From Gymnodinialimonas sp. 57CJ19 (GTDB lineage: Bacteria; Pseudomonadota; Alphaproteobacteria; Rhodobacterales; Rhodobacteraceae): 64,000 bases of DNA. Positions 1 through 64,000 of this stretch are shown one piece after another; within the stretch, counting starts at the first letter, position 1; each line of letters begins with the position of its first letter. Both the position numbers and the translations under genes were made by a program. The stretch covers positions 1,214,001-1,278,000 of the forward strand of contig NZ_CP151587.1 in assembly GCF_038396845.1 (NCBI RefSeq), read 5' to 3'. The notes below the pieces were generated by a model that was given only the letters and a program-made list of their open reading frames with translations, was not told the DNA's origin and ran no database searches.

Positions 1-163
1 TCATAATGTGTTATACACCACAAAGGCACCGCTTGCGTGCATGGTTTTTTCATCCGCTTGCGCGGCGCTGCCCAGGCCCATGGTGGAAGTCCTCCCAAAC
101 TTTACTTGCAGCATTTTGTCTGATCGCGCAAAGTGTTACAAGATTATTCGGGGAGGAAATATT
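1..163. other. Upstream region of paaZ, no gene recognised
   Basis: No convincing coding sequence is visible in the first 163 bases. Short open frames run through it, but none has a clear ribosome-binding site, and one of them is only the in-frame extension upstream of paaZ. The stretch probably carries the paaZ promoter. No -35/-10 pair or PaaX-type operator could be assigned with confidence. Confidence 0.4.
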
Positions 164-2173
164 GTGCAACATGTTGAAAGTTTCGCAAAGGGCGTGTGGA
201 TCGGTCCAGATGCGGGCTCGCGCGCAATCGCGGATGCCTCCACCGGAGAGGTGATTGCCAAAGCCGGCCGTGCCGATTTGGATGTGCAGGGCATGATCGC
301 CTATGGCCGCGAAGTGGGCGGGCCAGGCCTGCGGGCGATGGATTTCCACGACCGGGCGCGGATGCTGAAGGCGCTGGCGCTTCACCTGAACAAGAACAAG
401 CAACGGCTCTACGACCTGTCATTCACCACCGGTGCAACCCAAGCCGACCATGGCTTTGACGTGGACGGCGGCATCGGCACGCTGTTTGTCTTCGCCTCCA
501 AGGGGCGGCGCGAAATGCCGGAAGGGCATGTCCTGATTGACGGCGGATTCGAGCAGTTGGGCAAGACCGGCGCCTTTGGCGGGCAGCATATCTATACGCC
601 GAAACTGGGCGTCGCGTTGCATATCAACGCGTTCAACTTCCCCGTTTGGGGGATGCTGGAAAAGATCGCTCCGGCGCTGCTGGCAGGTGTGCCTTCTATC
701 GTCAAACCGGCCACGGCGACCTGCCATGTGACCGAACTATGCGTGCGAATCATGTTGGATGCAGGGGTTCTGCCGGATGGCGCGTTGCAACTGATCAGTG
801 GCGGAGTCGGTGATGCGTTGGACCACATGGACGCGCAGGATTCGGTGACTTTCACCGGGTCCGCGAAAACAGCGCGGATGTTGCGCGGGCATCAAGGCTT
901 GCTGGACCGCGCCGTGCACTTCACGGCGGAACAAGACAGTCTGAACGCTACGATCCTTGGCCCAGACGCAGAGCCGGGCAGCCCGGAATTTGATCTCTTC
1001 GTGAAAGAAATCACCCGAGAAATGACCACGAAAGCGGGACAGAAATGCACTGCCATTCGGCGGGTGCTGGCACCCGAACGGCTTCTCCAGCCCCTGATAG
1101 AGGGGCTGTCGGCGCGGCTTTCCCGCGTCGTCGTGGGCGATCCGCGCCATGAGGGCGTGCGAATGGGGCCTGTCGTCTCGGCCGATCAGCGCGAAGACGT
1201 GCTGGAAAAGGCCGCGATCATCGCCAGTGAAGCCGAATGCGTCTTCGAGGGCGAAGTTGCCGGCGACATCGAGAAGGGGGCCTTTGTTTCCCCCAAGCTG
1301 TTCCATTGCGCCGATCCCGATGCCGCGACAGCCGTGCATGAAACCGAAGCCTTTGGCCCGGTCTCGACCCTGATGGGGTATCGCGACCTGGATCATGCGG
1401 TGGGGCTGGTGAACCGGGGCGGCGGCAGCCTGGTGGCCTCTGTCATCACCCACGACCCCGATGTGGCCCGTGAAGTCGTGACGGGCATCGGCGCTTGGCA
1501 TGGCCGCGTCTATATCAATGACCGTGACAGCATGGGCGAGGCCACAGGCCACGGCGCGCCGATGCCGCATCTGACCCACGGTGGGCCGGGGCGTGCTGGC
1601 GGTGGTGAGGAACTGGGCGGCATCCGCGCGGTGAAGCACTACATGCAGCGGGTGGCGGTTCAGGGCTCTCCCTCGATGCTGACGTCGGTGACGGGGCGCT
1701 GGCTTCCCGGCGCCGACAAGAAGGCCGAGGCGCAGCACCCGTTCCAGGTCACATTCAACGAGTTGAGCCTCGGGCGCACCCTGCGCACAGAGCCGCGCAC
1801 AATTACACTGGATGACGTCTCGCATTTTGCGGAGTTCACCGGCGACACTTTCTATGCCCACATGGATGACGCCGCAGCCGAGCGGAACCCGTTCTTTCCG
1901 GGCCGCGTAGCCCATGGCTATCTGATCCTCAGCTTTGCGGCGGGCCTGTTTGTAGAGCCCGCCGAGGGCCCAGTTCTGGCGAATACCGGGCTGGATAATC
2001 TGCGGTTCCTGAAGCCTGTCGTGCCAGGAGACAGCATTATCGTTGATCTGACGGTAATGGATAGGAAATCTCGGACGGAAGAGTATGGTGAGGTACGCTG
2101 GCACGCAGAGGTCACCAATCAAGACGGCGATGCCGTGGCGGAATACGAGTTGTTAACGATGGTCGCGAAATGA
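164..2173 (+). CDS. paaZ: Bifunctional aldehyde dehydrogenase / enoyl-CoA hydratase PaaZ
   Basis: PaaZ opens the oxepin-CoA ring in aerobic phenylacetate degradation (hydratase domain) and oxidises the resulting aldehyde (dehydrogenase domain). The GTG start at 164 is chosen because GGGGAGG lies 7 bases upstream and because it places the catalytic Glu (in AEQDSLN) at residue 256 and the catalytic Cys (in AGQKCTA) at residue 295, as in E. coli PaaZ. The protein is then 669 aa, against 681 in E. coli, and begins MQHVESF. The N-terminal 520 residues are aldehyde dehydrogenase. The last 140 form a MaoC-type hydratase with the D-x4-H pair in GDTFYAH. paaX follows after 30 bases. The paaABCDE oxygenase genes are not in this window. 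Confidence 0.95.
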   Translation: MQHVESFAKGVWIGPDAGSRAIADASTGEVIAKAGRADLDVQGMIAYGREVGGPGLRAMDFHDRARMLKALALHLNKNKQRLYDLSFTTGATQADHGFDVDGGIGTLFVFASKGRREMPEGHVLIDGGFEQLGKTGAFGGQHIYTPKLGVALHINAFNFPVWGMLEKIAPALLAGVPSIVKPATATCHVTELCVRIMLDAGVLPDGALQLISGGVGDALDHMDAQDSVTFTGSAKTARMLRGHQGLLDRAVHFTAEQDSLNATILGPDAEPGSPEFDLFVKEITREMTTKAGQKCTAIRRVLAPERLLQPLIEGLSARLSRVVVGDPRHEGVRMGPVVSADQREDVLEKAAIIASEAECVFEGEVAGDIEKGAFVSPKLFHCADPDAATAVHETEAFGPVSTLMGYRDLDHAVGLVNRGGGSLVASVITHDPDVAREVVTGIGAWHGRVYINDRDSMGEATGHGAPMPHLTHGGPGRAGGGEELGGIRAVKHYMQRVAVQGSPSMLTSVTGRWLPGADKKAEAQHPFQVTFNELSLGRTLRTEPRTITLDDVSHFAEFTGDTFYAHMDDAAAERNPFFPGRVAHGYLILSFAAGLFVEPAEGPVLANTGLDNLRFLKPVVPGDSIIVDLTVMDRKSRTEEYGEVRWHAEVTNQDGDAVAEYELLTMVAK

Positions 2174-2203
2174 AGACGACAACCGAACGGAAGGACCGCG
2201 GTT

Positions 2204-2977
2204 TTGCGTGATCCGGTTCGGGATCTGGCCGCGGCACTTGCCTCGGACGCGCCGCTTAAGCTGTGGTCGGTTCTGGTGACCTGCCTCGGCGATGTGGGGC
2301 GGTCCAGCGGCGCGGAAGTGTCGGGCATTGTGTTGTCGGCCCTGGTGGAGCGGCTTGGACTGCAACCGCAAGCGATGAGGGTCGCCCTGCACCGCTTGAA
2401 GCGGGACGGTTGGGTTGAAAGCCGCCGCGATGGGCGTGTGGGATACCACAGCCTCTCTGCAACCGGGATGAAGCAGGTGGGCGAGGTCGAGAATCGGGTC
2501 TATGGGCCCGGCGCCGGGTGTGAAGAATGGCACCTGGTGGGCTTGCCGCCCGATGCGCCCGATGGCTTCGCATTGCTGCCCAAAGGCGCCTCGGCGATAT
2601 CAATTGCGCGTAGCTTCGGCTTTGTCGCGGGGGCGCTGGAAGACGTGCCAGAGGATTGGATCGTCGCCAAGCCGAGCGACCGAGGCTTGCCCGATTGGGT
2701 CCGCGCCGAGGTGGCAGAGGCCGGGTGTGAAGACGCGTTCGCTAAGCTGGCGGAGTTGGTCAGCATTATTGATGCGCTGCCCGAGTCTCCCCTTGATCGG
2801 TTGGCGCTTCGGGTGTTGGTGTTGCATGGCTGGCGCCGGCTCGCCCTTCGCTCTGACCCGGCGGCGGAGGCTGTATTGGGGGCCGAGCGGGCGGAAATAG
2901 CCTGTCGTAAACGTGTCCACGCACTACTGGACCAACTGGGTCCGGTGCAGGACGAATGGTTGCAGGTGTTGGAATGA
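2204..2977 (+). CDS. paaX: PaaX-family transcriptional repressor
   Basis: This 257-aa protein matches the PaaX family, which represses phenylacetate genes and is released by phenylacetyl-CoA. It has an N-terminal winged helix around residues 20-95 (QAMRVALHRLKRDGWVESR is the recognition region, followed by GYHSLSATG), then the PaaX middle domain and C-terminal domain (LHGWRRLALR near residue 210). The start is TTG at 2204, with GGAAGGA 8 bases upstream. It lies directly behind paaZ and is probably cotranscribed with it. The ligand assignment comes from the family and is not shown here. Confidence 0.9.
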   Translation: MRDPVRDLAAALASDAPLKLWSVLVTCLGDVGRSSGAEVSGIVLSALVERLGLQPQAMRVALHRLKRDGWVESRRDGRVGYHSLSATGMKQVGEVENRVYGPGAGCEEWHLVGLPPDAPDGFALLPKGASAISIARSFGFVAGALEDVPEDWIVAKPSDRGLPDWVRAEVAEAGCEDAFAKLAELVSIIDALPESPLDRLALRVLVLHGWRRLALRSDPAAEAVLGAERAEIACRKRVHALLDQLGPVQDEWLQVLE

Positions 2978-3032
2978 GGCTGCCACTGACAGTCTTGGCC
3001 CTCACAGGCAGCGCAAGGATTCTATCGGAGGG

Positions 3033-3051
3033 CCTGCCCCCTGCAGGTTTT
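3033..3051 (+). terminator. Short hairpin terminator candidate after paaX
   Basis: CCTGC (3033-3037) and GCAGG (3043-3047) form a 5-bp stem with a 5-base loop, followed by TTTT. It lies 55 bases after the paaX stop. The stem is short, so the call is tentative. Confidence 0.4.
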
Positions 3052-3294
3052 GCGACAAGGGTGGCTCGCAGGGGGGGGCGCCAAAACAGGGCAATGGCCC
3101 CTGTGGGGTCAAGTGAACTTTTATTGCAGAAAGGCCGGTAGAATTGTGCTTTTCGCACAAAAATAGTGACATGGCATAACGATTATGCTTCATATTCATA
3201 AATCTTGTAGTTGAGTTAGGGAAACTCAACTGCGCATGTTCCGGAACAAGGCGGCGTGACCGCCCCGGGAAAAACCACTGGGAGGAAGACCAAC
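3052..3294 (+). promoter_or_regulatory. Promoter/operator region of the TRAP operon
   Basis: The 317-base gap between paaX and dctP holds no gene. It becomes AT-rich from about 3115 and contains three inverted repeats: TTGTGC/GCACAA with a 5-base spacer (3144-3160), GCATAA/TTATGC with a 3-base centre (3174-3188), and a perfect 9-bp pair AGTTGAGTT/AACTCAACT around 5 bases (3209-3231). The second looks like a compact repressor site. The third could be an operator or a leader hairpin. No -35/-10 pair was fixed, and the regulator is unknown. Confidence 0.45.
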
Positions 3295-4329
3295 ATGATG
3301 AACAAGACACTTATGACGGCGCTTGGCACCGTTGCCGTGGGCGCGATGGCCGCGTCTGGCGCATTTGCTCAGGAAGTGACCCTGCGGATGCACCAGTTCT
3401 TGCCCGCACAGGCTAACGTGCCGACGCTGGTTCTGGACGTTTGGGCGGACCAGATCGAAGAAGCCTCTGACGGCCGTATCTCGATCGAGCGCTACCCCTC
3501 CATGCAGTTGGGTGGTTCCCCGCCAGAACTTCTGGACCAAGCGATCGACGGTGTTGCTGACATCGTTTGGACCGTGGTCGGCTATACGCCGGGCCGTTTC
3601 CCTTCGACCGAAGTTTTCGAACTGCCGTTCATGGTTGCCGATGCCCGTGCCGCGTCCTGCGCCTACTGGACGATGTATGAGGAAAGCATGCAGGAGGAAT
3701 TCTCCTCTGTGCACCTTCTGGGCACTTGGGTACACGGCCCCGGTCTGTTCCACACGGCAGACCCGGTCGAGACCCCCGCTGACCTTGAAGGCATGCAGAT
3801 CCGTGGCGGCTCGCGTCTGGTGAACCAATTGCTTGAAGCCACGGGTGCTACGCCGGTCGGGATGCCTGTGCCTGCTGTGACCGAGGGACTTTCGCGCGGT
3901 GTTATCGACGGCACAACGATCCCTTGGGAAGTTACGGCGTCCTTGCGGGTGGCGGAACTGGTCGAGAACCACACCGAGTTTGAAGGCAACGCGCTTTACA
4001 ACCTCACCTTCGTTTTGGCGATGAACAACGAAGCCTACGAAGCGATGCCTGCAGATCTTCAGGCGATCATGGACGAGCATTCTGGTCTTGAGTTCTCGAT
4101 CTTTGCCGGTGGCACGCAGGCCGATGCCGATGGTCCAGCGCGCGATATCGCCGTTGAATTGGGCAACAACATCATCACCATTGATGAAGCGACCGCTCAG
4201 GCCGAATGGATGCCTGTTGTAGAGCCAATCTACGCGACATGGATCGCTGACCTTGCCGAGAACGGCATGGACGGTCAGGCGCTGATCGATCGCGCAAACG
4301 AGCTGATGACGGGCGAATGCGCTCAGTAA
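3295..4329 (+). CDS. dctP: TRAP transporter substrate-binding protein (DctP family)
   Basis: This 344-aa periplasmic receptor delivers a carboxylate substrate to the DctQM membrane unit. It has a signal peptide of about 25 residues ending SGAFAQ, then a DctP fold: LRMHQFLPAQ at the mature N-terminus, the mid-region GMQIRGGSRLVNQ, and PWEVTASLR near the ligand-binding Arg segment. The ATG at 3295 has GGGAGG 8 bases upstream and is the start that exposes the signal peptide. A GTG 39 bases further upstream would add a non-secretory leader. A terminator follows before dctQ. The substrate is unknown; the downstream genes suggest an aromatic or phenylpropanoid acid. Confidence 0.93.
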   Translation: MMNKTLMTALGTVAVGAMAASGAFAQEVTLRMHQFLPAQANVPTLVLDVWADQIEEASDGRISIERYPSMQLGGSPPELLDQAIDGVADIVWTVVGYTPGRFPSTEVFELPFMVADARAASCAYWTMYEESMQEEFSSVHLLGTWVHGPGLFHTADPVETPADLEGMQIRGGSRLVNQLLEATGATPVGMPVPAVTEGLSRGVIDGTTIPWEVTASLRVAELVENHTEFEGNALYNLTFVLAMNNEAYEAMPADLQAIMDEHSGLEFSIFAGGTQADADGPARDIAVELGNNIITIDEATAQAEWMPVVEPIYATWIADLAENGMDGQALIDRANELMTGECAQ

Positions 4330-4344
4330 GCCCCTAGGCAAAAC

Positions 4345-4378
4345 GGGCCGCGGCAGGCGATCTGCCGCGGCCCTTTTT
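4345..4378 (+). terminator. Intra-operon terminator/attenuator between dctP and dctQ
   Basis: A perfect 12-bp GC-rich stem (4345-4356 with 4362-4373) has a 5-base loop and is followed by TTTTT. Its position between receptor and membrane genes fits partial termination giving more receptor than permease, a usual arrangement in binding-protein operons. Confidence 0.85.
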
Positions 4379-4402
4379 CTACCCAAAACTCCTGGAAGTT
4401 TC

Positions 4403-4987
4403 ATGCACCGCGCTCTTATGTCCTTGTCCCGCCTGATGGCCATCCTTGGCGGGATGATGCTTTCGGCCGTCATTTTGCTGACAGTATTTTCCGTCGTTAT
4501 GCGTGTCCTTGACCGTCTGTTTCACTGGATGAAAGACGCGGATGTCCTTGCCGGTTTGGGGCAATGGATGATTGACGCGGGCGTTGGCCCGATCCTTGGC
4601 ACGTTTGAGCTGATCGAGGCCGGCATCGGCTTCGTGATTTTCGCGTTCCTGCCAATTTGCCAGATTACAGGCGGACACGCGACCGTGGATATCTTCACCT
4701 CGCAGATGTCCGAGCGCACCAACCGCATCCTTCGCGGGGTGACCGAGGTGATCTTCGCCGCCGTTCTTGTGCTGATCGCCGCACAACTCTTCGGAGGCAT
4801 GATGGGGAAACTGAATTCGGGCCAAACCACCCTGGAGCTGAATTTCCCGGTTTGGTGTTCCTACGCCATTGGCCTTTTGGGGGCCGTCCTGGCGGCTGTG
4901 GTCTCGGTCTATTTGGCGATTGTCCGGGTGATTGAAATGATGACGGGCCGCGTGATGCTCCCCGCTGATCTGGGAGCAGAGCATTGA
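4403..4987 (+). CDS. dctQ: TRAP transporter small membrane subunit (DctQ family)
   Basis: This 194-aa integral membrane protein has the four hydrophobic segments of DctQ (about residues 10-35, 70-92, 110-132 and 150-175). It includes the GHATVDIFTS stretch found after the second helix in this family. The ATG at 4403 is preceded by GGAAG. The reading frame ends in TGA that overlaps the TTG start of dctM, so the two are translationally coupled. It pairs with DctM in the inner membrane to accept substrate from DctP. Confidence 0.92.
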   Translation: MHRALMSLSRLMAILGGMMLSAVILLTVFSVVMRVLDRLFHWMKDADVLAGLGQWMIDAGVGPILGTFELIEAGIGFVIFAFLPICQITGGHATVDIFTSQMSERTNRILRGVTEVIFAAVLVLIAAQLFGGMMGKLNSGQTTLELNFPVWCSYAIGLLGAVLAAVVSVYLAIVRVIEMMTGRVMLPADLGAEH

Positions 4988-6585
4988 CTGACCAACTTAT
5001 CGGGTTCCTCTCGTTCCCTCTGCTTCTCACGATGATTTTCCTTCGGGTGCCGATCGGCCTGTCGATGTTCGTCACCGGCCTGATCGGGCTTGTCATGGTG
5101 ACGGACGGCACGCAGGTGCCTTTCGGTCGCCTGAAGTCTGAAACCTTCACGACGTTTTCCAGCTATTCCCTGTCGATCATCCCGATGTTCCTGCTGATGG
5201 GCCATTTCGCCACCCTTGGCGGCATGTCCCAGGCGCTGTTCAAGGCCGCGGAAGGCTGGCTGGGCCACCGCAAGGGCGGCGTGGCGATGGCGGCTGTGGG
5301 CGCTTGCGCGGGCTTCGGCGCGATTTGCGGATCGTCCTTGGCGACGGCGGCCACCATGGGCCGGGTGGCCCTGCCCGAGATGCGACGCTACGGCTATGAC
5401 GGCGGCTTCTCCACGGCTGTTCTGGCAGCGGGCGGCACCCTTGGTATCCTGATCCCGCCCTCTATCGTGCTGGTGATTTATGCCATTTTGGTCGAGCAGA
5501 ACATCGCCAAGCTGTTCCTTGCGGCCTTCATTCCCGGCATCATTGCGGCGCTTGGCTATGTCCTTGCGATCTCGATCTATGTGCGGCTGTTCCCTGAGCG
5601 GGGCGGTGTGATGCCACGGGTTCCCTACGCGGAACGCTTTGCGTCCCTGGTCAAGATCTGGCCGGTTCTCATGGTGTTCGGCGCCGTGGTCGGCGGTATC
5701 TACGCGGGTTGGTTTACCCCGACCGAAGGCGCCGCTGTTGGCGCGCTTGGCACTGGGTTGATCGCTTGGTTCAACGGCGGACTGACACGCGTGACCTTGA
5801 TCGAAAGCTTTACTGTCACAGCGCGCGCCACGGCGATGATCTTCTTCATCATCCTTGGCGCGGCCTTCTACAACGGCTTTCTCGCCCTGACACAGGTGCC
5901 CCAAGGCATCGCGGCATGGGTCGGCGACTCGGGCTTTTCGCCCTACATGATCCTGATTCTCATCCTGGTGTTCTATCTGGTGCTTGGGTGCTTCATGGAC
6001 AGCCTGTCGATGATCTTGCTGACCATTCCGATCTTCTGGCCAGTGATGCAGGGTTTGGACTTTGGCTTTGTGTCCATGGTCGACCTGCATGGCGCCCGCG
6101 CGATGGAGGCGATGGCGGCGGTGCCGGATATAACCTCGGGCATGGTCTCCAGTCTGCAAGAAGCCTTTGCCAGTGGCGGCACATTGGATGCTGCCCAGAC
6201 AGCGGCGATGGGCGCAATCCAGGGGCATTACGAAATGGCCGATGGGATGCTCAACAGCATCTTCACGACGCTCGCCAACGGGGAGGAACTGGTTCGCGAC
6301 CAGACCCGTGCGTTGGAGTTGCGTCGGGTCAATGCCGGTGCGCTGGCCCGGATCAACTCGGAACTGGTGGCAATCTGGTTCGGCATCCTGGTGCTGATCG
6401 TGGTGGAGGTGGGCCTTATCACGCCGCCCGTGGGGATGAACCTGTTCATTATCAATGCGATGGAGAAGACCACCAAGATGACGGACACCTACAAGGCCGT
6501 GATGTTCTTTGTGGCGTCTGATCTGCTGCGGGTGGTTCTGTTGGTTCTATTCCCAATGATTACCTTGATCTTTATCACCTGGTAG
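4984..6585 (+). CDS. dctM: TRAP transporter large permease (DctM family) with a long internal insertion
   Basis: DctM is the Na+-coupled channel subunit of the TRAP transporter. Family motifs visible are LRVPIGLSMF near residue 20, GAICGSSLATAATMG near 112-126, GILIPPSIVLVIY near 154, and ITPPVGMNLFIIN near 479. The length is 533 aa, whereas most DctM proteins are about 430. The extra length is one hydrophilic stretch at residues 361-461, between IPIFWPVMQ and VAIWFGILV, which are adjacent in ordinary DctM. The start is TTG 4984, overlapping the dctQ stop, with GGAG 7 bases upstream. Confidence 0.93.
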   Translation: MTDQLIGFLSFPLLLTMIFLRVPIGLSMFVTGLIGLVMVTDGTQVPFGRLKSETFTTFSSYSLSIIPMFLLMGHFATLGGMSQALFKAAEGWLGHRKGGVAMAAVGACAGFGAICGSSLATAATMGRVALPEMRRYGYDGGFSTAVLAAGGTLGILIPPSIVLVIYAILVEQNIAKLFLAAFIPGIIAALGYVLAISIYVRLFPERGGVMPRVPYAERFASLVKIWPVLMVFGAVVGGIYAGWFTPTEGAAVGALGTGLIAWFNGGLTRVTLIESFTVTARATAMIFFIILGAAFYNGFLALTQVPQGIAAWVGDSGFSPYMILILILVFYLVLGCFMDSLSMILLTIPIFWPVMQGLDFGFVSMVDLHGARAMEAMAAVPDITSGMVSSLQEAFASGGTLDAAQTAAMGAIQGHYEMADGMLNSIFTTLANGEELVRDQTRALELRRVNAGALARINSELVAIWFGILVLIVVEVGLITPPVGMNLFIINAMEKTTKMTDTYKAVMFFVASDLLRVVLLVLFPMITLIFITW

Positions 6586-6602
6586 ATGATTATACTTTAT
6601 AA

Positions 6603-6628
6603 CGGTTTCCAACGGGAGTAGGAAACCG
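6603..6628 (+). promoter_or_regulatory. Inverted repeat between dctM and the SDR gene
   Basis: CGGTTTCC (6603-6610) and GGAAACCG (6621-6628) are perfect 8-bp arms around 10 bases. No T-run follows, so an operator for the downstream beta-oxidation operon is more likely than a terminator. The MarR-family protein encoded in that operon is the natural candidate, as an inference only. Confidence 0.4.
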
Positions 6629-6673
6629 GTGCTATTCAAGCCGAAGGCGGTCACGCCACAGGGGAGGTATGTG

Positions 6674-7438
6674 ATGAAACTAGACGGACAATCAGCGATT
6701 GTGACAGGCGGGGCTTCGGGCCTTGGCGAGGCGACAGCCCGCTATCTGGCGGCGCAGGGATGCGACGTGACAGTGCTCGATTTCAACGGCGACCGTGCGC
6801 GGGAAGTGGCCGCAGACATTGGCGGTTACTCTCAGCAGTGTGACGTCACCGACCCCGAACAGGCGGCGACTGCCGTGACCAGCGCGATGGCGCGGTTCGG
6901 GCAAGCCCCGCGCATCTGCGTGAACTGTGCGGGCATCGGCTTTGCGGCCAGGATCGTGGGTCGCGAGGGCAAGACCTCGCTTGATCTTTTTCGCAAGGTG
7001 ATCGAGGTGAACCTGATTGGCACCTATAACGTGATGACCTACGCGGTTCAGGCGATGATGGACCTGCCACCGTTGGAAGATGGCGAACGGGGTGTCGTGG
7101 TCAACACCGCCTCGGCCGCGTTCCAGGATGGGCAAGTGGGGCAATCGGCCTATGCCGCCAGCAAGGGGGCGATTGCCAGCATGTGCCTGCCCTTGGCCCG
7201 TGAACTTGCCCGGCCCGGCATCCGCGTGAACGCCATTGCGCCGGGGCTGTTCAACACGCCGATGATGGAAAGCCTGCCGGAAGAAACCACCGCAGCTATT
7301 GTGGCCAATGTACCGTTCCCGGCGCGGTTGGGGCATCCTGCTGAATTCGGCCAGTTGGTCGCCAGCATCGTCGAGAACCCCTATCTGAACGGCGAGGTCA
7401 TCCGCCTCGACGGCGCAACAAGGTTGCCCCCGAAATGA
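6674..7438 (+). CDS. SDR-family 3-hydroxyacyl-CoA dehydrogenase-like protein
   Basis: This 254-aa short-chain dehydrogenase resembles the type II 3-hydroxyacyl-CoA dehydrogenase (HSD17B10) branch. It has the NAD-binding TGGASGLGEATA (residues 8-19), NCAGIG, and the catalytic YAASK with its upstream Ser. The C-terminal FNTPMMESLPEE is typical of that branch. ATG 6674 follows GGGGAGG by 6 bases. Longer in-frame starts lack such a site. The stop overlaps the next gene by 4 bases (ATGA). In this operon it would oxidise the 3-hydroxyacyl-CoA made by the hydratase. The exact substrate is inferred. Confidence 0.88.
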   Translation: MKLDGQSAIVTGGASGLGEATARYLAAQGCDVTVLDFNGDRAREVAADIGGYSQQCDVTDPEQAATAVTSAMARFGQAPRICVNCAGIGFAARIVGREGKTSLDLFRKVIEVNLIGTYNVMTYAVQAMMDLPPLEDGERGVVVNTASAAFQDGQVGQSAYAASKGAIASMCLPLARELARPGIRVNAIAPGLFNTPMMESLPEETTAAIVANVPFPARLGHPAEFGQLVASIVENPYLNGEVIRLDGATRLPPK

Positions 7439-8187
7439 GCCTCGATATCGCGATAGAGGGCCGCGTCGCCACGCTGACCCTGAACCGCCCCGACAAGCGC
7501 AACGCCATGAATGATGCGCTTCTGGCCGAACTCTCCGCCTTCTGTGATGCGCCGCCGGAAGGCGTGCGTGTCGCGATCCTGACGGGGGCGGGGGACCACT
7601 TCTGTGCCGGTCTTGATCTGGCCGAGCAGCATGACCGTGACCCGGCGGAGGGCATGGCCCATTCCCGTGGCTGGCACCGCGCGATGGAGCGGGTGCAGTT
7701 TGGCGGTTTGCCTATCGTCACCGCCATGCGCGGCGCGGTGATCGGCGGCGGGCTGGAAGTTGCCAGCGCCTGTCACGTGCGCGTGGCGGGGCCCGATGTG
7801 CGGTTTCAGTTGCCTGAAGGCAAACGCGGTTTCTTCGTGGGGGGCGGCGCGACCGTGCGTGTGGGCAAAATCATCGGGCCGGACCGATTAACCGAGATGA
7901 TGTTGACGGGCCGCACCTATGGCGCGCAGGATGCCTTGGCCTTGGGGCTGTGTCACTACGTCGTGGATGACCCGTTGGAAAAGGCACGAGAGCTGGCCGC
8001 GGAGATCGCCAAGAACGCGCGGATGTCAAACTATTTCGCCATTCATGGGGTCTCGAAGATCAACTCCATGTCGCCGGAAGAGGGCTTCTTCACCGAGGCT
8101 CTTTGCACCTCGATGGCGCAGACTTCGCCCGATGCAAAGGAAGGCTTTCGGGCGTTCCTGGACAAGCGTGAACCGGATTTCGAATGA
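7435..8187 (+). CDS. Enoyl-CoA hydratase/isomerase (crotonase) family protein
   Basis: A 250-aa crotonase. The oxyanion-hole segment is GAGDHFCAGLDL, the first catalytic Glu lies in IGGGLEVASA, and the second acidic position is kept in LPEGKRGFF. It is coupled by 4-base overlaps to both neighbours. Two roles are possible: hydration of a cinnamoyl-CoA-type thioester in beta-oxidation, or the hydratase-lyase (Ech) step that splits feruloyl-CoA to an aldehyde. The dehydrogenase and thiolase genes in the same operon favour beta-oxidation, because the lyase route needs neither. Confidence 0.88.
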   Translation: MSLDIAIEGRVATLTLNRPDKRNAMNDALLAELSAFCDAPPEGVRVAILTGAGDHFCAGLDLAEQHDRDPAEGMAHSRGWHRAMERVQFGGLPIVTAMRGAVIGGGLEVASACHVRVAGPDVRFQLPEGKRGFFVGGGATVRVGKIIGPDRLTEMMLTGRTYGAQDALALGLCHYVVDDPLEKARELAAEIAKNARMSNYFAIHGVSKINSMSPEEGFFTEALCTSMAQTSPDAKEGFRAFLDKREPDFE

Positions 8188-8660
8188 TGTCCTTCGACAC
8201 GGATCTGCGCGGGTTGGTGGGCTACAATGTGAAGCGAGCGAACTCGTCCCTCTTGGTCGGAGTGGGCAAGGTTCTGAAGCCTTTCGGGCTACGCCGCACA
8301 ACCTATTCTGCCCTATCGGTCATCGCGCAAAACGCGGGGATCAAGCAATCGGATCTGGCGCAGGTGCTGGCGATTGAACGGCCCAATCTGGTGCAGATTC
8401 TGGACGAGTTGCAGAAACCAGGCCTGATTGAGCGAACCCGAGATGCCAACGACCGCCGCGCGTACCGCCTGACGGCAACCACCGCCGGCATCGAGAAAAT
8501 CGCAGCCGCGGCCAAGAAGTTGCGGGCATTTGATGAGCATTTGACCAAAGGCATGGCAGCAGAAGAACGCGCCGCTTTGATCGCCGCGTTACGCCGCGTG
8601 GAGGAAAACGGCGCCGAGGCTTGGGAGGGCCGGGAAATTGGACAAGTATCAACGACATGA
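8184..8660 (+). CDS. MarR-family transcriptional regulator
   Basis: A 158-aa MarR-type winged-helix protein. The DNA-binding region is QSDLAQVLAIERPNLVQI, followed by LIERTRDANDRRAYRLTAT, the usual wing. ATGATG at 8184 overlaps the preceding stop by 4 bases. The gene lies inside a CoA-ester catabolic operon beside a feruloyl-CoA-synthase-like ligase. This matches FerR/CouR-type regulators, which sense hydroxycinnamoyl-CoA and repress their own operon. That ligand is inferred from context. Confidence 0.9.
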   Translation: MMSFDTDLRGLVGYNVKRANSSLLVGVGKVLKPFGLRRTTYSALSVIAQNAGIKQSDLAQVLAIERPNLVQILDELQKPGLIERTRDANDRRAYRLTATTAGIEKIAAAAKKLRAFDEHLTKGMAAEERAALIAALRRVEENGAEAWEGREIGQVSTT

Positions 8661-10392
8661 CGTGATCCGAGAAGATCGGGCCGATGGCACGATGATCCTG
8701 CGTGCGCGGGCTGACCTTGGAGATATCGCTGAACGTACCACAGATTGGTTGGAGCATTGGGCCGTTGAGACCCCGGACACGGTGTTTCTGGCGGAACGCT
8801 CGGGCGACGGCTGGCGTGAAGTCAACTACCGCGAAGCGCGCGACACAGCCCGTGCCATTGCCGTTGGATTGCTGGATATCGGCGTGGGACCAGACCGCCC
8901 GGTCATGGTGATTACGGGCAATTCGGTCGCCCATGGGCTGCTGGCATTGGCGTGCCAATATATCGGGGCGCCCATCGTGCCCGTGGCCGAGCAATATGCC
9001 GCCATTCCCGCGGCGCGGGGGCAGATTGACTACATCGCCTCGCTCATCCAGCCGGGGGCTGTCTTCGCCGAAGATGGCGCGGCGCTGGCCGATGTCTTTG
9101 CCCGCGATAGCCTGCACGGCGTGCAACAACTGATGGCGACAGGGCCGGGCCTGACGCTGGACGCCCTGGCACAACGCGGCGGCGATCTGCGCGGCGTTTC
9201 TGTCGGCCCCGATACGGTCGCCAAGATCCTGATGACCAGCGGCAGCACCTCGGCGCCCAAGGGGGTGAAAACCACCCACCGGATGATGTGCGTGAACCAA
9301 GCGCAAATTGCCATGGGCCTGCCGTTCCTGAAAAGCCGCCCCCCCGTGTTGGTGGATTGGCTGCCTTGGAACCATGTCTTTGGCGGCTCTCATAACTTTA
9401 ACATCGTGCTGGCCAACGGCGGCACCATGTATATCGACGGCGGCAAACCGGTTCCCGCGCTGATCGGCGAAACGGTCGAGAACAACCGCCTGAAACAGGG
9501 CACGATCAGCTTCAACGTCCCCGTGGGCTTCGCCGCGCTACGCGACGCGATGAAGGATGACCCGGGCTTTGCCAAAGCGTTTTTCGAAGACCTCGACATG
9601 CTGTTCTACGCCGGGGCTTCCCTGCCGCAGGACGTGTGGAGCGATCTGGAAAGCATGGCGCTGGACGTTCGCGGCGACCTGCCGTTGTTCACCTCTTCCT
9701 GGGGGCTGACCGAAACCGCGCCGGCGGCCATTCTACAGCATGAACCCACAAAGCGTTCCGGCGTGGTGGGCGTGCCTTTGCCGGGGGTCGATGTGAAACT
9801 GATCCCCGTGGACGACCGATACGAGGTCCGCGTCAAAGGTCCGTCGATTTTCAACGGCTACCTCGGCGACGCCCAGAAAACCGCCGATGCATTTGACGAA
9901 GAAGGCTACTTCAGGACCGGCGATGCCATGGCCTTTGTGGATCCCGATGACATGAACCAAGGGCTCCGGTTCGATGGACGCATCGGCGAAGAATTCAAGC
10001 TTGTCACCGGCACATGGGTGCGGGCGGGCGTTCTGCGTCTGAAGGTTCTGGAGGCGCTGAAAGGCATCGCACAGGATGTTGTCCTTGTGGGCGAAGGGCA
10101 CGGCGAAGTCGGGGCGTTGATCGTACCTACCCAAGGGCTCCGAGACGGCGCCATTGAAGAGGCGGGCGCCCTGCTGACCGATGCCGATTTCGCTGGGTTA
10201 TGCGGATGGTCAGGCGGCTCTGCCGCGCAGATCAAGCGAGTCTTGGTGATGGCGGAGCCGCCGGACATCGCAGACGGAGAGATTACCGCGAAGGGCAACC
10301 TGAACTTTGCGAAACTGAAGTCACGCAGGGCAGATTTGATAGAAAGCCTCTATCAAGGTGGTCCGGGCGTCGTTGTGTTGGGAGACAGCTAA
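8638..10392 (+). CDS. fcs: Feruloyl-CoA synthase-like acyl-CoA ligase
   Basis: This 584-aa adenylate-forming ligase activates a carboxylic acid with ATP and CoA. The P-loop is MTSGSTSAPKGVKTTH (about residues 198-213), then DWLPWNHVFGGSHNFN and SWGLTETAPA, which are features of the feruloyl-CoA synthase branch. YFRTGDA and LRFDGRIGEEFKL are the hinge motifs, and the C-terminal lysine region ITAKGNLN is present. TTG 8638 follows GGGAGGG by 8 bases and overlaps the regulator gene by 23 bases. An in-frame GTG at 8662 is an alternative. Ferulate itself is not proven; p-coumarate or other cinnamates are equally possible. Confidence 0.85.
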   Translation: MDKYQRHDVIREDRADGTMILRARADLGDIAERTTDWLEHWAVETPDTVFLAERSGDGWREVNYREARDTARAIAVGLLDIGVGPDRPVMVITGNSVAHGLLALACQYIGAPIVPVAEQYAAIPAARGQIDYIASLIQPGAVFAEDGAALADVFARDSLHGVQQLMATGPGLTLDALAQRGGDLRGVSVGPDTVAKILMTSGSTSAPKGVKTTHRMMCVNQAQIAMGLPFLKSRPPVLVDWLPWNHVFGGSHNFNIVLANGGTMYIDGGKPVPALIGETVENNRLKQGTISFNVPVGFAALRDAMKDDPGFAKAFFEDLDMLFYAGASLPQDVWSDLESMALDVRGDLPLFTSSWGLTETAPAAILQHEPTKRSGVVGVPLPGVDVKLIPVDDRYEVRVKGPSIFNGYLGDAQKTADAFDEEGYFRTGDAMAFVDPDDMNQGLRFDGRIGEEFKLVTGTWVRAGVLRLKVLEALKGIAQDVVLVGEGHGEVGALIVPTQGLRDGAIEEAGALLTDADFAGLCGWSGGSAAQIKRVLVMAEPPDIADGEITAKGNLNFAKLKSRRADLIESLYQGGPGVVVLGDS

Positions 10393-11573
10393 TGGCCTTC
10401 ATTCCATATGGTGCCTATTGGGCCACCCCATTTGCGCGCTGGCAAGGAACGCTGGCGCATTTGAACTCGGTCGAGTTCGCCGCCCATGTGTGTCGGTCCG
10501 AGTTGGGCCGGATGAACCTGACGCCTGACACATTTGATTTTGCCGCCTTCGGTCAGACCGTTTTGCAACCGGGCAGCTTTTATGGCGGGCCGTGGTTCAC
10601 GGCGATGGCAGGGGCCGAAGGCTTGGCCGCGCCGATGGTGTCACAGGCCTGCGCGACGGGCGCACGTTTGCTGTCCACGGCGGTGGGCGAATGCCTGCAA
10701 GGGGCGAAACAGGCGTTGTTGGTGTCCGGGGACCGAACCTCCAACGGGGCCCATGTCTACTACCCCGCCCCCCAAGGGACGGGCGGCACCGGGACGTCCG
10801 AGAACCTGGTTCTGGATAGTTTTGGCCATGACCCCTGGGCGCGGAATGGGATGCTCCAGACCGGAGAAAACGTCGCCGCGCGTGAAGGGATCAGCACGGA
10901 AGAGCAGCACGATCTGGTGGTGACGCGGCGCGGGCAATACGACGATGCCTTGGCCGATGACCGTGCCTTTCAACGCCGCTATATGCCGGTTCTGGAAGTG
11001 CCGGACGCACGGTTCCGCAAGACCGTCGCCACGCTGGAAACCGATGAGGGCGTGGAGCCGACGGACCCCGACAAACTGACCCGTCTGCGGCCCGTGTTGC
11101 CTGACGGCACAATCACCTTTGCCGGGCAGACCCACCCGGCTGATGGCAATGCTGGCATGGTAGTGGTGGCGGACCGCGAAAGGGCGCAGGAGATCAGCTC
11201 GGGCCCGATTGTCGAGATTCTGGCCGTGGGGCAGGGCCGCGAAGAAAAGGGCTACATGCCCGCCGCGCCGATCAAGGCGGCGGCCATGGCGATGGAGCGG
11301 GCCGGGATCAGCATTGATGGGGTCGACACGATCAAATCCCACAACCCTTTTGCGGTGAATGACATCGCGTTCGCCCGTGCCTACGGGATTGATTGGCGGA
11401 GCATGAACAACTTCGGCAGCTCCCTTATCTGGGGTCACCCGCAGGGACCAACGGGCCTGCGGGCGATGATCGAGATGATCGAGGAATTGAACATGCGCGG
11501 CGGTGGAACAGGACTGTTCCAAGGTTGTGCGGCGGGGGATTCCGCCATGGCCGTCGTCTTGCGGGTTGGCTGA
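10392..11573 (+). CDS. Thiolase-family acyl-CoA acyltransferase
   Basis: A 393-aa thiolase. The nucleophilic Cys is residue 87 in SQACATGAR, the catalytic His is in GHPQGPTG, and the second Cys is in FQGCAAGDSAM. The ATG overlaps the ligase stop by one base (TAATG), so it is the last gene of the operon. It would release acetyl-CoA from a 3-oxo-3-arylpropionyl-CoA and leave a benzoyl-CoA-type product. The family is clear and the substrate is inferred. An in-frame extension of 64 codons upstream lies inside the ligase gene and is not used. Confidence 0.87.
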   Translation: MAFIPYGAYWATPFARWQGTLAHLNSVEFAAHVCRSELGRMNLTPDTFDFAAFGQTVLQPGSFYGGPWFTAMAGAEGLAAPMVSQACATGARLLSTAVGECLQGAKQALLVSGDRTSNGAHVYYPAPQGTGGTGTSENLVLDSFGHDPWARNGMLQTGENVAAREGISTEEQHDLVVTRRGQYDDALADDRAFQRRYMPVLEVPDARFRKTVATLETDEGVEPTDPDKLTRLRPVLPDGTITFAGQTHPADGNAGMVVVADRERAQEISSGPIVEILAVGQGREEKGYMPAAPIKAAAMAMERAGISIDGVDTIKSHNPFAVNDIAFARAYGIDWRSMNNFGSSLIWGHPQGPTGLRAMIEMIEELNMRGGGTGLFQGCAAGDSAMAVVLRVG

Positions 11574-11580
11574 AGCCATG

Positions 11581-11606
11581 GGCGCGGCGGTGAGGGCCGC
11601 CGCGCC
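11581..11606. terminator. GC hairpin between convergent thiolase and P450 genes
   Basis: GGCGCGGCGG (11581-11590) and CCGCCGCGCC (11597-11606) pair perfectly over 10 bp with a 6-base loop. It lies between two converging stop codons. No T-run follows on either strand, so it is a plausible but incomplete bidirectional terminator. Confidence 0.45.
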
Positions 11607-11617
11607 ACTTCAAGGCA

Positions 11618-12826
11618 TTAGCGGACCTTGATGGGCAACGATGACCAGCCGCGAAAGCGTGCCAGTCCCAACCGTTCCCCTGTGTTGGTACGGGCGAGTT
11701 TCGGGAAACGTTCAATCAATCCACCCACGGCGATACGCCCCTCCATCCGCGCCAGCGACGCGCCAAGGCAGACATGGATGCCGGTGATAAAGGCGATATG
11801 GGGGTTGGGCTTGCGGGCGATGTCAAAGCGGTCGGGGTCTGCAAAAACCTCGGGGTCACGGTTGGCCCCGGCAATTGACGTGTGGATATAAGTGCCCTTG
11901 GGGATCAACGTGCCAGAGGGCAGGTTTATATCGTCGCCCGCCAAGCGGTTACCGATTTGCAGCGGGCTTTCCATGCGCAGGATTTCCTCAAGCGCGGTGC
12001 CGATCAGGGTGGGATCATCGCGCAAGCGTCGGTGTTCGCTTGGGTTTTCCAGCAGCAGATCGACCGAGTTCCCCACAAAAGAGGTCGTCGTCTCGTGGCC
12101 CGCGTTCAGCAGGAAGATACAGTTCTGGACCAGCTCTTGTTGCGTCAGTTTGCGACCATTGTGTTCCCCGAAAATCAGCGCCTCCAGCACCTCACCTTCA
12201 GCGCCAGCATCGGGGTTGTCGCGGCGATGGTTGATGAGGTCATCCAGAACCGCGCCGAATTCCTCTACGGCGCGGTTGCCGGCATCCATCTGTTGCGGCG
12301 ACACGACCGGGTCCAACGCGCCGAGAATGGCGGTGGAATAGCCGCGCAGTTCTGCCCGGTAGGCTTCCGGCACGCCGAGCATGATCGAGATGATCTCGGT
12401 CGGGAGCATCATGGCGAAATCAGCGATCAGGTCCAATTCGCCGAGGTCTTCGACCCTGTCCAGCAGGCGGGCGACGATCCGTTCCACCGCGCGGTCCATT
12501 TCTTGCAACTTGCGCGGGGTGAACGCGCCCGAGATCAGCTTGCGCACAACCGTGTGATCGGGCGGGTCGTTGAACACGAGTGAGGTCGTGTGATGCTCTT
12601 TCAACGGACATTCGCCGAATTTCTTGCCAAACGCCTCGGTCTTGTCCGACAGCATATCGCGGGACCGGTAAGTGGCGAGGCAATCATCGTGGCGGGTCAG
12701 AAAGACCGAGCCATCGGCATTGAGATGCACCGGCGCGGATTGGCGCAGGGCGGCGAGGGTTGCATAGGGGTTTTCAATGAAAGCCGCGTCGATACGGTTG
12801 ATATCGAACTGTGCCACGTCCAGCAT
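11618..12826 (-). CDS. Cytochrome P450
   Basis: A 402-aa soluble bacterial P450 monooxygenase. The I-helix oxygen-activation motif is AGHETTTS (residues 242-249), ExxR is EILR (281-284), and the haem-binding loop is FITGIHVCLG with ligand Cys353. In the usual loop F-G-x-G-x-H-x-C the second residue is Gly; here it is Ile. The start at 12826 is preceded by GGAGG. The frame stays open upstream for 174 codons without a better start. No ferredoxin or reductase partner is adjacent. The substrate is unknown. Confidence 0.93.
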   Translation of the reverse strand: MLDVAQFDINRIDAAFIENPYATLAALRQSAPVHLNADGSVFLTRHDDCLATYRSRDMLSDKTEAFGKKFGECPLKEHHTTSLVFNDPPDHTVVRKLISGAFTPRKLQEMDRAVERIVARLLDRVEDLGELDLIADFAMMLPTEIISIMLGVPEAYRAELRGYSTAILGALDPVVSPQQMDAGNRAVEEFGAVLDDLINHRRDNPDAGAEGEVLEALIFGEHNGRKLTQQELVQNCIFLLNAGHETTTSFVGNSVDLLLENPSEHRRLRDDPTLIGTALEEILRMESPLQIGNRLAGDDINLPSGTLIPKGTYIHTSIAGANRDPEVFADPDRFDIARKPNPHIAFITGIHVCLGASLARMEGRIAVGGLIERFPKLARTNTGERLGLARFRGWSSLPIKVR

Positions 12827-12893
12827 CTTGCCACCTCCCAATGGTGCGGAGAGTATTGCGGTTGGAGGGACGGGCCTGCAAGGGGGAGCTTGG

Positions 12894-13634
12894 TTAGAGG
12901 GCGTTTCGGGTCGCGCTATCTTGTGGCGGTCCCGTACGGTCGATCCGACGGTCCCTGCGGTCGAATTCGGTTTGGTAGAAATGGTCGAGGCTTTGGTGTG
13001 GCAGGGGGACATAGGGGCCGAGGTTCCGGGCTGCCACAATCCGGTCGAGCCGGAACATGCGGAAGGCTTCACGTAGCTCGCACCACGCCACAAGCGTCCA
13101 GACAGAGCCCCAGAACCAGAGACCGAGGGGGCGCAGGATGCGTTCGGTCGGTGCGCCCTTGTCGTCACGATAGTCGATAGACAGTCGCTCAGGCGCTTGG
13201 ATGGCGGCCTCCACTGTATCGATGGTAGCGCGGGTTTTGTCGTCGAGCGGGTTGGTTGTCCAAGCTTCGAACCGTAGGCGCTCGGCGCGGGTCCGGGTGG
13301 TATCGGGAAGCACAGCGGTGATCTTGTCCAAGGCGCTATCGGCCCCACGGGCCATCGAGGTGCCGCCCCAGGTTTGCAACATCCGGGCGCCGACGCTCAG
13401 GGCGACGATCTCTTCTTCGGTAAACATGAGCGGCGGCAGGTTGTAGCCGTCGCGCATCATGTAGCCCACGCCCGCTTCGCCATCTATCGGGACGCCGGAG
13501 CCTTGGAGGTGGGCGATGTCGCGGTAGATCGTGCGTTCAGACACCTCCATCGCGTCGGCCAAGGCACGCGCGGTGGTCAGCTTGCCGAGGCGCAAGCGGT
13601 CGATAAGGCGGAAGAGGCGATCTGCTCGGCGCAT
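12894..13634 (-). CDS. YafY-type WYL-domain transcriptional regulator
   Basis: A 246-aa regulator with an N-terminal HTH (residues 1-60, starting MRRADRLFRLIDRLR; ALADAMEVSERTIYRDIAHL is the helix-turn-helix) and a C-terminal WYL domain (LSIDYRDDKGAPTERILRPLG then WTLVAWCELREAFRMFRLDRI). The start at 13634 is chosen because the conserved N-terminus begins there; the frame is open for 48 further codons upstream. It sits 67 bases upstream of the P450 gene and 162 bases downstream of the VOC gene on the same strand. Its target may be the palindrome at 14221. Confidence 0.9.
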   Translation of the reverse strand: MRRADRLFRLIDRLRLGKLTTARALADAMEVSERTIYRDIAHLQGSGVPIDGEAGVGYMMRDGYNLPPLMFTEEEIVALSVGARMLQTWGGTSMARGADSALDKITAVLPDTTRTRAERLRFEAWTTNPLDDKTRATIDTVEAAIQAPERLSIDYRDDKGAPTERILRPLGLWFWGSVWTLVAWCELREAFRMFRLDRIVAARNLGPYVPLPHQSLDHFYQTEFDRRDRRIDRTGPPQDSATRNAL

Positions 13635-13727
13635 GGGGCAGGATACCTTTGCTTGGCGAGGAGGGGAAGCGGGGGGATGGGTTGGGAAAGTCAGATCAGG
13701 TGTCGGATTGGGGGAGGAGACAGCGCA

Positions 13728-13755
13728 GGAGTTGTATTTGCCAAGACGAAGGGGG
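13728..13755 (+). repeat. Dispersed intergenic element, copy A (core only)
   Basis: The core GGAGTTGTATTTGCCAAGAC then GAAGG is present, without the paired hairpins that precede copies B to E. It lies between the WYL and VOC genes, antisense to both. Confidence 0.7.
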
Positions 13756-13796
13756 GAGCGCGCCCGGCAGAGAGCCAAGCGCGCTTCGTTGGCGGG

Positions 13797-14171
13797 TTAG
13801 GCGTTGGCTTTGAACAAGCCGATGGAGTTCCCGTCGAGGTCACGGGCGTAGAAGAATTGGCCCGGAGGGATTTGCACATCGGGGCTTTCGACCGAGCCGC
13901 CGGCGGAGATCACGCGTTCACGGGCGGCATCGAGGCTATCGGAGACGATGAGGTGGATCGTGGCGCCATCGCGGGAGGGTTTGCCGGGGTAGAGGTGACC
14001 GCCGATGCCGGGCGTGTCATCGTTGAAGGGGAGCATGGCAATCGGGTTTGGGCCTGCGGTGTCGGTGGTGAGGTTTTTTTGGAGAACGGCGCCGTAGAAG
14101 GCTTTGGCGGCGTCCAGGTCGCTTACGGCGATTTCAAACCAACAGGCGGAGTTTTGAGCGGTGTCAGACAT
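13797..14171 (-). CDS. VOC (glyoxalase-like) family protein
   Basis: A 124-aa single-domain vicinal-oxygen-chelate protein. It opens with ACWFEIAVSDLDAAKAFYGAVL, carries GGHLYPGKPSRDGATIHLIV in the middle, and ends with FFYARDLDGNSIGLFKA, the standard end of one glyoxalase module. The start at 14171 (MSDTAQN) follows AAGGA. A longer frame upstream crosses the putative operator region. The enzyme activity is unknown; many such proteins are dioxygenases, lyases or resistance proteins. Confidence 0.88.
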   Translation of the reverse strand: MSDTAQNSACWFEIAVSDLDAAKAFYGAVLQKNLTTDTAGPNPIAMLPFNDDTPGIGGHLYPGKPSRDGATIHLIVSDSLDAARERVISAGGSVESPDVQIPPGQFFYARDLDGNSIGLFKANA

Positions 14172-14220
14172 TGTGTGTTTCCTTGGTTTCTTGTGTTGAT
14201 GAAACGGGATTAGCACCCTG

Positions 14221-14244
14221 CTCCTGACAGCGTTCTGTCAGGAG
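14221..14244. promoter_or_regulatory. Perfect 10-bp palindrome between divergent VOC and membrane-protein genes
   Basis: CTCCTGACAG (14221-14230) and CTGTCAGGAG (14235-14244) are perfect inverted repeats around CGTT. A further half-site GTGTCAGGG follows at 14246-14254. No T-run follows, so it reads as an operator. The nearby WYL regulator is the likely partner. Confidence 0.55.
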
Positions 14245-14292
14245 TGTGTCAGGGCCGTTGCCTGAGAGGAAGGATTGGGAGAGAAAGGGGGT

Positions 14293-14649
14293 ATGGATCG
14301 GTTTCTAGCATTGTTGCCCCACGCCCGATTGGTGGTGTTTGGTTTGGGGGTTTTTGGCCCGCTGGCGCTGATGGGCATGCGGGGCGAACGCATTGATGTG
14401 CAGGTCGCGGTCGCGGTGTTCGCGGGTATTGCGGCGGGGTGCAGTATTCGGCGCGCACCGGTGGTTTTGCGGTTTGCGGCCATTGTGGCAGCCGTGGGCG
14501 CGATGGTGTTTCAGGCAATCGACGTGTTTGGAGAGGCCAGCCAGTGGGGCATAAGCACGGCGCCGGTTCTATGGGCCTTGCAGGGGATGCTTCTGGCCGC
14601 GCTGATATATCTGTTATTGTGGAACCAGCGCCAGTTGATGCGGTCTTAA
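14293..14649 (+). CDS. Small hypothetical membrane protein
   Basis: A 118-aa protein with about four hydrophobic segments (residues 14-32, 40-52, 60-80 and 92-110) and a basic C-terminus. No family was recognised. ATG 14293 follows a GA-rich AAAGGGGG stretch; a TTG at 14275 is an alternative start. It diverges from the VOC gene across the palindrome at 14221, and its stop overlaps that of the converging DUF1285 gene by 4 bases. Confidence 0.6.
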   Translation: MDRFLALLPHARLVVFGLGVFGPLALMGMRGERIDVQVAVAVFAGIAAGCSIRRAPVVLRFAAIVAAVGAMVFQAIDVFGEASQWGISTAPVLWALQGMLLAALIYLLLWNQRQLMRS

Positions 14650-15206
14650 AGATCTAGTTCGGCCATGGGGATGATGGGAAAGAAAGTTTCCCGCGACCAG
14701 ACACCGAACATAGCGGTGCCCTCGACCGTATGCGCCTCGCCCATATCCACGAGGCGGTAGAAGCTTTTGCGGTCGATCAGCGCCTCGAGCCCGGCGCGGA
14801 TATGGATGTAGGGGGAGGGCTCTCCGTCCGAGTCACGCTCGACCCGGACCGCATGGCCTTCCCCGGCGGTGACCGTATCGCCGACGTTGGTGGTGAAGGT
14901 GATGCCCTCTGCGGTCTGTTCGATATCCACCGCCACGAAGGGCGCATCGACAACGCGGATGCCGACCTTCTCCACCGGGGTGACGAGGAAATACTTCCCG
15001 TCCTCCAGCTTCAGGATCGTGGAGAACAGCCGCACCAGCGGTTTTCGGCCAATGGGTGTGCCTTCATAGAACCACGTCCCATCCCGGCGAATCTCCATAT
15101 CCAGATCGCCGCAGAACTCTGGATTCCACAGGTGAACGGGCGGCAGTTTGCCCTGTTTTGCAGCGTCTTGAGCGGCTTTGAGCAATTGATCGGTCGCGGG
15201 TGTCAT
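14646..15206 (-). CDS. DUF1285 domain-containing protein
   Basis: A 186-aa cytosolic protein. It matches the DUF1285 family, with the PPVHLWNPEFCGDLDMEIRR start and GTPIGRKPLVRLFSTIL. No enzymatic function is established for the family. It diverges from the moxR operon across about 160 bases. The start at 15206 gives a full-length product. Confidence 0.85.
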   Translation of the reverse strand: MTPATDQLLKAAQDAAKQGKLPPVHLWNPEFCGDLDMEIRRDGTWFYEGTPIGRKPLVRLFSTILKLEDGKYFLVTPVEKVGIRVVDAPFVAVDIEQTAEGITFTTNVGDTVTAGEGHAVRVERDSDGEPSPYIHIRAGLEALIDRKSFYRLVDMGEAHTVEGTAMFGVWSRETFFPIIPMAELDL

Positions 15207-15364
15207 GGTGTTCGTGTCCTCTCTTGGGCGTCGGGCGCGATAAAATGGGCAATCGAGGCGTTAGTCACGATGAATTGTCCCCCATCGCCTTTTGCCATTT
15301 GTGGTCTTCGGAATAGGTCTGTTACCTGTTGGAGCTATATTTATCACCCAAGCGGAGCATTTCC

Positions 15365-16372
15365 ATGGCTGACACCGAATCCCTTGTTGCCGAGATTGAA
15401 GCCTTAGGCGCGAAATTGGGAGAGGCGAAGGCCTCGATCGCGGGGCGGATTATCGGCCAGGAAGAGGTTGTGGAACTTGCTTTGGCGGCGATGCTGTCGG
15501 GCGGTCACGCTTTGCTGATGGGTTTGCCGGGGCTTGGGAAGACGTTGTTGGTGGACACGCTTTCCACGGTCATGGGTCTGTCGGCCAACCGGGTGCAATT
15601 CACGCCGGATCTGATGCCGGCGGATATTCTGGGCTCGGAAGTGTTGGAAACCGCTGACGATGGCTCGCGCAACTTCCGCTTCATCGAAGGGCCGGTCTTT
15701 TGCCAGCTGTTGATGGCCGATGAGATCAATCGTGCCTCTCCTCGGACGCAATCGGCGCTGCTGCAAGCGATGCAGGAGCAGGAGGTGACGATTGCTGGCG
15801 AACATCGCCCGTTGCCTGCGCCCTTCCATGTGTTGGCCACGCAAAACCCGATTGAGCAGGAGGGGACGTACCCCCTTCCCGAAGCGCAGTTGGACCGTTT
15901 CCTGGTGAAGATCGACGTCCCTTACCCCGATCGAGACACCGAGCGCAGCATTTTGATTGCCACCACGGGGACTGAAGAAACCTCGGTCTCTGAGGTGTTT
16001 ACCCCTGAGGAGCTGATCGCCGCGCAGCGGGTCGTGCGGCAGATGCCCGTGGGCGAAACCGTGGTGGAGATGATCCTTGATCTGGTGCGTGCATGCCGTC
16101 CGTCCGAGCCTGACGCCCCGGATGTGGTGAAAAACGCGGTGGCGTGGGGGCCTGGTCCCCGCGCGGCACAGGCGCTGATGTTGACGGCACGGGCAAGGGC
16201 GCTGCTGGATGGGCGGCTTGCGCCGTCGGTCGAAGATATCGCGGCGTTGGCGCGGCCCGTGCTGGGCCACCGGATGGCGCTGTCCTTTGCGGCCCGTGCC
16301 GAGGGTGCGGTGTTGGAGCAGGTCATCGACGAAGTCACCGCCCGCGTCACGCGGATCGAGGCGGCGGCTTGA
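15365..16372 (+). CDS. MoxR-family AAA+ ATPase
   Basis: A 335-aa AAA ATPase of the MoxR group. Walker A is GLPGLGKT (residues 53-60), Walker B is LLMADEIN (115-122), and the sensor region is VLATQNPIEQEGTYPLPEAQLDRF in broken form around 158-181. ATG 15365 follows GGAG by 7 bases. MoxR proteins act as chaperone-like ATPases for complexes that usually contain VWA proteins. It heads a four-gene overlapping operon with DUF58 and BatA-like membrane proteins, so a role in cell-envelope assembly or stress is likely but unproven. Confidence 0.93.
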   Translation: MADTESLVAEIEALGAKLGEAKASIAGRIIGQEEVVELALAAMLSGGHALLMGLPGLGKTLLVDTLSTVMGLSANRVQFTPDLMPADILGSEVLETADDGSRNFRFIEGPVFCQLLMADEINRASPRTQSALLQAMQEQEVTIAGEHRPLPAPFHVLATQNPIEQEGTYPLPEAQLDRFLVKIDVPYPDRDTERSILIATTGTEETSVSEVFTPEELIAAQRVVRQMPVGETVVEMILDLVRACRPSEPDAPDVVKNAVAWGPGPRAAQALMLTARARALLDGRLAPSVEDIAALARPVLGHRMALSFAARAEGAVLEQVIDEVTARVTRIEAAA

Positions 16373-17256
16373 GCGAACTCACCCTCCATACGCCTGACAG
16401 CCTGCGGTCGCGGTCCGAAGCGGTTGCGGCATCGCTTCCGCCGTTGATGGCGGATGCGCAGCAATTGGCGGCGACGGTGTTGTTGGGGGTGCATGGCCGC
16501 AAACGCGCGGGCACGGGGGACGAGTTCTGGCAGTATCGCCCGGCGGAAATGGGCGACAGCTATCGGTCGATCGACTGGCGACGCTCTGCCCGGTCCGATG
16601 GGCATTTTCTGCGGCAAACGGAATGGCAGGCGGCGCAATCGGTGATGATTGGCGTCGATGATGCCGCCTCTATGACCTATTCGGGCAGCAATGCGCGGCC
16701 CTCGAAACTGCGGCGGGCCCAGACCTTGGCCATGGCGCTGGCCGTGATCGCCGTGCGTGGTGGAGAGAGGGTGGGCCTGACCCATTTGGCAGAGCCGCCC
16801 CGTGGCGGGCAGGCGCAATTGCTGCGCATTGCCAGCGCGATGATGGATGGCGGAGATCGGCCCGAATACGGCGCCCCCAAGCCGCAAGTCATGCCAGCGG
16901 GCGCGCGCGCGGTGTTCTTCAGCGATTTTCTTGGCGATCCGGCGTCGATTGAAACGGTCCTTGGCCGCGCCGCTGATCGGGGCGTAAAAGGCGCGTTGGT
17001 GCAGGTACTTGACCCGGTTGAGGAGGCATTTCCCTTCGACGGGCGCACCCTGTTTGAAAGCATGTCCGGGGCGATCCGGTTTGAGACGTTGAAAGCCAAG
17101 TCCCTGCGACAAGAATACCTTGCCCGTCTTGCGGCCCGTAAAGATGCCCTGCGCGAGATGGCCCGCCGAACCGGGTGGCGCTTCCATGTGCACCACACCG
17201 ACACGCCGGCTGAACCCGCACTGTTGTGGCTTTATCAAACATTGGAGCGCCGTTGA
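16369..17256 (+). CDS. DUF58 domain-containing protein
   Basis: A 295-aa protein with the DUF58 signature GDSYRSIDWRRSARSD near residue 65, preceded by GTGDEFWQYR. A VWA-like fold follows (VMIGVDDAASM near 92). The start is TTG 16369, overlapping the moxR stop by 4 bases with GAGG 7 bases upstream. DUF58 proteins are the standard partners of MoxR ATPases. The stop overlaps the next start by one base. Confidence 0.9.
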   Translation: MSELTLHTPDSLRSRSEAVAASLPPLMADAQQLAATVLLGVHGRKRAGTGDEFWQYRPAEMGDSYRSIDWRRSARSDGHFLRQTEWQAAQSVMIGVDDAASMTYSGSNARPSKLRRAQTLAMALAVIAVRGGERVGLTHLAEPPRGGQAQLLRIASAMMDGGDRPEYGAPKPQVMPAGARAVFFSDFLGDPASIETVLGRAADRGVKGALVQVLDPVEEAFPFDGRTLFESMSGAIRFETLKAKSLRQEYLARLAARKDALREMARRTGWRFHVHHTDTPAEPALLWLYQTLERR

Positions 17257-20015
17257 TGATTGGTTCGCTCGCCTTCACCTCTCCGCTGCTATTGCTGGCG
17301 CTGGTTGCCTTGCCGCTGTTGTGGTGGCTGTTGCGGGCCGTGCCGCCCGCGCCGATCAAGCGCCGCTTTCCGGGCATTGCCCTGCTGCTGGGGCTATCTG
17401 ATGACGAAAGCCAGACGGACAAGACGCCATGGTGGCTGTTGTTGTTGCGCATGGCGGCGGTGGCAGCGGCGATTGTCGGCTTTGCCGGCCCCGTCCTGAA
17501 CCCGGCAGAGGACCGCGTCGCGGGGGATGGCCCGCTTTTGATTGTTATGGATAGCTCTTGGGCGTCGGCTCGTGATTGGCCTGCGCGGCTGTCTCGGGCA
17601 GAGCTGTTGTTGGATGATGCCGCCCGGCGGGGCCGGGAGGTGGCGGTCGTGCAACTGACCGATTTGCCCGCTTCCGCCCCCTCGTTCCAAGCGGCCAATG
17701 CCTGGGCCCCCCGCGTGCCGACCCTGACGCCCGCGCCTTTTGCCCCCGATATGTCCGCCGCTGAGGATTGGGTCGCCGCGTTGGATGGCCCGGCAGAGGT
17801 GTTCTGGTTCTCGGACGGTGTCGCCCATGAGGGGCGCGATGCGCTGACTGAGGCGCTCGGCGATTTGGGCGCTTTATCGGTGTTCCAAGGGGATCGCGAC
17901 TTGATCGCCTTGTCGCCGCCCCGGTTCGAAGATGGCATGGTGCGCGGTGACCTTTCGCGCCTCGGCTCGGGCGCGCCGCGTGACGTGACCGTGGTGGCCC
18001 ATGGGCTGGACCCTGCGGGCTTGCCCCGTGACTTGGCGCAGGCGGTGGCCACCTTTGATGCAGGCGAGATGGTGGCACAGGTGGCATTTGACCTGCCGCC
18101 GGAACTGCGTAATCGGATCACCCGGTTTGAACTTTCTGGTGAACGTCATGCGGGCGCAGTGGCGTTGGTCGATGATGCGCTGCAACGGCGCCAAGTAGCC
18201 CTGATCTCGGCAGGCGCTGATGATGAACAGCAGACGCTTTTGTGGCCGCTGCATTACCTGCGCCAAGCCTTGGAGCCGACCGCTGATCTGATGGAAGGTG
18301 CCCTGTCGGATGTCCTTTTGGCGAGCCCTGATGTCATCATGCTGGCCGATGTCGCGACCCTTTCGCCGGAAGAAGAGGCGGGGTTGATCGCTTGGGTCGA
18401 AAACGGCGGGCTCTTGGTGCGGTTTGCGGGACCACGACTTGCCGGTTCGGACATTGCGCGGGACGAGGCGGGGCCTCTGATGCCCGTGCGATTGCGGATT
18501 GGGGGGCGCACCGTCGGCGGCGCGATGTCTTGGGGAGAGCCCAAGGAACTACGCCCGTTTGAACAGGGCTCGCCGTTCTTCGGGCTGGCGATCCCGGCGG
18601 ATGTGCAAGTGACCAGCCAGGTGGTGGCGCAGCCGGACCCTACCCTTGCAGACCGTACGATTGCATCGCTCTCGGATGGCACGCCCTTGGTCACACGTGC
18701 CAACCTTGGGCAAGGGTCGGTGATCTTGTTCCACGTCACGGCAAATGCGGAGTGGTCCACGTTGCCGCTGTCGGGCCTCTTCGTTCAAATGCTGGAACGC
18801 TTGGCAGTTTCGACCCGCCCCGTGGCCCCGGAAGCAGCGGATCTGGAGGGCACGATCTGGACCCCGGAAGAGGTGCTGGACGGCTTCGGCGTTTTGCGCG
18901 ATGCGGGCACGCGCCCGGGCGTGGCGGGGGAAGATCTGGCGACAGCACCCCTGTCGGCCGAGGTCTTGCCGGGGCTTTATTCCGGCGAGGATCGACGCCT
19001 GGCCCGCAACGTGATGGCGCAGGACACGGCGCTGGCGGCTGCGCAATGGCCCGCCGATGTGCCGGTTGAAGGCATGTCGGTCACGGTGCCCACGGACCTT
19101 ATGGCGGCGTTCCTGACGAGCGCCTTGGCTTTGCTGTTGCTCGATGCCCTCGCGGCGCTTTGGCTGGCGGGACGGCTCGGCCGGCTCACACAGGGCGTGG
19201 CCGTTCTCGCCGCGTCGATAGTGCTGACCCCACAGGCGGACGCACAGATGACCCCGGCAGAAGAGCTGGCGCTTCTGGCCACGTCGGAAGCAACATTGGC
19301 CTATGTTCTGACCGGAGATGAAGGCGTGGATGAGACATCCCGTGCGGGCCTTCAGGGCCTGTCCAACACGCTATACCAACGCACCTCAGTTGAGCCTGCG
19401 CCACCCATCGGGGTGAACCTGGAAACTGACGAACTGGCCTTCTTCCCGATGATCTATTGGCCGATCACGGCGGGCCAGGAGATTCCTTCCGCCGCCGCAT
19501 ACCGCCGCCTGAACGACTATCTGCGTGGTGGCGGGATGATCGTGTTTGATACGCGCGACGCCCATGTGGGGGGCTTCGGGTCTGGCACGCCGGAAGGCCG
19601 GCGCTTGCAGGTGATCGCGGCACCTCTGGATATTCCGCCGCTGGAGCCGATCCCCGATGATCATGTGCTGACGCGCACCTTTTATTTACTGCAAGACTTC
19701 CCCGGTCGCCATCTGTCGCGTGACGTCTGGGTCGAGGCTGCGCCCGCAGATGCGGAACAGATTGAGGGGATGCCGTTCCGCAACCTGAACGACGGCGTTA
19801 CGCCGGTGCTGATCGGAGGCAACGATTGGGCCGCCGCTTGGGCGCAGGATGACCGGGGCCGGCCGCTCTACCCCGTGGGGCGAGGTCAAGCCGGTGAGCG
19901 CCAGCGCGAGATCGCGCTGCGATTCGGTGTGAATCTTGTAATGCATGTGCTCAGCGGCAATTACAAATCCGACCAGGTCCATGTGCCTGATCTGCTCGAC
20001 CGATTGGGGCAATGA
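17256..20015 (+). CDS. BatA-like and DUF4159 domain membrane protein
   Basis: A 919-aa protein. Residues 1-40 are the BatA-type N-terminus with two hydrophobic stretches (SPLLLLALVALPLLWWLL). A further helix lies near 62-82, then a large soluble region with VWA-like (VMDSSWAS) and glutamine-amidotransferase-like (LIAWVENGGLLVRFAGPR) parts. More helices lie near 620-670. The C-terminal 210 residues are DUF4159 (LAFFPMIYWPIT, LNDYLRGGGMIVFDTRDAH). ATG 17256 overlaps the DUF58 stop. It is probably the membrane partner of the MoxR/DUF58 pair. Confidence 0.87.
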   Translation: MIGSLAFTSPLLLLALVALPLLWWLLRAVPPAPIKRRFPGIALLLGLSDDESQTDKTPWWLLLLRMAAVAAAIVGFAGPVLNPAEDRVAGDGPLLIVMDSSWASARDWPARLSRAELLLDDAARRGREVAVVQLTDLPASAPSFQAANAWAPRVPTLTPAPFAPDMSAAEDWVAALDGPAEVFWFSDGVAHEGRDALTEALGDLGALSVFQGDRDLIALSPPRFEDGMVRGDLSRLGSGAPRDVTVVAHGLDPAGLPRDLAQAVATFDAGEMVAQVAFDLPPELRNRITRFELSGERHAGAVALVDDALQRRQVALISAGADDEQQTLLWPLHYLRQALEPTADLMEGALSDVLLASPDVIMLADVATLSPEEEAGLIAWVENGGLLVRFAGPRLAGSDIARDEAGPLMPVRLRIGGRTVGGAMSWGEPKELRPFEQGSPFFGLAIPADVQVTSQVVAQPDPTLADRTIASLSDGTPLVTRANLGQGSVILFHVTANAEWSTLPLSGLFVQMLERLAVSTRPVAPEAADLEGTIWTPEEVLDGFGVLRDAGTRPGVAGEDLATAPLSAEVLPGLYSGEDRRLARNVMAQDTALAAAQWPADVPVEGMSVTVPTDLMAAFLTSALALLLLDALAALWLAGRLGRLTQGVAVLAASIVLTPQADAQMTPAEELALLATSEATLAYVLTGDEGVDETSRAGLQGLSNTLYQRTSVEPAPPIGVNLETDELAFFPMIYWPITAGQEIPSAAAYRRLNDYLRGGGMIVFDTRDAHVGGFGSGTPEGRRLQVIAAPLDIPPLEPIPDDHVLTRTFYLLQDFPGRHLSRDVWVEAAPADAEQIEGMPFRNLNDGVTPVLIGGNDWAAAWAQDDRGRPLYPVGRGQAGERQREIALRFGVNLVMHVLSGNYKSDQVHVPDLLDRLGQ

Positions 20016-22081
20016 TGGCGAACCAGATCCTCTTTGACCCGCATTTGTCGTGGCCCGTGATCTACGGCCTGGGTGCGGCGGTGTTGGTGATCCTTGCGCT
20101 GTCCATCTGGCGTGGCTTGGCGGGGTGGCCCTATCGTTTGCTGGCGGCGGCGGTGTTGTTGCTGGCCCTGATAAATCCGTCGTTGCAGTCGGAGGAGAGA
20201 GAGCCGCTGTCCGATATCGTTCTGCTGGTCGTGGACGAAAGCGCCAGCCAGCGGATCGCGAACCGCCCCGCGCAAACGGCCGAGGCGCTTGCCGCGTTGG
20301 AGGCCGAAGTTGCGGCGTTGGGGATGGAGGCGCGGATCGCCCGCGTGGGCGACGCTGAAGATAACGCGGGCACGCTGCTGATGTCCGAGTTACAGCGCCT
20401 GATGGCGGAGGAGCCGCGCGCAAGGATCGCGGGGGCGTTGCTGATAACCGACGGACGGTTGCATGACCCAGAGCTGGTGCCGGATATGCCCGCGCCGATC
20501 CATGCGCTGATTACCGGGCGTGACACCGATTGGGACCGCCGCCTTGTGGTGGAAACCGCGCCCGCCTTTGGGATCATCGGCGAAGAGCTGATGCTGACGA
20601 TCCGCCTGGAGGATCAAGGCGCAGTCCCCGCAGGGCTGGAGGGACGCTCGCAAATTGTGATCGCTGTGGATGGCGGGACGCCGCAAACCTTCACGGTGCC
20701 CGTGGGCGAAAGTCTGGAGTTGCCGCTGACGTTGGAGCACGCGGGCCAAAACGTGATCCAGTTTACCGTCCCGGAAGCCCAAGGCGAATTGACGACGCGC
20801 AACAACGCCGCCGTGGTGCAGATCAACGGTATCCGCGACCGTTTGCGGGTGCTTTTGGTCAGTGGAGAGCCGCACCCCGGCCAGCGCACATGGCGCAACC
20901 TGCTGAAGTCAGATCCGTCGGTGGACCTTGTGCATTTCACCATCCTGCGCCCGCCCGACCGTCAAGACGGGGTGCCGGTTAGCGAGCTGTCCTTGATCGC
21001 TTTCCCCACAAGGGAATTGTTCATGGAACGGGTCGATGATTTCGACCTGATTATTTTTGACCGCTATCAGCGCCGTGGCATTCTGCCGATGGTCTACATC
21101 GACAACATTCGCCGCTACGTGGAAGACGGGGGTGCTTTGCTTGTGGCGGCGGGGCCGGACTTTGCGGGGGCGTCCTCTCTCTATCGGACGCCACTGGCGG
21201 ATATCTTGCCGGGTCGGCCTACGGCGCGGGTGATCGAGCAGCCCTATCTCCCCACGATCAGCGAATTGGGGGCTCGGCATCCGGTTACAACGGGGCTGGA
21301 AGGCGACCATACGCCTCTGCCGGAAAGCGAGGCTCCTTGGGGGCGGTGGCTACGGCAGATTGAGCTGACGGAACAAGGCGGCCAAACGGTGATGGAGGGC
21401 GCCAATGGTGCGCCGCTTCTGATGCTGGACCGCGTGGGGCAAGGGCGCGTGGCGCTGCTGGCCTCGGATCACGCATGGCTATGGGATCGTGGGTATGAAG
21501 GCGGCGGTCCGCAATTGGAGTTGCTGCGCCGATTGGCCCATTGGATGATGGGCGAGCCGGACCTGGAAGAAGAGGCGCTGGTGGCCGATGTGGATGGCCA
21601 GACCATCACCATCACGCGCCGCACCCTAGCGGATGAGGCGGGTCGCGTCATCGTGACGACGCCGGATGGCCAGCAGCTGGAAGTGATGCTGGAGGAAAGC
21701 GCGCCGGGCGCGTTCTCGGCAGAGATTGAGGGTGAGGAACAGGGCCTCTATCGCTTGGTGGAGGGTGATATGGAGCGGGTCATCGCGCTCGGCCCGGCTG
21801 CCCCTCGAGAGTTCGAAGTGACGATTGCCGGGGCGGAGCGTCTGGAGCCATTGTTGACGGCCACAGGCGGGCGAGCAGTCCGGCTGGAAGAGGGCTTGCC
21901 TGACCTGCGCCGGGTATCGGAGGGCCGAATTGCCCACGGTCGCGGCTGGTTGGGGCTGACCACGAGAGAGGCCTATGTGACCACCGATTTGACGGTGACA
22001 CCCTTCATCCGCACGTGGATTTTCCTGCTGTTGGCGGGCGGTTTGATGTTGGCTGGCTGGTTGCGCGAAGGACGGCAATAG
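20012..22081 (+). CDS. Glutamine amidotransferase-like (VWA-type) membrane protein
   Basis: A 689-aa protein with two N-terminal membrane helices (residues 15-33 and 41-57), a VWA-like segment beginning VLLVVDESASQR near 70, a class I amidotransferase-like region around 330-490 (RRYVEDGGALLVAAGPD, VALLASDHAWLWDRG), and a C-terminal helix ending LLLAGGLMLAGWL. It overlaps the preceding gene by 4 bases and ends the MoxR operon. Amidotransferase catalytic residues are not evident, so the fold is probably structural here. Confidence 0.85.
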   Translation: MMANQILFDPHLSWPVIYGLGAAVLVILALSIWRGLAGWPYRLLAAAVLLLALINPSLQSEEREPLSDIVLLVVDESASQRIANRPAQTAEALAALEAEVAALGMEARIARVGDAEDNAGTLLMSELQRLMAEEPRARIAGALLITDGRLHDPELVPDMPAPIHALITGRDTDWDRRLVVETAPAFGIIGEELMLTIRLEDQGAVPAGLEGRSQIVIAVDGGTPQTFTVPVGESLELPLTLEHAGQNVIQFTVPEAQGELTTRNNAAVVQINGIRDRLRVLLVSGEPHPGQRTWRNLLKSDPSVDLVHFTILRPPDRQDGVPVSELSLIAFPTRELFMERVDDFDLIIFDRYQRRGILPMVYIDNIRRYVEDGGALLVAAGPDFAGASSLYRTPLADILPGRPTARVIEQPYLPTISELGARHPVTTGLEGDHTPLPESEAPWGRWLRQIELTEQGGQTVMEGANGAPLLMLDRVGQGRVALLASDHAWLWDRGYEGGGPQLELLRRLAHWMMGEPDLEEEALVADVDGQTITITRRTLADEAGRVIVTTPDGQQLEVMLEESAPGAFSAEIEGEEQGLYRLVEGDMERVIALGPAAPREFEVTIAGAERLEPLLTATGGRAVRLEEGLPDLRRVSEGRIAHGRGWLGLTTREAYVTTDLTVTPFIRTWIFLLLAGGLMLAGWLREGRQ

Positions 22082-22101
22082 GGCGCGACTTTACGGGGTT
22101 G

Positions 22102-22159
22102 GTTGGGGTCCCCGCGCTGCGTGCGCGGGGGTCGGTGGCGAGGGGGGAAGCCCCCCTCG
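22102..22159. terminator. Two GC hairpins after the MoxR operon
   Basis: A CCCCGCG/CGCGGGG stem (about 22110-22130) is followed by a perfect 9-bp CGAGGGGGG/CCCCCCTCG stem with a 3-base loop (22139-22159). They lie between the plus-strand operon and the minus-strand gene ending at 22282. There is no T-run, so factor-independent termination is uncertain. Confidence 0.45.
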
Positions 22160-22281
22160 CGCTCCCCCATTTCGGCGAACGCAGGCGGTGCGTTTGCGGA
22201 GAGGGTGGGTTTCGATATTTGTAAAAAGGTGAAGTTGGAGCGCGGCGTTCTGGGGCGCTGTCTTGTGACCTTGGGAGTGGC

Positions 22282-22635
22282 TCAGCGTGGCAGGGTGTAG
22301 GGGGCTGTCGTGTCAGACCAGCCGTCGGTGTTGGTGCGGGCGCGGACGAAGACTTGGGTGGTATCTTCGGGGATGGAAACGCCGGAGGTGCCTCGGGTGA
22401 AGGGTTGTTCGTCCACATGGGGGTGGGTCAAGGGACGTGTGGCGGCGATTGTGCCGTCGGCCAATTCGACGCGCCAGCCGTCGGCGTAGTCCTCCCACCC
22501 GGTGTCGGCATGGGACAGGGTCACGTCAAAGCGCCAGCCGGAAGCGGTTTGGGCGGCGGTGACTTCAAGGATTTGGGCTGGGTCGGCGGATGCGGGCGTT
22601 GTGGCGAGAAACAGGAGGGGGATGAGATACTTCAT
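22282..22635 (-). CDS. Hypothetical secreted protein
   Basis: A 117-aa protein with a short signal peptide (MKYLIPLLFLATTPASA). The rest looks like a small beta-rich domain: SGWRFDVTLSHADTGWEDYADGWRV is followed by TQVFVRARTNTDGWSD. The family is unrecognised. The start at 22635 is chosen for the signal peptide; an in-frame ATG at 22692 would destroy it. It follows the HemJ-like gene on the minus strand and probably shares its transcript. Confidence 0.65.
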   Translation of the reverse strand: MKYLIPLLFLATTPASADPAQILEVTAAQTASGWRFDVTLSHADTGWEDYADGWRVELADGTIAATRPLTHPHVDEQPFTRGTSGVSIPEDTTQVFVRARTNTDGWSDTTAPYTLPR

Positions 22636-22695
22636 CGGTGCAGAATAGGGGCGATGGTACAGGAATGCACGACGCGAAGGTGTGAGGGGCATGGG

Positions 22696-23106
22696 TTAAA
22701 AGGGTTTGTAGACGACGAGGATCAGGATGCCGATGACGCCAAGCACGCTAATCTCGTTGTAGATGCGGAGCCAGCGGTCGGATTCGGTGAAGATGCCTTG
22801 GCGCGCCCGAAGAATGAGACGTCCGGTCCAGCCGTAGTGACCCGCCAGCAGGACCACGGTGCAGATCTTCAGCAGAGACCAGGTGGGCCAGCCCCAGAGG
22901 TGGGCAAGGTAAATGCCGGACAGCACTGCGACGACGCCAAGGCCGAGGGAAAAGCGGTAGATGCGGATGGTGAGATCTCCGGTCGGGCCGAAGGTGCCTT
23001 GCGCGGCCCATTCACGCTTCCAGAAAATCAACGCGCGCGGCGCGGCGAAGATGCCGGTCATCCACCCCAGAACGCACAGCAGATGTATGACTTTGACCCA
23101 TTCCAT
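22696..23106 (-). CDS. HemJ-like membrane protein (protoporphyrinogen oxidase family)
   Basis: A 136-aa protein with four membrane helices. It matches the HemJ/UPF0093 pattern: MEWVKVIHLL with the conserved His8, PRALIFW with Arg24, and the C-terminus RIYNEISVLGVIGILILVVY ending KPF. HemJ oxidises protoporphyrinogen IX in many alphaproteobacteria. It is not next to other haem genes here, so it could be a paralogue with another role. The start at 23106 is the family start. Confidence 0.75.
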   Translation of the reverse strand: MEWVKVIHLLCVLGWMTGIFAAPRALIFWKREWAAQGTFGPTGDLTIRIYRFSLGLGVVAVLSGIYLAHLWGWPTWSLLKICTVVLLAGHYGWTGRLILRARQGIFTESDRWLRIYNEISVLGVIGILILVVYKPF

Positions 23107-23186
23107 GGCGCTTGTTGTGAGCGGGAAGCCCGCGGGTCGCAAGGGGCCAGATTGTCCCTGTGGGAAAACGATTGATGTGAGGTGGT

Positions 23187-23209
23187 ATTGGTTATAATAT
23201 TTTACCAAT
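23187..23209. promoter_or_regulatory. AT-rich inverted repeat upstream of glcD
   Basis: ATTGGT (23187-23192) and ACCAAT (23204-23209) flank the AT-rich TATAATATTTT. The site lies in the divergent region between the HemJ-like gene and glcD, 40 bases before the glcD start. The TATAAT-like centre could be a -10 box covered by an operator. A GlcC-like regulator is possible but not encoded in the window. Confidence 0.4.
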
Positions 23210-23247
23210 TCGTGCGATGCAGCCGCGCGTGACGGGAGGGTCAGCCT

Positions 23248-24693
23248 ATGCAAATGCCGGAACCTGATGCAGGGATCATTGCGCGAAAGCCGAGGATTGT
23301 AGAGCAATTACTGGCGATCTTGCCGGAAACGGCGGTGATCCACGATCCGTTGCAGACCAAAGCTTATGAATGCGATGCCTTGACGGCCTACAAATGTCCG
23401 CCCCTGGCTGTGGTGTTGCCGAGCACGACCGAGGACGTCGCCGCCGTGCTGAAGCTGTGCCACGCGGAAGGGGTGCCCGTGGTGCCGCGCGGGTCTGGCA
23501 CCTCTTTGGCGGGAGGGGCGTTGCCTACGGCTGATTGCGTGATCCTGGGCGTGGTCCGGATGAACCAAGTGCTGGAAACGGATTATGAGAACCGGGTGGT
23601 GCGGGTGCAGACCGGGCGCACGAACCTGTCGGTCACGGGGGCGGTGGAGGCGGAGGATTTCTTTTACGCGCCGGACCCGTCGTCGCAATTGGCCTGCGCC
23701 ATTGCGGGCAATATCGCGATGAACTCGGGCGGGGCGCATTGCCTGAAGTATGGGGTGACAACGAACAATCTTCTGGGGGTCACGATGGTTACGATGGCCG
23801 GAGAGGTGTTGGAGATCGGCGGCGCGCACCTCGATAGTGGGGGCTATGATTTGCTGGGGTTGGTCTGCGGCAGCGAGGGGCAGTTGGGCGTCGTGACGGA
23901 AGCCACGTTGCGGATCCTGAGAAAGCCCGAAGGGGCGCGGCCCGTGCTGATCGGTTTTGACAGCAATGAGGTCGCAGGGGCCTGTGTCAGCGACATCATC
24001 AAGGCGGGCGTTTTGCCGGTCGCCATCGAGTTCATGGACCGCCCGATTCTGGAGCTGGCAGAGAACCACGCGAAGGCAGGGTATCCCGATTGCGAGGCCG
24101 TTTTGATCGTGGAAGTGGAGGGGAGCGTTTCGGAAATTGATGCGCAGTTGGCGTTGATCCGGGAGATCGCGCAATCCCATAATCCTGTCGCGTTCCGAGA
24201 AGCGCAGACCGAGGAAGAAGCGGCGCGGATTTGGTTAGGCCGAAAGAGCGCTTTTGGGGCCGTGGGGCAGGTCGCAGATTACATGTGTTTGGACGGCACG
24301 ATCCCGGTGGGAGCGTTGCCGAGGGTGCTGACGGGAATCAAGGATATCGCGGACGGCTACGGGTTGAAGGTGGGCAACGTGTTTCATGCGGGCGATGGGA
24401 ACATGCATCCGCTGATCATGTTCGACGCCAATAAGCCCGGAGATCTGGAACTGTGTGAGCAATGCGGCGCGGACATACTGCGGCTGTGCGTTGAGGTGGG
24501 CGGTTGCCTGACAGGAGAGCACGGGGTTGGCGTGGAGAAGCGCGATCTGATGGGGGCGCAATTCTCTGCCGCCGATCTGGAGGCGCAGATGTGGGTGAAA
24601 GATGTCTTTGACCCCTCGTGGTTGCTGAACCCGGCAAAGGTCTTTCCGTTGGATGTGTCCGTGGGACGTCGAAAGAATAAACATGCGGCTTGA
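23248..24693 (+). CDS. glcD: Glycolate oxidase subunit GlcD (FAD-linked)
   Basis: A 481-aa FAD-linked oxidase subunit that oxidises glycolate to glyoxylate together with GlcE and GlcF. The FAD-binding segment is VVPRGSGTSLAGGALPT (around residues 75-91), with PDPSSQLACAIAGNIAMN near 145. The C-terminal oxidase part holds NVFHAGDGNMHPL and GGCLTGEHGVGVEK. ATG 23248 is preceded by GGGAGG. A dispersed element with hairpins lies between this gene and glcE. Confidence 0.94.
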   Translation: MQMPEPDAGIIARKPRIVEQLLAILPETAVIHDPLQTKAYECDALTAYKCPPLAVVLPSTTEDVAAVLKLCHAEGVPVVPRGSGTSLAGGALPTADCVILGVVRMNQVLETDYENRVVRVQTGRTNLSVTGAVEAEDFFYAPDPSSQLACAIAGNIAMNSGGAHCLKYGVTTNNLLGVTMVTMAGEVLEIGGAHLDSGGYDLLGLVCGSEGQLGVVTEATLRILRKPEGARPVLIGFDSNEVAGACVSDIIKAGVLPVAIEFMDRPILELAENHAKAGYPDCEAVLIVEVEGSVSEIDAQLALIREIAQSHNPVAFREAQTEEEAARIWLGRKSAFGAVGQVADYMCLDGTIPVGALPRVLTGIKDIADGYGLKVGNVFHAGDGNMHPLIMFDANKPGDLELCEQCGADILRLCVEVGGCLTGEHGVGVEKRDLMGAQFSAADLEAQMWVKDVFDPSWLLNPAKVFPLDVSVGRRKNKHAA

Positions 24694-24705
24694 TGGGAAG
24701 GCAAA

Positions 24706-24787
24706 AAGGGGGCCAGCCCCCTTGAGCGATCTTTTTCCAGGAAAAAGATCGCTGACCCCCGGAGTTGTATGCGCCAAGATGAAGGAG
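24706..24787 (+). repeat. Dispersed intergenic element, copy B, with two hairpins
   Basis: Stem 1 is AAGGGGG/CCCCCTT (24706-24712, 24717-24723). Stem 2 is a perfect 13-bp pair (24725-24737 with 24741-24753) and loop CAG. Then comes the core GGAGTTGTATGCGCCAAGAT with GAAGGAG. The end of the core (24781-24787) is the ribosome-binding site of glcE. Confidence 0.8.
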
Positions 24788-24795
24788 CAGGCCCC

Positions 24796-25944
24796 ATGTT
24801 GACCCCTCGGGATGAGGCTGAGTTGAGCGAAGCAGTGGCAGGTGCTGCGGGACCGTTGCGGATCAGGGGCGGTGGGACACGCGTGATCGGGAGGGTGCCT
24901 GACGCGGAGGTGCTGTCGTTGCAAGCCATGGCGGGGATCGAGATGTATGATCCCGGCGCGCTGACGTTGGTGGCAAAGGCGGGGACGCCGTTGGAGGAGA
25001 TCGAGGCGGCACTGGCTTCGGAAGGACAGATGCTTGCATTTGAACCCTTGGATATGCGGGCGCTTATGGGGCGCGAGGGGCGGTCGACCATTGGCGGAGT
25101 TGTGGCGGCCAATGCCTCCGGCCCGCGACGATTGCAGGCGGGGGCGTGTCGCGATGCGTTATTGGGCGTGCGGTTTGTGGATGGACGAGGAGAGGTTCTG
25201 AAGAACGGCGGGCGGGTGATGAAGAACGTCACTGGCTATGATCTGGTCAAGCTGATGGCGGGCTCTTTCGGGACGCTGGGGGTCTTGTCGGAAGTGGCGC
25301 TAAAGGTGCTGCCGCGATTGGACGGTGCGACGGTGCTTGTGCGGGGGGGCAACCCTTTGGAAGTTATGACCAGCGCAATGATGTCGCCCTTCGATGTGTC
25401 CGGCGCTGCGGCCGTTCCGGGGGAGGGGACTTTCCTAAGAGTGGAAGGGCTAGAGGTCTCGGTACGCTATCGGTGCGATCAATTGCGCAACCTATTGGGC
25501 GCGATGGGAGAGGTTGAGGTTATCGCGGACCCGTTGCTGTCGGCGGCCCTATGGAAACGGCTGAGGGACGTGACGGATTTCTCCGGCGACGCCAGTGCGG
25601 TATGGCGTATCTCCATGAAACCGTCCGACCTGATGGGGCGCTTGATGCCGTCGCTTTCGGATACGCTGGACGCTCAGTTCGATTGGGCGGGTGGCTTGGC
25701 CTGGCTGCGCATGGCCGCCGGCGCAGAGGATGCAGAGGTCACAGCCATGCACGCGCGGCTTCAAGCTGGCGTTGTCGCCCATGGCGGTGGCCACGCGACC
25801 CTGATCAAGGCGCGGGACGCCGTCGTGGCGAAGGTGCCCACTTTCCAGCCGGAACCGCGCGGCCTCGCGCAGCTATCGCAAGGGCTAAGAGCAAAGTTTG
25901 ACCCGCGCGGCATCCTGAGCCCGGGCCTGATGGGAGGCACCTGA
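24796..25944 (+). CDS. glcE: Glycolate oxidase subunit GlcE (FAD-binding)
   Basis: A 382-aa FAD-binding subunit of glycolate oxidase. It is shorter than GlcD, as usual, with RIRGGGTRVIGRVP near residue 25, STIGGVVAANASGPRRLQAG near 100, and NVTGYDLVKLMAGSFGTLGV near 145. ATG 24796 is preferred because GAAGGAG lies 8 bases upstream. An in-frame ATG at 24769 lies inside the repeat element and would leave no ribosome-binding site. The stop is one base before glcF. Confidence 0.92.
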   Translation: MLTPRDEAELSEAVAGAAGPLRIRGGGTRVIGRVPDAEVLSLQAMAGIEMYDPGALTLVAKAGTPLEEIEAALASEGQMLAFEPLDMRALMGREGRSTIGGVVAANASGPRRLQAGACRDALLGVRFVDGRGEVLKNGGRVMKNVTGYDLVKLMAGSFGTLGVLSEVALKVLPRLDGATVLVRGGNPLEVMTSAMMSPFDVSGAAAVPGEGTFLRVEGLEVSVRYRCDQLRNLLGAMGEVEVIADPLLSAALWKRLRDVTDFSGDASAVWRISMKPSDLMGRLMPSLSDTLDAQFDWAGGLAWLRMAAGAEDAEVTAMHARLQAGVVAHGGGHATLIKARDAVVAKVPTFQPEPRGLAQLSQGLRAKFDPRGILSPGLMGGT

Positions 25945-25945
25945 A

Positions 25946-27274
25946 ATGCAAACCACATTCACGCCAGAGCAGTTGAAAGACCCCACAACCGCCCGCTCGA
26001 ACGAGATTCTACGCACCTGCGTTCACTGCGGCTTCTGTACGGCCACCTGCCCAACGTATCAGGTCTTGGGGGATGAGCTCGATAGCCCTCGGGGGCGGAT
26101 CTACCTCATTAAGGATATGTTGGAGACTGGCCGACCTGCGGACGAAAAAACAGTGAAACATGTGGACCGCTGCCTGTCTTGCCTGGCTTGTATGACGACC
26201 TGCCCCTCGGGCGTGCACTACATGCATCTGATTGATCATGCCCGTGAATATATCGAGCAAACCTACGAACGCCCGATGCTAGAACGGATCCTTCGCTGGA
26301 CCTTGGCGCGCATCCTACCCTACCCAACGCGGTTCAGATTGGCCCTTCTGGGGGCGAAAATCGGCCGCCCCTTTGGCCGGTTGATGCCGGATGCTCGGCT
26401 TAGGGCGATGCTGGAAATGGCGCCGACCTACATTCCTCCGGTTAGTCGCAATGATGATCCTCAGACCTTTCCTGCGGCAAGTAAGAAAATGCGGGTGGCC
26501 CTGATGACGGGCTGTGCGCAGAAGGCGCTGAACACCGATATCAACGACGCGACGATCCGGGTGCTCACGCGCCTCGGGGCCGAGGTTGTGGTGGCCGAGG
26601 GGGCGGGTTGCTGTGGCGCGCTAACTCACCACATGGGAAAATCCGACGAGAGCCACCTTGCCGCCGCGCGGAATATCCGCGCCTGGACGGCCGAACTTAA
26701 CGGCGCGGGCTTAGATGCAATCGTGATTAACACCTCGGGCTGTGGCACGACGGTGAAAGACTACGGCCATATGTTTAGGGAAAACCCGACCCTGGCCGAA
26801 GACGCGCAAAAGGTAGCGGACATCGCCAAGGACATTAGCGAAGTCTTGATAGACCTGATGCCCGCGGAAACGGTTCAGAAAACCGCCGATGGCCTTCGCG
26901 TAGCCTACCACGCGGCTTGCTCACTCCAACATGGCCAGCAGATCAAGACTTACCCCAAGGACCTTTTGAAACGCGCCGGCTTCACGGTGCTGGAACCCGC
27001 TGACAGTCACCTCTGCTGCGGCTCCGCTGGAACCTACAACTTGATGCAGCCTGAAATCTCAGGCCAACTCAAAACGCGTAAGGTACACACCCTCGAAGCC
27101 CTTCGCCCCGATATCATATCTGCGGGCAACATCGGCTGTATGATGCAGATCGGTGGCGCGACTGACGTGCCCATCGTCCACACGGTAGAGCTGCTCGATT
27201 GGGCCACAGGCGGCCCGCGCCCGCCCGCGTTGGATCGCAACCGTGACACGCCCGCCGTGCCCCTGCTGCGCTAG
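25946..27274 (+). CDS. glcF: Glycolate oxidase iron-sulfur subunit GlcF
   Basis: A 442-aa subunit with two 4Fe-4S motifs, CVHCGFCTATCP (residues 27-38) and CLSCLACMTTCP. These are followed by two cysteine-rich CCG-type domains (GCCGALTHHMGK and LCCGSAGTYN), as in GlcF and heterodisulfide-reductase-like proteins. It passes electrons from GlcDE to the quinone pool. GGGAGG lies 7-8 bases before ATG 25946. Confidence 0.94.
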   Translation: MQTTFTPEQLKDPTTARSNEILRTCVHCGFCTATCPTYQVLGDELDSPRGRIYLIKDMLETGRPADEKTVKHVDRCLSCLACMTTCPSGVHYMHLIDHAREYIEQTYERPMLERILRWTLARILPYPTRFRLALLGAKIGRPFGRLMPDARLRAMLEMAPTYIPPVSRNDDPQTFPAASKKMRVALMTGCAQKALNTDINDATIRVLTRLGAEVVVAEGAGCCGALTHHMGKSDESHLAAARNIRAWTAELNGAGLDAIVINTSGCGTTVKDYGHMFRENPTLAEDAQKVADIAKDISEVLIDLMPAETVQKTADGLRVAYHAACSLQHGQQIKTYPKDLLKRAGFTVLEPADSHLCCGSAGTYNLMQPEISGQLKTRKVHTLEALRPDIISAGNIGCMMQIGGATDVPIVHTVELLDWATGGPRPPALDRNRDTPAVPLLR

Positions 27275-27317
27275 GCTCCCCCTCAATCCACGCTCGCAAA
27301 CCCAACGCCTCGCTCCC

Positions 27318-27340
27318 TCCTTCATCTTGGCAAATACAAC
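27318..27340 (-). repeat. Dispersed intergenic element, copy F (reverse, core only)
   Basis: The reverse complement reads GTTGTATTTGCCAAGATGAA then GG. It lies 44 bases after the glcF stop in antisense orientation. Its flank (TCAATCCCACACCCGCCCCA on the plus strand) resembles the flank of copy G, so F and G form a subtype without the paired hairpins. Confidence 0.7.
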
Positions 27341-27473
27341 TCAATCCCACACCCGCCCCAAACGCCGCCCTCTCGGAGGGCTCCCTCCCGCGCCCCCTAG
27401 TTGATCCCCACTCTGGCCATATTCTCGCCGCGCTTGCCCACTACGCCCTACCGAAACGGTTAAGGAGCCACCG

Positions 27474-28343
27474 ATGGGTTGGTCATTTTTCGCAGGGGTA
27501 GCCTGTGCATTCGGTGTCATTCTCGGCGCCAGCTTCCCTGCTCTCGCGCAGGGGTTGCCGCAGGTGCAACTGATCGAGGGGCACGGTGGCCTTCGGGCCC
27601 TTAACAGTGGGACCGAGGCGCAGGTCTGGCGGGGCGTTGGGCGGCTCGATACCGGCGCTTCCTTTTGCACCGCCACGCTCATCCGTGAAAATCTGGTGCT
27701 GACCGCGGCCCATTGCGTGTTTCACCCGCAGACGGCCCGCGCTTTTGATGCCTCTGATCTGACCTTTCTGGCCGGGCTCCGCAATGGCCATGCCGAGGCG
27801 GTCCGCAACGTGCGCCGGATCATTGTCCTGCCCGGATACCACCCGGAACAAGGGCCGGACTTCGATATGATTGGTCGTGATCTGGCACTTTTGGAGCTGT
27901 CGATGCCGATCTCGATGACATCTATCGTGCCGATTTCCACGGCCCGTACGCCTTGGCGTGAGGGGCGCGTCACGGTGGTGTCTTATGGCCGCGAGCGTGA
28001 AGGTTATGCCTCGATCGAAGAGGGGTGCGAAATCCTTCAGCGGCAGGACTCGGTACGGGCAATGAATTGTCAGGTGGTGTCGGGGGCCTCGGGCTCTCCG
28101 GTGGTGCGGGTCAATCAGGGTCGCGCAGAAGTGGTCGCCGTCATCTCCGCCAGCGCACAATCGAGCGAAGGCGATATCTCCCTTGCTGTCATGCTCGAAG
28201 ATCATTTGGCCACGCTGATGTCGCAATATCAGGCCAGCGCTTCGACACCTGTGGGGGTGACCACGTTGGGGGGCACGCCGTCGTTCATCGTGAACGGCGC
28301 AAACGCACGCAGCGGTATTGGGGCGCGGTTCATTCGCCCCTGA
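27474..28343 (+). CDS. Secreted trypsin-like serine protease
   Basis: A 289-aa protein with a signal peptide of about 26 residues (ending FPALAQ). The chymotrypsin-fold triad is His in TAAHC, Asp in GRDLALLEL and Ser in SGASGSPVV. ATG 27474 follows AAGGAG by 6 bases. The C-terminal 50 residues after the protease domain are low in motifs. It is probably periplasmic or exported. No chaperone or inhibitor is adjacent. Confidence 0.88.
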   Translation: MGWSFFAGVACAFGVILGASFPALAQGLPQVQLIEGHGGLRALNSGTEAQVWRGVGRLDTGASFCTATLIRENLVLTAAHCVFHPQTARAFDASDLTFLAGLRNGHAEAVRNVRRIIVLPGYHPEQGPDFDMIGRDLALLELSMPISMTSIVPISTARTPWREGRVTVVSYGREREGYASIEEGCEILQRQDSVRAMNCQVVSGASGSPVVRVNQGRAEVVAVISASAQSSEGDISLAVMLEDHLATLMSQYQASASTPVGVTTLGGTPSFIVNGANARSGIGARFIRP

Positions 28344-28351
28344 TCAAGGGT

Positions 28352-28380
28352 CTTGAAACCGGCATTCCCCCTTCCCAGAT
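28352..28380 (+). promoter_or_regulatory. Candidate heat-shock (sigma-32) promoter of the hsp20 gene
   Basis: CTTGAAA (28352-28358) matches the sigma-32 -35 element. After 14 bases TCCCAGAT (28373-28380) partly matches CCCCATNT. It would give a leader of about 100 bases, the right size for the RNA thermometer below. The -10 match is imperfect. Confidence 0.35.
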
Positions 28381-28460
28381 CAATGGGGTCGGTGCCGCCT
28401 AGCGGGCCGATACGAAAGCAACCGGGTGCGTGCCTGACAACAGGGCGGCCCAAATTACTT

Positions 28461-28483
28461 GTTATCGCTCAATGGAGGATGAC
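28461..28483 (+). promoter_or_regulatory. ROSE-type RNA thermometer hairpin masking the hsp20 ribosome-binding site
   Basis: The RNA folds into a hairpin. Bases 28461-28470 (with the anti-SD motif UCGCU at 28465-28469) pair with 28475-28483, which contains the ribosome-binding site GGAGGA. The loop is AAUG and a single G (28467) bulges opposite the SD. U(U/C)GCU opposite the SD with one bulged G is the hallmark of ROSE elements, which melt on heat shock and release translation of small heat-shock genes in alphaproteobacteria. A weaker hairpin precedes it near 28435. Confidence 0.7.
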
Positions 28484-28485
28484 CC

Positions 28486-28950
28486 ATGCGAACCTATGAT
28501 TTTTCCCCTCTCTACCGTGCCACCGTCGGCTTTGACCGTGTGGCAGATATGCTGGACCGCGTGCTGACCCAGGACGCCAGCCAGTCCACTTACCCCCCTT
28601 ATAATATCGAGAAGCTGGACGAGCATTCGTACCGGATTTCCGTGGCTGTTGCCGGTTTCTCTGACGCTGATCTCAGTGTCGAGCAGCGCGAACATCAGCT
28701 GGTGATCGCGGCCAAGCGTGAAACGACGGACGAAAAGCAGACTTATCTGCATCGTGGCATCGCCACCCGTGCGTTCGAGAAGCGTTTCCAATTGGCCGAC
28801 CATGTCCGTGTGACGGGTGCCGTGGCCGAACATGGCATGCTTCACATTGATTTGGTGCGTGAAGTGCCAGAGGCGCTGAAACCGCGCCGGATCGAGATTG
28901 GCGGATCAACAACTGCCAAAGCGATCGAGGCTGATACCGCCAGCGCCTAA
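28486..28950 (+). CDS. Small heat-shock protein, Hsp20/alpha-crystallin family (IbpA-like)
   Basis: A 154-aa holdase chaperone. The N-terminus MRTYDFSPLYRATVGFDRV is of IbpA type. The alpha-crystallin domain runs from about residue 38 to 130 (YRISVAVAGFSDADLSVEQ, HRGIATRAFEKRFQLADHV), with MLHIDLVREVPE closing it. ATG 28486 follows GGAGGA by 6 bases; that site is buried in the ROSE-like hairpin. A strong terminator follows. Confidence 0.93.
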   Translation: MRTYDFSPLYRATVGFDRVADMLDRVLTQDASQSTYPPYNIEKLDEHSYRISVAVAGFSDADLSVEQREHQLVIAAKRETTDEKQTYLHRGIATRAFEKRFQLADHVRVTGAVAEHGMLHIDLVREVPEALKPRRIEIGGSTTAKAIEADTASA

Positions 28951-28974
28951 ATCGCTGACACATTGACCTTTGTG

Positions 28975-29003
28975 ACGGGCGGCCCCAGCGGGCCGCCCGT
29001 TTT
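28975..29003 (+). terminator. Rho-independent terminator after hsp20
   Basis: ACGGGCGGCCC (28975-28985) and GGGCCGCCCGT (28990-29000) form an 11-bp stem with loop CAGC and a TTTT tail. It also ends a few bases from the stop of the converging Hint-domain gene, so it may serve both. Confidence 0.85.
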
Positions 29004-29004
29004 A

Positions 29005-29853
29005 CTATCCAGTTCTAAGATTGCGAGGGCGGGCGCCATGCCGCTCGATCCGCCGCGTCGGTGTCATCTCGGCTGCGTGCTCCAACATGCGCCGAGCCGC
29101 GGCTGTTTGTTTCGGCAGGCTTCGCGAAGTCGCAAGGAGGCTTTCAACCCAGCACCCGGCGACCTGAATGATTGAGTGCCGTTCCATTACCACGTTCAGG
29201 TATTCTTCCCGCTTCTTGCCCCGCATCCGGCGGATGCCGTTGCGGCCAATCAGGTTCACAGCGGGAACCAAAACTTCGTCCCCGTGTTGGCCTATACTTC
29301 GCAAAACCCGAAGTTGGCCGGATACCATAATATCTTGTTTTGGCTGATTGACCCCCAAAGCCCCTGCCGGGATCAGGATTGGCTTTGGGCTATCGTCATG
29401 CACCGCGAATTTCATTGTCTCGCGCACAACCATGCGCAGGGCCTGCCAGCCGTGATCCTTGGTCCACAAAATATCACTGGGGCGCAATAATTCGATCGGG
29501 ATATCGCCGCGCTGGGTGGTTATGGGCGTGCCCGCAACAAAGGACACGGGCCCGACAGAGAAGGTGAAGTTGGAGGCATTCAGATCCCGCGCGTGGATAC
29601 CGCATAGCCTGAGCGTATCCCCGTTGTCGAAGGTAATTGTCGGATCGTCGCCGCCCGATATCCGCGTGACGACTTCTTCGAAGCTGCCAATCTCGGCCAT
29701 GTCGAAGGCGACGATATCGTGGGGCTGAAACGTTTTGATCTCATCGCTGCCATGCCCGTCGCGCACCGTATAAGTCTGCCTCAGGGACGTGGTTTCAGAC
29801 GGTTTCTGCGCAAGGAGGGGCGCTGTGGGGCTTTCGTCGCCGCTGATCGTCAT
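29005..29853 (-). CDS. Hint-domain (hedgehog/intein-like) protein
   Basis: A 282-aa protein. A Hint module starts near residue 103 (SFVAGTPITTQRGDIPIELL), with LRPSDILWTKDHGWQAL and later AVNLIGRNGIRRMRGKKREE, as in the Hint_2 proteins common in Rhodobacterales. The first residue of a Hint domain is normally Cys; here Ser occupies that position. The N-terminal 100 residues (TFDNGDTLRLCGIHARDLNA) resemble the short calcium-binding-repeat-like lead-ins of that group. There is no signal peptide. The function is unknown and autoprocessing is unproven. Confidence 0.78.
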   Translation of the reverse strand: MTISGDESPTAPLLAQKPSETTSLRQTYTVRDGHGSDEIKTFQPHDIVAFDMAEIGSFEEVVTRISGGDDPTITFDNGDTLRLCGIHARDLNASNFTFSVGPVSFVAGTPITTQRGDIPIELLRPSDILWTKDHGWQALRMVVRETMKFAVHDDSPKPILIPAGALGVNQPKQDIMVSGQLRVLRSIGQHGDEVLVPAVNLIGRNGIRRMRGKKREEYLNVVMERHSIIQVAGCWVESLLATSRSLPKQTAAARRMLEHAAEMTPTRRIERHGARPRNLRTG

Positions 29854-29982
29854 GGCGTCATCCTGATCGAGGGTGTCTTTGATCAGGAGGGTGGCAAAAA
29901 ATAGCTAACGCGGGCTTAGGCTCCGCATGGTCATTGCCTAAAACTCAAATTGGTTTGTGAACAATCCCGTGGGCCGGTCGCC

Positions 29983-30861
29983 TCAGAACCACTGCCCCGG
30001 CTCCATCAGTCCCAGTTCCATCAACTGCATGGAGGACCAGTGAAACTGCACTGATTTGTGCCAACGGAAATCAGAGATGTCATGGCGCGACCCGGGGTTG
30101 GTGCGCAGTGCCTTGGCCACCCGGAACGAACAGATCGTGGCCGACAGCGAATGGTGCCAAGGGCAGGCGTAGGTGTTGAGTTCTTCATTCGACAGCGTGT
30201 GGTCGTCGCGCAGGGTCAGACCGGGGGCAGCCTGAAACAGGCCCACGCGGTCAATCTTGCGCTTGGGTTTGGCGACATGTTCTTCAAACCGCCACCGCAG
30301 GCCGCCGTAGAAATTTAGCTGCCTTTCCATTACTTCGTCGTTCTCAGGCCCGCCGCGCCGGGTTTCGGCATAATAGCCAGAGCTGTCCAACAGCGCACCG
30401 TCCAGATCAACAGCATTGGGGTGCGCAGACAAATCGCCGGCGTAAAGGTCGACCACATAGGTCAGCACCGATTCACGGCGTTCTTCCATCACCCATGTCA
30501 CCAATTCACCCACCGTGCGATCCTCGCAGAAGGGGAAGAACAGATACTCGCCGTTGTAGCAGTAGTGAATCCACTGCCCTGGCACCTTCTCGATCAGGGC
30601 GTTGACGATGGCTTGGGTCGCGCCCGGTTGCCGGGAGGGGTGGCGAACGATGTGTTGGGCCGTTTTCGCCCCTTCCGGGGCATCGGGAACCTCAACTTCC
30701 TCAGGCGCGAGCACGATAATCGCCTTGAAGGCCAACGAATGCAGGTGGTCCAAGGAAGACGCAAGCTCCACCCGGTCCTCGGCAATCAGCACCGCAAAGG
30801 GACCCTTGCCTAGCTGCGATGCCGGGGCCGCCTTGAAACTGGTGAGGGAGTCGAAATTCAT
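29983..30861 (-). CDS. Conserved protein of unknown function
   Basis: A 292-aa soluble protein with no recognised catalytic motif. It starts MNFDSLTSFKAAPASQ at 30861. Notable segments are QWIHYCYNGEYLFFPFCEDR near residue 97, VDLDGALLDSSGYYAETRR near 150, NTYACPWHHSLSATICSFR near 231, and a Trp-rich C-terminus (DFRWHKSVQFHWSSMQLM then ELGLMEPGQWF). The abundance of Trp, His and Tyr and the GT2-like feel of the first 100 residues allow a glycosyltransferase-related guess, but support is weak. It diverges from miaB. Confidence 0.6.
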   Translation of the reverse strand: MNFDSLTSFKAAPASQLGKGPFAVLIAEDRVELASSLDHLHSLAFKAIIVLAPEEVEVPDAPEGAKTAQHIVRHPSRQPGATQAIVNALIEKVPGQWIHYCYNGEYLFFPFCEDRTVGELVTWVMEERRESVLTYVVDLYAGDLSAHPNAVDLDGALLDSSGYYAETRRGGPENDEVMERQLNFYGGLRWRFEEHVAKPKRKIDRVGLFQAAPGLTLRDDHTLSNEELNTYACPWHHSLSATICSFRVAKALRTNPGSRHDISDFRWHKSVQFHWSSMQLMELGLMEPGQWF

Positions 30862-31005
30862 AGGGTCGTATGCTCGGTCTTATTGGTTGGCCACAAGATG
30901 CCTTTGCTTGGGCGATTTTGCAATTAGGACGTCGGTTGAACCGCAGGTATCCGCAGGATACACCCCATCCGTTGATATTTCCCTGACCCCGCGCGAGGCG
31001 CCCTG

Positions 31006-32337
31006 ATGACCAAGAAGCTGACCAACACGAAAAAGTTGTTCGTGAAGACCTATGGCTGTCAGATGAACGTCTATGACAGCGAGCGCATGGCCGAGGCTTT
31101 GGGAAGCGAGGGCTATGAACAGGTCAACTCGCCCGAGGGCGCGGACATGATCCTGCTCAACACCTGCCACATCCGCGAAAAAGCGGCCGAGAAGATGTAT
31201 TCCGAACTGGGCCGTCTGCGCCCCCTGCGGGACGCGAACCCCGATCTGAAAATTGGCGTCGCGGGGTGTGTTGCGCAGGCTGAAGGCGAAGAGATCATGA
31301 ACCGCCAGCCGCTGGTGGATTTGGTCGTGGGGCCGCAGACCTACCATCGTTTGCCGAAGATGATGGAGGCCGTGAACGCGGGGGAAAAGGCGCTCGACAC
31401 CGACTTCCCCGAGGAAGACAAGTTTCTGAAGCTACCCAAGGCACGCGCCACCCGCGGGCCGACGGCGTTTCTGACCGTACAAGAGGGCTGCGATAAGTTC
31501 TGCGCTTTCTGCGTCGTGCCCTACACGCGGGGCGCGGAAGTGAGCCGCCCGGCTGAGAGGCTGATGGGCGAGGCCCGTGATCTGGTGGCGCGCGGCGTGC
31601 GCGAGATCACCCTGCTGGGGCAGAATGTGAACGCCTACCACGGGGCGGCGGCTGATGGCACCTGGGGCCTTGCGCGGTTGATCCGGGAGATGGCCAAGAT
31701 TGATGGGCTGGAGCGCCTGCGTTTCACCACTTCGCATCCCAATGACATGGAAGATGACCTGATCGCGGCGCACGCCGATTGCCCAGAGCTGATGCCCTAT
31801 CTGCATCTTCCGGTGCAGGCTGGCAGCGACAAGATCCTGAAGGCGATGAACCGCAAGCACACGGCAGCGGAATACATCCGCCTGATCGAACGCATCCGCG
31901 CTGCGCGGCCCGACCTGCACCTGTCGGGCGATTTCATTGTCGGCTTCCCCGGCGAAACGGAAGAAGACTTCCAAGCCACGCTCGATTTGGTGGAAACCGT
32001 GGGCTACGGCACCGCCTATTCGTTCAAATACTCCGCCCGCCCCGGCACGCCTGCCGCCGAGCGCAAAGGTCAGGTGGCCGAAGAAGTGGCGAGCGAGCGT
32101 CTGCAACGGCTGCAAACCCTGCTGACCAAACAACAACGCGCCGCCCAAGACGATATGGTCGGCCGCCGCGTGAAAGTGCTGTTTGAAAAGCCCGGCCGCA
32201 AACCCGGCCAGATGATCGGCAAATCCGACTACTTGCATTCGGTCCATGTGGAAGGGCCCGAAACCCTGCGAGGACAAATTGCCGAAGTCGAGATTGTTGA
32301 AAGCATGACCAACTCGCTAACCGGACGGTTGGTCTAA
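31006..32337 (+). CDS. miaB: tRNA-i6A37 methylthiotransferase MiaB
   Basis: A 443-aa radical-SAM enzyme that adds a methylthio group to i6A37 of tRNAs. The N-terminal auxiliary-cluster cysteines lie in [20 protein letters not shown] and [10 protein letters not shown]. The radical-SAM motif is [27 protein letters not shown] is a MiaB signature, and a C-terminal TRAM domain ends the protein. The ATG at 31006 has only a weak GAGG nearby. Confidence 0.95.
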
Positions 32338-32343
32338 GGCGCT

Positions 32344-32367
32344 CGGGCGGGACATATCCCGCCCGTT
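32344..32367. terminator. Hairpin between convergent miaB and the 107-aa gene
   Basis: CGGGCGGGA (32344-32352) and TCCCGCCCG (32357-32365) form a perfect 9-bp stem with a 4-base loop. Only two T residues follow, so it is a moderate terminator candidate for miaB. Confidence 0.55.
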
Positions 32368-32388
32368 GTGGCCAAAGCTGGCCTTGGC

Positions 32389-32712
32389 TTAACCCGGCGG
32401 GTTCTGCGCGATGATCTGGTGCATCACCTGCACCGCCATATCGGGCCGATCCACGGTGGAAGGGTCGCGGCAAACGCGCTCTCCGATGGCGTGCGCCTCG
32501 GGGAAAGTGTAGCCGGCGTTCACCAGGCTATCGATGAAAACCGCGTTGGGGCGGTCCCAGATGACCTCGGAAAACGGGCCGCGGAAACAGCTGACGGTCA
32601 CTTGGACGGTGTTCACGATCATGTGGTATTGGTAATTGTTGGCTGTTGCAGGCACGCCAGAGCCAAGCAGAAGTGCGCCCCCAAGGGCGGTAAATGTAAG
32701 TGCTTTAATCAT
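32389..32712 (-). CDS. Small exported hypothetical protein
   Basis: A 107-aa protein with a signal peptide (MIKALTFTALGGALLLGSG, cleavage near ATA-NN). The mature part of about 83 residues has two cysteines (VTVSCFRGPFSE and GERVCRDPST), which suggests one disulfide. The family is not recognised. It converges on miaB and is followed upstream by a long gene-free stretch. Confidence 0.65.
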   Translation of the reverse strand: MIKALTFTALGGALLLGSGVPATANNYQYHMIVNTVQVTVSCFRGPFSEVIWDRPNAVFIDSLVNAGYTFPEAHAIGERVCRDPSTVDRPDMAVQVMHQIIAQNPPG

Positions 32713-33195
32713 TTTAGTTCCCCAGTTTACTCGGGGCCGTTGATCAAGGGGTAAAGCCCTTGGCAGAGATCCATGCGGCGCCCGATGTGTGCCAAAAGGT
32801 TAACACATGGGGGGCTGGGTCTCATCACAAAAACTGAAACAGCTCAGTTTCGCGCGACTTGGAAACAATCACGTTTGATTTGCGGGATCGTCTGCTCGTT
32901 GAGAACAACGGCGCAGATCTCTCTTTGACGGGGGAAATGCACGCCGCGGCATCACATTGCGAATCGTGCGTCGCCTGAAACGCAAAAATGGCGCGAACTG
33001 GTCACACGCTGTTTCCGAATCCGCAACGCTGGGGCGAATAAACCCCTTCCCAACGGGGGATAAGGTGCTATCCTGCCGAAATCTAAGCCTTTTCCATTTC
33101 GGCCCTGCCAGGTCCGCAAATAGGCATGTGAATTAATTGATCGAAGGCCTGTGCGTGTATGTGCTTGGCTGTTCAGAACATAGGGGGATGCACGG
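32713..33195. other. 483-base gene-free region upstream of the OmpA-like gene
   Basis: No coding frame with a start, ribosome-binding site and codon pattern was found, and no tRNA or rRNA. The region is less GC-rich than its surroundings (for example 32830-32890 and 33120-33180). It should contain divergent promoters for the genes at 32712 and 33196. No specific element was assigned. Confidence 0.4.
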
Positions 33196-33789
33196 GTGAA
33201 AAATGCTCTTACACGCGTAATTGCGCGCGGAATGACGAGCTCGTTTGGCGTTGCTGCCTTGGTTGCGGGGGCGTTCATGGCCACCTCGGCGCCGGTCGCA
33301 GCACAGCAACAGCAGCAGATTATCGTTAGCGGTCAGGTCCAACCGGGCCTTTGGGTTGATCCCGATGGCTGCCTGCATTGGGTCGCGGATGGCGGTATTG
33401 AAGGGTACATGGAAGGCCGTGTTAACCCAGAGAACGGCATGCCCGTATGTCTGGACGTGAACCCTTGTGGCGTCGCGAACACCGATACACTGTTCCACAC
33501 CGATAGCGCCCGTCTGACCAGCTCGGGTCGCCAGTACCTGCAACAGTTCTTCAGCCAAGCCGGTGCCTATGCCTACGCAATCTATGGCCACACCGACAGC
33601 CGCGCTTCGGACGAATACAACATGCGCCTGAGCGAGCGTCGCGCCGCCTCTGTTGCGAACGTTGCCCGTTCCATCGGCGCCCGCGTCGCGCGGGAAATCG
33701 GCTACGGTGAACGTCGTCCGGTTGCGCCTAACGATTCGGCTGCAAACATGCAGCGTAACCGCCGCGTCGAAATCGTGTGCTACCGCTGA
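33196..33789 (+). CDS. OmpA-family outer-membrane protein
   Basis: A 197-aa exported protein. GTG 33196 follows a GGGGG stretch by 8 bases. The signal peptide ends ATSAPVAAQ. Residues 51-85 are a two-cysteine module (WVDPDGCLHW through GMPVC), followed by an OmpA-like peptidoglycan-binding domain from about 92 to the end (DTLFHTDSARLTSSGRQYL, YGHTDSRASDEYNMRLSERR, NRRVEIVC). The same module occurs in the lipoprotein encoded 21 bases downstream. It probably anchors the outer membrane to the cell wall. Confidence 0.87.
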   Translation: MKNALTRVIARGMTSSFGVAALVAGAFMATSAPVAAQQQQQIIVSGQVQPGLWVDPDGCLHWVADGGIEGYMEGRVNPENGMPVCLDVNPCGVANTDTLFHTDSARLTSSGRQYLQQFFSQAGAYAYAIYGHTDSRASDEYNMRLSERRAASVANVARSIGARVAREIGYGERRPVAPNDSAANMQRNRRVEIVCYR

Positions 33790-33810
33790 GGCGGAGGAAG
33801 GGACCATACT

Positions 33811-34179
33811 ATGACTGTTTTTAAACTTCCTTTGCTGATTGCTGCGCCACTGGCCTTGATGGGCTGTGTGGAAAGCTTTGAGGGTACGACCTCTGCGCGT
33901 GTTGGCCCGAACGGTGAACCTCCTGTTATCGCGATCGGCGAAGACCGGGGCCGCGATGCGGGGTCTCTCTCGCGTCTTGAGGCTGGCATCTACATCGACC
34001 CCGACGGCTGCCACATCTGGATGATCGACGATGGCCTTGAAGGCTACTGGTCGCGCCGCCTTGACCCACGTTCGGGTCTGCCGGTCTGCACCGAGCCCGC
34101 GCCTCGTGGGTCGATCATTGGCGATTACAGCTCGGGTAGCCCCGGCATCGCGGATCGCGTGCCACGCATCCGCAACTAA
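33811..34179 (+). CDS. Lipoprotein sharing a module with the upstream OmpA-like protein
   Basis: A 122-aa predicted lipoprotein. Its signal ends in the lipobox LMGC, with lipidated Cys19. Residues 59-93 (YIDPDGCHIW through GLPVC) align without gaps to residues 51-85 of the upstream OmpA-like protein, with 18 of 35 identical including both cysteines. The short distance implies cotranscription and perhaps a joint complex. No known family was recognised for the module. Confidence 0.75.
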   Translation: MTVFKLPLLIAAPLALMGCVESFEGTTSARVGPNGEPPVIAIGEDRGRDAGSLSRLEAGIYIDPDGCHIWMIDDGLEGYWSRRLDPRSGLPVCTEPAPRGSIIGDYSSGSPGIADRVPRIRN

Positions 34180-34203
34180 GTGCGCCAATAGATTTCATGC
34201 ATG

Positions 34204-34228
34204 CGGGCGGCCCAATGGGTCGCCCGTT
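34204..34228 (+). terminator. Hairpin terminator candidate after the lipoprotein gene
   Basis: CGGGCGGCCC (34204-34213) pairs with GGGTCGCCCG (34217-34226) through 10 bp including one G-U, with loop AAT. The tail is TTCTGCTTT, an interrupted T-run. Confidence 0.55.
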
Positions 34229-34392
34229 CTGCTTTGAAAAAGGGTAGGTTTTGCGTGCGGTACTGTCCCGAAATACAAAATATTGCGGACAGATCCCTTT
34301 GGGATGTGGACAAGACACGGCGCTGGGGCCAGACTCGGACAGAACAGACGCCGCGGGATGTCCGGGGTGCACCAGCCCAACCGGAGATTTCT

Positions 34393-35421
34393 TTGGCAAT
34401 CAACACGCTGCCCCCTGCGGACCCGTCCAGCGCCCCCTCTGTTGCCCCCGAATCTCTCGAACAGGTTATCGAGTTTTCCGACAACCGGCTGCTTATTGAG
34501 CTTTGCGGAGAGTATGACCGCAACCTGGCACAGATTGAACAATTGCTATCGGTGCAGATCAACCGTCGCGGCAATCTGCTGGCGATCCTCGGCGAAGCGC
34601 GCGTCCGGGCGGCCGCGATTCTTGAGGGGCTCTACGCCCGTCTTGAGCAAGGCAAAGAGGTAGAGCCCGGCGATATCGACGCTGCGGTGCGCATGGACGG
34701 TTCAACAAGCGGCACCGGCGTGCGCGATGGCGACCAGATCGAGATGTTCAAAGGCGGCACGCTCGAAATCGGCACCCGCAAGAAGACGGTAGAGCCGCGC
34801 ACCCAGGCGCAACAGGACTACGTCCGCGCGCTTTATGGTAATGAACTGGCCTTCGGCATCGGTCCGGCGGGCACCGGCAAGACCTATATCGCTGTGGCGG
34901 TCGCCGTGAACCAGATGATGAGCGGCCACGTGGACAAGATCATCCTGTCGCGCCCTGCGGTCGAGGCGGGAGAGCGGCTCGGCTTTCTGCCCGGCGACAT
35001 GAAGGACAAGGTCGATCCCTACATGCAGCCGCTCTACGACGCGTTGAACGATTTCCTGCCCGGCAAGCAATTGGCAAAGTTGATCGAGGAAAAGACCATC
35101 GAAATCGCGCCCTTGGCCTTCATGCGCGGGCGCACGCTGTCCAATGCCTACGTGGTGCTGGACGAGGCGCAGAATGCGACGTCGATGCAGATGAAGATGT
35201 TCCTGACCCGTCTGGGGCAGGGGAGCCGTATGGTCATTACCGGCGACCGCACGCAGGTGGATTTGCCCCGCGGCGTCACCAGCGGCCTGTCCGACGCAGA
35301 GCGTATCTTGAAGGATGTGCCGGGCATCAGTTTCAACTACTTTACCGCCAAGGATGTCGTGCGCCACCACATGGTCGCCAAGATCATCCAAGCCTACGAC
35401 AAGGACGGCCCGGTGGGCTGA
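34393..35421 (+). CDS. phoH: PhoH-family ATPase
   Basis: A 342-aa protein. The Walker A motif is GPAGTGKT near residue 157 and VVLDEAQNAT is the Walker B, with RPAVEAGERLGFLPGD typical of PhoH. TTG 34393 has GGAG 6 bases upstream and gives the normal family length. The open frame continues 64 codons further up but has no comparable start. In this group phoH, ybeY, corC and lnt form a conserved run linked to ribosome and RNA quality control and envelope maintenance. Confidence 0.92.
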   Translation: MAINTLPPADPSSAPSVAPESLEQVIEFSDNRLLIELCGEYDRNLAQIEQLLSVQINRRGNLLAILGEARVRAAAILEGLYARLEQGKEVEPGDIDAAVRMDGSTSGTGVRDGDQIEMFKGGTLEIGTRKKTVEPRTQAQQDYVRALYGNELAFGIGPAGTGKTYIAVAVAVNQMMSGHVDKIILSRPAVEAGERLGFLPGDMKDKVDPYMQPLYDALNDFLPGKQLAKLIEEKTIEIAPLAFMRGRTLSNAYVVLDEAQNATSMQMKMFLTRLGQGSRMVITGDRTQVDLPRGVTSGLSDAERILKDVPGISFNYFTAKDVVRHHMVAKIIQAYDKDGPVG

Positions 35422-35469
35422 GGTGGGCAGCAATTGACGGGCGGCTCGCAAGGGTGCAAGGGGCGCGGT

Positions 35470-35967
35470 ATGGAGATTGATATCCTCATTGAAGCGCCCG
35501 CTTGGGACGCGCTGGACTTGGCCCAGATGACTGAGGCGGCGGTGGAGGCAACCCTTGCCACCCTCGGCGTGACGTCGCGGTTTTACGAGCTGTCTTTGAT
35601 GGCCTGCGACGACGCGCGGATCGCCGAGTTGAACACCGAATTCCGAGGCAAACCCACGCCGACAAACGTGCTGTCTTGGCCCGCCGAGGACCGCGCACCA
35701 AACACGCCCGGCAAAATGCCCGCTCTGCCGCTGCCCGACCCCAATGGCATGCCGGAAGAGTTGGGCGATATTGCACTGGCGTTCGAAACTTGTGCGCGTG
35801 AGGCCGATGAAGGCGGCAAACCGCTGGCCCACCATGTGAGCCATTTGATTGTGCATGGGCTGCTGCATTGCCTTGGTTTTGACCATGAAACCGATGCAGA
35901 TGCGGCACTTATGGAAGGCTTCGAGACGCAGATACTTGCAACCTTGGGGGTGCCTGACCCATATTAG
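35470..35967 (+). CDS. ybeY: Endoribonuclease YbeY
   Basis: A 165-aa zinc-dependent RNase that acts in 16S rRNA 3' maturation and ribosome quality control. The metal site is HGLLHCLGFDH (H-x3-H-x5-H), preceded by the substrate-binding Arg region FRGKPTPTNVLSWP. The start at 35470 follows AAGGGG and fits the family N-terminus MEIDILIEAP. A 12-codon longer frame upstream is unlikely. Confidence 0.94.
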   Translation: MEIDILIEAPAWDALDLAQMTEAAVEATLATLGVTSRFYELSLMACDDARIAELNTEFRGKPTPTNVLSWPAEDRAPNTPGKMPALPLPDPNGMPEELGDIALAFETCAREADEGGKPLAHHVSHLIVHGLLHCLGFDHETDADAALMEGFETQILATLGVPDPY

Positions 35968-35974
35968 GGCGGCA

Positions 35975-35999
35975 CGGGCAATTCTGGCCCGGTTTTTTT
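35975..35999 (+). terminator. Weak hairpin with seven Ts between ybeY and corC
   Basis: CGGGC (35975-35979) and GCCCG (35987-35991) form a 5-bp stem with a 7-base loop, followed by seven T residues (35993-35999). It may attenuate readthrough into corC. Confidence 0.55.
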
Positions 36000-36012
36000 G
36001 CGGAAAGGAGCC

Positions 36013-36909
36013 ATGAGCTCAAATCCTGATCCATCGTCTGCTGCGGCGCCCGGCGCGCTGCTCGACGATGAAGATAGTCCGGCCCAAAGGCCCGGCTTTT
36101 TTGCCCGTATTTTTGGTGCCGATGCTTCGGGCCCTGCTCCCGAACGTGACCTGTCCAACGGCGTCGTTTCCCCCCCTCATACCCTAGGCCCAAGGCTTCC
36201 CGGTATCCTGAACCTGCGTCAGATGCGGGTGGAGGATGTTGCGATCCCTCGGGCCGAGATCACCTCGGTCGGCAGTGACACGGATTTGCCCGACCTGGTA
36301 CAGATATTTCGGGATAGCGGCCTGACGCGCTTGCCGGTTTACGATGGCACCTTGGACGACCCGATTGGCCTTGTGCACCTCAAGGACATCGCGTTGCAGC
36401 ATGGGTTCAATGGTGGGGCCAAGGACTTCAATCTGTCCGAGAGCCTGCGCCCGGTGCTGTATGTGCCGCCGTCAATGCCCATCGGCGTTCTGCTGACCAA
36501 GATGCAGGCAGATCGCATCCACATGGCATTGGTGATTGATGAATACGGCGGCGTAGACGGCTTGCTGACCATCGAGGACCTGATCGAGCAGGTCATTGGT
36601 GAGATCGAGGACGAACACGACATTGAGGAAGCGCAGCCTTGGGTCCGCGAGGAAGACGGCGCGTTTCTGGCGCTGGCCCGGGCGCCATTGGATGAATTCG
36701 AGTCCGAGATCGGAGTAGATCTGGTGGATGAGGAGGAAGAGGAAGAAGTCGATTCTCTTGGTGGATTGGTCTTCCTTCTGACGGGCCGTGTGCCCGCACG
36801 GGGCGAAGTTGTCCCGCATCCCTCGGGCGTGGAGTTCGAAGTGATCGACGCCGATCCCCGCCGAATAAAACGCCTGCGCGTGCGCCTTCCGGCCGAGGCT
36901 GCCGAGTGA
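36013..36909 (+). CDS. corC: CBS-domain CorC/HlyC-type protein
   Basis: A 298-aa protein without membrane helices. It has a tandem CBS pair (MRVEDVAIPRAEITSVG and YVPPSMPIGVLLTKMQ, DEYGGVDGLLTIEDLIEQVIGEIEDEHD) and the C-terminal CorC_HlyC domain (EEEEEEVDSLGGLVFLLTGRV). Such proteins regulate Mg/Co efflux. The start at 36013 follows AAGGAG. The stop overlaps lnt by 4 bases (GTGA). Confidence 0.9.
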   Translation: MSSNPDPSSAAAPGALLDDEDSPAQRPGFFARIFGADASGPAPERDLSNGVVSPPHTLGPRLPGILNLRQMRVEDVAIPRAEITSVGSDTDLPDLVQIFRDSGLTRLPVYDGTLDDPIGLVHLKDIALQHGFNGGAKDFNLSESLRPVLYVPPSMPIGVLLTKMQADRIHMALVIDEYGGVDGLLTIEDLIEQVIGEIEDEHDIEEAQPWVREEDGAFLALARAPLDEFESEIGVDLVDEEEEEEVDSLGGLVFLLTGRVPARGEVVPHPSGVEFEVIDADPRRIKRLRVRLPAEAAE

Positions 36910-38417
36910 ACTTGCCACAACGGCTTTGGCGGGGCCATTGGCAGGTGCTGGCGCTGGCGTTTCTTTCAGGCGTCATCGCGGCGCTGGCATTGGCTCCGTT
37001 CAATCTGTGGGTGGTGATTTTCCCGGCCTTCGCGGTGGTTGCGGCCCTTGTCGTTGCGGCCCCTTCCCCACGAAAGGCGGCATGGCGGGCGTGGTCCGCC
37101 GGGGCCGGGTGGTTCGCCCTGTCGATGCATTGGATCGTGCAGCCCTTCTTCGTGGACCCATTGGCGACAGGTTGGATGGCCCCCTTTGCGCTCGTCCTTC
37201 TGGCGGGCGGTTTGGCGCTGTTTTGGGGCCTTGCGGGGTGGCTTTCTGCGCGGCTTTGCTCCGGTCCGCTCAGGGCGCTGGCCTTTGCAGGTTTGCTGAC
37301 GCTGACCGAAGCGCTGCGGGGCCGGGTGTTCACCGGCCTGCCCTGGGCAGAGCCGGGTCACGGGTTGATCGGAAGCGAGGCGCTGGCCCTGTCGGCATTT
37401 GTGGGCCCCTATGGTCTGACGCTGGTGGTGCTTGTGCTATCGGCCAGCGCGGCGGCGCTGTTCATGGCCCGCCGGCGGCTCTGGTCTGTGGTCCCCCTGG
37501 CCACGGGGCTTGCTCTTGGCCTGATCCCTCTGGCCCCTCCCGCGCCCGAGCCTGCCGCGGATGCCCCCGTGGTGCGTGTCGTGCAAATCAACGCGCCCCA
37601 GCACCTGAAGTGGCGCCGCGATATGATCCCTGTGTTCTTTGATCGCGGACTTGCTCTCTCCGCCCAGGCCGCGGGTCCCCTTGGAGCGCCGGACCTCATC
37701 ATCTGGCCGGAAACCAGCCTGCCAACCCTGTTGAACCGATCTGATGATGCCCGTACCCGCGTTGCTGAGGCGGCGGGTGAGGCCGAGGTTTTGATCGGCG
37801 GCCAGCGCTATGCAGGCAGTGAGCCGCGCAATATGTTGGCGCATCTGGGCGCAGATGGGGCGGTTATCAGCGTCTATGACAAGCACCACCTTGTGCCCTT
37901 CGGCGAATACCTGCCCCTGCGGGCTTTGGCCGAACGGCTTGGCCTGCGCGGCCTCGCACAGCAGCTTTCGGGCGGTTATCGCCCCGGTGCGGGGCCCGCG
38001 GTGATCGACCTTGGCCCCTTGGGGCAGGTGTTCCCGATGATCTGTTACGAGGCGATATTCCCGCGCTACATTCACGCGGTCGCGCGGCCCGATTGGATGG
38101 TTCAGGTCACCAATGATGCTTGGTTCGGCAGTTTTTCGATGCCCTACCAACACCTTGCCCTGGCGCGTCTGCGGGCGGCTGAACAGGGACTGCCGTTGAT
38201 CCGGGCGGCGAACACGGGCGTTTCCGCCGTAATCGACGCCCGTGGCACGGTGGTGCAGGCCTTGCCGATGGACAGCCAAGGGGTGCTGGACACGCGGCTT
38301 CCCACACCGCTGCCGCCGACGGTTTATTCCCGCACAGGCGACATACCGACACTTCTGATTGCGATATTTGTCACAGGCGCCGCCCTTGTTGCGACGCGCC
38401 GCCGCCGCCCCCATTGA
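36906..38417 (+). CDS. lnt: Apolipoprotein N-acyltransferase Lnt
   Basis: A 503-aa inner-membrane enzyme that adds the third acyl chain to lipoproteins. Six or so membrane helices fill residues 1-210. The periplasmic nitrilase-like domain holds the triad Glu (WPETSLP), Lys (YDKHHLVPFGEYLPL) and Cys (PMICYEAIFPRY). The GTG start overlaps the corC stop. A final helix lies at the C-terminus, followed by basic residues. Confidence 0.94.
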   Translation: MNLPQRLWRGHWQVLALAFLSGVIAALALAPFNLWVVIFPAFAVVAALVVAAPSPRKAAWRAWSAGAGWFALSMHWIVQPFFVDPLATGWMAPFALVLLAGGLALFWGLAGWLSARLCSGPLRALAFAGLLTLTEALRGRVFTGLPWAEPGHGLIGSEALALSAFVGPYGLTLVVLVLSASAAALFMARRRLWSVVPLATGLALGLIPLAPPAPEPAADAPVVRVVQINAPQHLKWRRDMIPVFFDRGLALSAQAAGPLGAPDLIIWPETSLPTLLNRSDDARTRVAEAAGEAEVLIGGQRYAGSEPRNMLAHLGADGAVISVYDKHHLVPFGEYLPLRALAERLGLRGLAQQLSGGYRPGAGPAVIDLGPLGQVFPMICYEAIFPRYIHAVARPDWMVQVTNDAWFGSFSMPYQHLALARLRAAEQGLPLIRAANTGVSAVIDARGTVVQALPMDSQGVLDTRLPTPLPPTVYSRTGDIPTLLIAIFVTGAALVATRRRRPH

Positions 38418-38450
38418 TTGCCGCAACAAAGGGGCGTAAGCGGCGTAAAC

Positions 38451-38495
38451 CTCCCCACAACGGCTTCCTGGCGTGGGGCAATCTTCAATGGAGCA
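38451..38495 (+). promoter_or_regulatory. SAM/SAH riboswitch upstream of metK
   Basis: Stem P1 is CCCCAC (38453-38458) with GTGGGG (38473-38478). The loop carries AACGGCTTCCTGGC, the conserved ligand-binding core of the SAM/SAH class. GGCTTCC in the loop can form a pseudoknot with TGGAGC, the metK ribosome-binding site (38489-38494), so ligand binding would close translation. This class is known from Rhodobacterales metK leaders. The match is by sequence and layout. Confidence 0.9.
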
Positions 38496-38501
38496 CTCCC
38501 C

Positions 38502-39683
38502 ATGGCACGTAATAACTTCCTGTTCACTTCGGAATCTGTTTCCGAGGGGCACCCCGATAAAGTCTGCGACCGGATTTCTGACGCGATCCTTGACGCTTTC
38601 CTATCGGAAGAGCCCGAAGCGCGGGTGGCGTGCGAGACCTTCGCCACCACCGACCGTGTCGTGATCGGCGGCGAAGTGGGTCTGAGCGACCAGGACAAGC
38701 TGGCCGAATATATGGGCAAAGTGGACCCGATCGTGCGCGCTTGTATCAAGGATATCGGCTACGAGCAGGACAAGTTCCACCACGAGACGGTCGAGATCAC
38801 CAACCTGCTGCACGAACAATCGGCTCACATCGCCCAAGGCGTCGATGCGGCTGAGGACAAAGAAGAAGGCGCAGGCGACCAAGGGATCATGTTCGGCTAT
38901 GCCGTGGACGAGACGCCCGAGCTGATGCCCGCGCCCATCCACTACGCCCACGCGATTCTGAAGAAACTGGCCGAGGTTCGTAAGTCTGGCGAACAAGCAG
39001 TGCTTGGACCCGACGCCAAGTCTCAGCTGTCGGTACGGTATGAAGATGGCAAGCCGGTCGGCGTGTCCTCCATCGTTTTGTCCACACAGCATCTGGACGA
39101 ATCGCTGTCCTCTGCCGACGTCCGCGCCATCGTAGAGCCCTACATTCGCGGTGAATTGCCCGATGGTTGGATTTCTGCCGATACGGAATGGCACGTGAAC
39201 CCGACGGGCAAGTTTGTGATCGGCGGGCCCGATGGCGATGCCGGCCTGACCGGCCGCAAGATCATCGTGGACACCTACGGCGGTGCAGCACCCCACGGGG
39301 GCGGCGCTTTCTCGGGCAAAGATCCGACGAAGGTGGACCGCTCGGCGGCCTATGCCTCGCGCTATCTGGCGAAGAACGTGGTGGCGGCAGGCTTGGCCCA
39401 TCGCTGCACGATCCAGCTGAGCTATGCGATTGGCGTGGCCAAGCCGCTGTCGATCTACTGCGACACCCATCAGACGGGCCAAGTGCATGAGGCCGAGATC
39501 GAGCGGGCATTGGGCCAGGTCATGGACCTGACGCCTCGCGGCATCCGCACCCATCTGGGCATGAACCGCCCGATCTATGCCCGCACGGCGGCCTACGGCC
39601 ACTTTGGCCGCGCGCCCGAGGCCGATGGCGGATTCTCGTGGGAAAAAACGGATTTGGCCGACGCCATCAAGGCGGCGCTGTAA
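38502..39683 (+). CDS. metK: S-adenosylmethionine synthetase
   Basis: A 393-aa enzyme making SAM from methionine and ATP. It shows [21 protein letters not shown] in split form at the N-terminus (residues 6-26), [10 protein letters not shown] (the P-loop-like motif) near 127, and [22 protein letters not shown] in the third domain. The ATG at 38502 follows the riboswitch-embedded GGAG. An upstream in-frame extension would cover the riboswitch and is rejected. Confidence 0.97.
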
Positions 39684-39685
39684 GC

Positions 39686-40162
39686 ATGGCGAAGCCACTG
39701 CTCTACTACGTCTTCCGCTTCATCGTGTCGGTGATCGGCATGGGAGCGCTTTTATTCGGTGCGGCCTATCTGCTGTTACGGTTCGCACCGAATTTGGCAG
39801 AGACGCTGATGACCGGACCGGCGATGATTGGGGCGAGTACCTCGATTTTTGTCGTGCCGCCGTTTCAGGTAGGGCAGAGCTTTTTTCGCCATGAAGGCCG
39901 CGCCATGTCTGGCGGCGAAGGCTGGGGGCTGGCGGCGATCTGTTCCGTCATTTTCACCGGAGCTGTGGTGGCCGGCGCTTATCTGGGCCTCTCTCGCAAT
40001 ACCGAGGCATGGGACAGGCTGCTGGCTGAGAACGGCGATGATCTGCTTCTTGCCCTGGTGCCGATGGTGGGCCTTGCGGTCGTGTTGATGCTGCTTTTCA
40101 AACTGTTCTTCTGGGCCGCGATTCGAGGCCAGTTGAAACGCGCGGCAACGGCGGCTGAGTGA
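39686..40162 (+). CDS. Conserved membrane protein, first of a tandem pair (ABZJ_00895-like)
   Basis: A 158-aa protein with four hydrophobic helices (about 8-30, 40-62, 87-108 and 125-147). FRHEGRAMSGGEGW lies between helices 2 and 3. It begins 2 bases after the metK stop, so it is cotranscribed. The next gene encodes a similar protein. The function is unknown and the family name is a tentative recognition. Confidence 0.7.
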   Translation: MAKPLLYYVFRFIVSVIGMGALLFGAAYLLLRFAPNLAETLMTGPAMIGASTSIFVVPPFQVGQSFFRHEGRAMSGGEGWGLAAICSVIFTGAVVAGAYLGLSRNTEAWDRLLAENGDDLLLALVPMVGLAVVLMLLFKLFFWAAIRGQLKRAATAAE

Positions 40163-40644
40163 CACGGCAAGAGGCGGGCGGGTTACGGGCACGCTATAGC
40201 GCACGCCACGTGGGGGGGCTTGTCCTGTCTACCGTGGTGCTCTTGATCTACCTGTTCCTGGTCACATTGGCCGATGGGTGGGCCTCGCGCTTGGGTAACG
40301 GGCCGGGTGGTGCGGTCTCTTTGTTGGTTTGGGCCAGCCTGCCGACCTTGGCCATTGGGCGCAGATTTGCGCTTCGCGAGGCCCGCGCCATGGGGTGGCG
40401 GGACGCCGTGTGGATCGCCTTACCGGCAACGGCGATCCTGAGCGTTTTCATTATCTTGGCCGGCTTGGGGATGCGTAGCTACCGGCCGGAAATACGGCTG
40501 AGCGACACCCAATTCTGGGCGCTTCACCTGACCTATATCGCTGTGACCCACGCGTTTTTTGTGGTTGTGATGTGGGGGAGGGCGCAGATTGGGGCCAAAG
40601 GCTTGAGAAGCGCCGAGGATCAAGATACTCCGCCGCCATTATGA
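40159..40644 (+). CDS. Conserved membrane protein, second of a tandem pair
   Basis: A 161-aa protein with four hydrophobic segments. FALREARAMGWRDAVW between helices 2 and 3 corresponds to the matching stretch of the preceding protein, which suggests an old tandem duplication. GTG 40159 overlaps the previous stop by 4 bases, and its own stop overlaps the trmB ATG by 4. The function is unknown. Confidence 0.7.
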   Translation: MTRQEAGGLRARYSARHVGGLVLSTVVLLIYLFLVTLADGWASRLGNGPGGAVSLLVWASLPTLAIGRRFALREARAMGWRDAVWIALPATAILSVFIILAGLGMRSYRPEIRLSDTQFWALHLTYIAVTHAFFVVVMWGRAQIGAKGLRSAEDQDTPPPL

Positions 40645-41348
40645 CAGAGCCTCACCCCAACCGCCCGCACCGCAACTTCTATGGCCGCCGCAAGGGCCAT
40701 GACCTTCGAGATAGCCAAGAGCGCTATCTGGAAGAGGATTTGGCGCGCCTGTCGCCGGGCGCCGTTGATTGGGACGTGAACCCAGAACGCAAGGCGCTGG
40801 ATTTGGGTCAGCGCTTCGGCGGTAAAGACGTGTGGCTAGAGGTCGGTTTCGGCGGCGGGGAGCATTTGGTGCATCAAGCCGCTAGCAACCCCGATGTCGC
40901 GATCATCGGGTGCGAACCCTATATCAATGGCGTTGCCATGTTGCTTGGCAAGATCCGGGAAGCGGGGGTGGAGAACCTTGCAGTTTATCCCGGCGACGCG
41001 AGGGATTTGTTCGATGTGCTGCCCGAGGCGAGTATAGCGAAAGCGTTTTTGCTTTACCCCGATCCCTGGCCCAAGACCCGCCATCATCGCCGTCGATTTG
41101 TGACGCCAGAGCATCTGGCCCCTTTGCACCGGGTGTTGAAGGATGGCGCGGAGTTCCGCGTGGCGACTGACATCAAGGATTACGTGCGCCAGACCATGGA
41201 GGAAGTTCCGAAAGCGGGGTTTGAGTGGTTGGCGCAGAAGGCAGGGGATTGGCGGGAGCCGTGGGGGGATTGGATTTCCACACGATACGAGCAGAAAGCC
41301 TTCAGAGAGGGCCGGGTGCCCCATTACATGACGTTCCGAAAGGGTTGA
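40641..41348 (+). CDS. trmB: tRNA (guanine-N7-)-methyltransferase TrmB
   Basis: A 235-aa SAM-dependent enzyme for m7G46 in tRNA. It begins MTEPHPNRPHRNFYGRRKG, has the SAM site LEVGFGGGEHLVHQA near residue 67, the substrate motif LLYPDPWPKTRHHRRRFV near 137, and a C-terminal STRYEQKAFREGR. The start overlaps the upstream stop. It is the last gene before a hairpin-bearing repeat element. Confidence 0.95.
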   Translation: MTEPHPNRPHRNFYGRRKGHDLRDSQERYLEEDLARLSPGAVDWDVNPERKALDLGQRFGGKDVWLEVGFGGGEHLVHQAASNPDVAIIGCEPYINGVAMLLGKIREAGVENLAVYPGDARDLFDVLPEASIAKAFLLYPDPWPKTRHHRRRFVTPEHLAPLHRVLKDGAEFRVATDIKDYVRQTMEEVPKAGFEWLAQKAGDWREPWGDWISTRYEQKAFREGRVPHYMTFRKG

Positions 41349-41354
41349 GGACGG

Positions 41355-41425
41355 GAGGGGGCCAGCCCCCTCTGCGCATCCAAGGGATGCGCATACCCCC
41401 GGAGGTGTATTTGCCAAGATGAAGG
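41355..41425 (+). repeat. Dispersed intergenic element, copy C, with two hairpins
   Basis: Stem 1 is GAGGGGG/CCCCCTC (41355-41361, 41366-41372). Stem 2 is TGCGCATCC/GGATGCGCA (41373-41381, 41385-41393). The core GGAGGTGTATTTGCCAAGAT then GAAGG follows at 41401-41425. It starts 7 bases after the trmB stop in sense orientation and probably terminates that operon. Confidence 0.85.
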
Positions 41426-41507
41426 GGAGGCCCCAAGCGTTTGGGGTGTGGACGAGGGGGCGGGCCGGGTCTATCACCGCTGCGACCCTGAATGAGAGGC
41501 GCGTGAC

Positions 41508-42857
41508 ATGTCTGGACATGGTGATCCGAAACCGATGATGGCCCGAAAGAGCGGTGCTTTGATGGGCGTGGCAGAAGTGCCGGGCGATAAGTCAATTTCC
41601 CATCGGTCGCTGATTTTTGGTGCGATGGCTGTGGGCGAGACTCGGGTGACGGGCCTGCTTGAGGGCCAGGACGTGTTGGACACCGCCGCCGCGATGCGGG
41701 CGTTTGGGGCGGATGTGACCCGAGAGGCGGATGGAACATGGTCCATTCACGGGGTCGGGGTTGGCGGCTTTGCCGAGCCGGATGATGTGTTGGATTGCGG
41801 GAACTCCGGCACCGGCGTGCGGTTGTTGATGGGGGCGATGGCGACCTCGCCCATATCGGTGACGTTTACCGGGGATGCTTCTCTTCGGTCGCGGCCCATG
41901 GCGCGGGTGACGGACCCCTTGGCGTTGTTTGGCACGAAAGCCTACGGGCGGGCGCAGGGGCGTTTGCCGATGACCCTAGTGGGCGCCACTGACCCGATGC
42001 CGGTGCGATACACGACGCCGGTGCCCTCGGCGCAGGTGAAATCCGCGGTGTTGTTGGCGGGTTTGAACGCCCCCGGAGAGACGGTTGTGATCGAGGAAGA
42101 GGCCACGCGCGACCATAGTGAGCGGATGTTGGCGGGTTTCGGCGCGGTAGTTTCCACCGACGTCACAGCGGAGGGCCGGGTGATTACTTTGCAGGGCCAG
42201 CCGGAGTTGAAGCCGCAGGTGATTGCGGTGCCCCGAGATCCAAGCTCTGCCGCGTTTCCTGTCTGCGCGGCGCTGATTACGGAAGGCTCGGACGTGGTGG
42301 TGCCAAACATCGGCCTCAACCCCACCCGGGCAGGATTGTTCGAGACGCTAAGGGATATGGGCGCGGATCTGACCTATGAGAACCCCCGCGAAGAGGGGGG
42401 AGAACCTGTTGCCGATCTGAGGGCCAAGTTCTCGCCGAACATGAAGGGCATCGAAGTGCCGCCAGAGCGGGCGGCGAGCATGATTGATGAATATCCGATT
42501 TTGTCCGTTGTCGCGGCCAATGCGGAAGGCGCGACCGTTATGCGCGGCGTCAAGGAGCTGCGAGTGAAGGAAAGCGACCGGATCGCGGCCATGGCCGATG
42601 GGTTGCGCCTGAACGGGGTGACGGTCGAGGATGGCCCCGATTGGTGGATCGTCGAGGGGCGCGGCCCCGGCGGCGTCAAAGGCGGCGCAACGGTGGCCAC
42701 ACATTTGGATCATCGGATCGCCATGTCGTTCCTCTGCGCGGGTTTTGCCAGCCAAGAGGGGATCACGATTGACGATTCCGGCCCGATTTTGACCTCGTTC
42801 CCGATTTTTGAGCCACTGATGGGCGCGCTTGGGGCAACTTTGGTGCCCGTCGCCTGA
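41508..42857 (+). CDS. aroA: 3-phosphoshikimate 1-carboxyvinyltransferase (EPSP synthase)
   Basis: A 449-aa shikimate-pathway enzyme. It shows [18 protein letters not shown] at the N-terminus, the PEP-site loop [13 protein letters not shown] near residue 104, and [15 protein letters not shown] near the C-terminal domain. The length and these motifs place it in the class II-like branch; Gly is kept in the loop position where the glyphosate-tolerant CP4 enzyme has Ala. A purine-rich site precedes ATG 41508. Confidence 0.95.
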
Positions 42858-43041
42858 GCCTTCCTGCGAGGAGCGTAGCGAGGAGGGGCGTGGGCCCCAA
42901 GCGCCGACTGGCGCGGCGTTGGCACTGCGCTTAGGCTGCCCCCAACGAGAGGGGGGGCTCATCCCGTCTCTCGCAAGGAATTTTCCAGTATTGATCCTAG
43001 GCCAATTGCCTTGGGGGGCGGGAATGTGAGAACCAGAGACC

Positions 43042-43656
43042 ATGAGATTTACAGTTGCTATTGATGGGCCTGCGGCAGCGGGCAAGGGAACGATCGGGCA
43101 CGCGGTGGCCGAGAAGTTCGGTTTTGCGCATCTCGATACCGGGCTTTTGTACCGTGCCGTGGGCGCGAGAGTCCTGCGCGGGGAGCGCGCGATCGAGGCC
43201 GCCTTGGCCCTGACCCCCGATGATCTTGCCACGCCCGATGTCCTGCGCACGCCCGAGGTTGCGCAGGCGGCCTCCAAGGTCGCGGTGATCCCTGAGGTCC
43301 GCGATGCGCTGTTGGAATTCCAACGCGCCTTTGCCCATCGCATTGGCGGTGCCGTTCTGGACGGGCGCGATATCGGTACTGTCATTTGCCCCCGGGCGGA
43401 GGTGAAGCTATATGTTACCGCCAGCGCCGAGGTGCGGGCCAAGCGGCGGATGGATGAGTTTGCAGAGCGCGGTCAAGAGGCTGATTTTGAAACCGTTCTT
43501 GCCGATGTCCGTGCCCGTGATGCCCGTGACGCAGATCGGGCGACGGCCCCGATGATGGCAGCAGATGATGCGTTGACCCTCGATACCAGCGAAATGACCG
43601 CAGAGGCCGCAATTGCCGAAGCGATTGCCGCCGTTCAGGCCAAGCGCGGGGCTTAA
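43042..43656 (+). CDS. cmk: Cytidylate kinase
   Basis: A 204-aa kinase that phosphorylates CMP and dCMP. P-loop [16 protein letters not shown] (residues 6-21), [14 protein letters not shown] and [14 protein letters not shown] are the family motifs. No strong ribosome-binding site is visible before ATG 43042. The aroA-cmk-rpsA order is common in proteobacteria and supports the call. Confidence 0.94.
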
Positions 43657-43713
43657 GGTTGAAGCCGCGAGCGGTGTGGCTGCGCGATCCAAGGCCTTCC
43701 GATAGCGGAACCC

Positions 43714-43742
43714 TTGCAAACAAGGAAAACCCCAGCTATACG
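43714..43742 (+). promoter_or_regulatory. Sigma-70-type promoter for rpsA
   Basis: TTGCAA (43714-43719) and TATACG (43737-43742) are separated by 17 bases. They lie in the 284-base gap between cmk and rpsA, which leaves a leader of about 190 bases before the rpsA start. The long leader could be the target of S1 autoregulation. Confidence 0.6.
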
Positions 43743-43940
43743 CGCGCCTGTCCAAGACGGTGTATAAATCGTGGGCGAAGGTACAGGCAGGTCGGAGTCG
43801 CTCCGGCCTTCTTTCGTTTACGGCGCATTGTGGGGGATACCCGCGCTCAAGTAGCCCAATGGGCGGTAGCGTACCAATAAACCAAGACCGGCGGAGACAA
43901 CCGCGCGGCCAGCATCAAATTGATAGGAAACAGACGCCAC

Positions 43941-45620
43941 ATGGCAATGAACGCAATGGAGGAATTCGAAGCCCTTCTGAACGAAAGCTTCGAAATTGAC
44001 ACGCCCGACGAGGGCTCGGTTGTCAAAGGCAAGGTCATCGCGATTGAAGCGGGCCAGGCCATCATCGACGTCGGCTACAAGATGGAAGGCCGTGTCGAAC
44101 TCAAAGAATTCGCAAATCCCGGTGAAGCGCCCTCGATCGAGGTCGGCGACGAAGTCGAAGTTTACCTTCGCAACGTCGAGAACGCCCGTGGCGAGGCCGT
44201 GCTGTCGCACGAGATGGCCCGCCGTGAGGCCGCTTGGGATCGTCTGGAAAAGGCCTATGCCGCAGAAGAGCGCGTCGAAGGCGCAATCTTTGGCCGCGTA
44301 AAAGGTGGCTTCACCGTAGATCTGGGTGGCGCGGTTGCGTTCTTGCCCGGCTCTCAGGTTGATGTGCGCCCCGTGCGCGATGCGGGCCCTCTGATGGGTC
44401 TCAAGCAGCCGTTCCAGATCCTGAAGATGGACCGTCGCCGTGGCAACATCGTTGTCTCGCGCCGTGCAATCCTGGAAGAGTCCCGCGCCGAGCAGCGCGC
44501 CGAGGTCATCGGCAAGCTGAACGAAGGCGACGTTGTGGACGGCGTAGTCAAGAACATCACCGAGTACGGCGCATTCGTCGACCTGGGCGGTGTGGACGGC
44601 CTGCTGCACGTCACCGACATGGCATGGCGCCGCGTCAACGACCCGAAAGAGATCCTGACCATTGGCGAGACCGTCAAGGTGCAGGTGATCAAGGTCAACA
44701 AAGAGACGCACCGCATCAGCCTTGGCATGAAGCAGCTGCAGGACGATCCATGGGATGCCGTGGCCGCCAAGTACGCACTGGACACCGTGCACACGGGCCG
44801 CGTGACGAACATCACCGACTACGGTGCGTTCGTGGAACTGGAAGCCGGCGTCGAGGGCCTTGTCCACGTCTCCGAGATGTCCTGGACCAAGAAGAACGTG
44901 CATCCGGGCAAGATCGTTTCCACTTCCCAGGAAGTTGAAGTGATGGTGCTGGAGATCGACACTGTGAAGCGTCGCGTCTCGCTTGGCCTCAAGCAGACCC
45001 AGCGCAACCCATGGGAAGTGTTCGCAGAGAGCCACCCCGAGGGCACGCAGGTTGAAGGTGAAGTCAAGAACATCACCGAATTCGGTCTGTTCGTGGGTCT
45101 TGAAGGCGAGATCGACGGCATGGTTCACCTGTCTGACCTGACATGGGAAGGCCGTGGTGAAGACATGATCGGTGAGTTCCGCAAGGGCGACATCGTGAAG
45201 GCCGTCGTCACCGAGGTTGACACCGACAAGGAGCGCATCAGCCTGTCCATCAAGGCAGTTGACGGCGACCCCTTCGGCGAGACCATCGAAGGCGTGAAGC
45301 GCGGCTCCATCATCACCGTTGAAGTGACGGCCATTGAAGAGGGCGGCATCGAGGTGGACTACGAGGGCATGAAGTCCTTCATCCGCCGTTCCGACCTGTC
45401 GCGTGACCGTTCCGAGCAGCGCCCTGAGCGTTTCCAGGTTGGCGACAAGCTGGACGTTCGCGTCACCAACATCGACGCCAAGTCGCGTCGTCTGGGTCTG
45501 TCGATCAAGGCGCGTGAGATCGCGGAAGAGAAAGAGGCCGTGGAACAGTTCGGCTCCTCCGACTCCGGTGCATCGCTTGGCGACATTCTTGGCGCCGCGC
45601 TGAAGCAAGACGACGAGTAA
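43941..45620 (+). CDS. rpsA: 30S ribosomal protein S1
   Basis: A 559-aa protein with six S1 RNA-binding repeats. Examples are GSVVKGKVIAIEAGQAIIDV (first), GDVVDGVVKNITEYGAFVDL (third), THTGRV-type start of the fourth, and QVEGEVKNITEFGLFVGLEG (fifth). It brings mRNA to the 30S subunit. ATG 43941 (MAMNAMEEFEALL) is the family start; the ribosome-binding site is weak, as is usual for rpsA. Confidence 0.96.
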   Translation: MAMNAMEEFEALLNESFEIDTPDEGSVVKGKVIAIEAGQAIIDVGYKMEGRVELKEFANPGEAPSIEVGDEVEVYLRNVENARGEAVLSHEMARREAAWDRLEKAYAAEERVEGAIFGRVKGGFTVDLGGAVAFLPGSQVDVRPVRDAGPLMGLKQPFQILKMDRRRGNIVVSRRAILEESRAEQRAEVIGKLNEGDVVDGVVKNITEYGAFVDLGGVDGLLHVTDMAWRRVNDPKEILTIGETVKVQVIKVNKETHRISLGMKQLQDDPWDAVAAKYALDTVHTGRVTNITDYGAFVELEAGVEGLVHVSEMSWTKKNVHPGKIVSTSQEVEVMVLEIDTVKRRVSLGLKQTQRNPWEVFAESHPEGTQVEGEVKNITEFGLFVGLEGEIDGMVHLSDLTWEGRGEDMIGEFRKGDIVKAVVTEVDTDKERISLSIKAVDGDPFGETIEGVKRGSIITVEVTAIEEGGIEVDYEGMKSFIRRSDLSRDRSEQRPERFQVGDKLDVRVTNIDAKSRRLGLSIKAREIAEEKEAVEQFGSSDSGASLGDILGAALKQDDE

Positions 45621-45642
45621 TCGTTCTGCGATAGAATTGGGA

Positions 45643-45673
45643 AAGGCCCTGCCGGCAACGGCGGGGCCTTTTT
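45643..45673 (+). terminator. Rho-independent terminator after rpsA
   Basis: AAGGCCCTGCCG (45643-45654) pairs with CGGCGGGGCCTT (45659-45670), 12 bp with one G-U pair and the stable loop GCAA, followed by TTT. Confidence 0.85.
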
Positions 45674-45877
45674 CGTTCGCGCGGAGGCTACGACATCTTC
45701 GACGACATCTAAGGAAGCGCGGGCGGGCGCGAACGCTTTCCAACGCGGTTTCGTTCCGCCTTTTTGAAGAAATATATTAGCCGCATTTGGGCGAATTAAT
45801 CGGAACAATGGGCCGGGATGCCCGTTTCTCCAATGCAAGGCGCGGACGAAGCGCGCCGATGAAAAAGGAGAGACAAC

Positions 45878-46726
45878 ATGAAACGTTTTCTTATCACTAC
45901 CGCTGCCGCATCCGTAATGGCTACTGGCGCATTCGCTGACGCCCACTCCGGCCCCTTCTCGGGCGAGGCATTCAATGCAGAGACGAACCTGAACGCCTCC
46001 GAGGTGATCGGCGCACGGGTTTACGTGACCGAGAACGAAACAGGCCCCTTTGTCACTGATGATGGCGAACAAGAGTGGGACGACATCGGTGAGATCAACG
46101 AAATCATCCTGACCCGTGACGGCGACGTACAGTCCGTTATCGTTGGTGTCGGTGGCTTCTTGGGCATCGGTGAGCGTGATGTCGCCGTGAACATGGACCA
46201 GATCCAATTCGTTTCCGATGGTGAAGATTCCGACGAATACTTCCTGGTCGTGAACGCTGCTGTTGCCGATGTGGAGCAGGCGCCCGAGTACGAGCGCACA
46301 GCAATGGCCATGGGCGGCGATGAAGAAATGCATTCCGACATGGACGCAGACGCCGACATGGACGAAGACGCAGACATGATGACAATGGACGATCCTGACC
46401 GTCCTCGGATGGCTCAGCCCGCAATCGAGCGTGACGGCTATGAGACCGTTGGCCGCGATGATCTGACCACAGAAGACCTGACCGGCGCTCGCGTCTACGG
46501 TTCCGGTGATGAAGATGTGGGTGAAGTCAGCGAGCTGCTGCTGAGCGACGACGGTACACTGGAACGTGCCGTGCTGGATATCGGCGGCTTCCTCGGCCTG
46601 GGTGAGCATTCGATCGCTGTGACCTTTGACGAACTGCAAATCGTACGCGGTGAAGGCGGCGACGTGCGGGTCTACATCGACAGCACGCAAGAAGCGCTTG
46701 AAGCACAGCCTGCATACGAAGGCTAA
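45878..46726 (+). CDS. Exported protein with two PRC-barrel domains
   Basis: A 282-aa acidic protein with a signal peptide (MKRFLITTAAASVMATGAFA). Two PRC-barrel-like halves cover about residues 36-130 and 190-275; both contain GxxVGEI-type starts and VVGVGGFLGIGERDVAVN or VLDIGGFLGLGEHSIAVT. Between them lies a Met/Asp-rich stretch near 145-175 (MHSDMDADADMDEDADMM). ATG 45878 follows AAGGAG. The role is unknown; similar proteins are often abundant envelope proteins in this group. Confidence 0.85.
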   Translation: MKRFLITTAAASVMATGAFADAHSGPFSGEAFNAETNLNASEVIGARVYVTENETGPFVTDDGEQEWDDIGEINEIILTRDGDVQSVIVGVGGFLGIGERDVAVNMDQIQFVSDGEDSDEYFLVVNAAVADVEQAPEYERTAMAMGGDEEMHSDMDADADMDEDADMMTMDDPDRPRMAQPAIERDGYETVGRDDLTTEDLTGARVYGSGDEDVGEVSELLLSDDGTLERAVLDIGGFLGLGEHSIAVTFDELQIVRGEGGDVRVYIDSTQEALEAQPAYEG

Positions 46727-46767
46727 CCTACGCGACTGACGCTGCTAACGCGTCTGTATATTGATAG

Positions 46768-46801
46768 CGCCGCCACTGGGCTTTCCCGGTGGCGGCGTTT
46801 T
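46768..46801 (+). terminator. Rho-independent terminator after the PRC-barrel gene
   Basis: A 13-bp stem (46768-46780 with 46785-46797), one G-U pair, loop CTTT, followed by TTTT. Confidence 0.85.
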
Positions 46802-47196
46802 CGCGTGCGCCAAGGGGGTAAAGGCGCGGGCTAGGCGCTGAGACCGGATATCAGTGCGGGTCCGGCCTCTGCCACGCTTTGGACAGGCCACGCCCGGGAA
46901 TGGTGGCGGGGGCTTTAAGCGTTTCTGCAAGGGCTTTTGCGTCCTCCATCACCTGTCATGTTCTCCGCTTCACATGCGGCAAGAACCGTACTCAAGTTTG
47001 GCGACTGGGTAGCGGAAAAGGCATCGCGGTGCTGCCCGAATGAGGGAGCCATCGCGGATGCGCCGAGGCACGTTTTAATGACAACTCCTGGCACAGATCA
47101 GGTCGCACCCCCGTCCGCTTCGGGAGCCTTCGTTTCCGAGCAGCATGGATCACCCCTCACTAGCTTCAATTCAGCAAAGCGCCCTGCCAGGCACAC
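46802..47196. other. Gene-free region between the PRC-barrel and DUF4394 genes
   Basis: About 400 bases lie between the terminators of two converging genes. No frame has a convincing start, ribosome-binding site or family motif, and no tRNA-like structure was found. It may be remnant sequence. Confidence 0.4.
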
Positions 47197-47226
47197 AAAA
47201 AAGACCCCGACGCAGGTGCGCCGGGG
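47197..47226 (-). terminator. Rho-independent terminator of the DUF4394 gene
   Basis: On the minus strand CCCCGGCGCA and TGCGTCGGGG form a 10-bp stem with one G-U pair and a 2-base centre. It is followed by TC and six T residues. Confidence 0.8.
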
Positions 47227-47265
47227 CCAGTGAGGAGAGGTCCTCCCTGCGGGAAGGGGCAGGAA

Positions 47266-48117
47266 TTACATGCCCATGGAGACAGCGAAGCCGCGCAGGC
47301 CGCCCATCGGCAGTTCAGCAAGGGCCGTAGCCGCGCCAGATTCCAGGTCGATGGCGTAAAGACCGCTCATGTCCGAGCCTTCCATTTGCAAGATCGCAAA
47401 CGCCGCGTCCGAGCCTTCTTCCGGGGATACGATGTCAAACCCGCCCGCAGCGGCCAAATCCACGGCCTCACCGTCAACGGTGATCGGGGCGACAGTGGCC
47501 AAGGTGCCGGCGTTGTTGGCGATCGAGATCAGGGCGTCGGTTGCGGCGTCGATCCCGTATTGGAACGTGCTCTCCGCCGTCATGCCGTTGATCGCGTTGG
47601 TATAAGCGTTGGCAAAGACCATCGGCGTTGTGCCCTCATTGGCATCGCCCTCAGCATAGGCCAGATCGGTCACGCGGATCACCGTGTTGGCGCGTTCATC
47701 GTTGTCGCCAAAGCCTGCGGGGAAATACACGAGGTTGTCGCCAGCGGAAGACACGGCGCGCACGGCGTCGATGCCGTTGTTGAAGTCAAACGCGGTAAAT
47801 GCGCCATCGGCGATCATCGCGCCGTCGCCATAGGCGGCCTCAACATCTGTCAACGCGCCCGAGGTCGTGTCGATCACGTAGATCGCGTCGTTGGTGTAGC
47901 CCAGAAGCTCACCCGTGACGGGGCGCCATGCGATGCCGTCGATCTCGTTGGCCAGATCGAAGCTTTGCACTTCGCCGGGGGCGGCGATGGAGCCCATGAC
48001 ATGCAAGGTCAAGCCGTCAGCGGCCAAAGCGTAGCCAGAATTGCCAGCGTGGCCATCGGCAAAAGCAGGGGCGGTGGCAAGGGCGAGGGCGGAAGCGGCG
48101 GTCAATGTGCGAAGCAT
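47266..48117 (-). CDS. DUF4394 domain-containing exported protein
   Basis: A 283-aa protein with a signal peptide ending APAFADG. The rest is a DUF4394 beta-propeller-like domain: EIDGIAWRPVTGELLGYTND, DFNNGIDAVRAVSSAGDNL, and LYAIDLESGAATALAELPMG. It is probably periplasmic or extracellular, with unknown function. AAAGGA precedes the start at 48117. It diverges from the metallo-hydrolase gene. Confidence 0.85.
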   Translation of the reverse strand: MLRTLTAASALALATAPAFADGHAGNSGYALAADGLTLHVMGSIAAPGEVQSFDLANEIDGIAWRPVTGELLGYTNDAIYVIDTTSGALTDVEAAYGDGAMIADGAFTAFDFNNGIDAVRAVSSAGDNLVYFPAGFGDNDERANTVIRVTDLAYAEGDANEGTTPMVFANAYTNAINGMTAESTFQYGIDAATDALISIANNAGTLATVAPITVDGEAVDLAAAGGFDIVSPEEGSDAAFAILQMEGSDMSGLYAIDLESGAATALAELPMGGLRGFAVSMGM

Positions 48118-48255
48118 GTGTCTGTCCTTTATGTCATCAGGCTCGGCCCCGTCAGAAGCCGGTTACGCTTGAAGCCACGTGGGACCGCGCCAAAAAGTTT
48201 CACTCGCGGGCAAAAAATGCGAGGTTATGGGCGAGCAGCGGGAAAGGGCGCAGAA

Positions 48256-49104
48256 ATGTTGTGTAAAATCGGTGAGGTAGAGGTCTGGCGCATTCTTGAG
48301 ATGAATGGCCCTTTCCGGGAAGCAACACGCCTTTTCCCCAATGCAGGCCCCGATGTGGCGCAGCTGATGGAGGCCGAGGCCCCCGGCGTGATCGAGCCTG
48401 CAACGGGCTGTGTGATCCTGCCCGTGCAAGGCTTCCTTCTGAAAACCCGCGATCATGTGGTGCTGGTGGATGCCTGTGTTGGCAACCACAAATCCGTGCC
48501 CAGTGTGGCGGATTGGAACCAGCGCGATGATGGCCGCTTTATGGCGGCTTTGACGGCGGCGGGGGTAAGCCCTGCGGATGTGGATTACGTCTTTTGCACC
48601 CACCTGCATATTGACCACATCGGCTGGAACACGCGGTTGGAAGATGGCCGTTGGGTGCCCACCTTCCCCAAGGCGCGTTACCTCTTTCCCGCCGCCGACC
48701 TCAAGATGCTGCACGAGAACCCGCACCCGATGTATGATGAGAGCATTCACCCCGTAGTGGAAGCCGGACAGGCCGAGGAAGTCGGCCCGGATCATGGTAT
48801 CGGTGACGCGATCACCCTCATCCCCACGCCGGGCCATACGCCCGGTCATGTCAGCGTGCGTATCCACTCTCAGGGGGCAGAGGCAGTGATAACCGGCGAT
48901 GCAATCCATACCACGCCGCAGTGTTGCTACCCCGATTGGCATTTCGTCTATGACGCCGATGCTGAACAGGCCGTGGCATCGCGCAGGCACCTGTTGGAAA
49001 CGGTCACCGACAGCGGCGCACGGGTGTTGGGGACGCATTTTCTGATGCCATCGCTTGGGCGCATTCGGGCTAAGGGTGACGCCTTTGAATGGGTGCCGGA
49101 TTAG
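48256..49104 (+). CDS. Metallo-beta-lactamase-fold hydrolase
   Basis: A 282-aa metallo-hydrolase. The zinc site is CTHLHIDHIGWN near residue 114, with PTPGHTPGHVSV near 195 and the Asp in VITGDAIHTT. LVDACVGNHKS near 75 recalls the quorum-quenching-lactonase and alkylsulfatase-like subgroups, but the substrate cannot be named. ATG 48256 follows AAGGG by about 7 bases. The frame is open for 342 codons upstream, where it overlaps the DUF4394 gene, which is why the shorter start is taken. Confidence 0.87.
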   Translation: MLCKIGEVEVWRILEMNGPFREATRLFPNAGPDVAQLMEAEAPGVIEPATGCVILPVQGFLLKTRDHVVLVDACVGNHKSVPSVADWNQRDDGRFMAALTAAGVSPADVDYVFCTHLHIDHIGWNTRLEDGRWVPTFPKARYLFPAADLKMLHENPHPMYDESIHPVVEAGQAEEVGPDHGIGDAITLIPTPGHTPGHVSVRIHSQGAEAVITGDAIHTTPQCCYPDWHFVYDADAEQAVASRRHLLETVTDSGARVLGTHFLMPSLGRIRAKGDAFEWVPD

Positions 49105-49195
49105 GCATTGTCGCACGGCCCTGCCGGGTTGTGCGCTTGGCGAAACTCGGATAGCCAGCGCGGCCTTGTCTCCCCCCTCGCGTTGAAGGCCCGCC

Positions 49196-50437
49196 GTGAC
49201 CCATCCAGATACCCTTGCCGTTGACTTCGGCACCTCGAACTCTGCCGCGGCGCTGTTGCACGATGGCGCGATCGTGCGGATTGATGTGGAGCCGGGCGAA
49301 GCGACCCTGCCCACCGCCGTCTTCTTTCCCGCCGATGGTGGCGAGATGCAGATCGGCAGCCAAGCCGCGCAATCGCTGATCGAGGGCGAAGAGGGCCGCT
49401 ATATGCGGGCGCTCAAAAGCATCCTTGGCGTGCCCTTGGTCCACGAGACGCGGCTAATCAGCGGGCGCAGGCGGGCGGTGACGGACGTGATTACCGCCTT
49501 CCTCACGGTTCTGCGCACCAAGGCCGAGACGCAGACAGGCCGTTCGATCACCCGTGCCCTGTCGGGCCGGCCCGTGCGGTTCCACAGCGACCACCCGGAA
49601 AGGGACACGCAGGCCGAGAAGGACCTGCGCGGCTGCTACACCGCCGCGGGCTTCACCCATGTGGATTTTCTGGCCGAACCCGAAGCCGCTGCGATTTCGT
49701 GTCAGGCGATGGGGGCCGCGGATGGCTTGGGCCTGATCGTGGACATCGGCGGCGGCACCTCGGATTTCTCGGTGTTTCGCAACGGTGCGAGCGGGCCGGA
49801 TATCCTTGCCAGCCACGGTATCCGCCTTGGCGGGACGGATTTTGACCATGCGGTCTCCATGGCCCATGCGATGCCGGTTCTGGGCCTTGGCGGGCAGTTG
49901 CGCCGCACCATGGGCGCGGGTCTTCTGCCGGTGCCCCGAGCGCCTTATGTGGAGCTGTCCACCTGGGCGAAAATCCCGTTCCTCTATACCCAAGACACCC
50001 GCCGCATGGTTGCCGACATGGTGCGCCACGCGGTTGACCGCCCGGCGATGGAACGCTTTGCCGAGGTGTTGGAACTGGAATTGGGCCATGAGCTGGCCTT
50101 CGCGGTCGAGCGCGGCAAGATCGCCGCGAACAATGGCGAGGGCAGCGCGGCAATTGATATGGGGGCGCTGCAACGGGGCCTGAAGATCGCTTTGGCCGTC
50201 GACGATCTGAACCGCGATCTGGCCCCGACAAGGACCGAGCTACGTGCCGCCATGGCCGAGACCTTGACCCAAGCAGGCATCAGCGGCATCGATGTGGGCC
50301 GGATCATCCTTGTGGGTGGCTCCAGCCTGATGGGGTTCATCGCCGATGAGGCACAGGCCATCTGCCCGCAGGCGGAAGTCCTGCGGTCCAACGCATTTAC
50401 CGCCGTTGTGGACGGTCTGGCGCTGGCCACCGCCTAG
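49196..50437 (+). CDS. Hsp70-family protein (YegD-like)
   Basis: A 413-aa actin-fold ATPase containing only the nucleotide-binding domain. Phosphate-1 motif AVDFGTSNSAAAL (residues 8-20), phosphate-2 IVDIGGGTSDFSVF near 182, and adenosine motif ILVGGSSLMGFI near 365. The substrate-binding domain of DnaK is missing, as in YegD. GTG 49196 follows GAAGG. It may be cotranscribed with the preceding metallo-hydrolase. Confidence 0.87.
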   Translation: MTHPDTLAVDFGTSNSAAALLHDGAIVRIDVEPGEATLPTAVFFPADGGEMQIGSQAAQSLIEGEEGRYMRALKSILGVPLVHETRLISGRRRAVTDVITAFLTVLRTKAETQTGRSITRALSGRPVRFHSDHPERDTQAEKDLRGCYTAAGFTHVDFLAEPEAAAISCQAMGAADGLGLIVDIGGGTSDFSVFRNGASGPDILASHGIRLGGTDFDHAVSMAHAMPVLGLGGQLRRTMGAGLLPVPRAPYVELSTWAKIPFLYTQDTRRMVADMVRHAVDRPAMERFAEVLELELGHELAFAVERGKIAANNGEGSAAIDMGALQRGLKIALAVDDLNRDLAPTRTELRAAMAETLTQAGISGIDVGRIILVGGSSLMGFIADEAQAICPQAEVLRSNAFTAVVDGLALATA

Positions 50438-50560
50438 GGGTTGCCCCTCATTGTCGCAGGGGCTTTGCCTTTTCGGATATCCGCTTTATCTTAATTTCAG
50501 AAATTACTGAAATGACGGTATTACCTCGGAAATGCCGGATATGCGCGAACAGGATGGCCT

Positions 50561-51115
50561 ATGAACCTTACAAATCTACAGCAGGAGTTTGTTCTGCATT
50601 TCGGCGAGATGGGCAGCCGGTGGGGGATCAACCGCACCGTGGGGCAGATTTATGCGCTGTTGTTCCTGTCCTCGGACCCGCTGAACGCCGAGCAGATCAC
50701 CGAAGGGCTGGGGGTCAGCCGCTCCAACACCTCGATGGGGTTGAAAGAGCTTCAGGCATGGGGCCTCGTACGCCTGCGCCACATCCCCGACGATCGCCGA
50801 GACTATTTCACCACGCCCGAAGACCTGTGGGAAATCACCCGTATCCTCATCGCCGAACGCAAGAAGCGAGAGATTGACCCGACGCTGACCAAGCTGCGAG
50901 AGTTGGAAATGGCCGGCCCCGCAGGCGATGACTATGCCGAGGCCCGCATCGGCGAGTTGCGCGAAATGATCGAGCTGATGACTGGCTTCTACGACGATAT
51001 GGAGAAGCTGGAGACAGAGCGTTTGGTCAAGATGATGACCCTTGGCAGCAAAATCGCGGGCGTGATCGACAAGGCCGGGGGCGTGTTCCCCACATTCACA
51101 AAACGGAAGGTGTAG
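50561..51115 (+). CDS. GbsR/MarR-family transcriptional regulator
   Basis: A 184-aa winged-helix protein of the GbsR group. NRTVGQIYALLFLSSDPLNA, ITEGLGVSRSNTSMGLKELQ (recognition helix) and DDRRDYFTTPEDLWEI are visible, with a C-terminal dimerisation helix. It ends 3 bases before cydA, so it should be cotranscribed and probably controls the bd oxidase. AGGA precedes ATG 50561. Confidence 0.9.
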   Translation: MNLTNLQQEFVLHFGEMGSRWGINRTVGQIYALLFLSSDPLNAEQITEGLGVSRSNTSMGLKELQAWGLVRLRHIPDDRRDYFTTPEDLWEITRILIAERKKREIDPTLTKLRELEMAGPAGDDYAEARIGELREMIELMTGFYDDMEKLETERLVKMMTLGSKIAGVIDKAGGVFPTFTKRKV

Positions 51116-51118
51116 ACG

Positions 51119-52570
51119 ATGGAAGCGTTAGACACTTTGATCTTCAGCCGCATTCAGTTTGCGGCCAACATCTCGTTCCACATCCTGTTTCCCACGATCA
51201 CCATCGCTCTTGGGTGGGTGCTGTTGTTCTTCCGGGTGCGTTTTGCGCAGACCGGGGATCAGAAGTGGATGAACATCTATCGGTTCTGGGTGAAGGTCTT
51301 TGCCCTGTCGTTCGCTATGGGCGTGGTCAGTGGCATCACCATGTCGTTCCAATTCGGCACCAACTGGCCGGGGTTCATGGAGACCGTGGGCAACATCGCA
51401 GGCCCGCTTCTGGCTTACGAGATCCTGACGGCCTTTTTCCTTGAGGCCGCTTTCGTGGGCATCATGCTGTTTGGCTTTTCCCGCGTGCCCGGGTGGCTGC
51501 ACATATTGGCGACCTTCCTTGTGGCGTTCGGGACAACGGTTTCGGCGTTCTGGATTATCGTGCTGAATTCGTGGATGCACACGCCGCAAGGGTACGAGAT
51601 GATCGACGGCGTGGCCCATGCCACCGACTGGTGGGCGATTATCTTCAACCCGTCCATGCCGTATCGGTTCTTCCACATGCTGCTGGCCTCGGGCCTGACG
51701 GTGGCGTTTCTGGTCGCCGGGGTCTCGGCGTTCCGGTGGCTGTTGGGGGATCGGTCCCGCGATGTGCGCACGGCGCTGAAAGTTGGCGTCTGCATCGGCG
51801 CGCTGCTGATCCCGGTGCAGATCTTCGTGGGCGATACCCATGGGTTGAACACGCTGGAGCATCAGCCCCAGAAGATCGCCGCAATGGAAGGGATCTGGGA
51901 AACCGGGCCGCATCAACCGTTGCTTCTGTTTGCCATTCCTGATGAGGCGGCGCGGACCAACCATTTCGAGGTGGCGGTCCCAAATGTGGCCTCCATCATC
52001 CTGACCCACCATGCCGATGGAGTCTTGCAGGGCCTGAACGACTTTGTGGCCGAAGATGGCACGCCGATGCATCCCCCCGTCTTCCCGGTGTTCTGGAGCT
52101 TCCGGGTCATGGTGGGCACCGGGCTGGCAATGCTGTTGGTGTCATGGGCCACGATGTTTTTGATGTGGAAACGCCGCCGGATGCATGTGGACGCAGAGGC
52201 GGGCCATTGGCTGGCCGTGGAAGGCCTGCCCAAGCCCTTCTTCTGGGTCCTGGCCCCGATGGCCTTCAGCGGGTGGGTGGCCACCCTTGCGGGCTGGTAT
52301 ACGACCGAGATCGGCCGCCAGCCGTGGTTGGTGCAGGGGATCATGACCACGGATATGGCCGTGGCCGACGTGCCCGCGCCGATGGTGGCAAGCACGCTGG
52401 TGGGCTACCTTGTGGTCTATGGCTTGCTGCTCATGGCCTACATTTCGGTGATCGCGTACCTCGCGCGGAAAGCAGCACGGGGCGAGGATGGCCGCGCCAA
52501 TGACATGAGCCATTCCGGCAAGGCGCAGGTTGAAGCTCTGACCGGAGAGGAGCACATCCATGTTGCCTGA
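51119..52570 (+). CDS. cydA: Cytochrome bd-type ubiquinol oxidase subunit I
   Basis: A 483-aa haem-carrying subunit with about nine helices. The haem ligand His of helix 1 lies in ISFHILFPTITIALG; the quinol loop includes EHQPQKIAAMEGIWETG; TEIGRQPWLVQGIM is the GRQPW motif. The short Q-loop and length below 500 place it with the cyanide-insensitive (CIO) branch. GGAAGG precedes ATG 51119. Confidence 0.93.
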   Translation: MEALDTLIFSRIQFAANISFHILFPTITIALGWVLLFFRVRFAQTGDQKWMNIYRFWVKVFALSFAMGVVSGITMSFQFGTNWPGFMETVGNIAGPLLAYEILTAFFLEAAFVGIMLFGFSRVPGWLHILATFLVAFGTTVSAFWIIVLNSWMHTPQGYEMIDGVAHATDWWAIIFNPSMPYRFFHMLLASGLTVAFLVAGVSAFRWLLGDRSRDVRTALKVGVCIGALLIPVQIFVGDTHGLNTLEHQPQKIAAMEGIWETGPHQPLLLFAIPDEAARTNHFEVAVPNVASIILTHHADGVLQGLNDFVAEDGTPMHPPVFPVFWSFRVMVGTGLAMLLVSWATMFLMWKRRRMHVDAEAGHWLAVEGLPKPFFWVLAPMAFSGWVATLAGWYTTEIGRQPWLVQGIMTTDMAVADVPAPMVASTLVGYLVVYGLLLMAYISVIAYLARKAARGEDGRANDMSHSGKAQVEALTGEEHIHVA

Positions 52571-53573
52571 TTTCGCAAACCCCGCCGACTGGTTGCCCTG
52601 GGCTTTTGCCTCTCTCATGGGGTTCTCGATCCTTGTCTATGTGGTCTTGGACGGGTTCGATCTGGGGGTGGGGATCTTGTTCCCCTTTGCCGAGGATGCC
52701 GAGAAGGACCGGATGATCGGCTCTATCGGGCCGTTCTGGGACGCGAACGAGACATGGTTGGTCCTGGCCGTGGGCCTTTTGCTGGTAGCCTTTCCGACCG
52801 CCCATGGGATGATCCTTTCGGCGCTGTATCTGCCGGTGTTTGTCATGCTGATCGGCCTGATCCTGCGCGGCGTGGCGTTCGAGTTCCGAGCCAAGGCCCA
52901 CGCGCGGCACAAGAGCCTGTGGAACCGGCTGTTCCTGGTGGGTTCAACCCTGACGGCGTTGAGCCAGGGGTTCATGTTGGGCCTTTATGTGATGGGGTTG
53001 CAGCAGACATGGGCGACTTATGCCTTCGCGGCGCTGACGGCTGTATTCCTGACGGTCGGCTATAGCTTCATCGGGGCATGCTGGTTGATCCTCAAGACCG
53101 AAGCGGACTTGCAGGGGAAGGCCGTGAAATGGGCACGGCAGAGCCTGTGGGGCGTGGTTCTGGGCATCGGCGCAGTGTCCTTGGCGACGCCTCTGGTGTC
53201 GGCCCGGATCTGGGAGCGTTGGTTACAGTTCCCCGAGGCCCTTTGGCTGGCCCCGATCCCGGTGATCTCGGGGCTATTGGTGCTGTGGCTATGGCGGATG
53301 GTCCGGGTGATGCCGTTCGAGGGCGACGCGCGGTCGTGGCAACCCTTCGCGGTGGCCACGGGGCTGTTCGCGCTGGCCTACGTGGGGTTGGCGTATTCGT
53401 TCTACCCCTACGTGGTGCCGGAAAGGTTGACGATCTACGAGGCCGCAGCGGCGCCGGAGAGCCTGCTGATCATTCTGGTGGGGGCGTGCTTCGTGGTGCC
53501 TGTGATCGCGGGCTATTCGGTATTGGCCTACGTTATCTTCCGCGGCAAAGCGACGGCCCTGCGCTACGACTAA
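52560..53573 (+). CDS. cydB: Cytochrome bd-type ubiquinol oxidase subunit II
   Basis: A 337-aa membrane subunit. VLDGFDLGVGILFPF near residue 30, GPFWDANETWLVLAVG near 57 and RGVAFEFRAKAH near 105 are CydB motifs. Its ATG overlaps the end of cydA by 11 bases, and GGAGAGGA inside cydA is the ribosome-binding site. No cydX-like small gene follows. Confidence 0.94.
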   Translation: MLPDFANPADWLPWAFASLMGFSILVYVVLDGFDLGVGILFPFAEDAEKDRMIGSIGPFWDANETWLVLAVGLLLVAFPTAHGMILSALYLPVFVMLIGLILRGVAFEFRAKAHARHKSLWNRLFLVGSTLTALSQGFMLGLYVMGLQQTWATYAFAALTAVFLTVGYSFIGACWLILKTEADLQGKAVKWARQSLWGVVLGIGAVSLATPLVSARIWERWLQFPEALWLAPIPVISGLLVLWLWRMVRVMPFEGDARSWQPFAVATGLFALAYVGLAYSFYPYVVPERLTIYEAAAAPESLLIILVGACFVVPVIAGYSVLAYVIFRGKATALRYD

Positions 53574-53626
53574 GGCTGTGGCGCAGTCAAAATGTGCGGC
53601 TGCGCCGCGTTGTATTTTGAAAGGGG

Positions 53627-53698
53627 AGGGGGCTAGCCCCCTTGGCGCATCCTGTGGGATGCGCCCACCCCCAGAGGTGTATTTGCCAAGATGAAGGA
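53627..53698 (+). repeat. Dispersed intergenic element, copy D, with two hairpins
   Basis: Stem 1 is AGGGGG/CCCCCT with loop CTAG (53627-53642). Stem 2 is GGCGCATCC/GGATGCGCC (53644-53652, 53657-53665). The core AGAGGTGTATTTGCCAAGAT then GAAGGA ends 4 bases before the mipZ stop. It lies 54 bases after the cydB stop. Confidence 0.85.
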
Positions 53699-53701
53699 GC
53701 G

Positions 53702-54511
53702 TCAGAAGTTGACGGTGACGCCCGGAAGGTTGAGGGCTGTCATCAGGTCACGCAGTTCTTGGCGGGCGGCGACGTTGGAGATGTTCATCCGCTCGACGCC
53801 CATATCGCGCAGGTCGAGGAGGGTCATGCCGGTGGGGAAGAGTTCCCGGAAGATCACCCGTTCGGAAAAGCCGGGGGCCACGCGAAAGCCGATGCGTTTG
53901 GAGAGTTCCTCCAGAGCGCGGCCCATCTTCGCCTTGTTGTGCATCTGTTGGGCGGGAAGGCGGTTGCGGACGACGACCCAATCGGTGGGTTGGAGGCCCG
54001 CCTTGGCCCGCAGTTGTCGCGCGTGCCAGACCATCTCGGAATAGACGGAGGGGCCTTTGAGGTCGAAGGTTTCGGGGTCGACCTTGGCCAGAAGGTCGAA
54101 GTCCACGAAGCTGTCGTTGAGGGGAGTGACCAGCGTATCGGCCAGGCTGTGGGCGACTTGGCTCAGGCGCGTGTGGCTACCGGGGCAGTCGATCACGATG
54201 AAGTCGCAGCGGCCTTCGTGTTCGGCAACGGCAGAGGACAGGCGGTGGTCGTAGATGTTCACACCCTCGGGCACGTCATCGGCCGAGATGTCGGGCAGGT
54301 CGAGGATCAGGGGGCAGGCAAGGTCCATGCCACGCCGTTCTGCCGTGGCACGGCGGTTGTCCAGATAGCGGTGGAAGCTGCGTTGGCGTAGGTCCAGATC
54401 AAGCCCTCCGACCACATGACCCAGCCGCGCCAATGCTGTTGCGATATGCATGGAGGTCGTCGATTTGCCGGATCCGCCCTTCTCGTTCCCGAGAACAATG
54501 ATATGCGCCAT
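53702..54511 (-). CDS. mipZ: Division-plane positioning ATPase MipZ (ParA family)
   Basis: A 269-aa ParA-type ATPase. The deviant Walker A is KGGSGKST (residues 11-18), followed by LDLDLRQRSFHRYLDNRR. NDSFVDFDLLAKVDPETFDL and VIFRELFPTGMTLLDL match MipZ of Caulobacter, which forms gradients from the poles and places FtsZ at midcell. The start at 54511 (MAHIIVLGNEK) fits the family; the open frame extends further upstream without merit. It diverges from the TPR gene. Confidence 0.93.
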   Translation of the reverse strand: MAHIIVLGNEKGGSGKSTTSMHIATALARLGHVVGGLDLDLRQRSFHRYLDNRRATAERRGMDLACPLILDLPDISADDVPEGVNIYDHRLSSAVAEHEGRCDFIVIDCPGSHTRLSQVAHSLADTLVTPLNDSFVDFDLLAKVDPETFDLKGPSVYSEMVWHARQLRAKAGLQPTDWVVVRNRLPAQQMHNKAKMGRALEELSKRIGFRVAPGFSERVIFRELFPTGMTLLDLRDMGVERMNISNVAARQELRDLMTALNLPGVTVNF

Positions 54512-54679
54512 GGCCTGTCCTGCCTTGTTTTTATACGGTTTTACGGCCTCGTGCGTATCGGGCCCTTTCGGGGTGTATACGCCTGCCTTGGGGGATTTGT
54601 TAAGCGCAAAGCCATAAATGATGGACGGATCATGTGCCCCGTGCGACCCTTTTGCCGCAATGCAAGGAAGGGGCTGGCA

Positions 54680-55951
54680 ATGGAAACGGACCGGTATGGA
54701 AACACGCTTGGTACCGCCAGCGCGGCTGCTGCGCGGGCCTATGACATCGGCGTGGACCACGTCCTGGCCGCCACATCGGGTGCGCAAGAGGCTTTTGCCA
54801 AGGCGGTGGCAGCGGATGAAGGCTTCGCGCTGGCCCATGTGGGCGCGGCCCGAGCGGCGATGTATGCGGGTGACATGGGGGCGATCAAACCGTTGATGGA
54901 ACGGGCCGTTGCGCTGTCCGGCGGCCTTGGAGCGCGCGAGCTTTCTCACATCGCGGTGTTCAACCTGCTGTTCTCTGCCAAGCCGGTGGAGGCCCGCGCC
55001 GCGGTGGAGGCCCATGTCCTTGAACATCCCTGTGATGCCATGGTCGCGCAGATCTGCACCAACATCTTTGGCCTGATCGGTTTTTCCGGCCAACCGGGAC
55101 GTGAGGCGGCCCTGCTGGCCTATACGGGAGCTCTGCTGCCGCATTACGGCGACGATTGGTGGATGGGCTCCATGCATGCGCTGTCGCTCACAGAAGTGGG
55201 TCAGGCGGGTGCGGGGCTCGAGATGATGGAGGCTTCACTGGCACGCTACGGCGCCAACGCCAATGGCTCTCACTTCAAAGCCCATGCGCTGTATGAGCAG
55301 GGTCGGACAGCCGAAGGACGTGCCTATTTAAACGCCTGGATGGCCGACTATGCGCCGCAATCGGTGCTGCACGGGCACCTGTCCTGGCACCAGGCGCTTT
55401 GGGCTTTGCAAGATGGCGATTGGGATGCCATGTGGCGCCACTACCGGGATGAGATTGCGCCGGGCGCGGGCCATGCTTTGCCGATAAATGTCCTCACCGA
55501 CGGGGCGGCCCTCCTCTGGCGGGCGGAAATGGCAGGGGCAGAGGTCGCGGCGGAAGACTGGCGCGCCCTCAGCGCCTATGCGACGCAACATTTCCCCAAC
55601 CCCTCTCAGAGTTTTGCAGATATCCACGCCGCCTTGGCCCATGCCATGGCGGGCGACGGGGCCGCCTTGGCCAAAGTGGCCGAGGCCTCCCGTGGATACG
55701 CCGCCGACTTGGTGCAACCCGTGGCCCGCGCTTGGGGTGCCATCGCGCGGGGCCACTATGCCCTCGCTCTTGTGGAGCTCACTCCCGTCATGGCCGACCA
55801 TGCCCGCCTTGGTGGCTCCAAGGCGCAGCGCGACCTGCTGGAGCTTACCTGGCTGCTCTGCCTGATGCGCACCGGAGCCCAGGACGAGGCCCATCGCGCG
55901 ATCTCCACCCGCCGCCCCCTGTTCTCCCGCGCCGCGCCCGTCGCCCCCTGA
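54680..55951 (+). CDS. TPR-repeat protein of the TTC38 type
   Basis: A 423-aa cytosolic protein of helical repeats, resembling tetratricopeptide repeat protein 38. It shows METDRYGNTLGTASAAAARAYD, ELSHIAVFNLLFSAKPVEA, DDWWMGSMHALSLTEVGQ, HGHLSWHQALWALQDGDWDA and a repeat-rich end. No catalytic motif is known. ATG 54680 follows AAGGAAGGGG; the 88-codon upstream extension overlaps mipZ and is dropped. Confidence 0.85.
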   Translation: METDRYGNTLGTASAAAARAYDIGVDHVLAATSGAQEAFAKAVAADEGFALAHVGAARAAMYAGDMGAIKPLMERAVALSGGLGARELSHIAVFNLLFSAKPVEARAAVEAHVLEHPCDAMVAQICTNIFGLIGFSGQPGREAALLAYTGALLPHYGDDWWMGSMHALSLTEVGQAGAGLEMMEASLARYGANANGSHFKAHALYEQGRTAEGRAYLNAWMADYAPQSVLHGHLSWHQALWALQDGDWDAMWRHYRDEIAPGAGHALPINVLTDGAALLWRAEMAGAEVAAEDWRALSAYATQHFPNPSQSFADIHAALAHAMAGDGAALAKVAEASRGYAADLVQPVARAWGAIARGHYALALVELTPVMADHARLGGSKAQRDLLELTWLLCLMRTGAQDEAHRAISTRRPLFSRAAPVAP

Positions 55952-55998
55952 TCCTTATCCCCCATGCCGCCGCGCCCAAGGCTTTCGCGCCTGCCTCT

Positions 55999-56020
55999 CA
56001 TTCACCTTGGCCCATACAAC
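55999..56020 (-). repeat. Dispersed intergenic element, copy G (reverse, diverged core)
   Basis: The reverse complement reads GTTGTATGGGCCAAGGTGAA then TG, with two changes in the CCAAGATG part. The flank TCAATCCCTCACTCTCCCCA resembles that of copy F. It lies downstream of rpmE on the same strand as rpmE. Confidence 0.55.
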
Positions 56021-56078
56021 TCAATCCCTCACTCTCCCCAAACGATGCCCTTACCTCCAACAGACCCACCCCAAAACG

Positions 56079-56105
56079 CAAAACGCCGCCCCCGAAGGAG
56101 CGGCG
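56079..56105 (-). terminator. Rho-independent terminator after rpmE
   Basis: On the minus strand CGCCGCTCC and GGGGCGGCG form a 9-bp stem with one G-U pair, loop TTCG, then TTTT. Confidence 0.8.
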
Positions 56106-56131
56106 CCTGACGCGTAACAAAAGTCGGTTCC

Positions 56132-56353
56132 TTAGAAGCCCAGACCTTCGTACTTTTTCTTGAACTTCGATACACGGCCGCCGGTGTCCAGCAGACGGGC
56201 GCCGCCGCCGGTCCAGGCAGGGTGAACCGTGGGGTCAATGTCCAGCGCCAGGGTGTCGCCTTCGGCGCCCCAGTGCGAGCGCATCTGAACGATGTCGCCG
56301 TTGGTCATTTTCACGTTGATCACGTGGTACTCGGGATGCAGGTCCTTTTTCAT
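56132..56353 (-). CDS. rpmE: 50S ribosomal protein L31
   Basis: A 73-aa bL31 ([46 protein letters not shown]). It lacks the zinc-binding cysteines, so it is a C-minus form, usual in alphaproteobacteria. GGAGAT precedes the start. It is the last gene of the rplS-rpmE pair, 12 bases after rplS. Confidence 0.96.
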
Positions 56354-56365
56354 CTCGTGATCTCC

Positions 56366-56746
56366 TTATGCTTTGGCTTTGAGCGGCTTGTAACGGGTAT
56401 CCTCGGCGATACGCGCGGACTTACCGCGACGCGAGCGGAGGTAGTACAGCTTGGAACGACGCACGCGGCCACGGCGCACGACGGTAATGCTGTCGATGTT
56501 TGTCGAATGCAGGGGGAACACACGCTCCACGCCCTCACCGAAGGAGATCTTGCGCACGGTGAACGAGCCGGCAATGCCGTGGCCGTTCTTGCGTGCGATG
56601 CAGACGCCTTCGTAGTTCTGCACACGGGTACGTGTGCCCTCGGTAACCCGGAAGCCGACGCGAATGGTGTCGCCCGCTTTGAAATCCGGAATGTCCTTGG
56701 CAAGTTCTGCAACTTGCTCGGCTTCCAATTGTGCGATCAGGTTCAT
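56366..56746 (-). CDS. rplS: 50S ribosomal protein L19
   Basis: A 126-aa bL19 ([75 protein letters not shown]). AAGGAG lies 8 bases before the start. In most genomes it follows trmD directly; here an inserted segment and a trmD relic separate them. Confidence 0.97.
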
Positions 56747-57168
56747 CTGAAACGCTCCTTTATCTGACGCGGTTTTCCCGCTTGATTTTCCGTCACCCGA
56801 GAGCTCTGGTCTTCGACCGGGTCCGCTTCATTCCCATTCGGGAGCGCCCGCCAGAGGGTCGTGCAATCTACATTCTACAACGTGGTCCCAAGGCCTCGCC
56901 CGCGCCGAAACTTCGCGGATGTCCCATAGCACCACAGTCCACTGGCTGATTCCAACCGTGAACAGGCTGCGTATAAGCGGCGGAGAGGTATGGGGCAAGG
57001 GGCGATTGGGACCATCGCGGCCAATGTGCAGAGGCTGAAATGAGTGTCCGAATTGAGCCAGACCCAACTGGATGCTACGCTGTGCTCAAGTGTCCGGTGT
57101 GTAGACAGGTCAAACGTTTGACACCCCCGTAATTCACTACTCGGAAACACTTGGTTTGGGGAAAGAAA
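56747..57168. other. Region between rplS and the Abi_C gene
   Basis: About 420 bases that should hold the rplS promoter and the left edge of an inserted segment. No recognised gene is present apart from the small candidate frame at 57040. GC content falls from about 57000 onward, into the Abi_C gene. Confidence 0.4.
57040..57132 (+). CDS. Candidate 30-aa cysteine-containing small ORF
   Basis: ATG 57040 with GAGG 5 bases upstream opens a 30-codon frame ending TAA at 57132: MSVRIEPDPTGCYAVLKCPV then CRQVKRLTPP. Cys12, Cys18 and Cys21 (CPVC) recall half of a zinc ribbon. It lies 36 bases upstream of the Abi_C gene on the same strand. It may be chance; evidence is limited to the start site and the CxxC pair. 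Confidence 0.22.
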   Translation: MSVRIEPDPTGCYAVLKCPVCRQVKRLTPP

Positions 57169-57960
57169 ATGACCAATGGCGATTTCGGCGAACCAAACAT
57201 TCCTAATGATCTTTTTGAATGCGCGATGCTCCTGAAAAACAACATCATTGGCCTAACGACTGGGGGTGGTTCGGAGCCTGAGTACAAATTGGCCAGAAGA
57301 AAGCTAATGGAAGACCCGGCAAGCAAGCGGCTTCTGCCGGAGTTTGTGCGTTTCTCAAATGATGCCGCATCGTTGCGGTCAACGCTATCAAGCGTGGCGA
57401 GTGGTGCGGGTTCTTGGGCCGTGCGCCGAGGCCACGTTGTCGAAGCTTTCAAACCCGTATTGACCTTTCTGGAAGCAGGTGGCGGTGCGGCTGACGCAGC
57501 AATTACAAATGGTCTTGCTTTCTATGATGCGCCCGCTGTCCAAGCTTTTTGGGCCAAGGCTTTGGATAGACGAACGACGGACCCGGATGGAGCTATTACC
57601 GCCGCAAGCGCGTTACTTGAGGAGGTCTGCAAGCATATTATCGAGGACAGCGGCGCAAAGTGGGAGTCCAAGTGGAACGTGCCGAAGCTCTATTCAGAAG
57701 CTGCGAGGGTCTTGAAACTCGCACCATCGCAGCACCAAGAAGAAGTTTTCAAAACGATTCTGGGAAATTGCCAAAGCGTCGTTCAGACTATTGGTTCTCT
57801 GAGAAACAAAAGTGGCGATGCCCATGCTGGTGGGCGCTCACGCGTTCCATTCAAGCCACGTCATGCCGCTTTGACGGTCAACTTGGCTGGGTCCATGGCC
57901 TTGTTTCTGATCGAGACTTGGCAGGCGAGAATTGAGGAGCAATGGATCAGCGTTCCTTAG
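57169..57960 (+). CDS. Abortive-infection family protein (Abi_C domain)
   Basis: A 263-aa protein whose C-terminal half matches the Abi_C domain: DPDGAITAASALLEEVCKHI, PKLYSEAARVLKLAP, VVQTIGSLRNKSGDAHAGG, and HAALTVNLAGSMALFLIETW. The N-terminal half (residues 1-140) is not recognised and may be the effector or sensor part. Abi_C proteins are linked to phage defence. Its GC content is visibly lower than that of the neighbouring genes, and it lies between rplS and a trmD relic, so it was probably acquired. ATG 57169 is preceded by GGGGAAAG; TTG 57151 is an alternative. Confidence 0.82.
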   Translation: MTNGDFGEPNIPNDLFECAMLLKNNIIGLTTGGGSEPEYKLARRKLMEDPASKRLLPEFVRFSNDAASLRSTLSSVASGAGSWAVRRGHVVEAFKPVLTFLEAGGGAADAAITNGLAFYDAPAVQAFWAKALDRRTTDPDGAITAASALLEEVCKHIIEDSGAKWESKWNVPKLYSEAARVLKLAPSQHQEEVFKTILGNCQSVVQTIGSLRNKSGDAHAGGRSRVPFKPRHAALTVNLAGSMALFLIETWQARIEEQWISVP

Positions 57961-57992
57961 ACGTGGCGCCATACTGACGCAGCAATTGGCGC

Positions 57993-58315
57993 AGCCGCAG
58001 CGAAATCCCGCTTCGTCCCGCAAACCGGCCACTGTTCTGTCTTGTCGGCCTGTTCCTTCCGCCATTCGGCCACCATGCCGGGGTCGCCCGAAAGCAGCGC
58101 GGGCGGCATCTGATGCTCATGCCGATCGGCGGGCTTGATGTGTTGTGGATGCTCTGGCAGCCCGTCCGAGGAGCGCTCTCTTTTTGGGGGGCTGCTGCGT
58201 TGCCCGGAACGCAGGAGGTAAGCCGTGTGGTGGCGTCCAGAACCTGGGGCGCGGAAATCCCGCGTCCGCTCCTTGCCCACGCGGTCTGCGGACAGGTCTT
58301 GTGTCGGCGATTACA
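57993..58315 (-). pseudogene. Decayed second copy of the trmD 3' end
   Basis: On the minus strand this stretch is homologous to the last 100 or so codons of the intact trmD at 59550. Shared blocks include a 20-base identity (58051-58070 equals 59617-59636) and GGTGGCGTCCAGAACC. The reading frame is broken: relative to trmD there is a 2-base gain near 58170-58180, and the GGEIPAQ loop is altered. GLPEHPQHIKPADRHEHQMP is still readable after the shift. The N-terminal two-thirds of TrmD is missing. It directly abuts the histidine-kinase stop. Confidence 0.85.
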
Positions 58316-59327
58316 GGGGGAACTCCGCGCGCACGACCAATCCGGTCTCTGCCCAGTCCATTTCGAAAGATCCGTCTACGGTGGCGATCAGGTTCTTGAT
58401 AATTCTCGAGCCGCTGCTGCGCTCTGGCTTTGCGACCGCGGGGCCGCCGCTTTCGGACCATGTCATCATCAATCGGTTGCTGTCTTCATTGGCTTGAACT
58501 TTCCAATCGACGTGAACGTTACCACCGTCCGCGCTGAAGGACCCGTGCTTCACGGAATTTGTGGCCAGCTCGTGCAGGCAAAGTGCAACACACGATAGTA
58601 TGTGATTGGAAAGTGCTATGCTGGGGCCGCTGAGTTGAAACTGCTGCTCCCCTTGGGGGGCGTAGGCAGAAAGGATTCGCTGAGACAGCGTGTCAAAGGC
58701 AAGGGTCTGGCCTTCTGGCTTTCTGATTGTCTCGAAGTGAGCGTCGCTCAATGCCCTCAGACGCGCTTCTACAACTTCCGCCAGATCATTTACGTCATCG
58801 TGCTCGCGGGCTGACATCCTAATGATGGAACTCATCACGTTAACGATATTTCGCAGCCTGTGAATAAGCTCTTCATCGGCAAGCTTGCGTGCCTCGGCTT
58901 CGGCTTTGCGTTTGGCCGTAACATCTAATTGCGAGCCGAAAAAGAAAATTAGCTCGCCATCGTCATCCAGGATCGGGCCAATTTGAAGCGCGTTGATGAA
59001 AGCCGTGCCGTCTTTACGGTAGTTCACAAGTTCAACGGTATCGACTCTCCGTTCATCAAGCGCGGCGCGCACGAATTTCACGTTTTCTTCTGTCGTGTCG
59101 CGCCCTTGCAAAAGCCTGCAATTCTTTCCGACGATCTCTTCCTCGGTGTATCCGACAAGATCCAGAAATGCCTGGTTCGCGAAAACAATGGGATTGTCGG
59201 GTCGGTTCGGGTCCGAAATGATCAGTGGGATCTGCGCATGCCGCACGGAATGTGCCATCGCGCCGGCAGTTGCCAGGTCCCAATGCGCACGGTTTTTTCC
59301 TGCCTTCAAAACGTTCTCCAGATCCAT
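58311..59327 (-). CDS. LOV-domain (blue-light) HWE/HisKA_2 histidine kinase
   Basis: A 338-aa soluble sensor kinase. The PAS/LOV domain covers about residues 30-138; GKNCRLLQG holds the flavin-reactive Cys70, with NYRKDGTAFINALQIGPI after it. The phospho-acceptor region EELIHRLRNIVNVM contains His156, followed by an HWE/HisKA_2-type ATPase (LCLHELATNSVKHGSFS, MTWSESGGPAVAKPERSSGS). Start 59327 has AGAGG 7 bases upstream; an in-frame ATG at 59450 would add 41 residues without a good site. No response regulator is adjacent. Confidence 0.88.
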   Translation of the reverse strand: MDLENVLKAGKNRAHWDLATAGAMAHSVRHAQIPLIISDPNRPDNPIVFANQAFLDLVGYTEEEIVGKNCRLLQGRDTTEENVKFVRAALDERRVDTVELVNYRKDGTAFINALQIGPILDDDGELIFFFGSQLDVTAKRKAEAEARKLADEELIHRLRNIVNVMSSIIRMSAREHDDVNDLAEVVEARLRALSDAHFETIRKPEGQTLAFDTLSQRILSAYAPQGEQQFQLSGPSIALSNHILSCVALCLHELATNSVKHGSFSADGGNVHVDWKVQANEDSNRLMMTWSESGGPAVAKPERSSGSRIIKNLIATVDGSFEMDWAETGLVVRAEFPL

Positions 59328-59549
59328 TGACGTGCCTCTGGCAAAACCAGGCTCTTTTTCAAGAGCCTCCTGCGTGCATGCCATTTGTGTTGCTGAGAAG
59401 GGTGTCACGTCGGTAAGCTCGCCGCAACTTAATACCATTTTAGGAAACACACACCCCGCAAAGGGGACCGCATGGTGATCGGTTCCAGAGGCCGGCGACG
59501 CGCGTTTGCGTCGCCCATGATCGCGAAGCGTGTAACGTGGCCTTTGATG

Positions 59550-60356
59550 CTACCCTGCGTCTTTCTCATGGGCCGCCCATAAATCCGGCCGCCGCTCTTG
59601 CGTCAGCGCCTTGGCTTGTTCCTTCCGCCATTCGGCGACCTTGCCGTGATCGCCCGACAGCAGCACGGGCGGCACCTGATGCCCGCGCCAATCGGCGGGT
59701 TTGGTGTATTGTGGGTGCTCCAGCAGCCCGTCCGAGAAGCTTTCTTCCTGGGTGGATTCTGCGTTGCCCAAAACGCCGGGGATCAGCCGCGTGGTGGCGT
59801 CCAGAACCAGTTGCGCGGGGATTTCTCCGCCGGTCAGGACCGCGTCGCCGACGCAGATCTCTTCCATGGCGTAGGCGTCGATCACCCGTTGGTCCAACCC
59901 CTCGAACCGGCCGCAGACGATGGTCATGCCTTTGGCCTTCGAGAACCGCTCGGCATCGGCTTGGGTGAAGGGTTTGCCGCGCGGGGTCATGTAGACGACA
60001 GGCCATTCAGCCGGGTCCGCAGGGGTGCCGCGCGATGCGATATCCAGCGCACGGCCCATCACGTCGGGCTTCAAAACCAGCCCCGCGCCGCCACCCGCTG
60101 GCGTGTCGTCCACTTGCCGGTGCTTGCCGGTCCCGAAGGTGCGTAGATCAACGGTTTCCAGCGCCCAAAGGCCCTTTTGCAAGGCCTTGCCTGTCAGGGA
60201 GGCATCAAGCACGCCGGGGAATGTCTCGGGGAACAAGGTGATGACCTTGGCGCACCAGGCTTTTGCAAGGCGGGGGCGTTCGGTCATTAACTCACGGGGT
60301 TTCAGGCTGGCGGATTGCGTCAGGCGGCCGTGTGATTTGGTAGGGGGCTGTGTCAT
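59550..60356 (-). CDS. trmD: tRNA (guanine-N1-)-methyltransferase TrmD
   Basis: A 268-aa SPOUT methyltransferase for m1G37. The knot shows VDDTPAGGGAGLVLKPDV near residue 83, VYMTPRGKPFTQ, CGRFEGLDQRVIDAY, and CVGDAVLTGGEIPAQ. The N-terminal extension SHGRLTQSASLKPRELM is found in Rhodobacterales TrmD and supports the start at 60356. This is the intact copy; a relic lies at 57993. Upstream on the same strand is a 29-aa gene, not rimM as usual. Confidence 0.95.
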   Translation of the reverse strand: MTQPPTKSHGRLTQSASLKPRELMTERPRLAKAWCAKVITLFPETFPGVLDASLTGKALQKGLWALETVDLRTFGTGKHRQVDDTPAGGGAGLVLKPDVMGRALDIASRGTPADPAEWPVVYMTPRGKPFTQADAERFSKAKGMTIVCGRFEGLDQRVIDAYAMEEICVGDAVLTGGEIPAQLVLDATTRLIPGVLGNAESTQEESFSDGLLEHPQYTKPADWRGHQVPPVLLSGDHGKVAEWRKEQAKALTQERRPDLWAAHEKDAG

Positions 60357-60378
60357 CCCGCCCGTCTACGCGGGCGGG
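60357..60378 (-). promoter_or_regulatory. All-GC hairpin abutting the trmD start codon
   Basis: On the minus strand CCCGCCCG and CGGGCGGG form a perfect 8-bp stem with a 6-base loop. The 3' arm ends at the base before the trmD ATG and contains the only SD-like sequence. It could terminate transcription of the small gene upstream or hinder trmD translation. Confidence 0.5.
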
Positions 60379-60391
60379 CGCGGGCGATCAA

Positions 60392-60481
60392 TTACTTCTC
60401 GTCTTTGTCTTGGCGGGCACGCATTACAACCAGCGTGATAACGGAAACAACGGCGCCGAGGGCGGCATAAACGAAGAACAT
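60392..60481 (-). CDS. 29-aa single-helix membrane protein
   Basis: The frame from ATG 60481 encodes MFFVYAALGAVVSVITLVVM then RARQDKDEK: one membrane helix and a charged cytosolic tail. AAGGA lies 8 bases upstream. It lies 35 bases ahead of trmD on the same strand. The clean helix-plus-charge pattern and the ribosome-binding site argue that it is real. The function is unknown. Confidence 0.6.
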   Translation of the reverse strand: MFFVYAALGAVVSVITLVVMRARQDKDEK

Positions 60482-60660
60482 GATTAAATTCCTTTGAAGG
60501 GGTAAGTGATGCACCCTGTCTAACGCCTGCCGGGTGGCTCTGACATGGCGGGAATCCCGCATCCGGCCCCCTGCGTCAGCGCGCAGAAGCACCGCAGACA
60601 TGCACCTTGTCGCTCGGGGGGCGGATCGGTACATTGCGTCCCTGCGAAGGAGCCTCCCCC

Positions 60661-61596
60661 ATGAGTAAACCTATTCTGGTCGTCGATCAGCTGTCGAAGA
60701 TATACGCCGGCGGCTTCACCGCGCTGGATGCCGTATCGCTAGAGATTGCCGAGGGCGAGATTCTGGCCCTGCTTGGCCCCAACGGTGCGGGCAAGACGAC
60801 CCTGATCTCTACGATTTGCGGGATCGTGCAGCCCACCAGCGGGAAGGTCTCGGTCGGGGGGCATGATACACAAACCGATTACCGTGCCGCCCGCAGCCTG
60901 ATCGGGTTGGTGCCCCAGGAGATCAACCTGGAGCCGTTCGAGAAGGTGATCAACACGGTCCGTTTCTCGCGCGGGCTGTTCGGGAAGCCGCGCAATGATG
61001 CCTATCTGGAGAAGATCCTGCGGCAGCTGTCGTTGTGGGATAAGAAGGACGACGCGATCCGCACCCTGTCGGGGGGGATGAAGCGGCGGGTGTTGATTGC
61101 CAAGGCACTGTCCCACGAGCCTCGATTGTTGTTTCTGGATGAGCCTACGGCGGGCGTGGACGTAGAGCTGCGCCGCGACATGTGGGACATCGTGCGCAGC
61201 TTGCAGGAAAGCGGCGTGACGATCATTTTGACCACCCACTACATCGAAGAGGCCGAAGCGATGGCCGACCGGGTGGGGGTGATCAACAACGGCAAAATCC
61301 TGCTGGTGGAAGAGAAGGCCAACCTGATGGCCCGCATGGGGCAGAAGGAGCTTCGCATTGATCTGGCCGAGCCGATTGACGCCATCCCCGCCGTTTTGGC
61401 GGACCGCGATCTGGTGTTGGAGCAGGGCGGCGGCCGGTTGGTTTACCGCTACGACACCCGCGCAGAGCGCACCGGTATCGTCCGTCTGTTGGCGGCCTTG
61501 CAGAGCGAAGGGCTGGTCGTGGCCGACGTGGAAACCAAGCAGAGTTCATTGGAAGAGATTTTCGTGGGTCTCGTGAAAGAAGGGGAAGAGGCATGA
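60661..61596 (+). CDS. ABC transporter ATP-binding protein (drug/lipid export type)
   Basis: A 311-aa ATPase. Walker A is GPNGAGKT (residues 40-47), the Q-loop is in [11 protein letters not shown], the signature is LSGGMKRRV, Walker B is [12 protein letters not shown] and the H-loop is TTHYIEEA. The long C-terminal tail after residue 225 fits the ABC-2 exporter ATPase group (YadG-like). AAGGAG lies 8 bases before ATG 60661. It overlaps the permease gene by 4 bases. Confidence 0.93.
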
Positions 61597-62354
61597 ACCT
61601 TCAGGCCGTAAAATCCATCTATGTCTTCGAGATGGCCCGCACGTTCCGCACCTTGGCCCAGTCCATCGTATCGCCGGTCCTGTCCACGTCGCTGTATTTC
61701 ATCGTGTTCGGCACGGCGATCGGGTCGCGGATCGAACAAGTGGAGGGCGTCAGCTACGGCGCGTTCATCGTGCCGGGCTTGATCATGCTGACAGTGCTGA
61801 CCCAGTCGATTTCCAACGCCAGTTTCGGGATATACTTCCCGAAGTTTATTGGCACGATCTACGAATTGCTGTCGGCACCGGCCTCGTTTCTGGAAATCAC
61901 CGCAGGCTACGTTTTGGCGGCCGCGACCAAGAGTTTCATGATCGGGTTAATCATTCTGGCCACAGCATTCTTCTTTGTGAACCTGCAAATTCTGCATCCG
62001 ATGTGGATGCTGACGTTCCTTGTGTTGACCTGCCTGTCGTTCAGCCTGTTCGGCTTTATCATCGGGATTTGGGCGCAGAACTTTGAGCAGTTGCAGTTGA
62101 TCCCGCTTTTGGCGGTGACGCCCTTGGTGTTCTTGGGCGGCGCGTTCTACTCGATCTCGATGCTGCCCGAGAGCTGGCAGACCGTGACGCTGTTCAACCC
62201 GGTGGTCTATTTGATCTCGGGGTTTCGGTGGAGCTTCTTTGGCGTGGCCGATGTGGCGCTGGCCTGGTCCTTGGTGGCGATTTTGGGCTTCACCGGAACC
62301 TGCATTGCCGTGATCGGATGGATATTCAAATCCGGCTGGCGCATCCGCGCCTGA
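61593..62354 (+). CDS. ABC-2 type transporter permease
   Basis: A 253-aa membrane protein with six helices. [20 protein letters not shown] near residue 55, [15 protein letters not shown] near 90, and [19 protein letters not shown] near 170 match the YadH-like ABC-2 permease family. ATG 61593 overlaps the ATPase stop. A hairpin-bearing repeat element follows the stop by 40 bases. Confidence 0.92.
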
Positions 62355-62393
62355 GGCCCGGGTGAGGCGGGGCGTTTGGGGCCAGTGTCGCTA

Positions 62394-62465
62394 AGGGGGC
62401 TAGCCCCCTCTGCGCATCCTTGAGGATGCGCTCACCCCCAGAGGTGTATTTTCCAAGATGAAGGA
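62394..62465 (+). repeat. Dispersed intergenic element, copy E, with two hairpins
   Basis: Stem 1 is AGGGGG/CCCCCT with loop CTAG (62394-62409). Stem 2 is GCGCATCCT/AGGATGCGC (62412-62420, 62423-62431). The core AGAGGTGTATTTTCCAAGAT then GAAGGA follows at 62440-62465. It separates the converging ABC permease and rimM genes. Confidence 0.85.
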
Positions 62466-62476
62466 GCCGGGCGCGT

Positions 62477-63052
62477 CTAGTCGAAGTCCTGTCCCAAGGG
62501 CGCGGAGGGCGTGTTGGGGGCGGGAGCATTGTCGAGCAGGCCGTCGGGCATGTCGATGATGACCCGGCCAGAGGCGAGATCCACGGTGGGGACGGCGGCG
62601 AGGGTGAAGGGGATAAGAAGCCCGTTGCCGAGACCCGGCCCGGTGATTTCCAGGATATCGCCCGCGCCGTGGTTGGCGACAGAGGCCACTTTGCCGATGG
62701 GTTCACCGCCGGTATCCAGGGCGGTGAGGCCGACGAGGTCGGCGTGGTAGAACTCATCATCGGGCAGGGAAGGCAGGGCCGAGCGGGGCGCATAGAGGCG
62801 AGTGCCGCGCAGCGCGTCGGCGTTTTCCTTGGTGGCGACACCGGAGAGCATCGCGGCGTAGCCGGATTTGACCGGGCGCGTCAGGTTTATGGTGTAGGAT
62901 GTGGCGCCGTCCTCGGTTGTGAGGGGGCCGTAGGCGCCGATGTCGGAAGGCTCGGCACAGAAGCTTTTCAGGCGCACTTCGCCGCGCACCCCGAAAGAGC
63001 CGGAAATCGCGCCAACGCAGACGTGGTCGGGTTTGGAGGGCGATGGGGGCAT
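62477..63052 (-). CDS. rimM: Ribosome maturation factor RimM
   Basis: A 191-aa 16S rRNA processing protein. The RimM N-domain is [20 protein letters not shown], and the PRC-barrel half is [20 protein letters not shown] with [20 protein letters not shown]. It follows rpsP on the minus strand. Normally trmD comes next; here the ABC exporter on the other strand intervenes. Confidence 0.94.
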
Positions 63053-63211
63053 GGGGGCCTCGGGCGGTTGGAGCGCGAAAGGGGCGGTGCGGAGTTTGGG
63101 CCGGGGACCGCCGGGATGGGAACATGGGGCAAGATCAGATGTCCTGCCCCATGCCGATGCTGTGGGCCGCCGCGGCGCGCAAGTGACGCGCGCGGGGGCC
63201 GCGTTGAGGAT

Positions 63212-63616
63212 TTACTCCTCTGCGGCGGCTTCTTCTGCTGCGGGCTCTTCCGCGGGGGCGGCTGCTGCTTCTGCGGCGGCGGCTGCTTTGGCGGCTTTTT
63301 CTTCGGCACGCTCAACGGCTTTCTTGCCGGGCTGTGCTTTTTTCATGTTGGCGCGCTCTTTCTTTTCGACGACGCCGGCGGCCTCGAGGAAGCGGCTGAT
63401 GCGGTCAGTGGGCTGAGCGCCCTTGTCGAGCCAGTGCTGAACACGCTCCATGTCCATCTTGACGCGGTCTTCGCTGTCCTTGGGCAGGAGTGGGTTGTAG
63501 GTGCCGAGCTTCTCGATGAAGCGGCCGTCGCGGGGCATGCGGCTGTCGGAAGCAACGATGCGATAGAAGGGGCGCTTTTTGGAACCGCCGCGGGCGAGAC
63601 GAATTTTCATAGCCAT
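63212..63616 (-). CDS. rpsP: 30S ribosomal protein S16
   Basis: A 134-aa bS16 ([40 protein letters not shown]). The conserved part ends near residue 90. The remaining 45 residues are a Lys-then-Ala/Glu-rich tail ([19 protein letters not shown] and onward), longer than in most S16. AGGAGAT precedes the start. Confidence 0.96.
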
Positions 63617-63657
63617 GGTAGGTATCTCCTGAGTGAATTTCTGCGGGCAATGCGCCC

Positions 63658-63954
63658 TTAGGATTGATGTTGTTCGTGGTGACGGATGACTTCGTCGATG
63701 ACGAAGCGCATGAGTTTCTTGGCAAAAGCGGGATCCAGATCGGCCCGTTGTGACAAGTCTTCTAACCGGGCGATCTGGGCGGCTTCGCGCGTGGGATCGC
63801 TCGGGGGAAGGTCGTGTTCGGCTTTCAATGCGCCGACAGCTTGGGTGTGCTTGAAACGCTCACCCAGGGTGTAGATCAAGATCGCATCGAGGCGGTCGAT
63901 GCTTTCGCGGTGGCCCTTCAGGACCTCGGCGGCTTTGGTGACTGCGTCGCTCAT
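63658..63954 (-). CDS. Chorismate mutase (AroQ type)
   Basis: A 98-aa all-helical chorismate mutase that turns chorismate into prephenate. It shows [39 protein letters not shown] and the C-terminal helix [18 protein letters not shown]. Its start overlaps the stop of the gene upstream (ATGA). The link to rpsP is seen in many Rhodobacterales. Confidence 0.9.
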
Positions 63955-64000
63955 GGGGCGGCCTCCTGTGGCGACGGGTGGCGATACACCAGCGCGTCGG
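63951..64000 (-). CDS. C-terminal end of a gene cut by the window (possibly GNAT acetyltransferase)
   Basis: On the minus strand the frame entering the window reads [15 protein letters not shown] and stops at 63951-63953, overlapping the chorismate mutase ATG by 4 bases. Only 15 codons are visible. In related genomes a GNAT acetyltransferase often lies here, but the identity cannot be shown. Confidence 0.5.
   Translation of the reverse strand, partial: DALVYRHPSPQEAAP

Follow-up and report, generated by a model that had tools for sequence, protein, structure and literature searches.

A dispersed gene-end element with a conserved bipartite core in Gymnodinialimonas sp. 57CJ19 and other members of its family: a possible two-way transcription boundary

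Results

The window analyzed here is a stretch of 64,000 nucleotides from Gymnodinialimonas sp. 57CJ19 (Rhodobacteraceae; contig NZ_CP151587.1, positions 1,214,001 to 1,278,000), and it carries seven copies of a short element located behind genes. All seven had been listed in an earlier note and were recovered within about 5 bases of the positions given there. The first copy (13729..13754, plus strand) has a T-form core with a changed tail (AAGACGAAG) and no G/C-run hairpin module; orthologues are present in the relatives G002 and G012. The second copy (24708..24787, plus) consists of a G5/C5 hairpin, a second hairpin, C5 and the core GAGTTGTATGCGCCAAGATGAAGGAG. Because its core carries the T-form letter, this copy was tallied with the 56 T-form copies despite its hairpin module. 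This site was kept in G002, G012, G011 and G008 and is much altered in G010. The third copy (27317..27342, minus), a T-form core without the hairpin module, is found in G002 and G012 and is missing from G011, G010 and G008. The fourth copy (41357..41427, plus) is a G-form with hairpins and a perfect 20-base core, present in G002 and G012, altered in G011 and missing from G010 and G008. The fifth copy (53628..53699, plus), also a G-form with hairpins and a perfect 20-base core, is flanked by convergent genes. Its site was kept with changed cores in G002, G012, G011, G010 and G008, while G005 has there a copy of another class in the opposite orientation. The sixth copy (55997..56022, minus) is a decayed T-form (GAGTTGTATGGGCCAAGGTGAATGAG) that has a standard core in its G002 orthologue and is missing from G012. 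The seventh copy (62395..62466, plus) is a G-form with hairpins between convergent genes, and the site in G010 is occupied by a head-to-head inverted pair.

The nucleotide sequence GAGGTGTATTTGCCAAGATG, with up to three mismatches, matched six of the seven copies in the window, all except the decayed one, and was not found in 100 dinucleotide shuffles of the window. When the core GAG(T/G)TGTATtnGCCAAGATGAAGGaG was searched with the same tolerance in the 3.86-Mb genome (G000), 80 matches were found and the reversed pattern used as control produced none; the family is real and larger than first described. The analyzed set of 84 copies (56 T-form and 28 G-form) was obtained from 88 candidates after removing four with four mismatches. 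One of those removed, at 809.4 kb, resembles a real copy of an older type. Beyond this set, copies with shortened or other-class cores were located at 35.0, 1,157.9, 1,675.7 and 3,186.2 kb, and a further copy at 3,085.6 kb. At least three core classes exist side by side in this genome, and about a third of the copies have G/C hairpins ahead of the core. Palindromes are confined to the optional hairpin module, the shared core being non-palindromic. The conserved stretch of 25 bases described before is real, but it is about 26 nucleotides long and includes variable bases. Two features then attributed to the core did not hold up: an upstream GGAGG is found in only 22 of the 84 copies, and the ATG is missing from the versions in other genomes. 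A mini-ORF or translation signal was rejected, as the Shine-Dalgarno-like sequence and the ATG are not kept in other dialects and the orientation of the copies is independent of that of the genes.

The location of the copies was determined using home-made gene calls. None of the 84 copies lies wholly inside a called gene, in agreement with the intergenic placement first described, and three overlap a called edge. As many as 79 are located 3′ of at least one gene, including all seven in the window, one more than the six originally counted. Copies are enriched between convergent genes (32 of 84 versus 11.5 expected) and depleted between divergent genes (5 versus 26.9 expected), a bias with a p value of about 1e-12. 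Those in tandem pairs occur in both orientations, 22 sense and 25 antisense. The median distance from the stop codon to the core is 65.5 nucleotides for sense copies and 28 nucleotides for antisense copies. In G146, which belongs to another genus, the first 30 copies listed of 134 showed a comparable arrangement: 17 convergent, 8 tandem antisense, 4 tandem sense and 1 divergent.

Canonical terminators, identified with a home-made finder, are less frequent at convergent gene ends that bear the element (26/60) than at those without it (31/46; p = 0.018), and a stricter T-tract gave a similar result (18/60 versus 23/46; p = 0.045). When hairpins that draw their T-tract from the core were left out, an exclusion applied to element-bearing ends only, the counts fell to 19/60 (p = 4e-4) and, with the stricter T-tract, to 11/60 (p = 7e-4); the depletion is thus weaker without this exclusion. 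Tandem pairs showed no depletion (10/43 with the element versus 35/148 without it, p = 1.0; 7/43, p = 0.40, after the exclusion), nor did all gene ends pooled (35/102 versus 67/195, p = 1.0). The element perhaps replaces ordinary transcription stop signals. In the 28 G-form copies, as in 30 copies from G146, hairpins are in excess to the left of the core, and most hairpin copies have no U-tract directly after a stem. The T-form copies as a set have no hairpin excess on either side, which leaves them with no obvious stop mechanism. An arrangement of back-to-back terminators was considered and rejected, since no signal of a second hairpin was detected to the right of the core.

The sites persist in relatives while their flanks diverge. 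The core is 97.4% identical between G000 and G002, a figure to which the search pattern contributes by forcing part of the core, versus 87-94% in the flanking bins, and most flanks have diverged about four times as much as the core. At sites located in G012 through the flanking genes, the fixed blocks were kept and the spacer changed. Among the first 30 listed of the 89 G002 copies, 29 match a G000 copy together with the flanks. The remaining one is adjacent to a second EF-Tu gene and duplicates at least 85 nucleotides of the copy beside the first, the two being identical over at least 45 nucleotides upstream and at least 40 downstream, which makes one local copying event likely at this locus. 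Active mobility of the repeat is therefore mostly unsupported.

The search suggested for other Rhodobacterales was productive. A wider form, GAGTATTT-NNN followed by a purine-rich tail, was found in 82 of 198 genomes of the family, with at least five copies in 50 of them and a maximum of 134, while a control pattern had no matches in the 198 genomes. The prevailing tails vary from genome to genome. Among 100 exact matches listed for G146, 30 of which were re-read from the DNA, the position before CAAG that the pattern leaves free is G in 99, every match has T at the free tail position, and the three spacer bases occur in 27 combinations. Fixed bases that the pattern does not force, next to such a diverse spacer, indicate that these copies were not left by recent copying alone. 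Upstream modules of about 70 bp are nearly identical in several G146 copies. The wider form in L110, L112 and L244 was dismissed as a set of chance coding matches in one open frame with a nearly identical protein, presumably a tRNA synthetase. Since such matches exist, genomes with one or two matches are not safe carriers. A search of viral contigs gave 38 stretches, treated as background, and a plasmid search with one hairpin copy as the query gave no match. Rfam covariance models did not match the elements in the window at the gathering score; with E up to 5, the elements at eight loci were again unmatched and three unrelated weak matches appeared elsewhere. The literature searches made found no published description of the element.

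Discussion

We tentatively propose, with less than even confidence, that this is a two-way gene-end element, a termination or boundary site whose core would be read by a putative factor. The core is linear and spans about 26 bp, with one to three free bases between two fixed blocks. It is set just behind stop codons, mostly between convergent genes, and would act on transcription arriving from either side. The hairpin version has additional G/C stems to one side. Most likely, the core serves as the site of a sequence-specific factor, and our first guess is a bound protein acting as a roadblock or as a termination aid. Of the readings offered in the earlier note, that of a dispersed, terminator-linked element, possibly a protein or RNA target, is supported by the gene-end placement, by the scarcity of ordinary terminators at convergent copies and by the constraint on the core. 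Several site classes exist, and the prevailing one differs between genomes. A broader version, which we regard as rather improbable, is a family-wide gene-end system with multiple classes of a long, non-palindromic site. All classes would share a TATTT block, followed by about three free spacer bases and a purine-rich tail specific to the class; co-evolving, sequence-specific DNA-binding factors would recognize these sites and halt transcription coming from either of two convergent genes. A single co-evolving reader would be insufficient, given that at least three core classes coexist in G000.

A REP- or MITE-like repeat that owes its dispersal to earlier transposition or conversion events, and that is tolerated behind genes and avoided in promoters but has no role for the host, would also explain the location of the copies and is an explanation that we consider somewhat unlikely. 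The core holds 44.6 bits of information, far above the 16.5 needed to locate 84 sites, an excess that makes copying a possible cause too, and the upstream modules repeated in G146 and the duplicated flanks at the EF-Tu genes of G002 point the same way. However, nearly all the G002 copies compared share their flanks with a G000 copy, the core changes far less than those flanks, the spacer is diverse while adjoining unforced bases hold, and canonical terminators are fewer at convergent copies. The short distances behind stop codons, as well as fixed blocks around a free spacer that could pair with another RNA while leaving an internal loop, could instead reflect an RNA-level site in 3′ untranslated regions, such as a target for small-RNA pairing or a processing or decay signal. 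This is an improbable reading because tandem genes have about as many sense as antisense copies, so that no one RNA strand could serve the whole set; the lack of Rfam matches over the elements tested also speaks against it.

A polar sequence for chromosome organization, a KOPS-like FtsK guide or another replication-oriented mark, appears very unlikely. It drew on the 60 of 84 copies in leading-strand orientation (p = 1e-4), on the agreement of the relatives' loci with the local GGGNAGGG (21 agree, 8 disagree and 10 tie) and on a bias of 27:3 at 1.40-2.45 and 2.73-3.40 Mb. But the strongly polar word in this genome is GGGNAGGG itself (238:27 in sampled sequence), whose polarity flips between 2.720 and 2.741 Mb, and the five copies adjoining the flip (2.46-2.72 Mb) are all reversed. 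At 71% genome-wide the elements come near the 58-69% of ordinary G-rich words, and their overall polarity of 60:24 fits G-word skew rather than KOPS. The orientation of the copies had looked strongly polar when the terminus was guessed at 2.45 Mb, a signal that was mostly gone once the flip was located and the G-words were compared; a search for dif by consensus found nothing convincing. The dialects, the gene-end placement and the head-to-head pairs would suit a DNA-uptake or recombination signal of the DUS/USS type, a possibility that we also hold to be very unlikely, since copies are sparse in G000, at about one per 46 kb. Sequence-specific DNA uptake is not known to occur in this family.

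If the two-way gene-end reading is correct, many members of the family would rely on a specifically read site to terminate or insulate part of their transcription units, and a hairpin followed by a T-tract would not be the sole generic route. Terminator annotation in the family would change, and the results would point to a new factor, for which the conserved core would make direct fishing feasible. The dialects and the coexisting classes would amount to a natural experiment on the change of about a hundred sites.

Some known systems share part of these properties. The DUS of Neisseria and Pasteurellaceae have dialects and occur as paired copies in terminators, and the element likewise has lineage dialects and inverted pairs at gene ends. 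It differs from them in having far fewer copies and a longer core with a free spacer. The Sal box, bound by TTF-I, is a protein-bound terminator of eukaryotic rDNA. The element resembles it as a long, non-palindromic site behind genes and a possible roadblock, and the family-wide system would be a bacterial counterpart of such protein-bound terminators. Unlike the Sal box, which is eukaryotic and limited to rDNA, the element is bacterial and has no fixed orientation, and its factor is a putative one. As in intrinsic (Rho-independent) terminators, the hairpin copies and many members in other genomes of the family have G/C hairpins followed by the T-rich TATTT, and the element is found at gene ends, with fewer canonical terminators where it lies between convergent genes. 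In contrast to them, it is exactly conserved for 10-12 nucleotides past the T-tract, has no fixed sense orientation (in tandem pairs, also 4 sense and 8 antisense among the first 30 listed G146 copies) and in most copies of this genome has no hairpin module. The REP/BIME sequences of enterobacteria and pseudomonads (compare PMC12306157) are likewise short, dispersed intergenic repeats located behind genes; they avoid the promoter regions of divergent genes and number in the tens to hundreds of copies. Unlike REP, the conserved part of the element is linear, non-palindromic and bipartite, the hairpin is optional, and most of the positions compared are common to G000 and G002.

Copy number and placement

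The earlier note had described seven copies of a dispersed element in the window, and its positions agree to within about 5 bases with the copies found here, whose spans take in the hairpins for copies 2, 4, 5 and 7: 13729..13754, 24708..24787, 41357..41427, 53628..53699 and 62395..62466 on the plus strand (copies 1, 2, 4, 5 and 7), and 27317..27342 and 55997..56022 on the reverse strand (copies 3 and 6). A 20-base core allowing up to three mismatches matched six of the seven copies and nothing in 100 shuffles; the seventh has a decayed core. The family was also borne out by a search of the whole genome (G000, a single contig of 3,861,607 bases), which gave 80 matches and none with the reversed pattern. 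After a second pattern had added further candidates, the fetched stretches held 88 with CCAAG and at most four mismatches, and the working set consists of 84 copies, four candidates with four mismatches being left out. Extra hairpin copies beyond this set were matched by a 4-kb DNA query containing one hairpin copy, and the four that were read have cores that are shortened or of another class; a copy beyond the set at 3,085.6 kb has a standard tail. With 7 copies in 64 kb, the window is about fivefold denser in the element than the genome as a whole, where 84 copies in 3.86 Mb correspond to 1.4 per 64 kb.

The intergenic location proposed in the note held throughout the genome: according to home-made gene calls, none of the 84 copies lies wholly within a gene, three overlap a called gene edge and 79 are located 3′ of at least one gene. 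Relative to the expectation from intergenic length, an estimate drawn from the window together with 20 sampled regions, copies were abundant between convergent genes (32 vs. 11.5 expected), close to expectation in tandem pairs (47 vs. 45.6) and scarce between divergent genes (5 vs. 26.9). Within the tandem pairs the core is sense in 22 copies and antisense in 25. Among the first 30 listed of the 134 copies in G146, a genome from a different genus of the family, 17 were convergent (including one flagged as overlapping a called gene), 8 antisense, 4 sense and 1 divergent.

Anatomy of the core and the hairpin module

The core, from −4 to +21, reads GAG(T/G)TGTATTtGCCAAGATGAAGGaG. The majority of its positions are invariant or nearly so and the middle is variable, with TTTG in 45 of the 84 copies, TTGG in 18, TGGG in 9 and other sequences in 12. 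The fourth base is G in 28 copies (22 GGAGG and 6 AGAGG), of which 23 have a hairpin formed by a G-run and a C-run, followed by a second C-run, ahead of GAG; the rest are chiefly CCTCC-GGGG-GGAGG. The fourth base is T in the other 56 copies, which are frequently preceded by GGGAT; two of them, window copy 2 included, have the hairpin module, and taken together the 56 had no more hairpins than shuffled sequence to the left or the right of the core. The second stem of the hairpin copies, where present, diverges strongly in sequence between copies and retains its pairing. Of 166 upstream sequences, 48, from G000, G146 and two other genomes, have this layout, and in 43 of these all three runs (the G-run, the C-run that pairs with it and the additional C-run) are equal in length (4/4/4, 5/5/5 or 6/6/6). 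The two C-runs match in length in 22 of 23 copies in G000 and 22 of 23 in G146, when about 9 would be expected with shuffling. Alternative pairing or a triple helix could possibly account for this agreement, the simplest explanation being that one G-run pairs alternatively with the two C-runs.

Distribution and classes

Among named genome records, a set that possibly excludes the nearest records to the window, GAGKTGTATTNGCCAAGATGAAG was found in 38 stretches, all from Roseicyclus, Octadecabacter or Pseudooctadecabacter; NCBI places the first two in the Roseobacteraceae, Rhodobacterales, from which the window's genome is probably also a member of this order. In a survey of the same family with a single genome for each genus, 198 in all, the general form GAGTATTTNNNNCAAGANGAAG with one mismatch matched 82 genomes, with at least 5 copies in 50, at least 10 in 39 and a maximum of 134, and its reversed control gave zero in all 198; single matches can be chance occurrences in coding sequence. 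Genome-specific tails among the matches listed were ACGAGAAGAAG, GCAAGATGAAG, ACAAGATGAAG, AAAAGAAGAAG and CCAAGAAGAAG. When 16 genomes from different families within the class were searched with a 17-base segment of the core found in the window, there were 11 matches vs. 3 for the control.

A second class, GATATTT-NNN-AAAAGATGAAG, was located in G000 at 307381, 1067252, 1987038, 2487599, 2715364 and 3076088 (six in the 0.87 Mb of its sequence examined) and at two further places, the stretches L334 and L335. A third, GATATTT-NNN-GAACGAGGAA or similar, was found at five G000 positions: 609042, 2840646, 2944292, 2974301 and 3825800. Among the 100 exact matches listed for G146, the spacer took 27 combinations of three bases, and at positions that the pattern did not force, the base following the spacer was G in 99 and a tail base was T in 100.

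Conservation in relatives

The relative G002 is 92% identical to G000 across a 4-kb test stretch. In 30 orthologous pairs the core was 97.4% identical, a figure partly forced by the pattern used to find the G002 copies, and the flanking bins 87–94%, mostly 87–90%. Sites located via the flanking genes give a less biased view. By this approach all seven window sites were kept in G002 and six of seven in G012, and among copies 2–7 G011 kept four, three of them with an altered core. G008 has elements with different cores, e.g., GGGATATTTCGGGCACATGGAAG, in the places of copies 2, 5 and 7, and G010 kept copies 5 and 7, with copy 2 much altered and an other-class copy near copy 6; copies 3 and 4 were absent from both. 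At the copy 5 site G005 has an other-class core in opposite orientation. At the copy 7 site (window 62441), G010 carries a head-to-head inverted pair, and another such pair is present in the stretch L116; in each, the two halves have identical tails and together make a near-perfect palindrome.

Of the first 30 listed of the 89 G002 copies, 29 have a G000 counterpart including the flanks. The thirtieth adjoins the second EF-Tu gene (L218 and L219 are the two EF-Tu loci), and no element copy was found in the G000 stretch aligned to L219. The elements behind both G002 EF-Tu genes are identical for 45 nucleotides upstream and 40 downstream, at least 85 around the core start, which suggests local copying or conversion.

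Relation to terminators and possible mechanism

Canonical terminators were detected with a simple stem plus T-tract finder. They were present at 26 of 60 convergent gene ends with the element vs. 31 of 46 without it (p = 0.018), or 18 of 60 vs. 23 of 46 with a stricter T-tract (p = 0.045). Excluding hairpins with their T-tract in the core, which was done at the element-bearing ends only, left 19 of 60 (p = 4 × 10⁻⁴) and, under the stricter T-tract, 11 of 60 (p = 7 × 10⁻⁴). Therefore, the element seems to take over in part from ordinary terminators at facing genes. There was no depletion in tandem pairs (10 of 43 with the element vs. 35 of 148 without) and no difference when all gene ends were pooled.

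A signal read in single-stranded RNA is argued against by the use of the element in both directions, and frequent transposition by the fact that the sites are mostly common to relatives. The fixed blocks flanking a diverse spacer point to recognition via two contact areas, and the different prevailing classes between genomes to shared readers. Taking these four observations together, we favor the interpretation that the element is the site of a putative bound factor, which would end or insulate transcription there with the hairpins as an optional aid.

Orientation along the chromosome

The gene dnaA is located at 592 kb in G000. The word GGGNAGGG, an FtsK guide word in E. coli, is strongly strand-skewed in this genome, and its variant GGGCAGGG is the top 8-mer in the examined arms (53:1). 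The strand of GGGNAGGG switches within 2,720,041–2,741,415, where the GC skew also turns, and this is likely the dif/terminus region. No dif-like consensus was found in G000; dif in Dinoroseobacter is among the subjects of PMC7901474.

With an origin at 0.85 Mb and a terminus at 2.73 Mb, 60 of the 84 elements (p = 1 × 10⁻⁴) and 122 of 220 genes had the leading orientation. Of 39 copies at relatives' loci among the GAGKTGTATTNGCCAAGATGAAG stretches, 21 agreed with the local GGGNAGGG, 8 disagreed and 10 tied. Outside the elements the leading bias was 58–69% for G-rich words and 90% for GGGNAGGG. By successive chromosome sections the element bias was 13:6, 16:2, 0:5, 11:1, 9:3 and 11:7, and in two sections taken together it was 27:3, exceeding that of the words. 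At 2.46–2.72 Mb, five consecutive copies all run opposite to GGGNAGGG (0:5), against 60:19 in the rest of the genome. The orientation bias probably reflects mainly strand composition, these five copies being an exception.

Literature and Rfam matches

Full-text literature searches, with subscription papers outside their coverage, gave no description of the element among the results examined, and the word Rhodobacter is absent from the main text of a paper on REP elements (PMC12306157). At gathering score, the whole window had a single Rfam match, a SAM/SAH riboswitch (RF01727) at 38449–38495 on the plus strand, with 54.7 bits.
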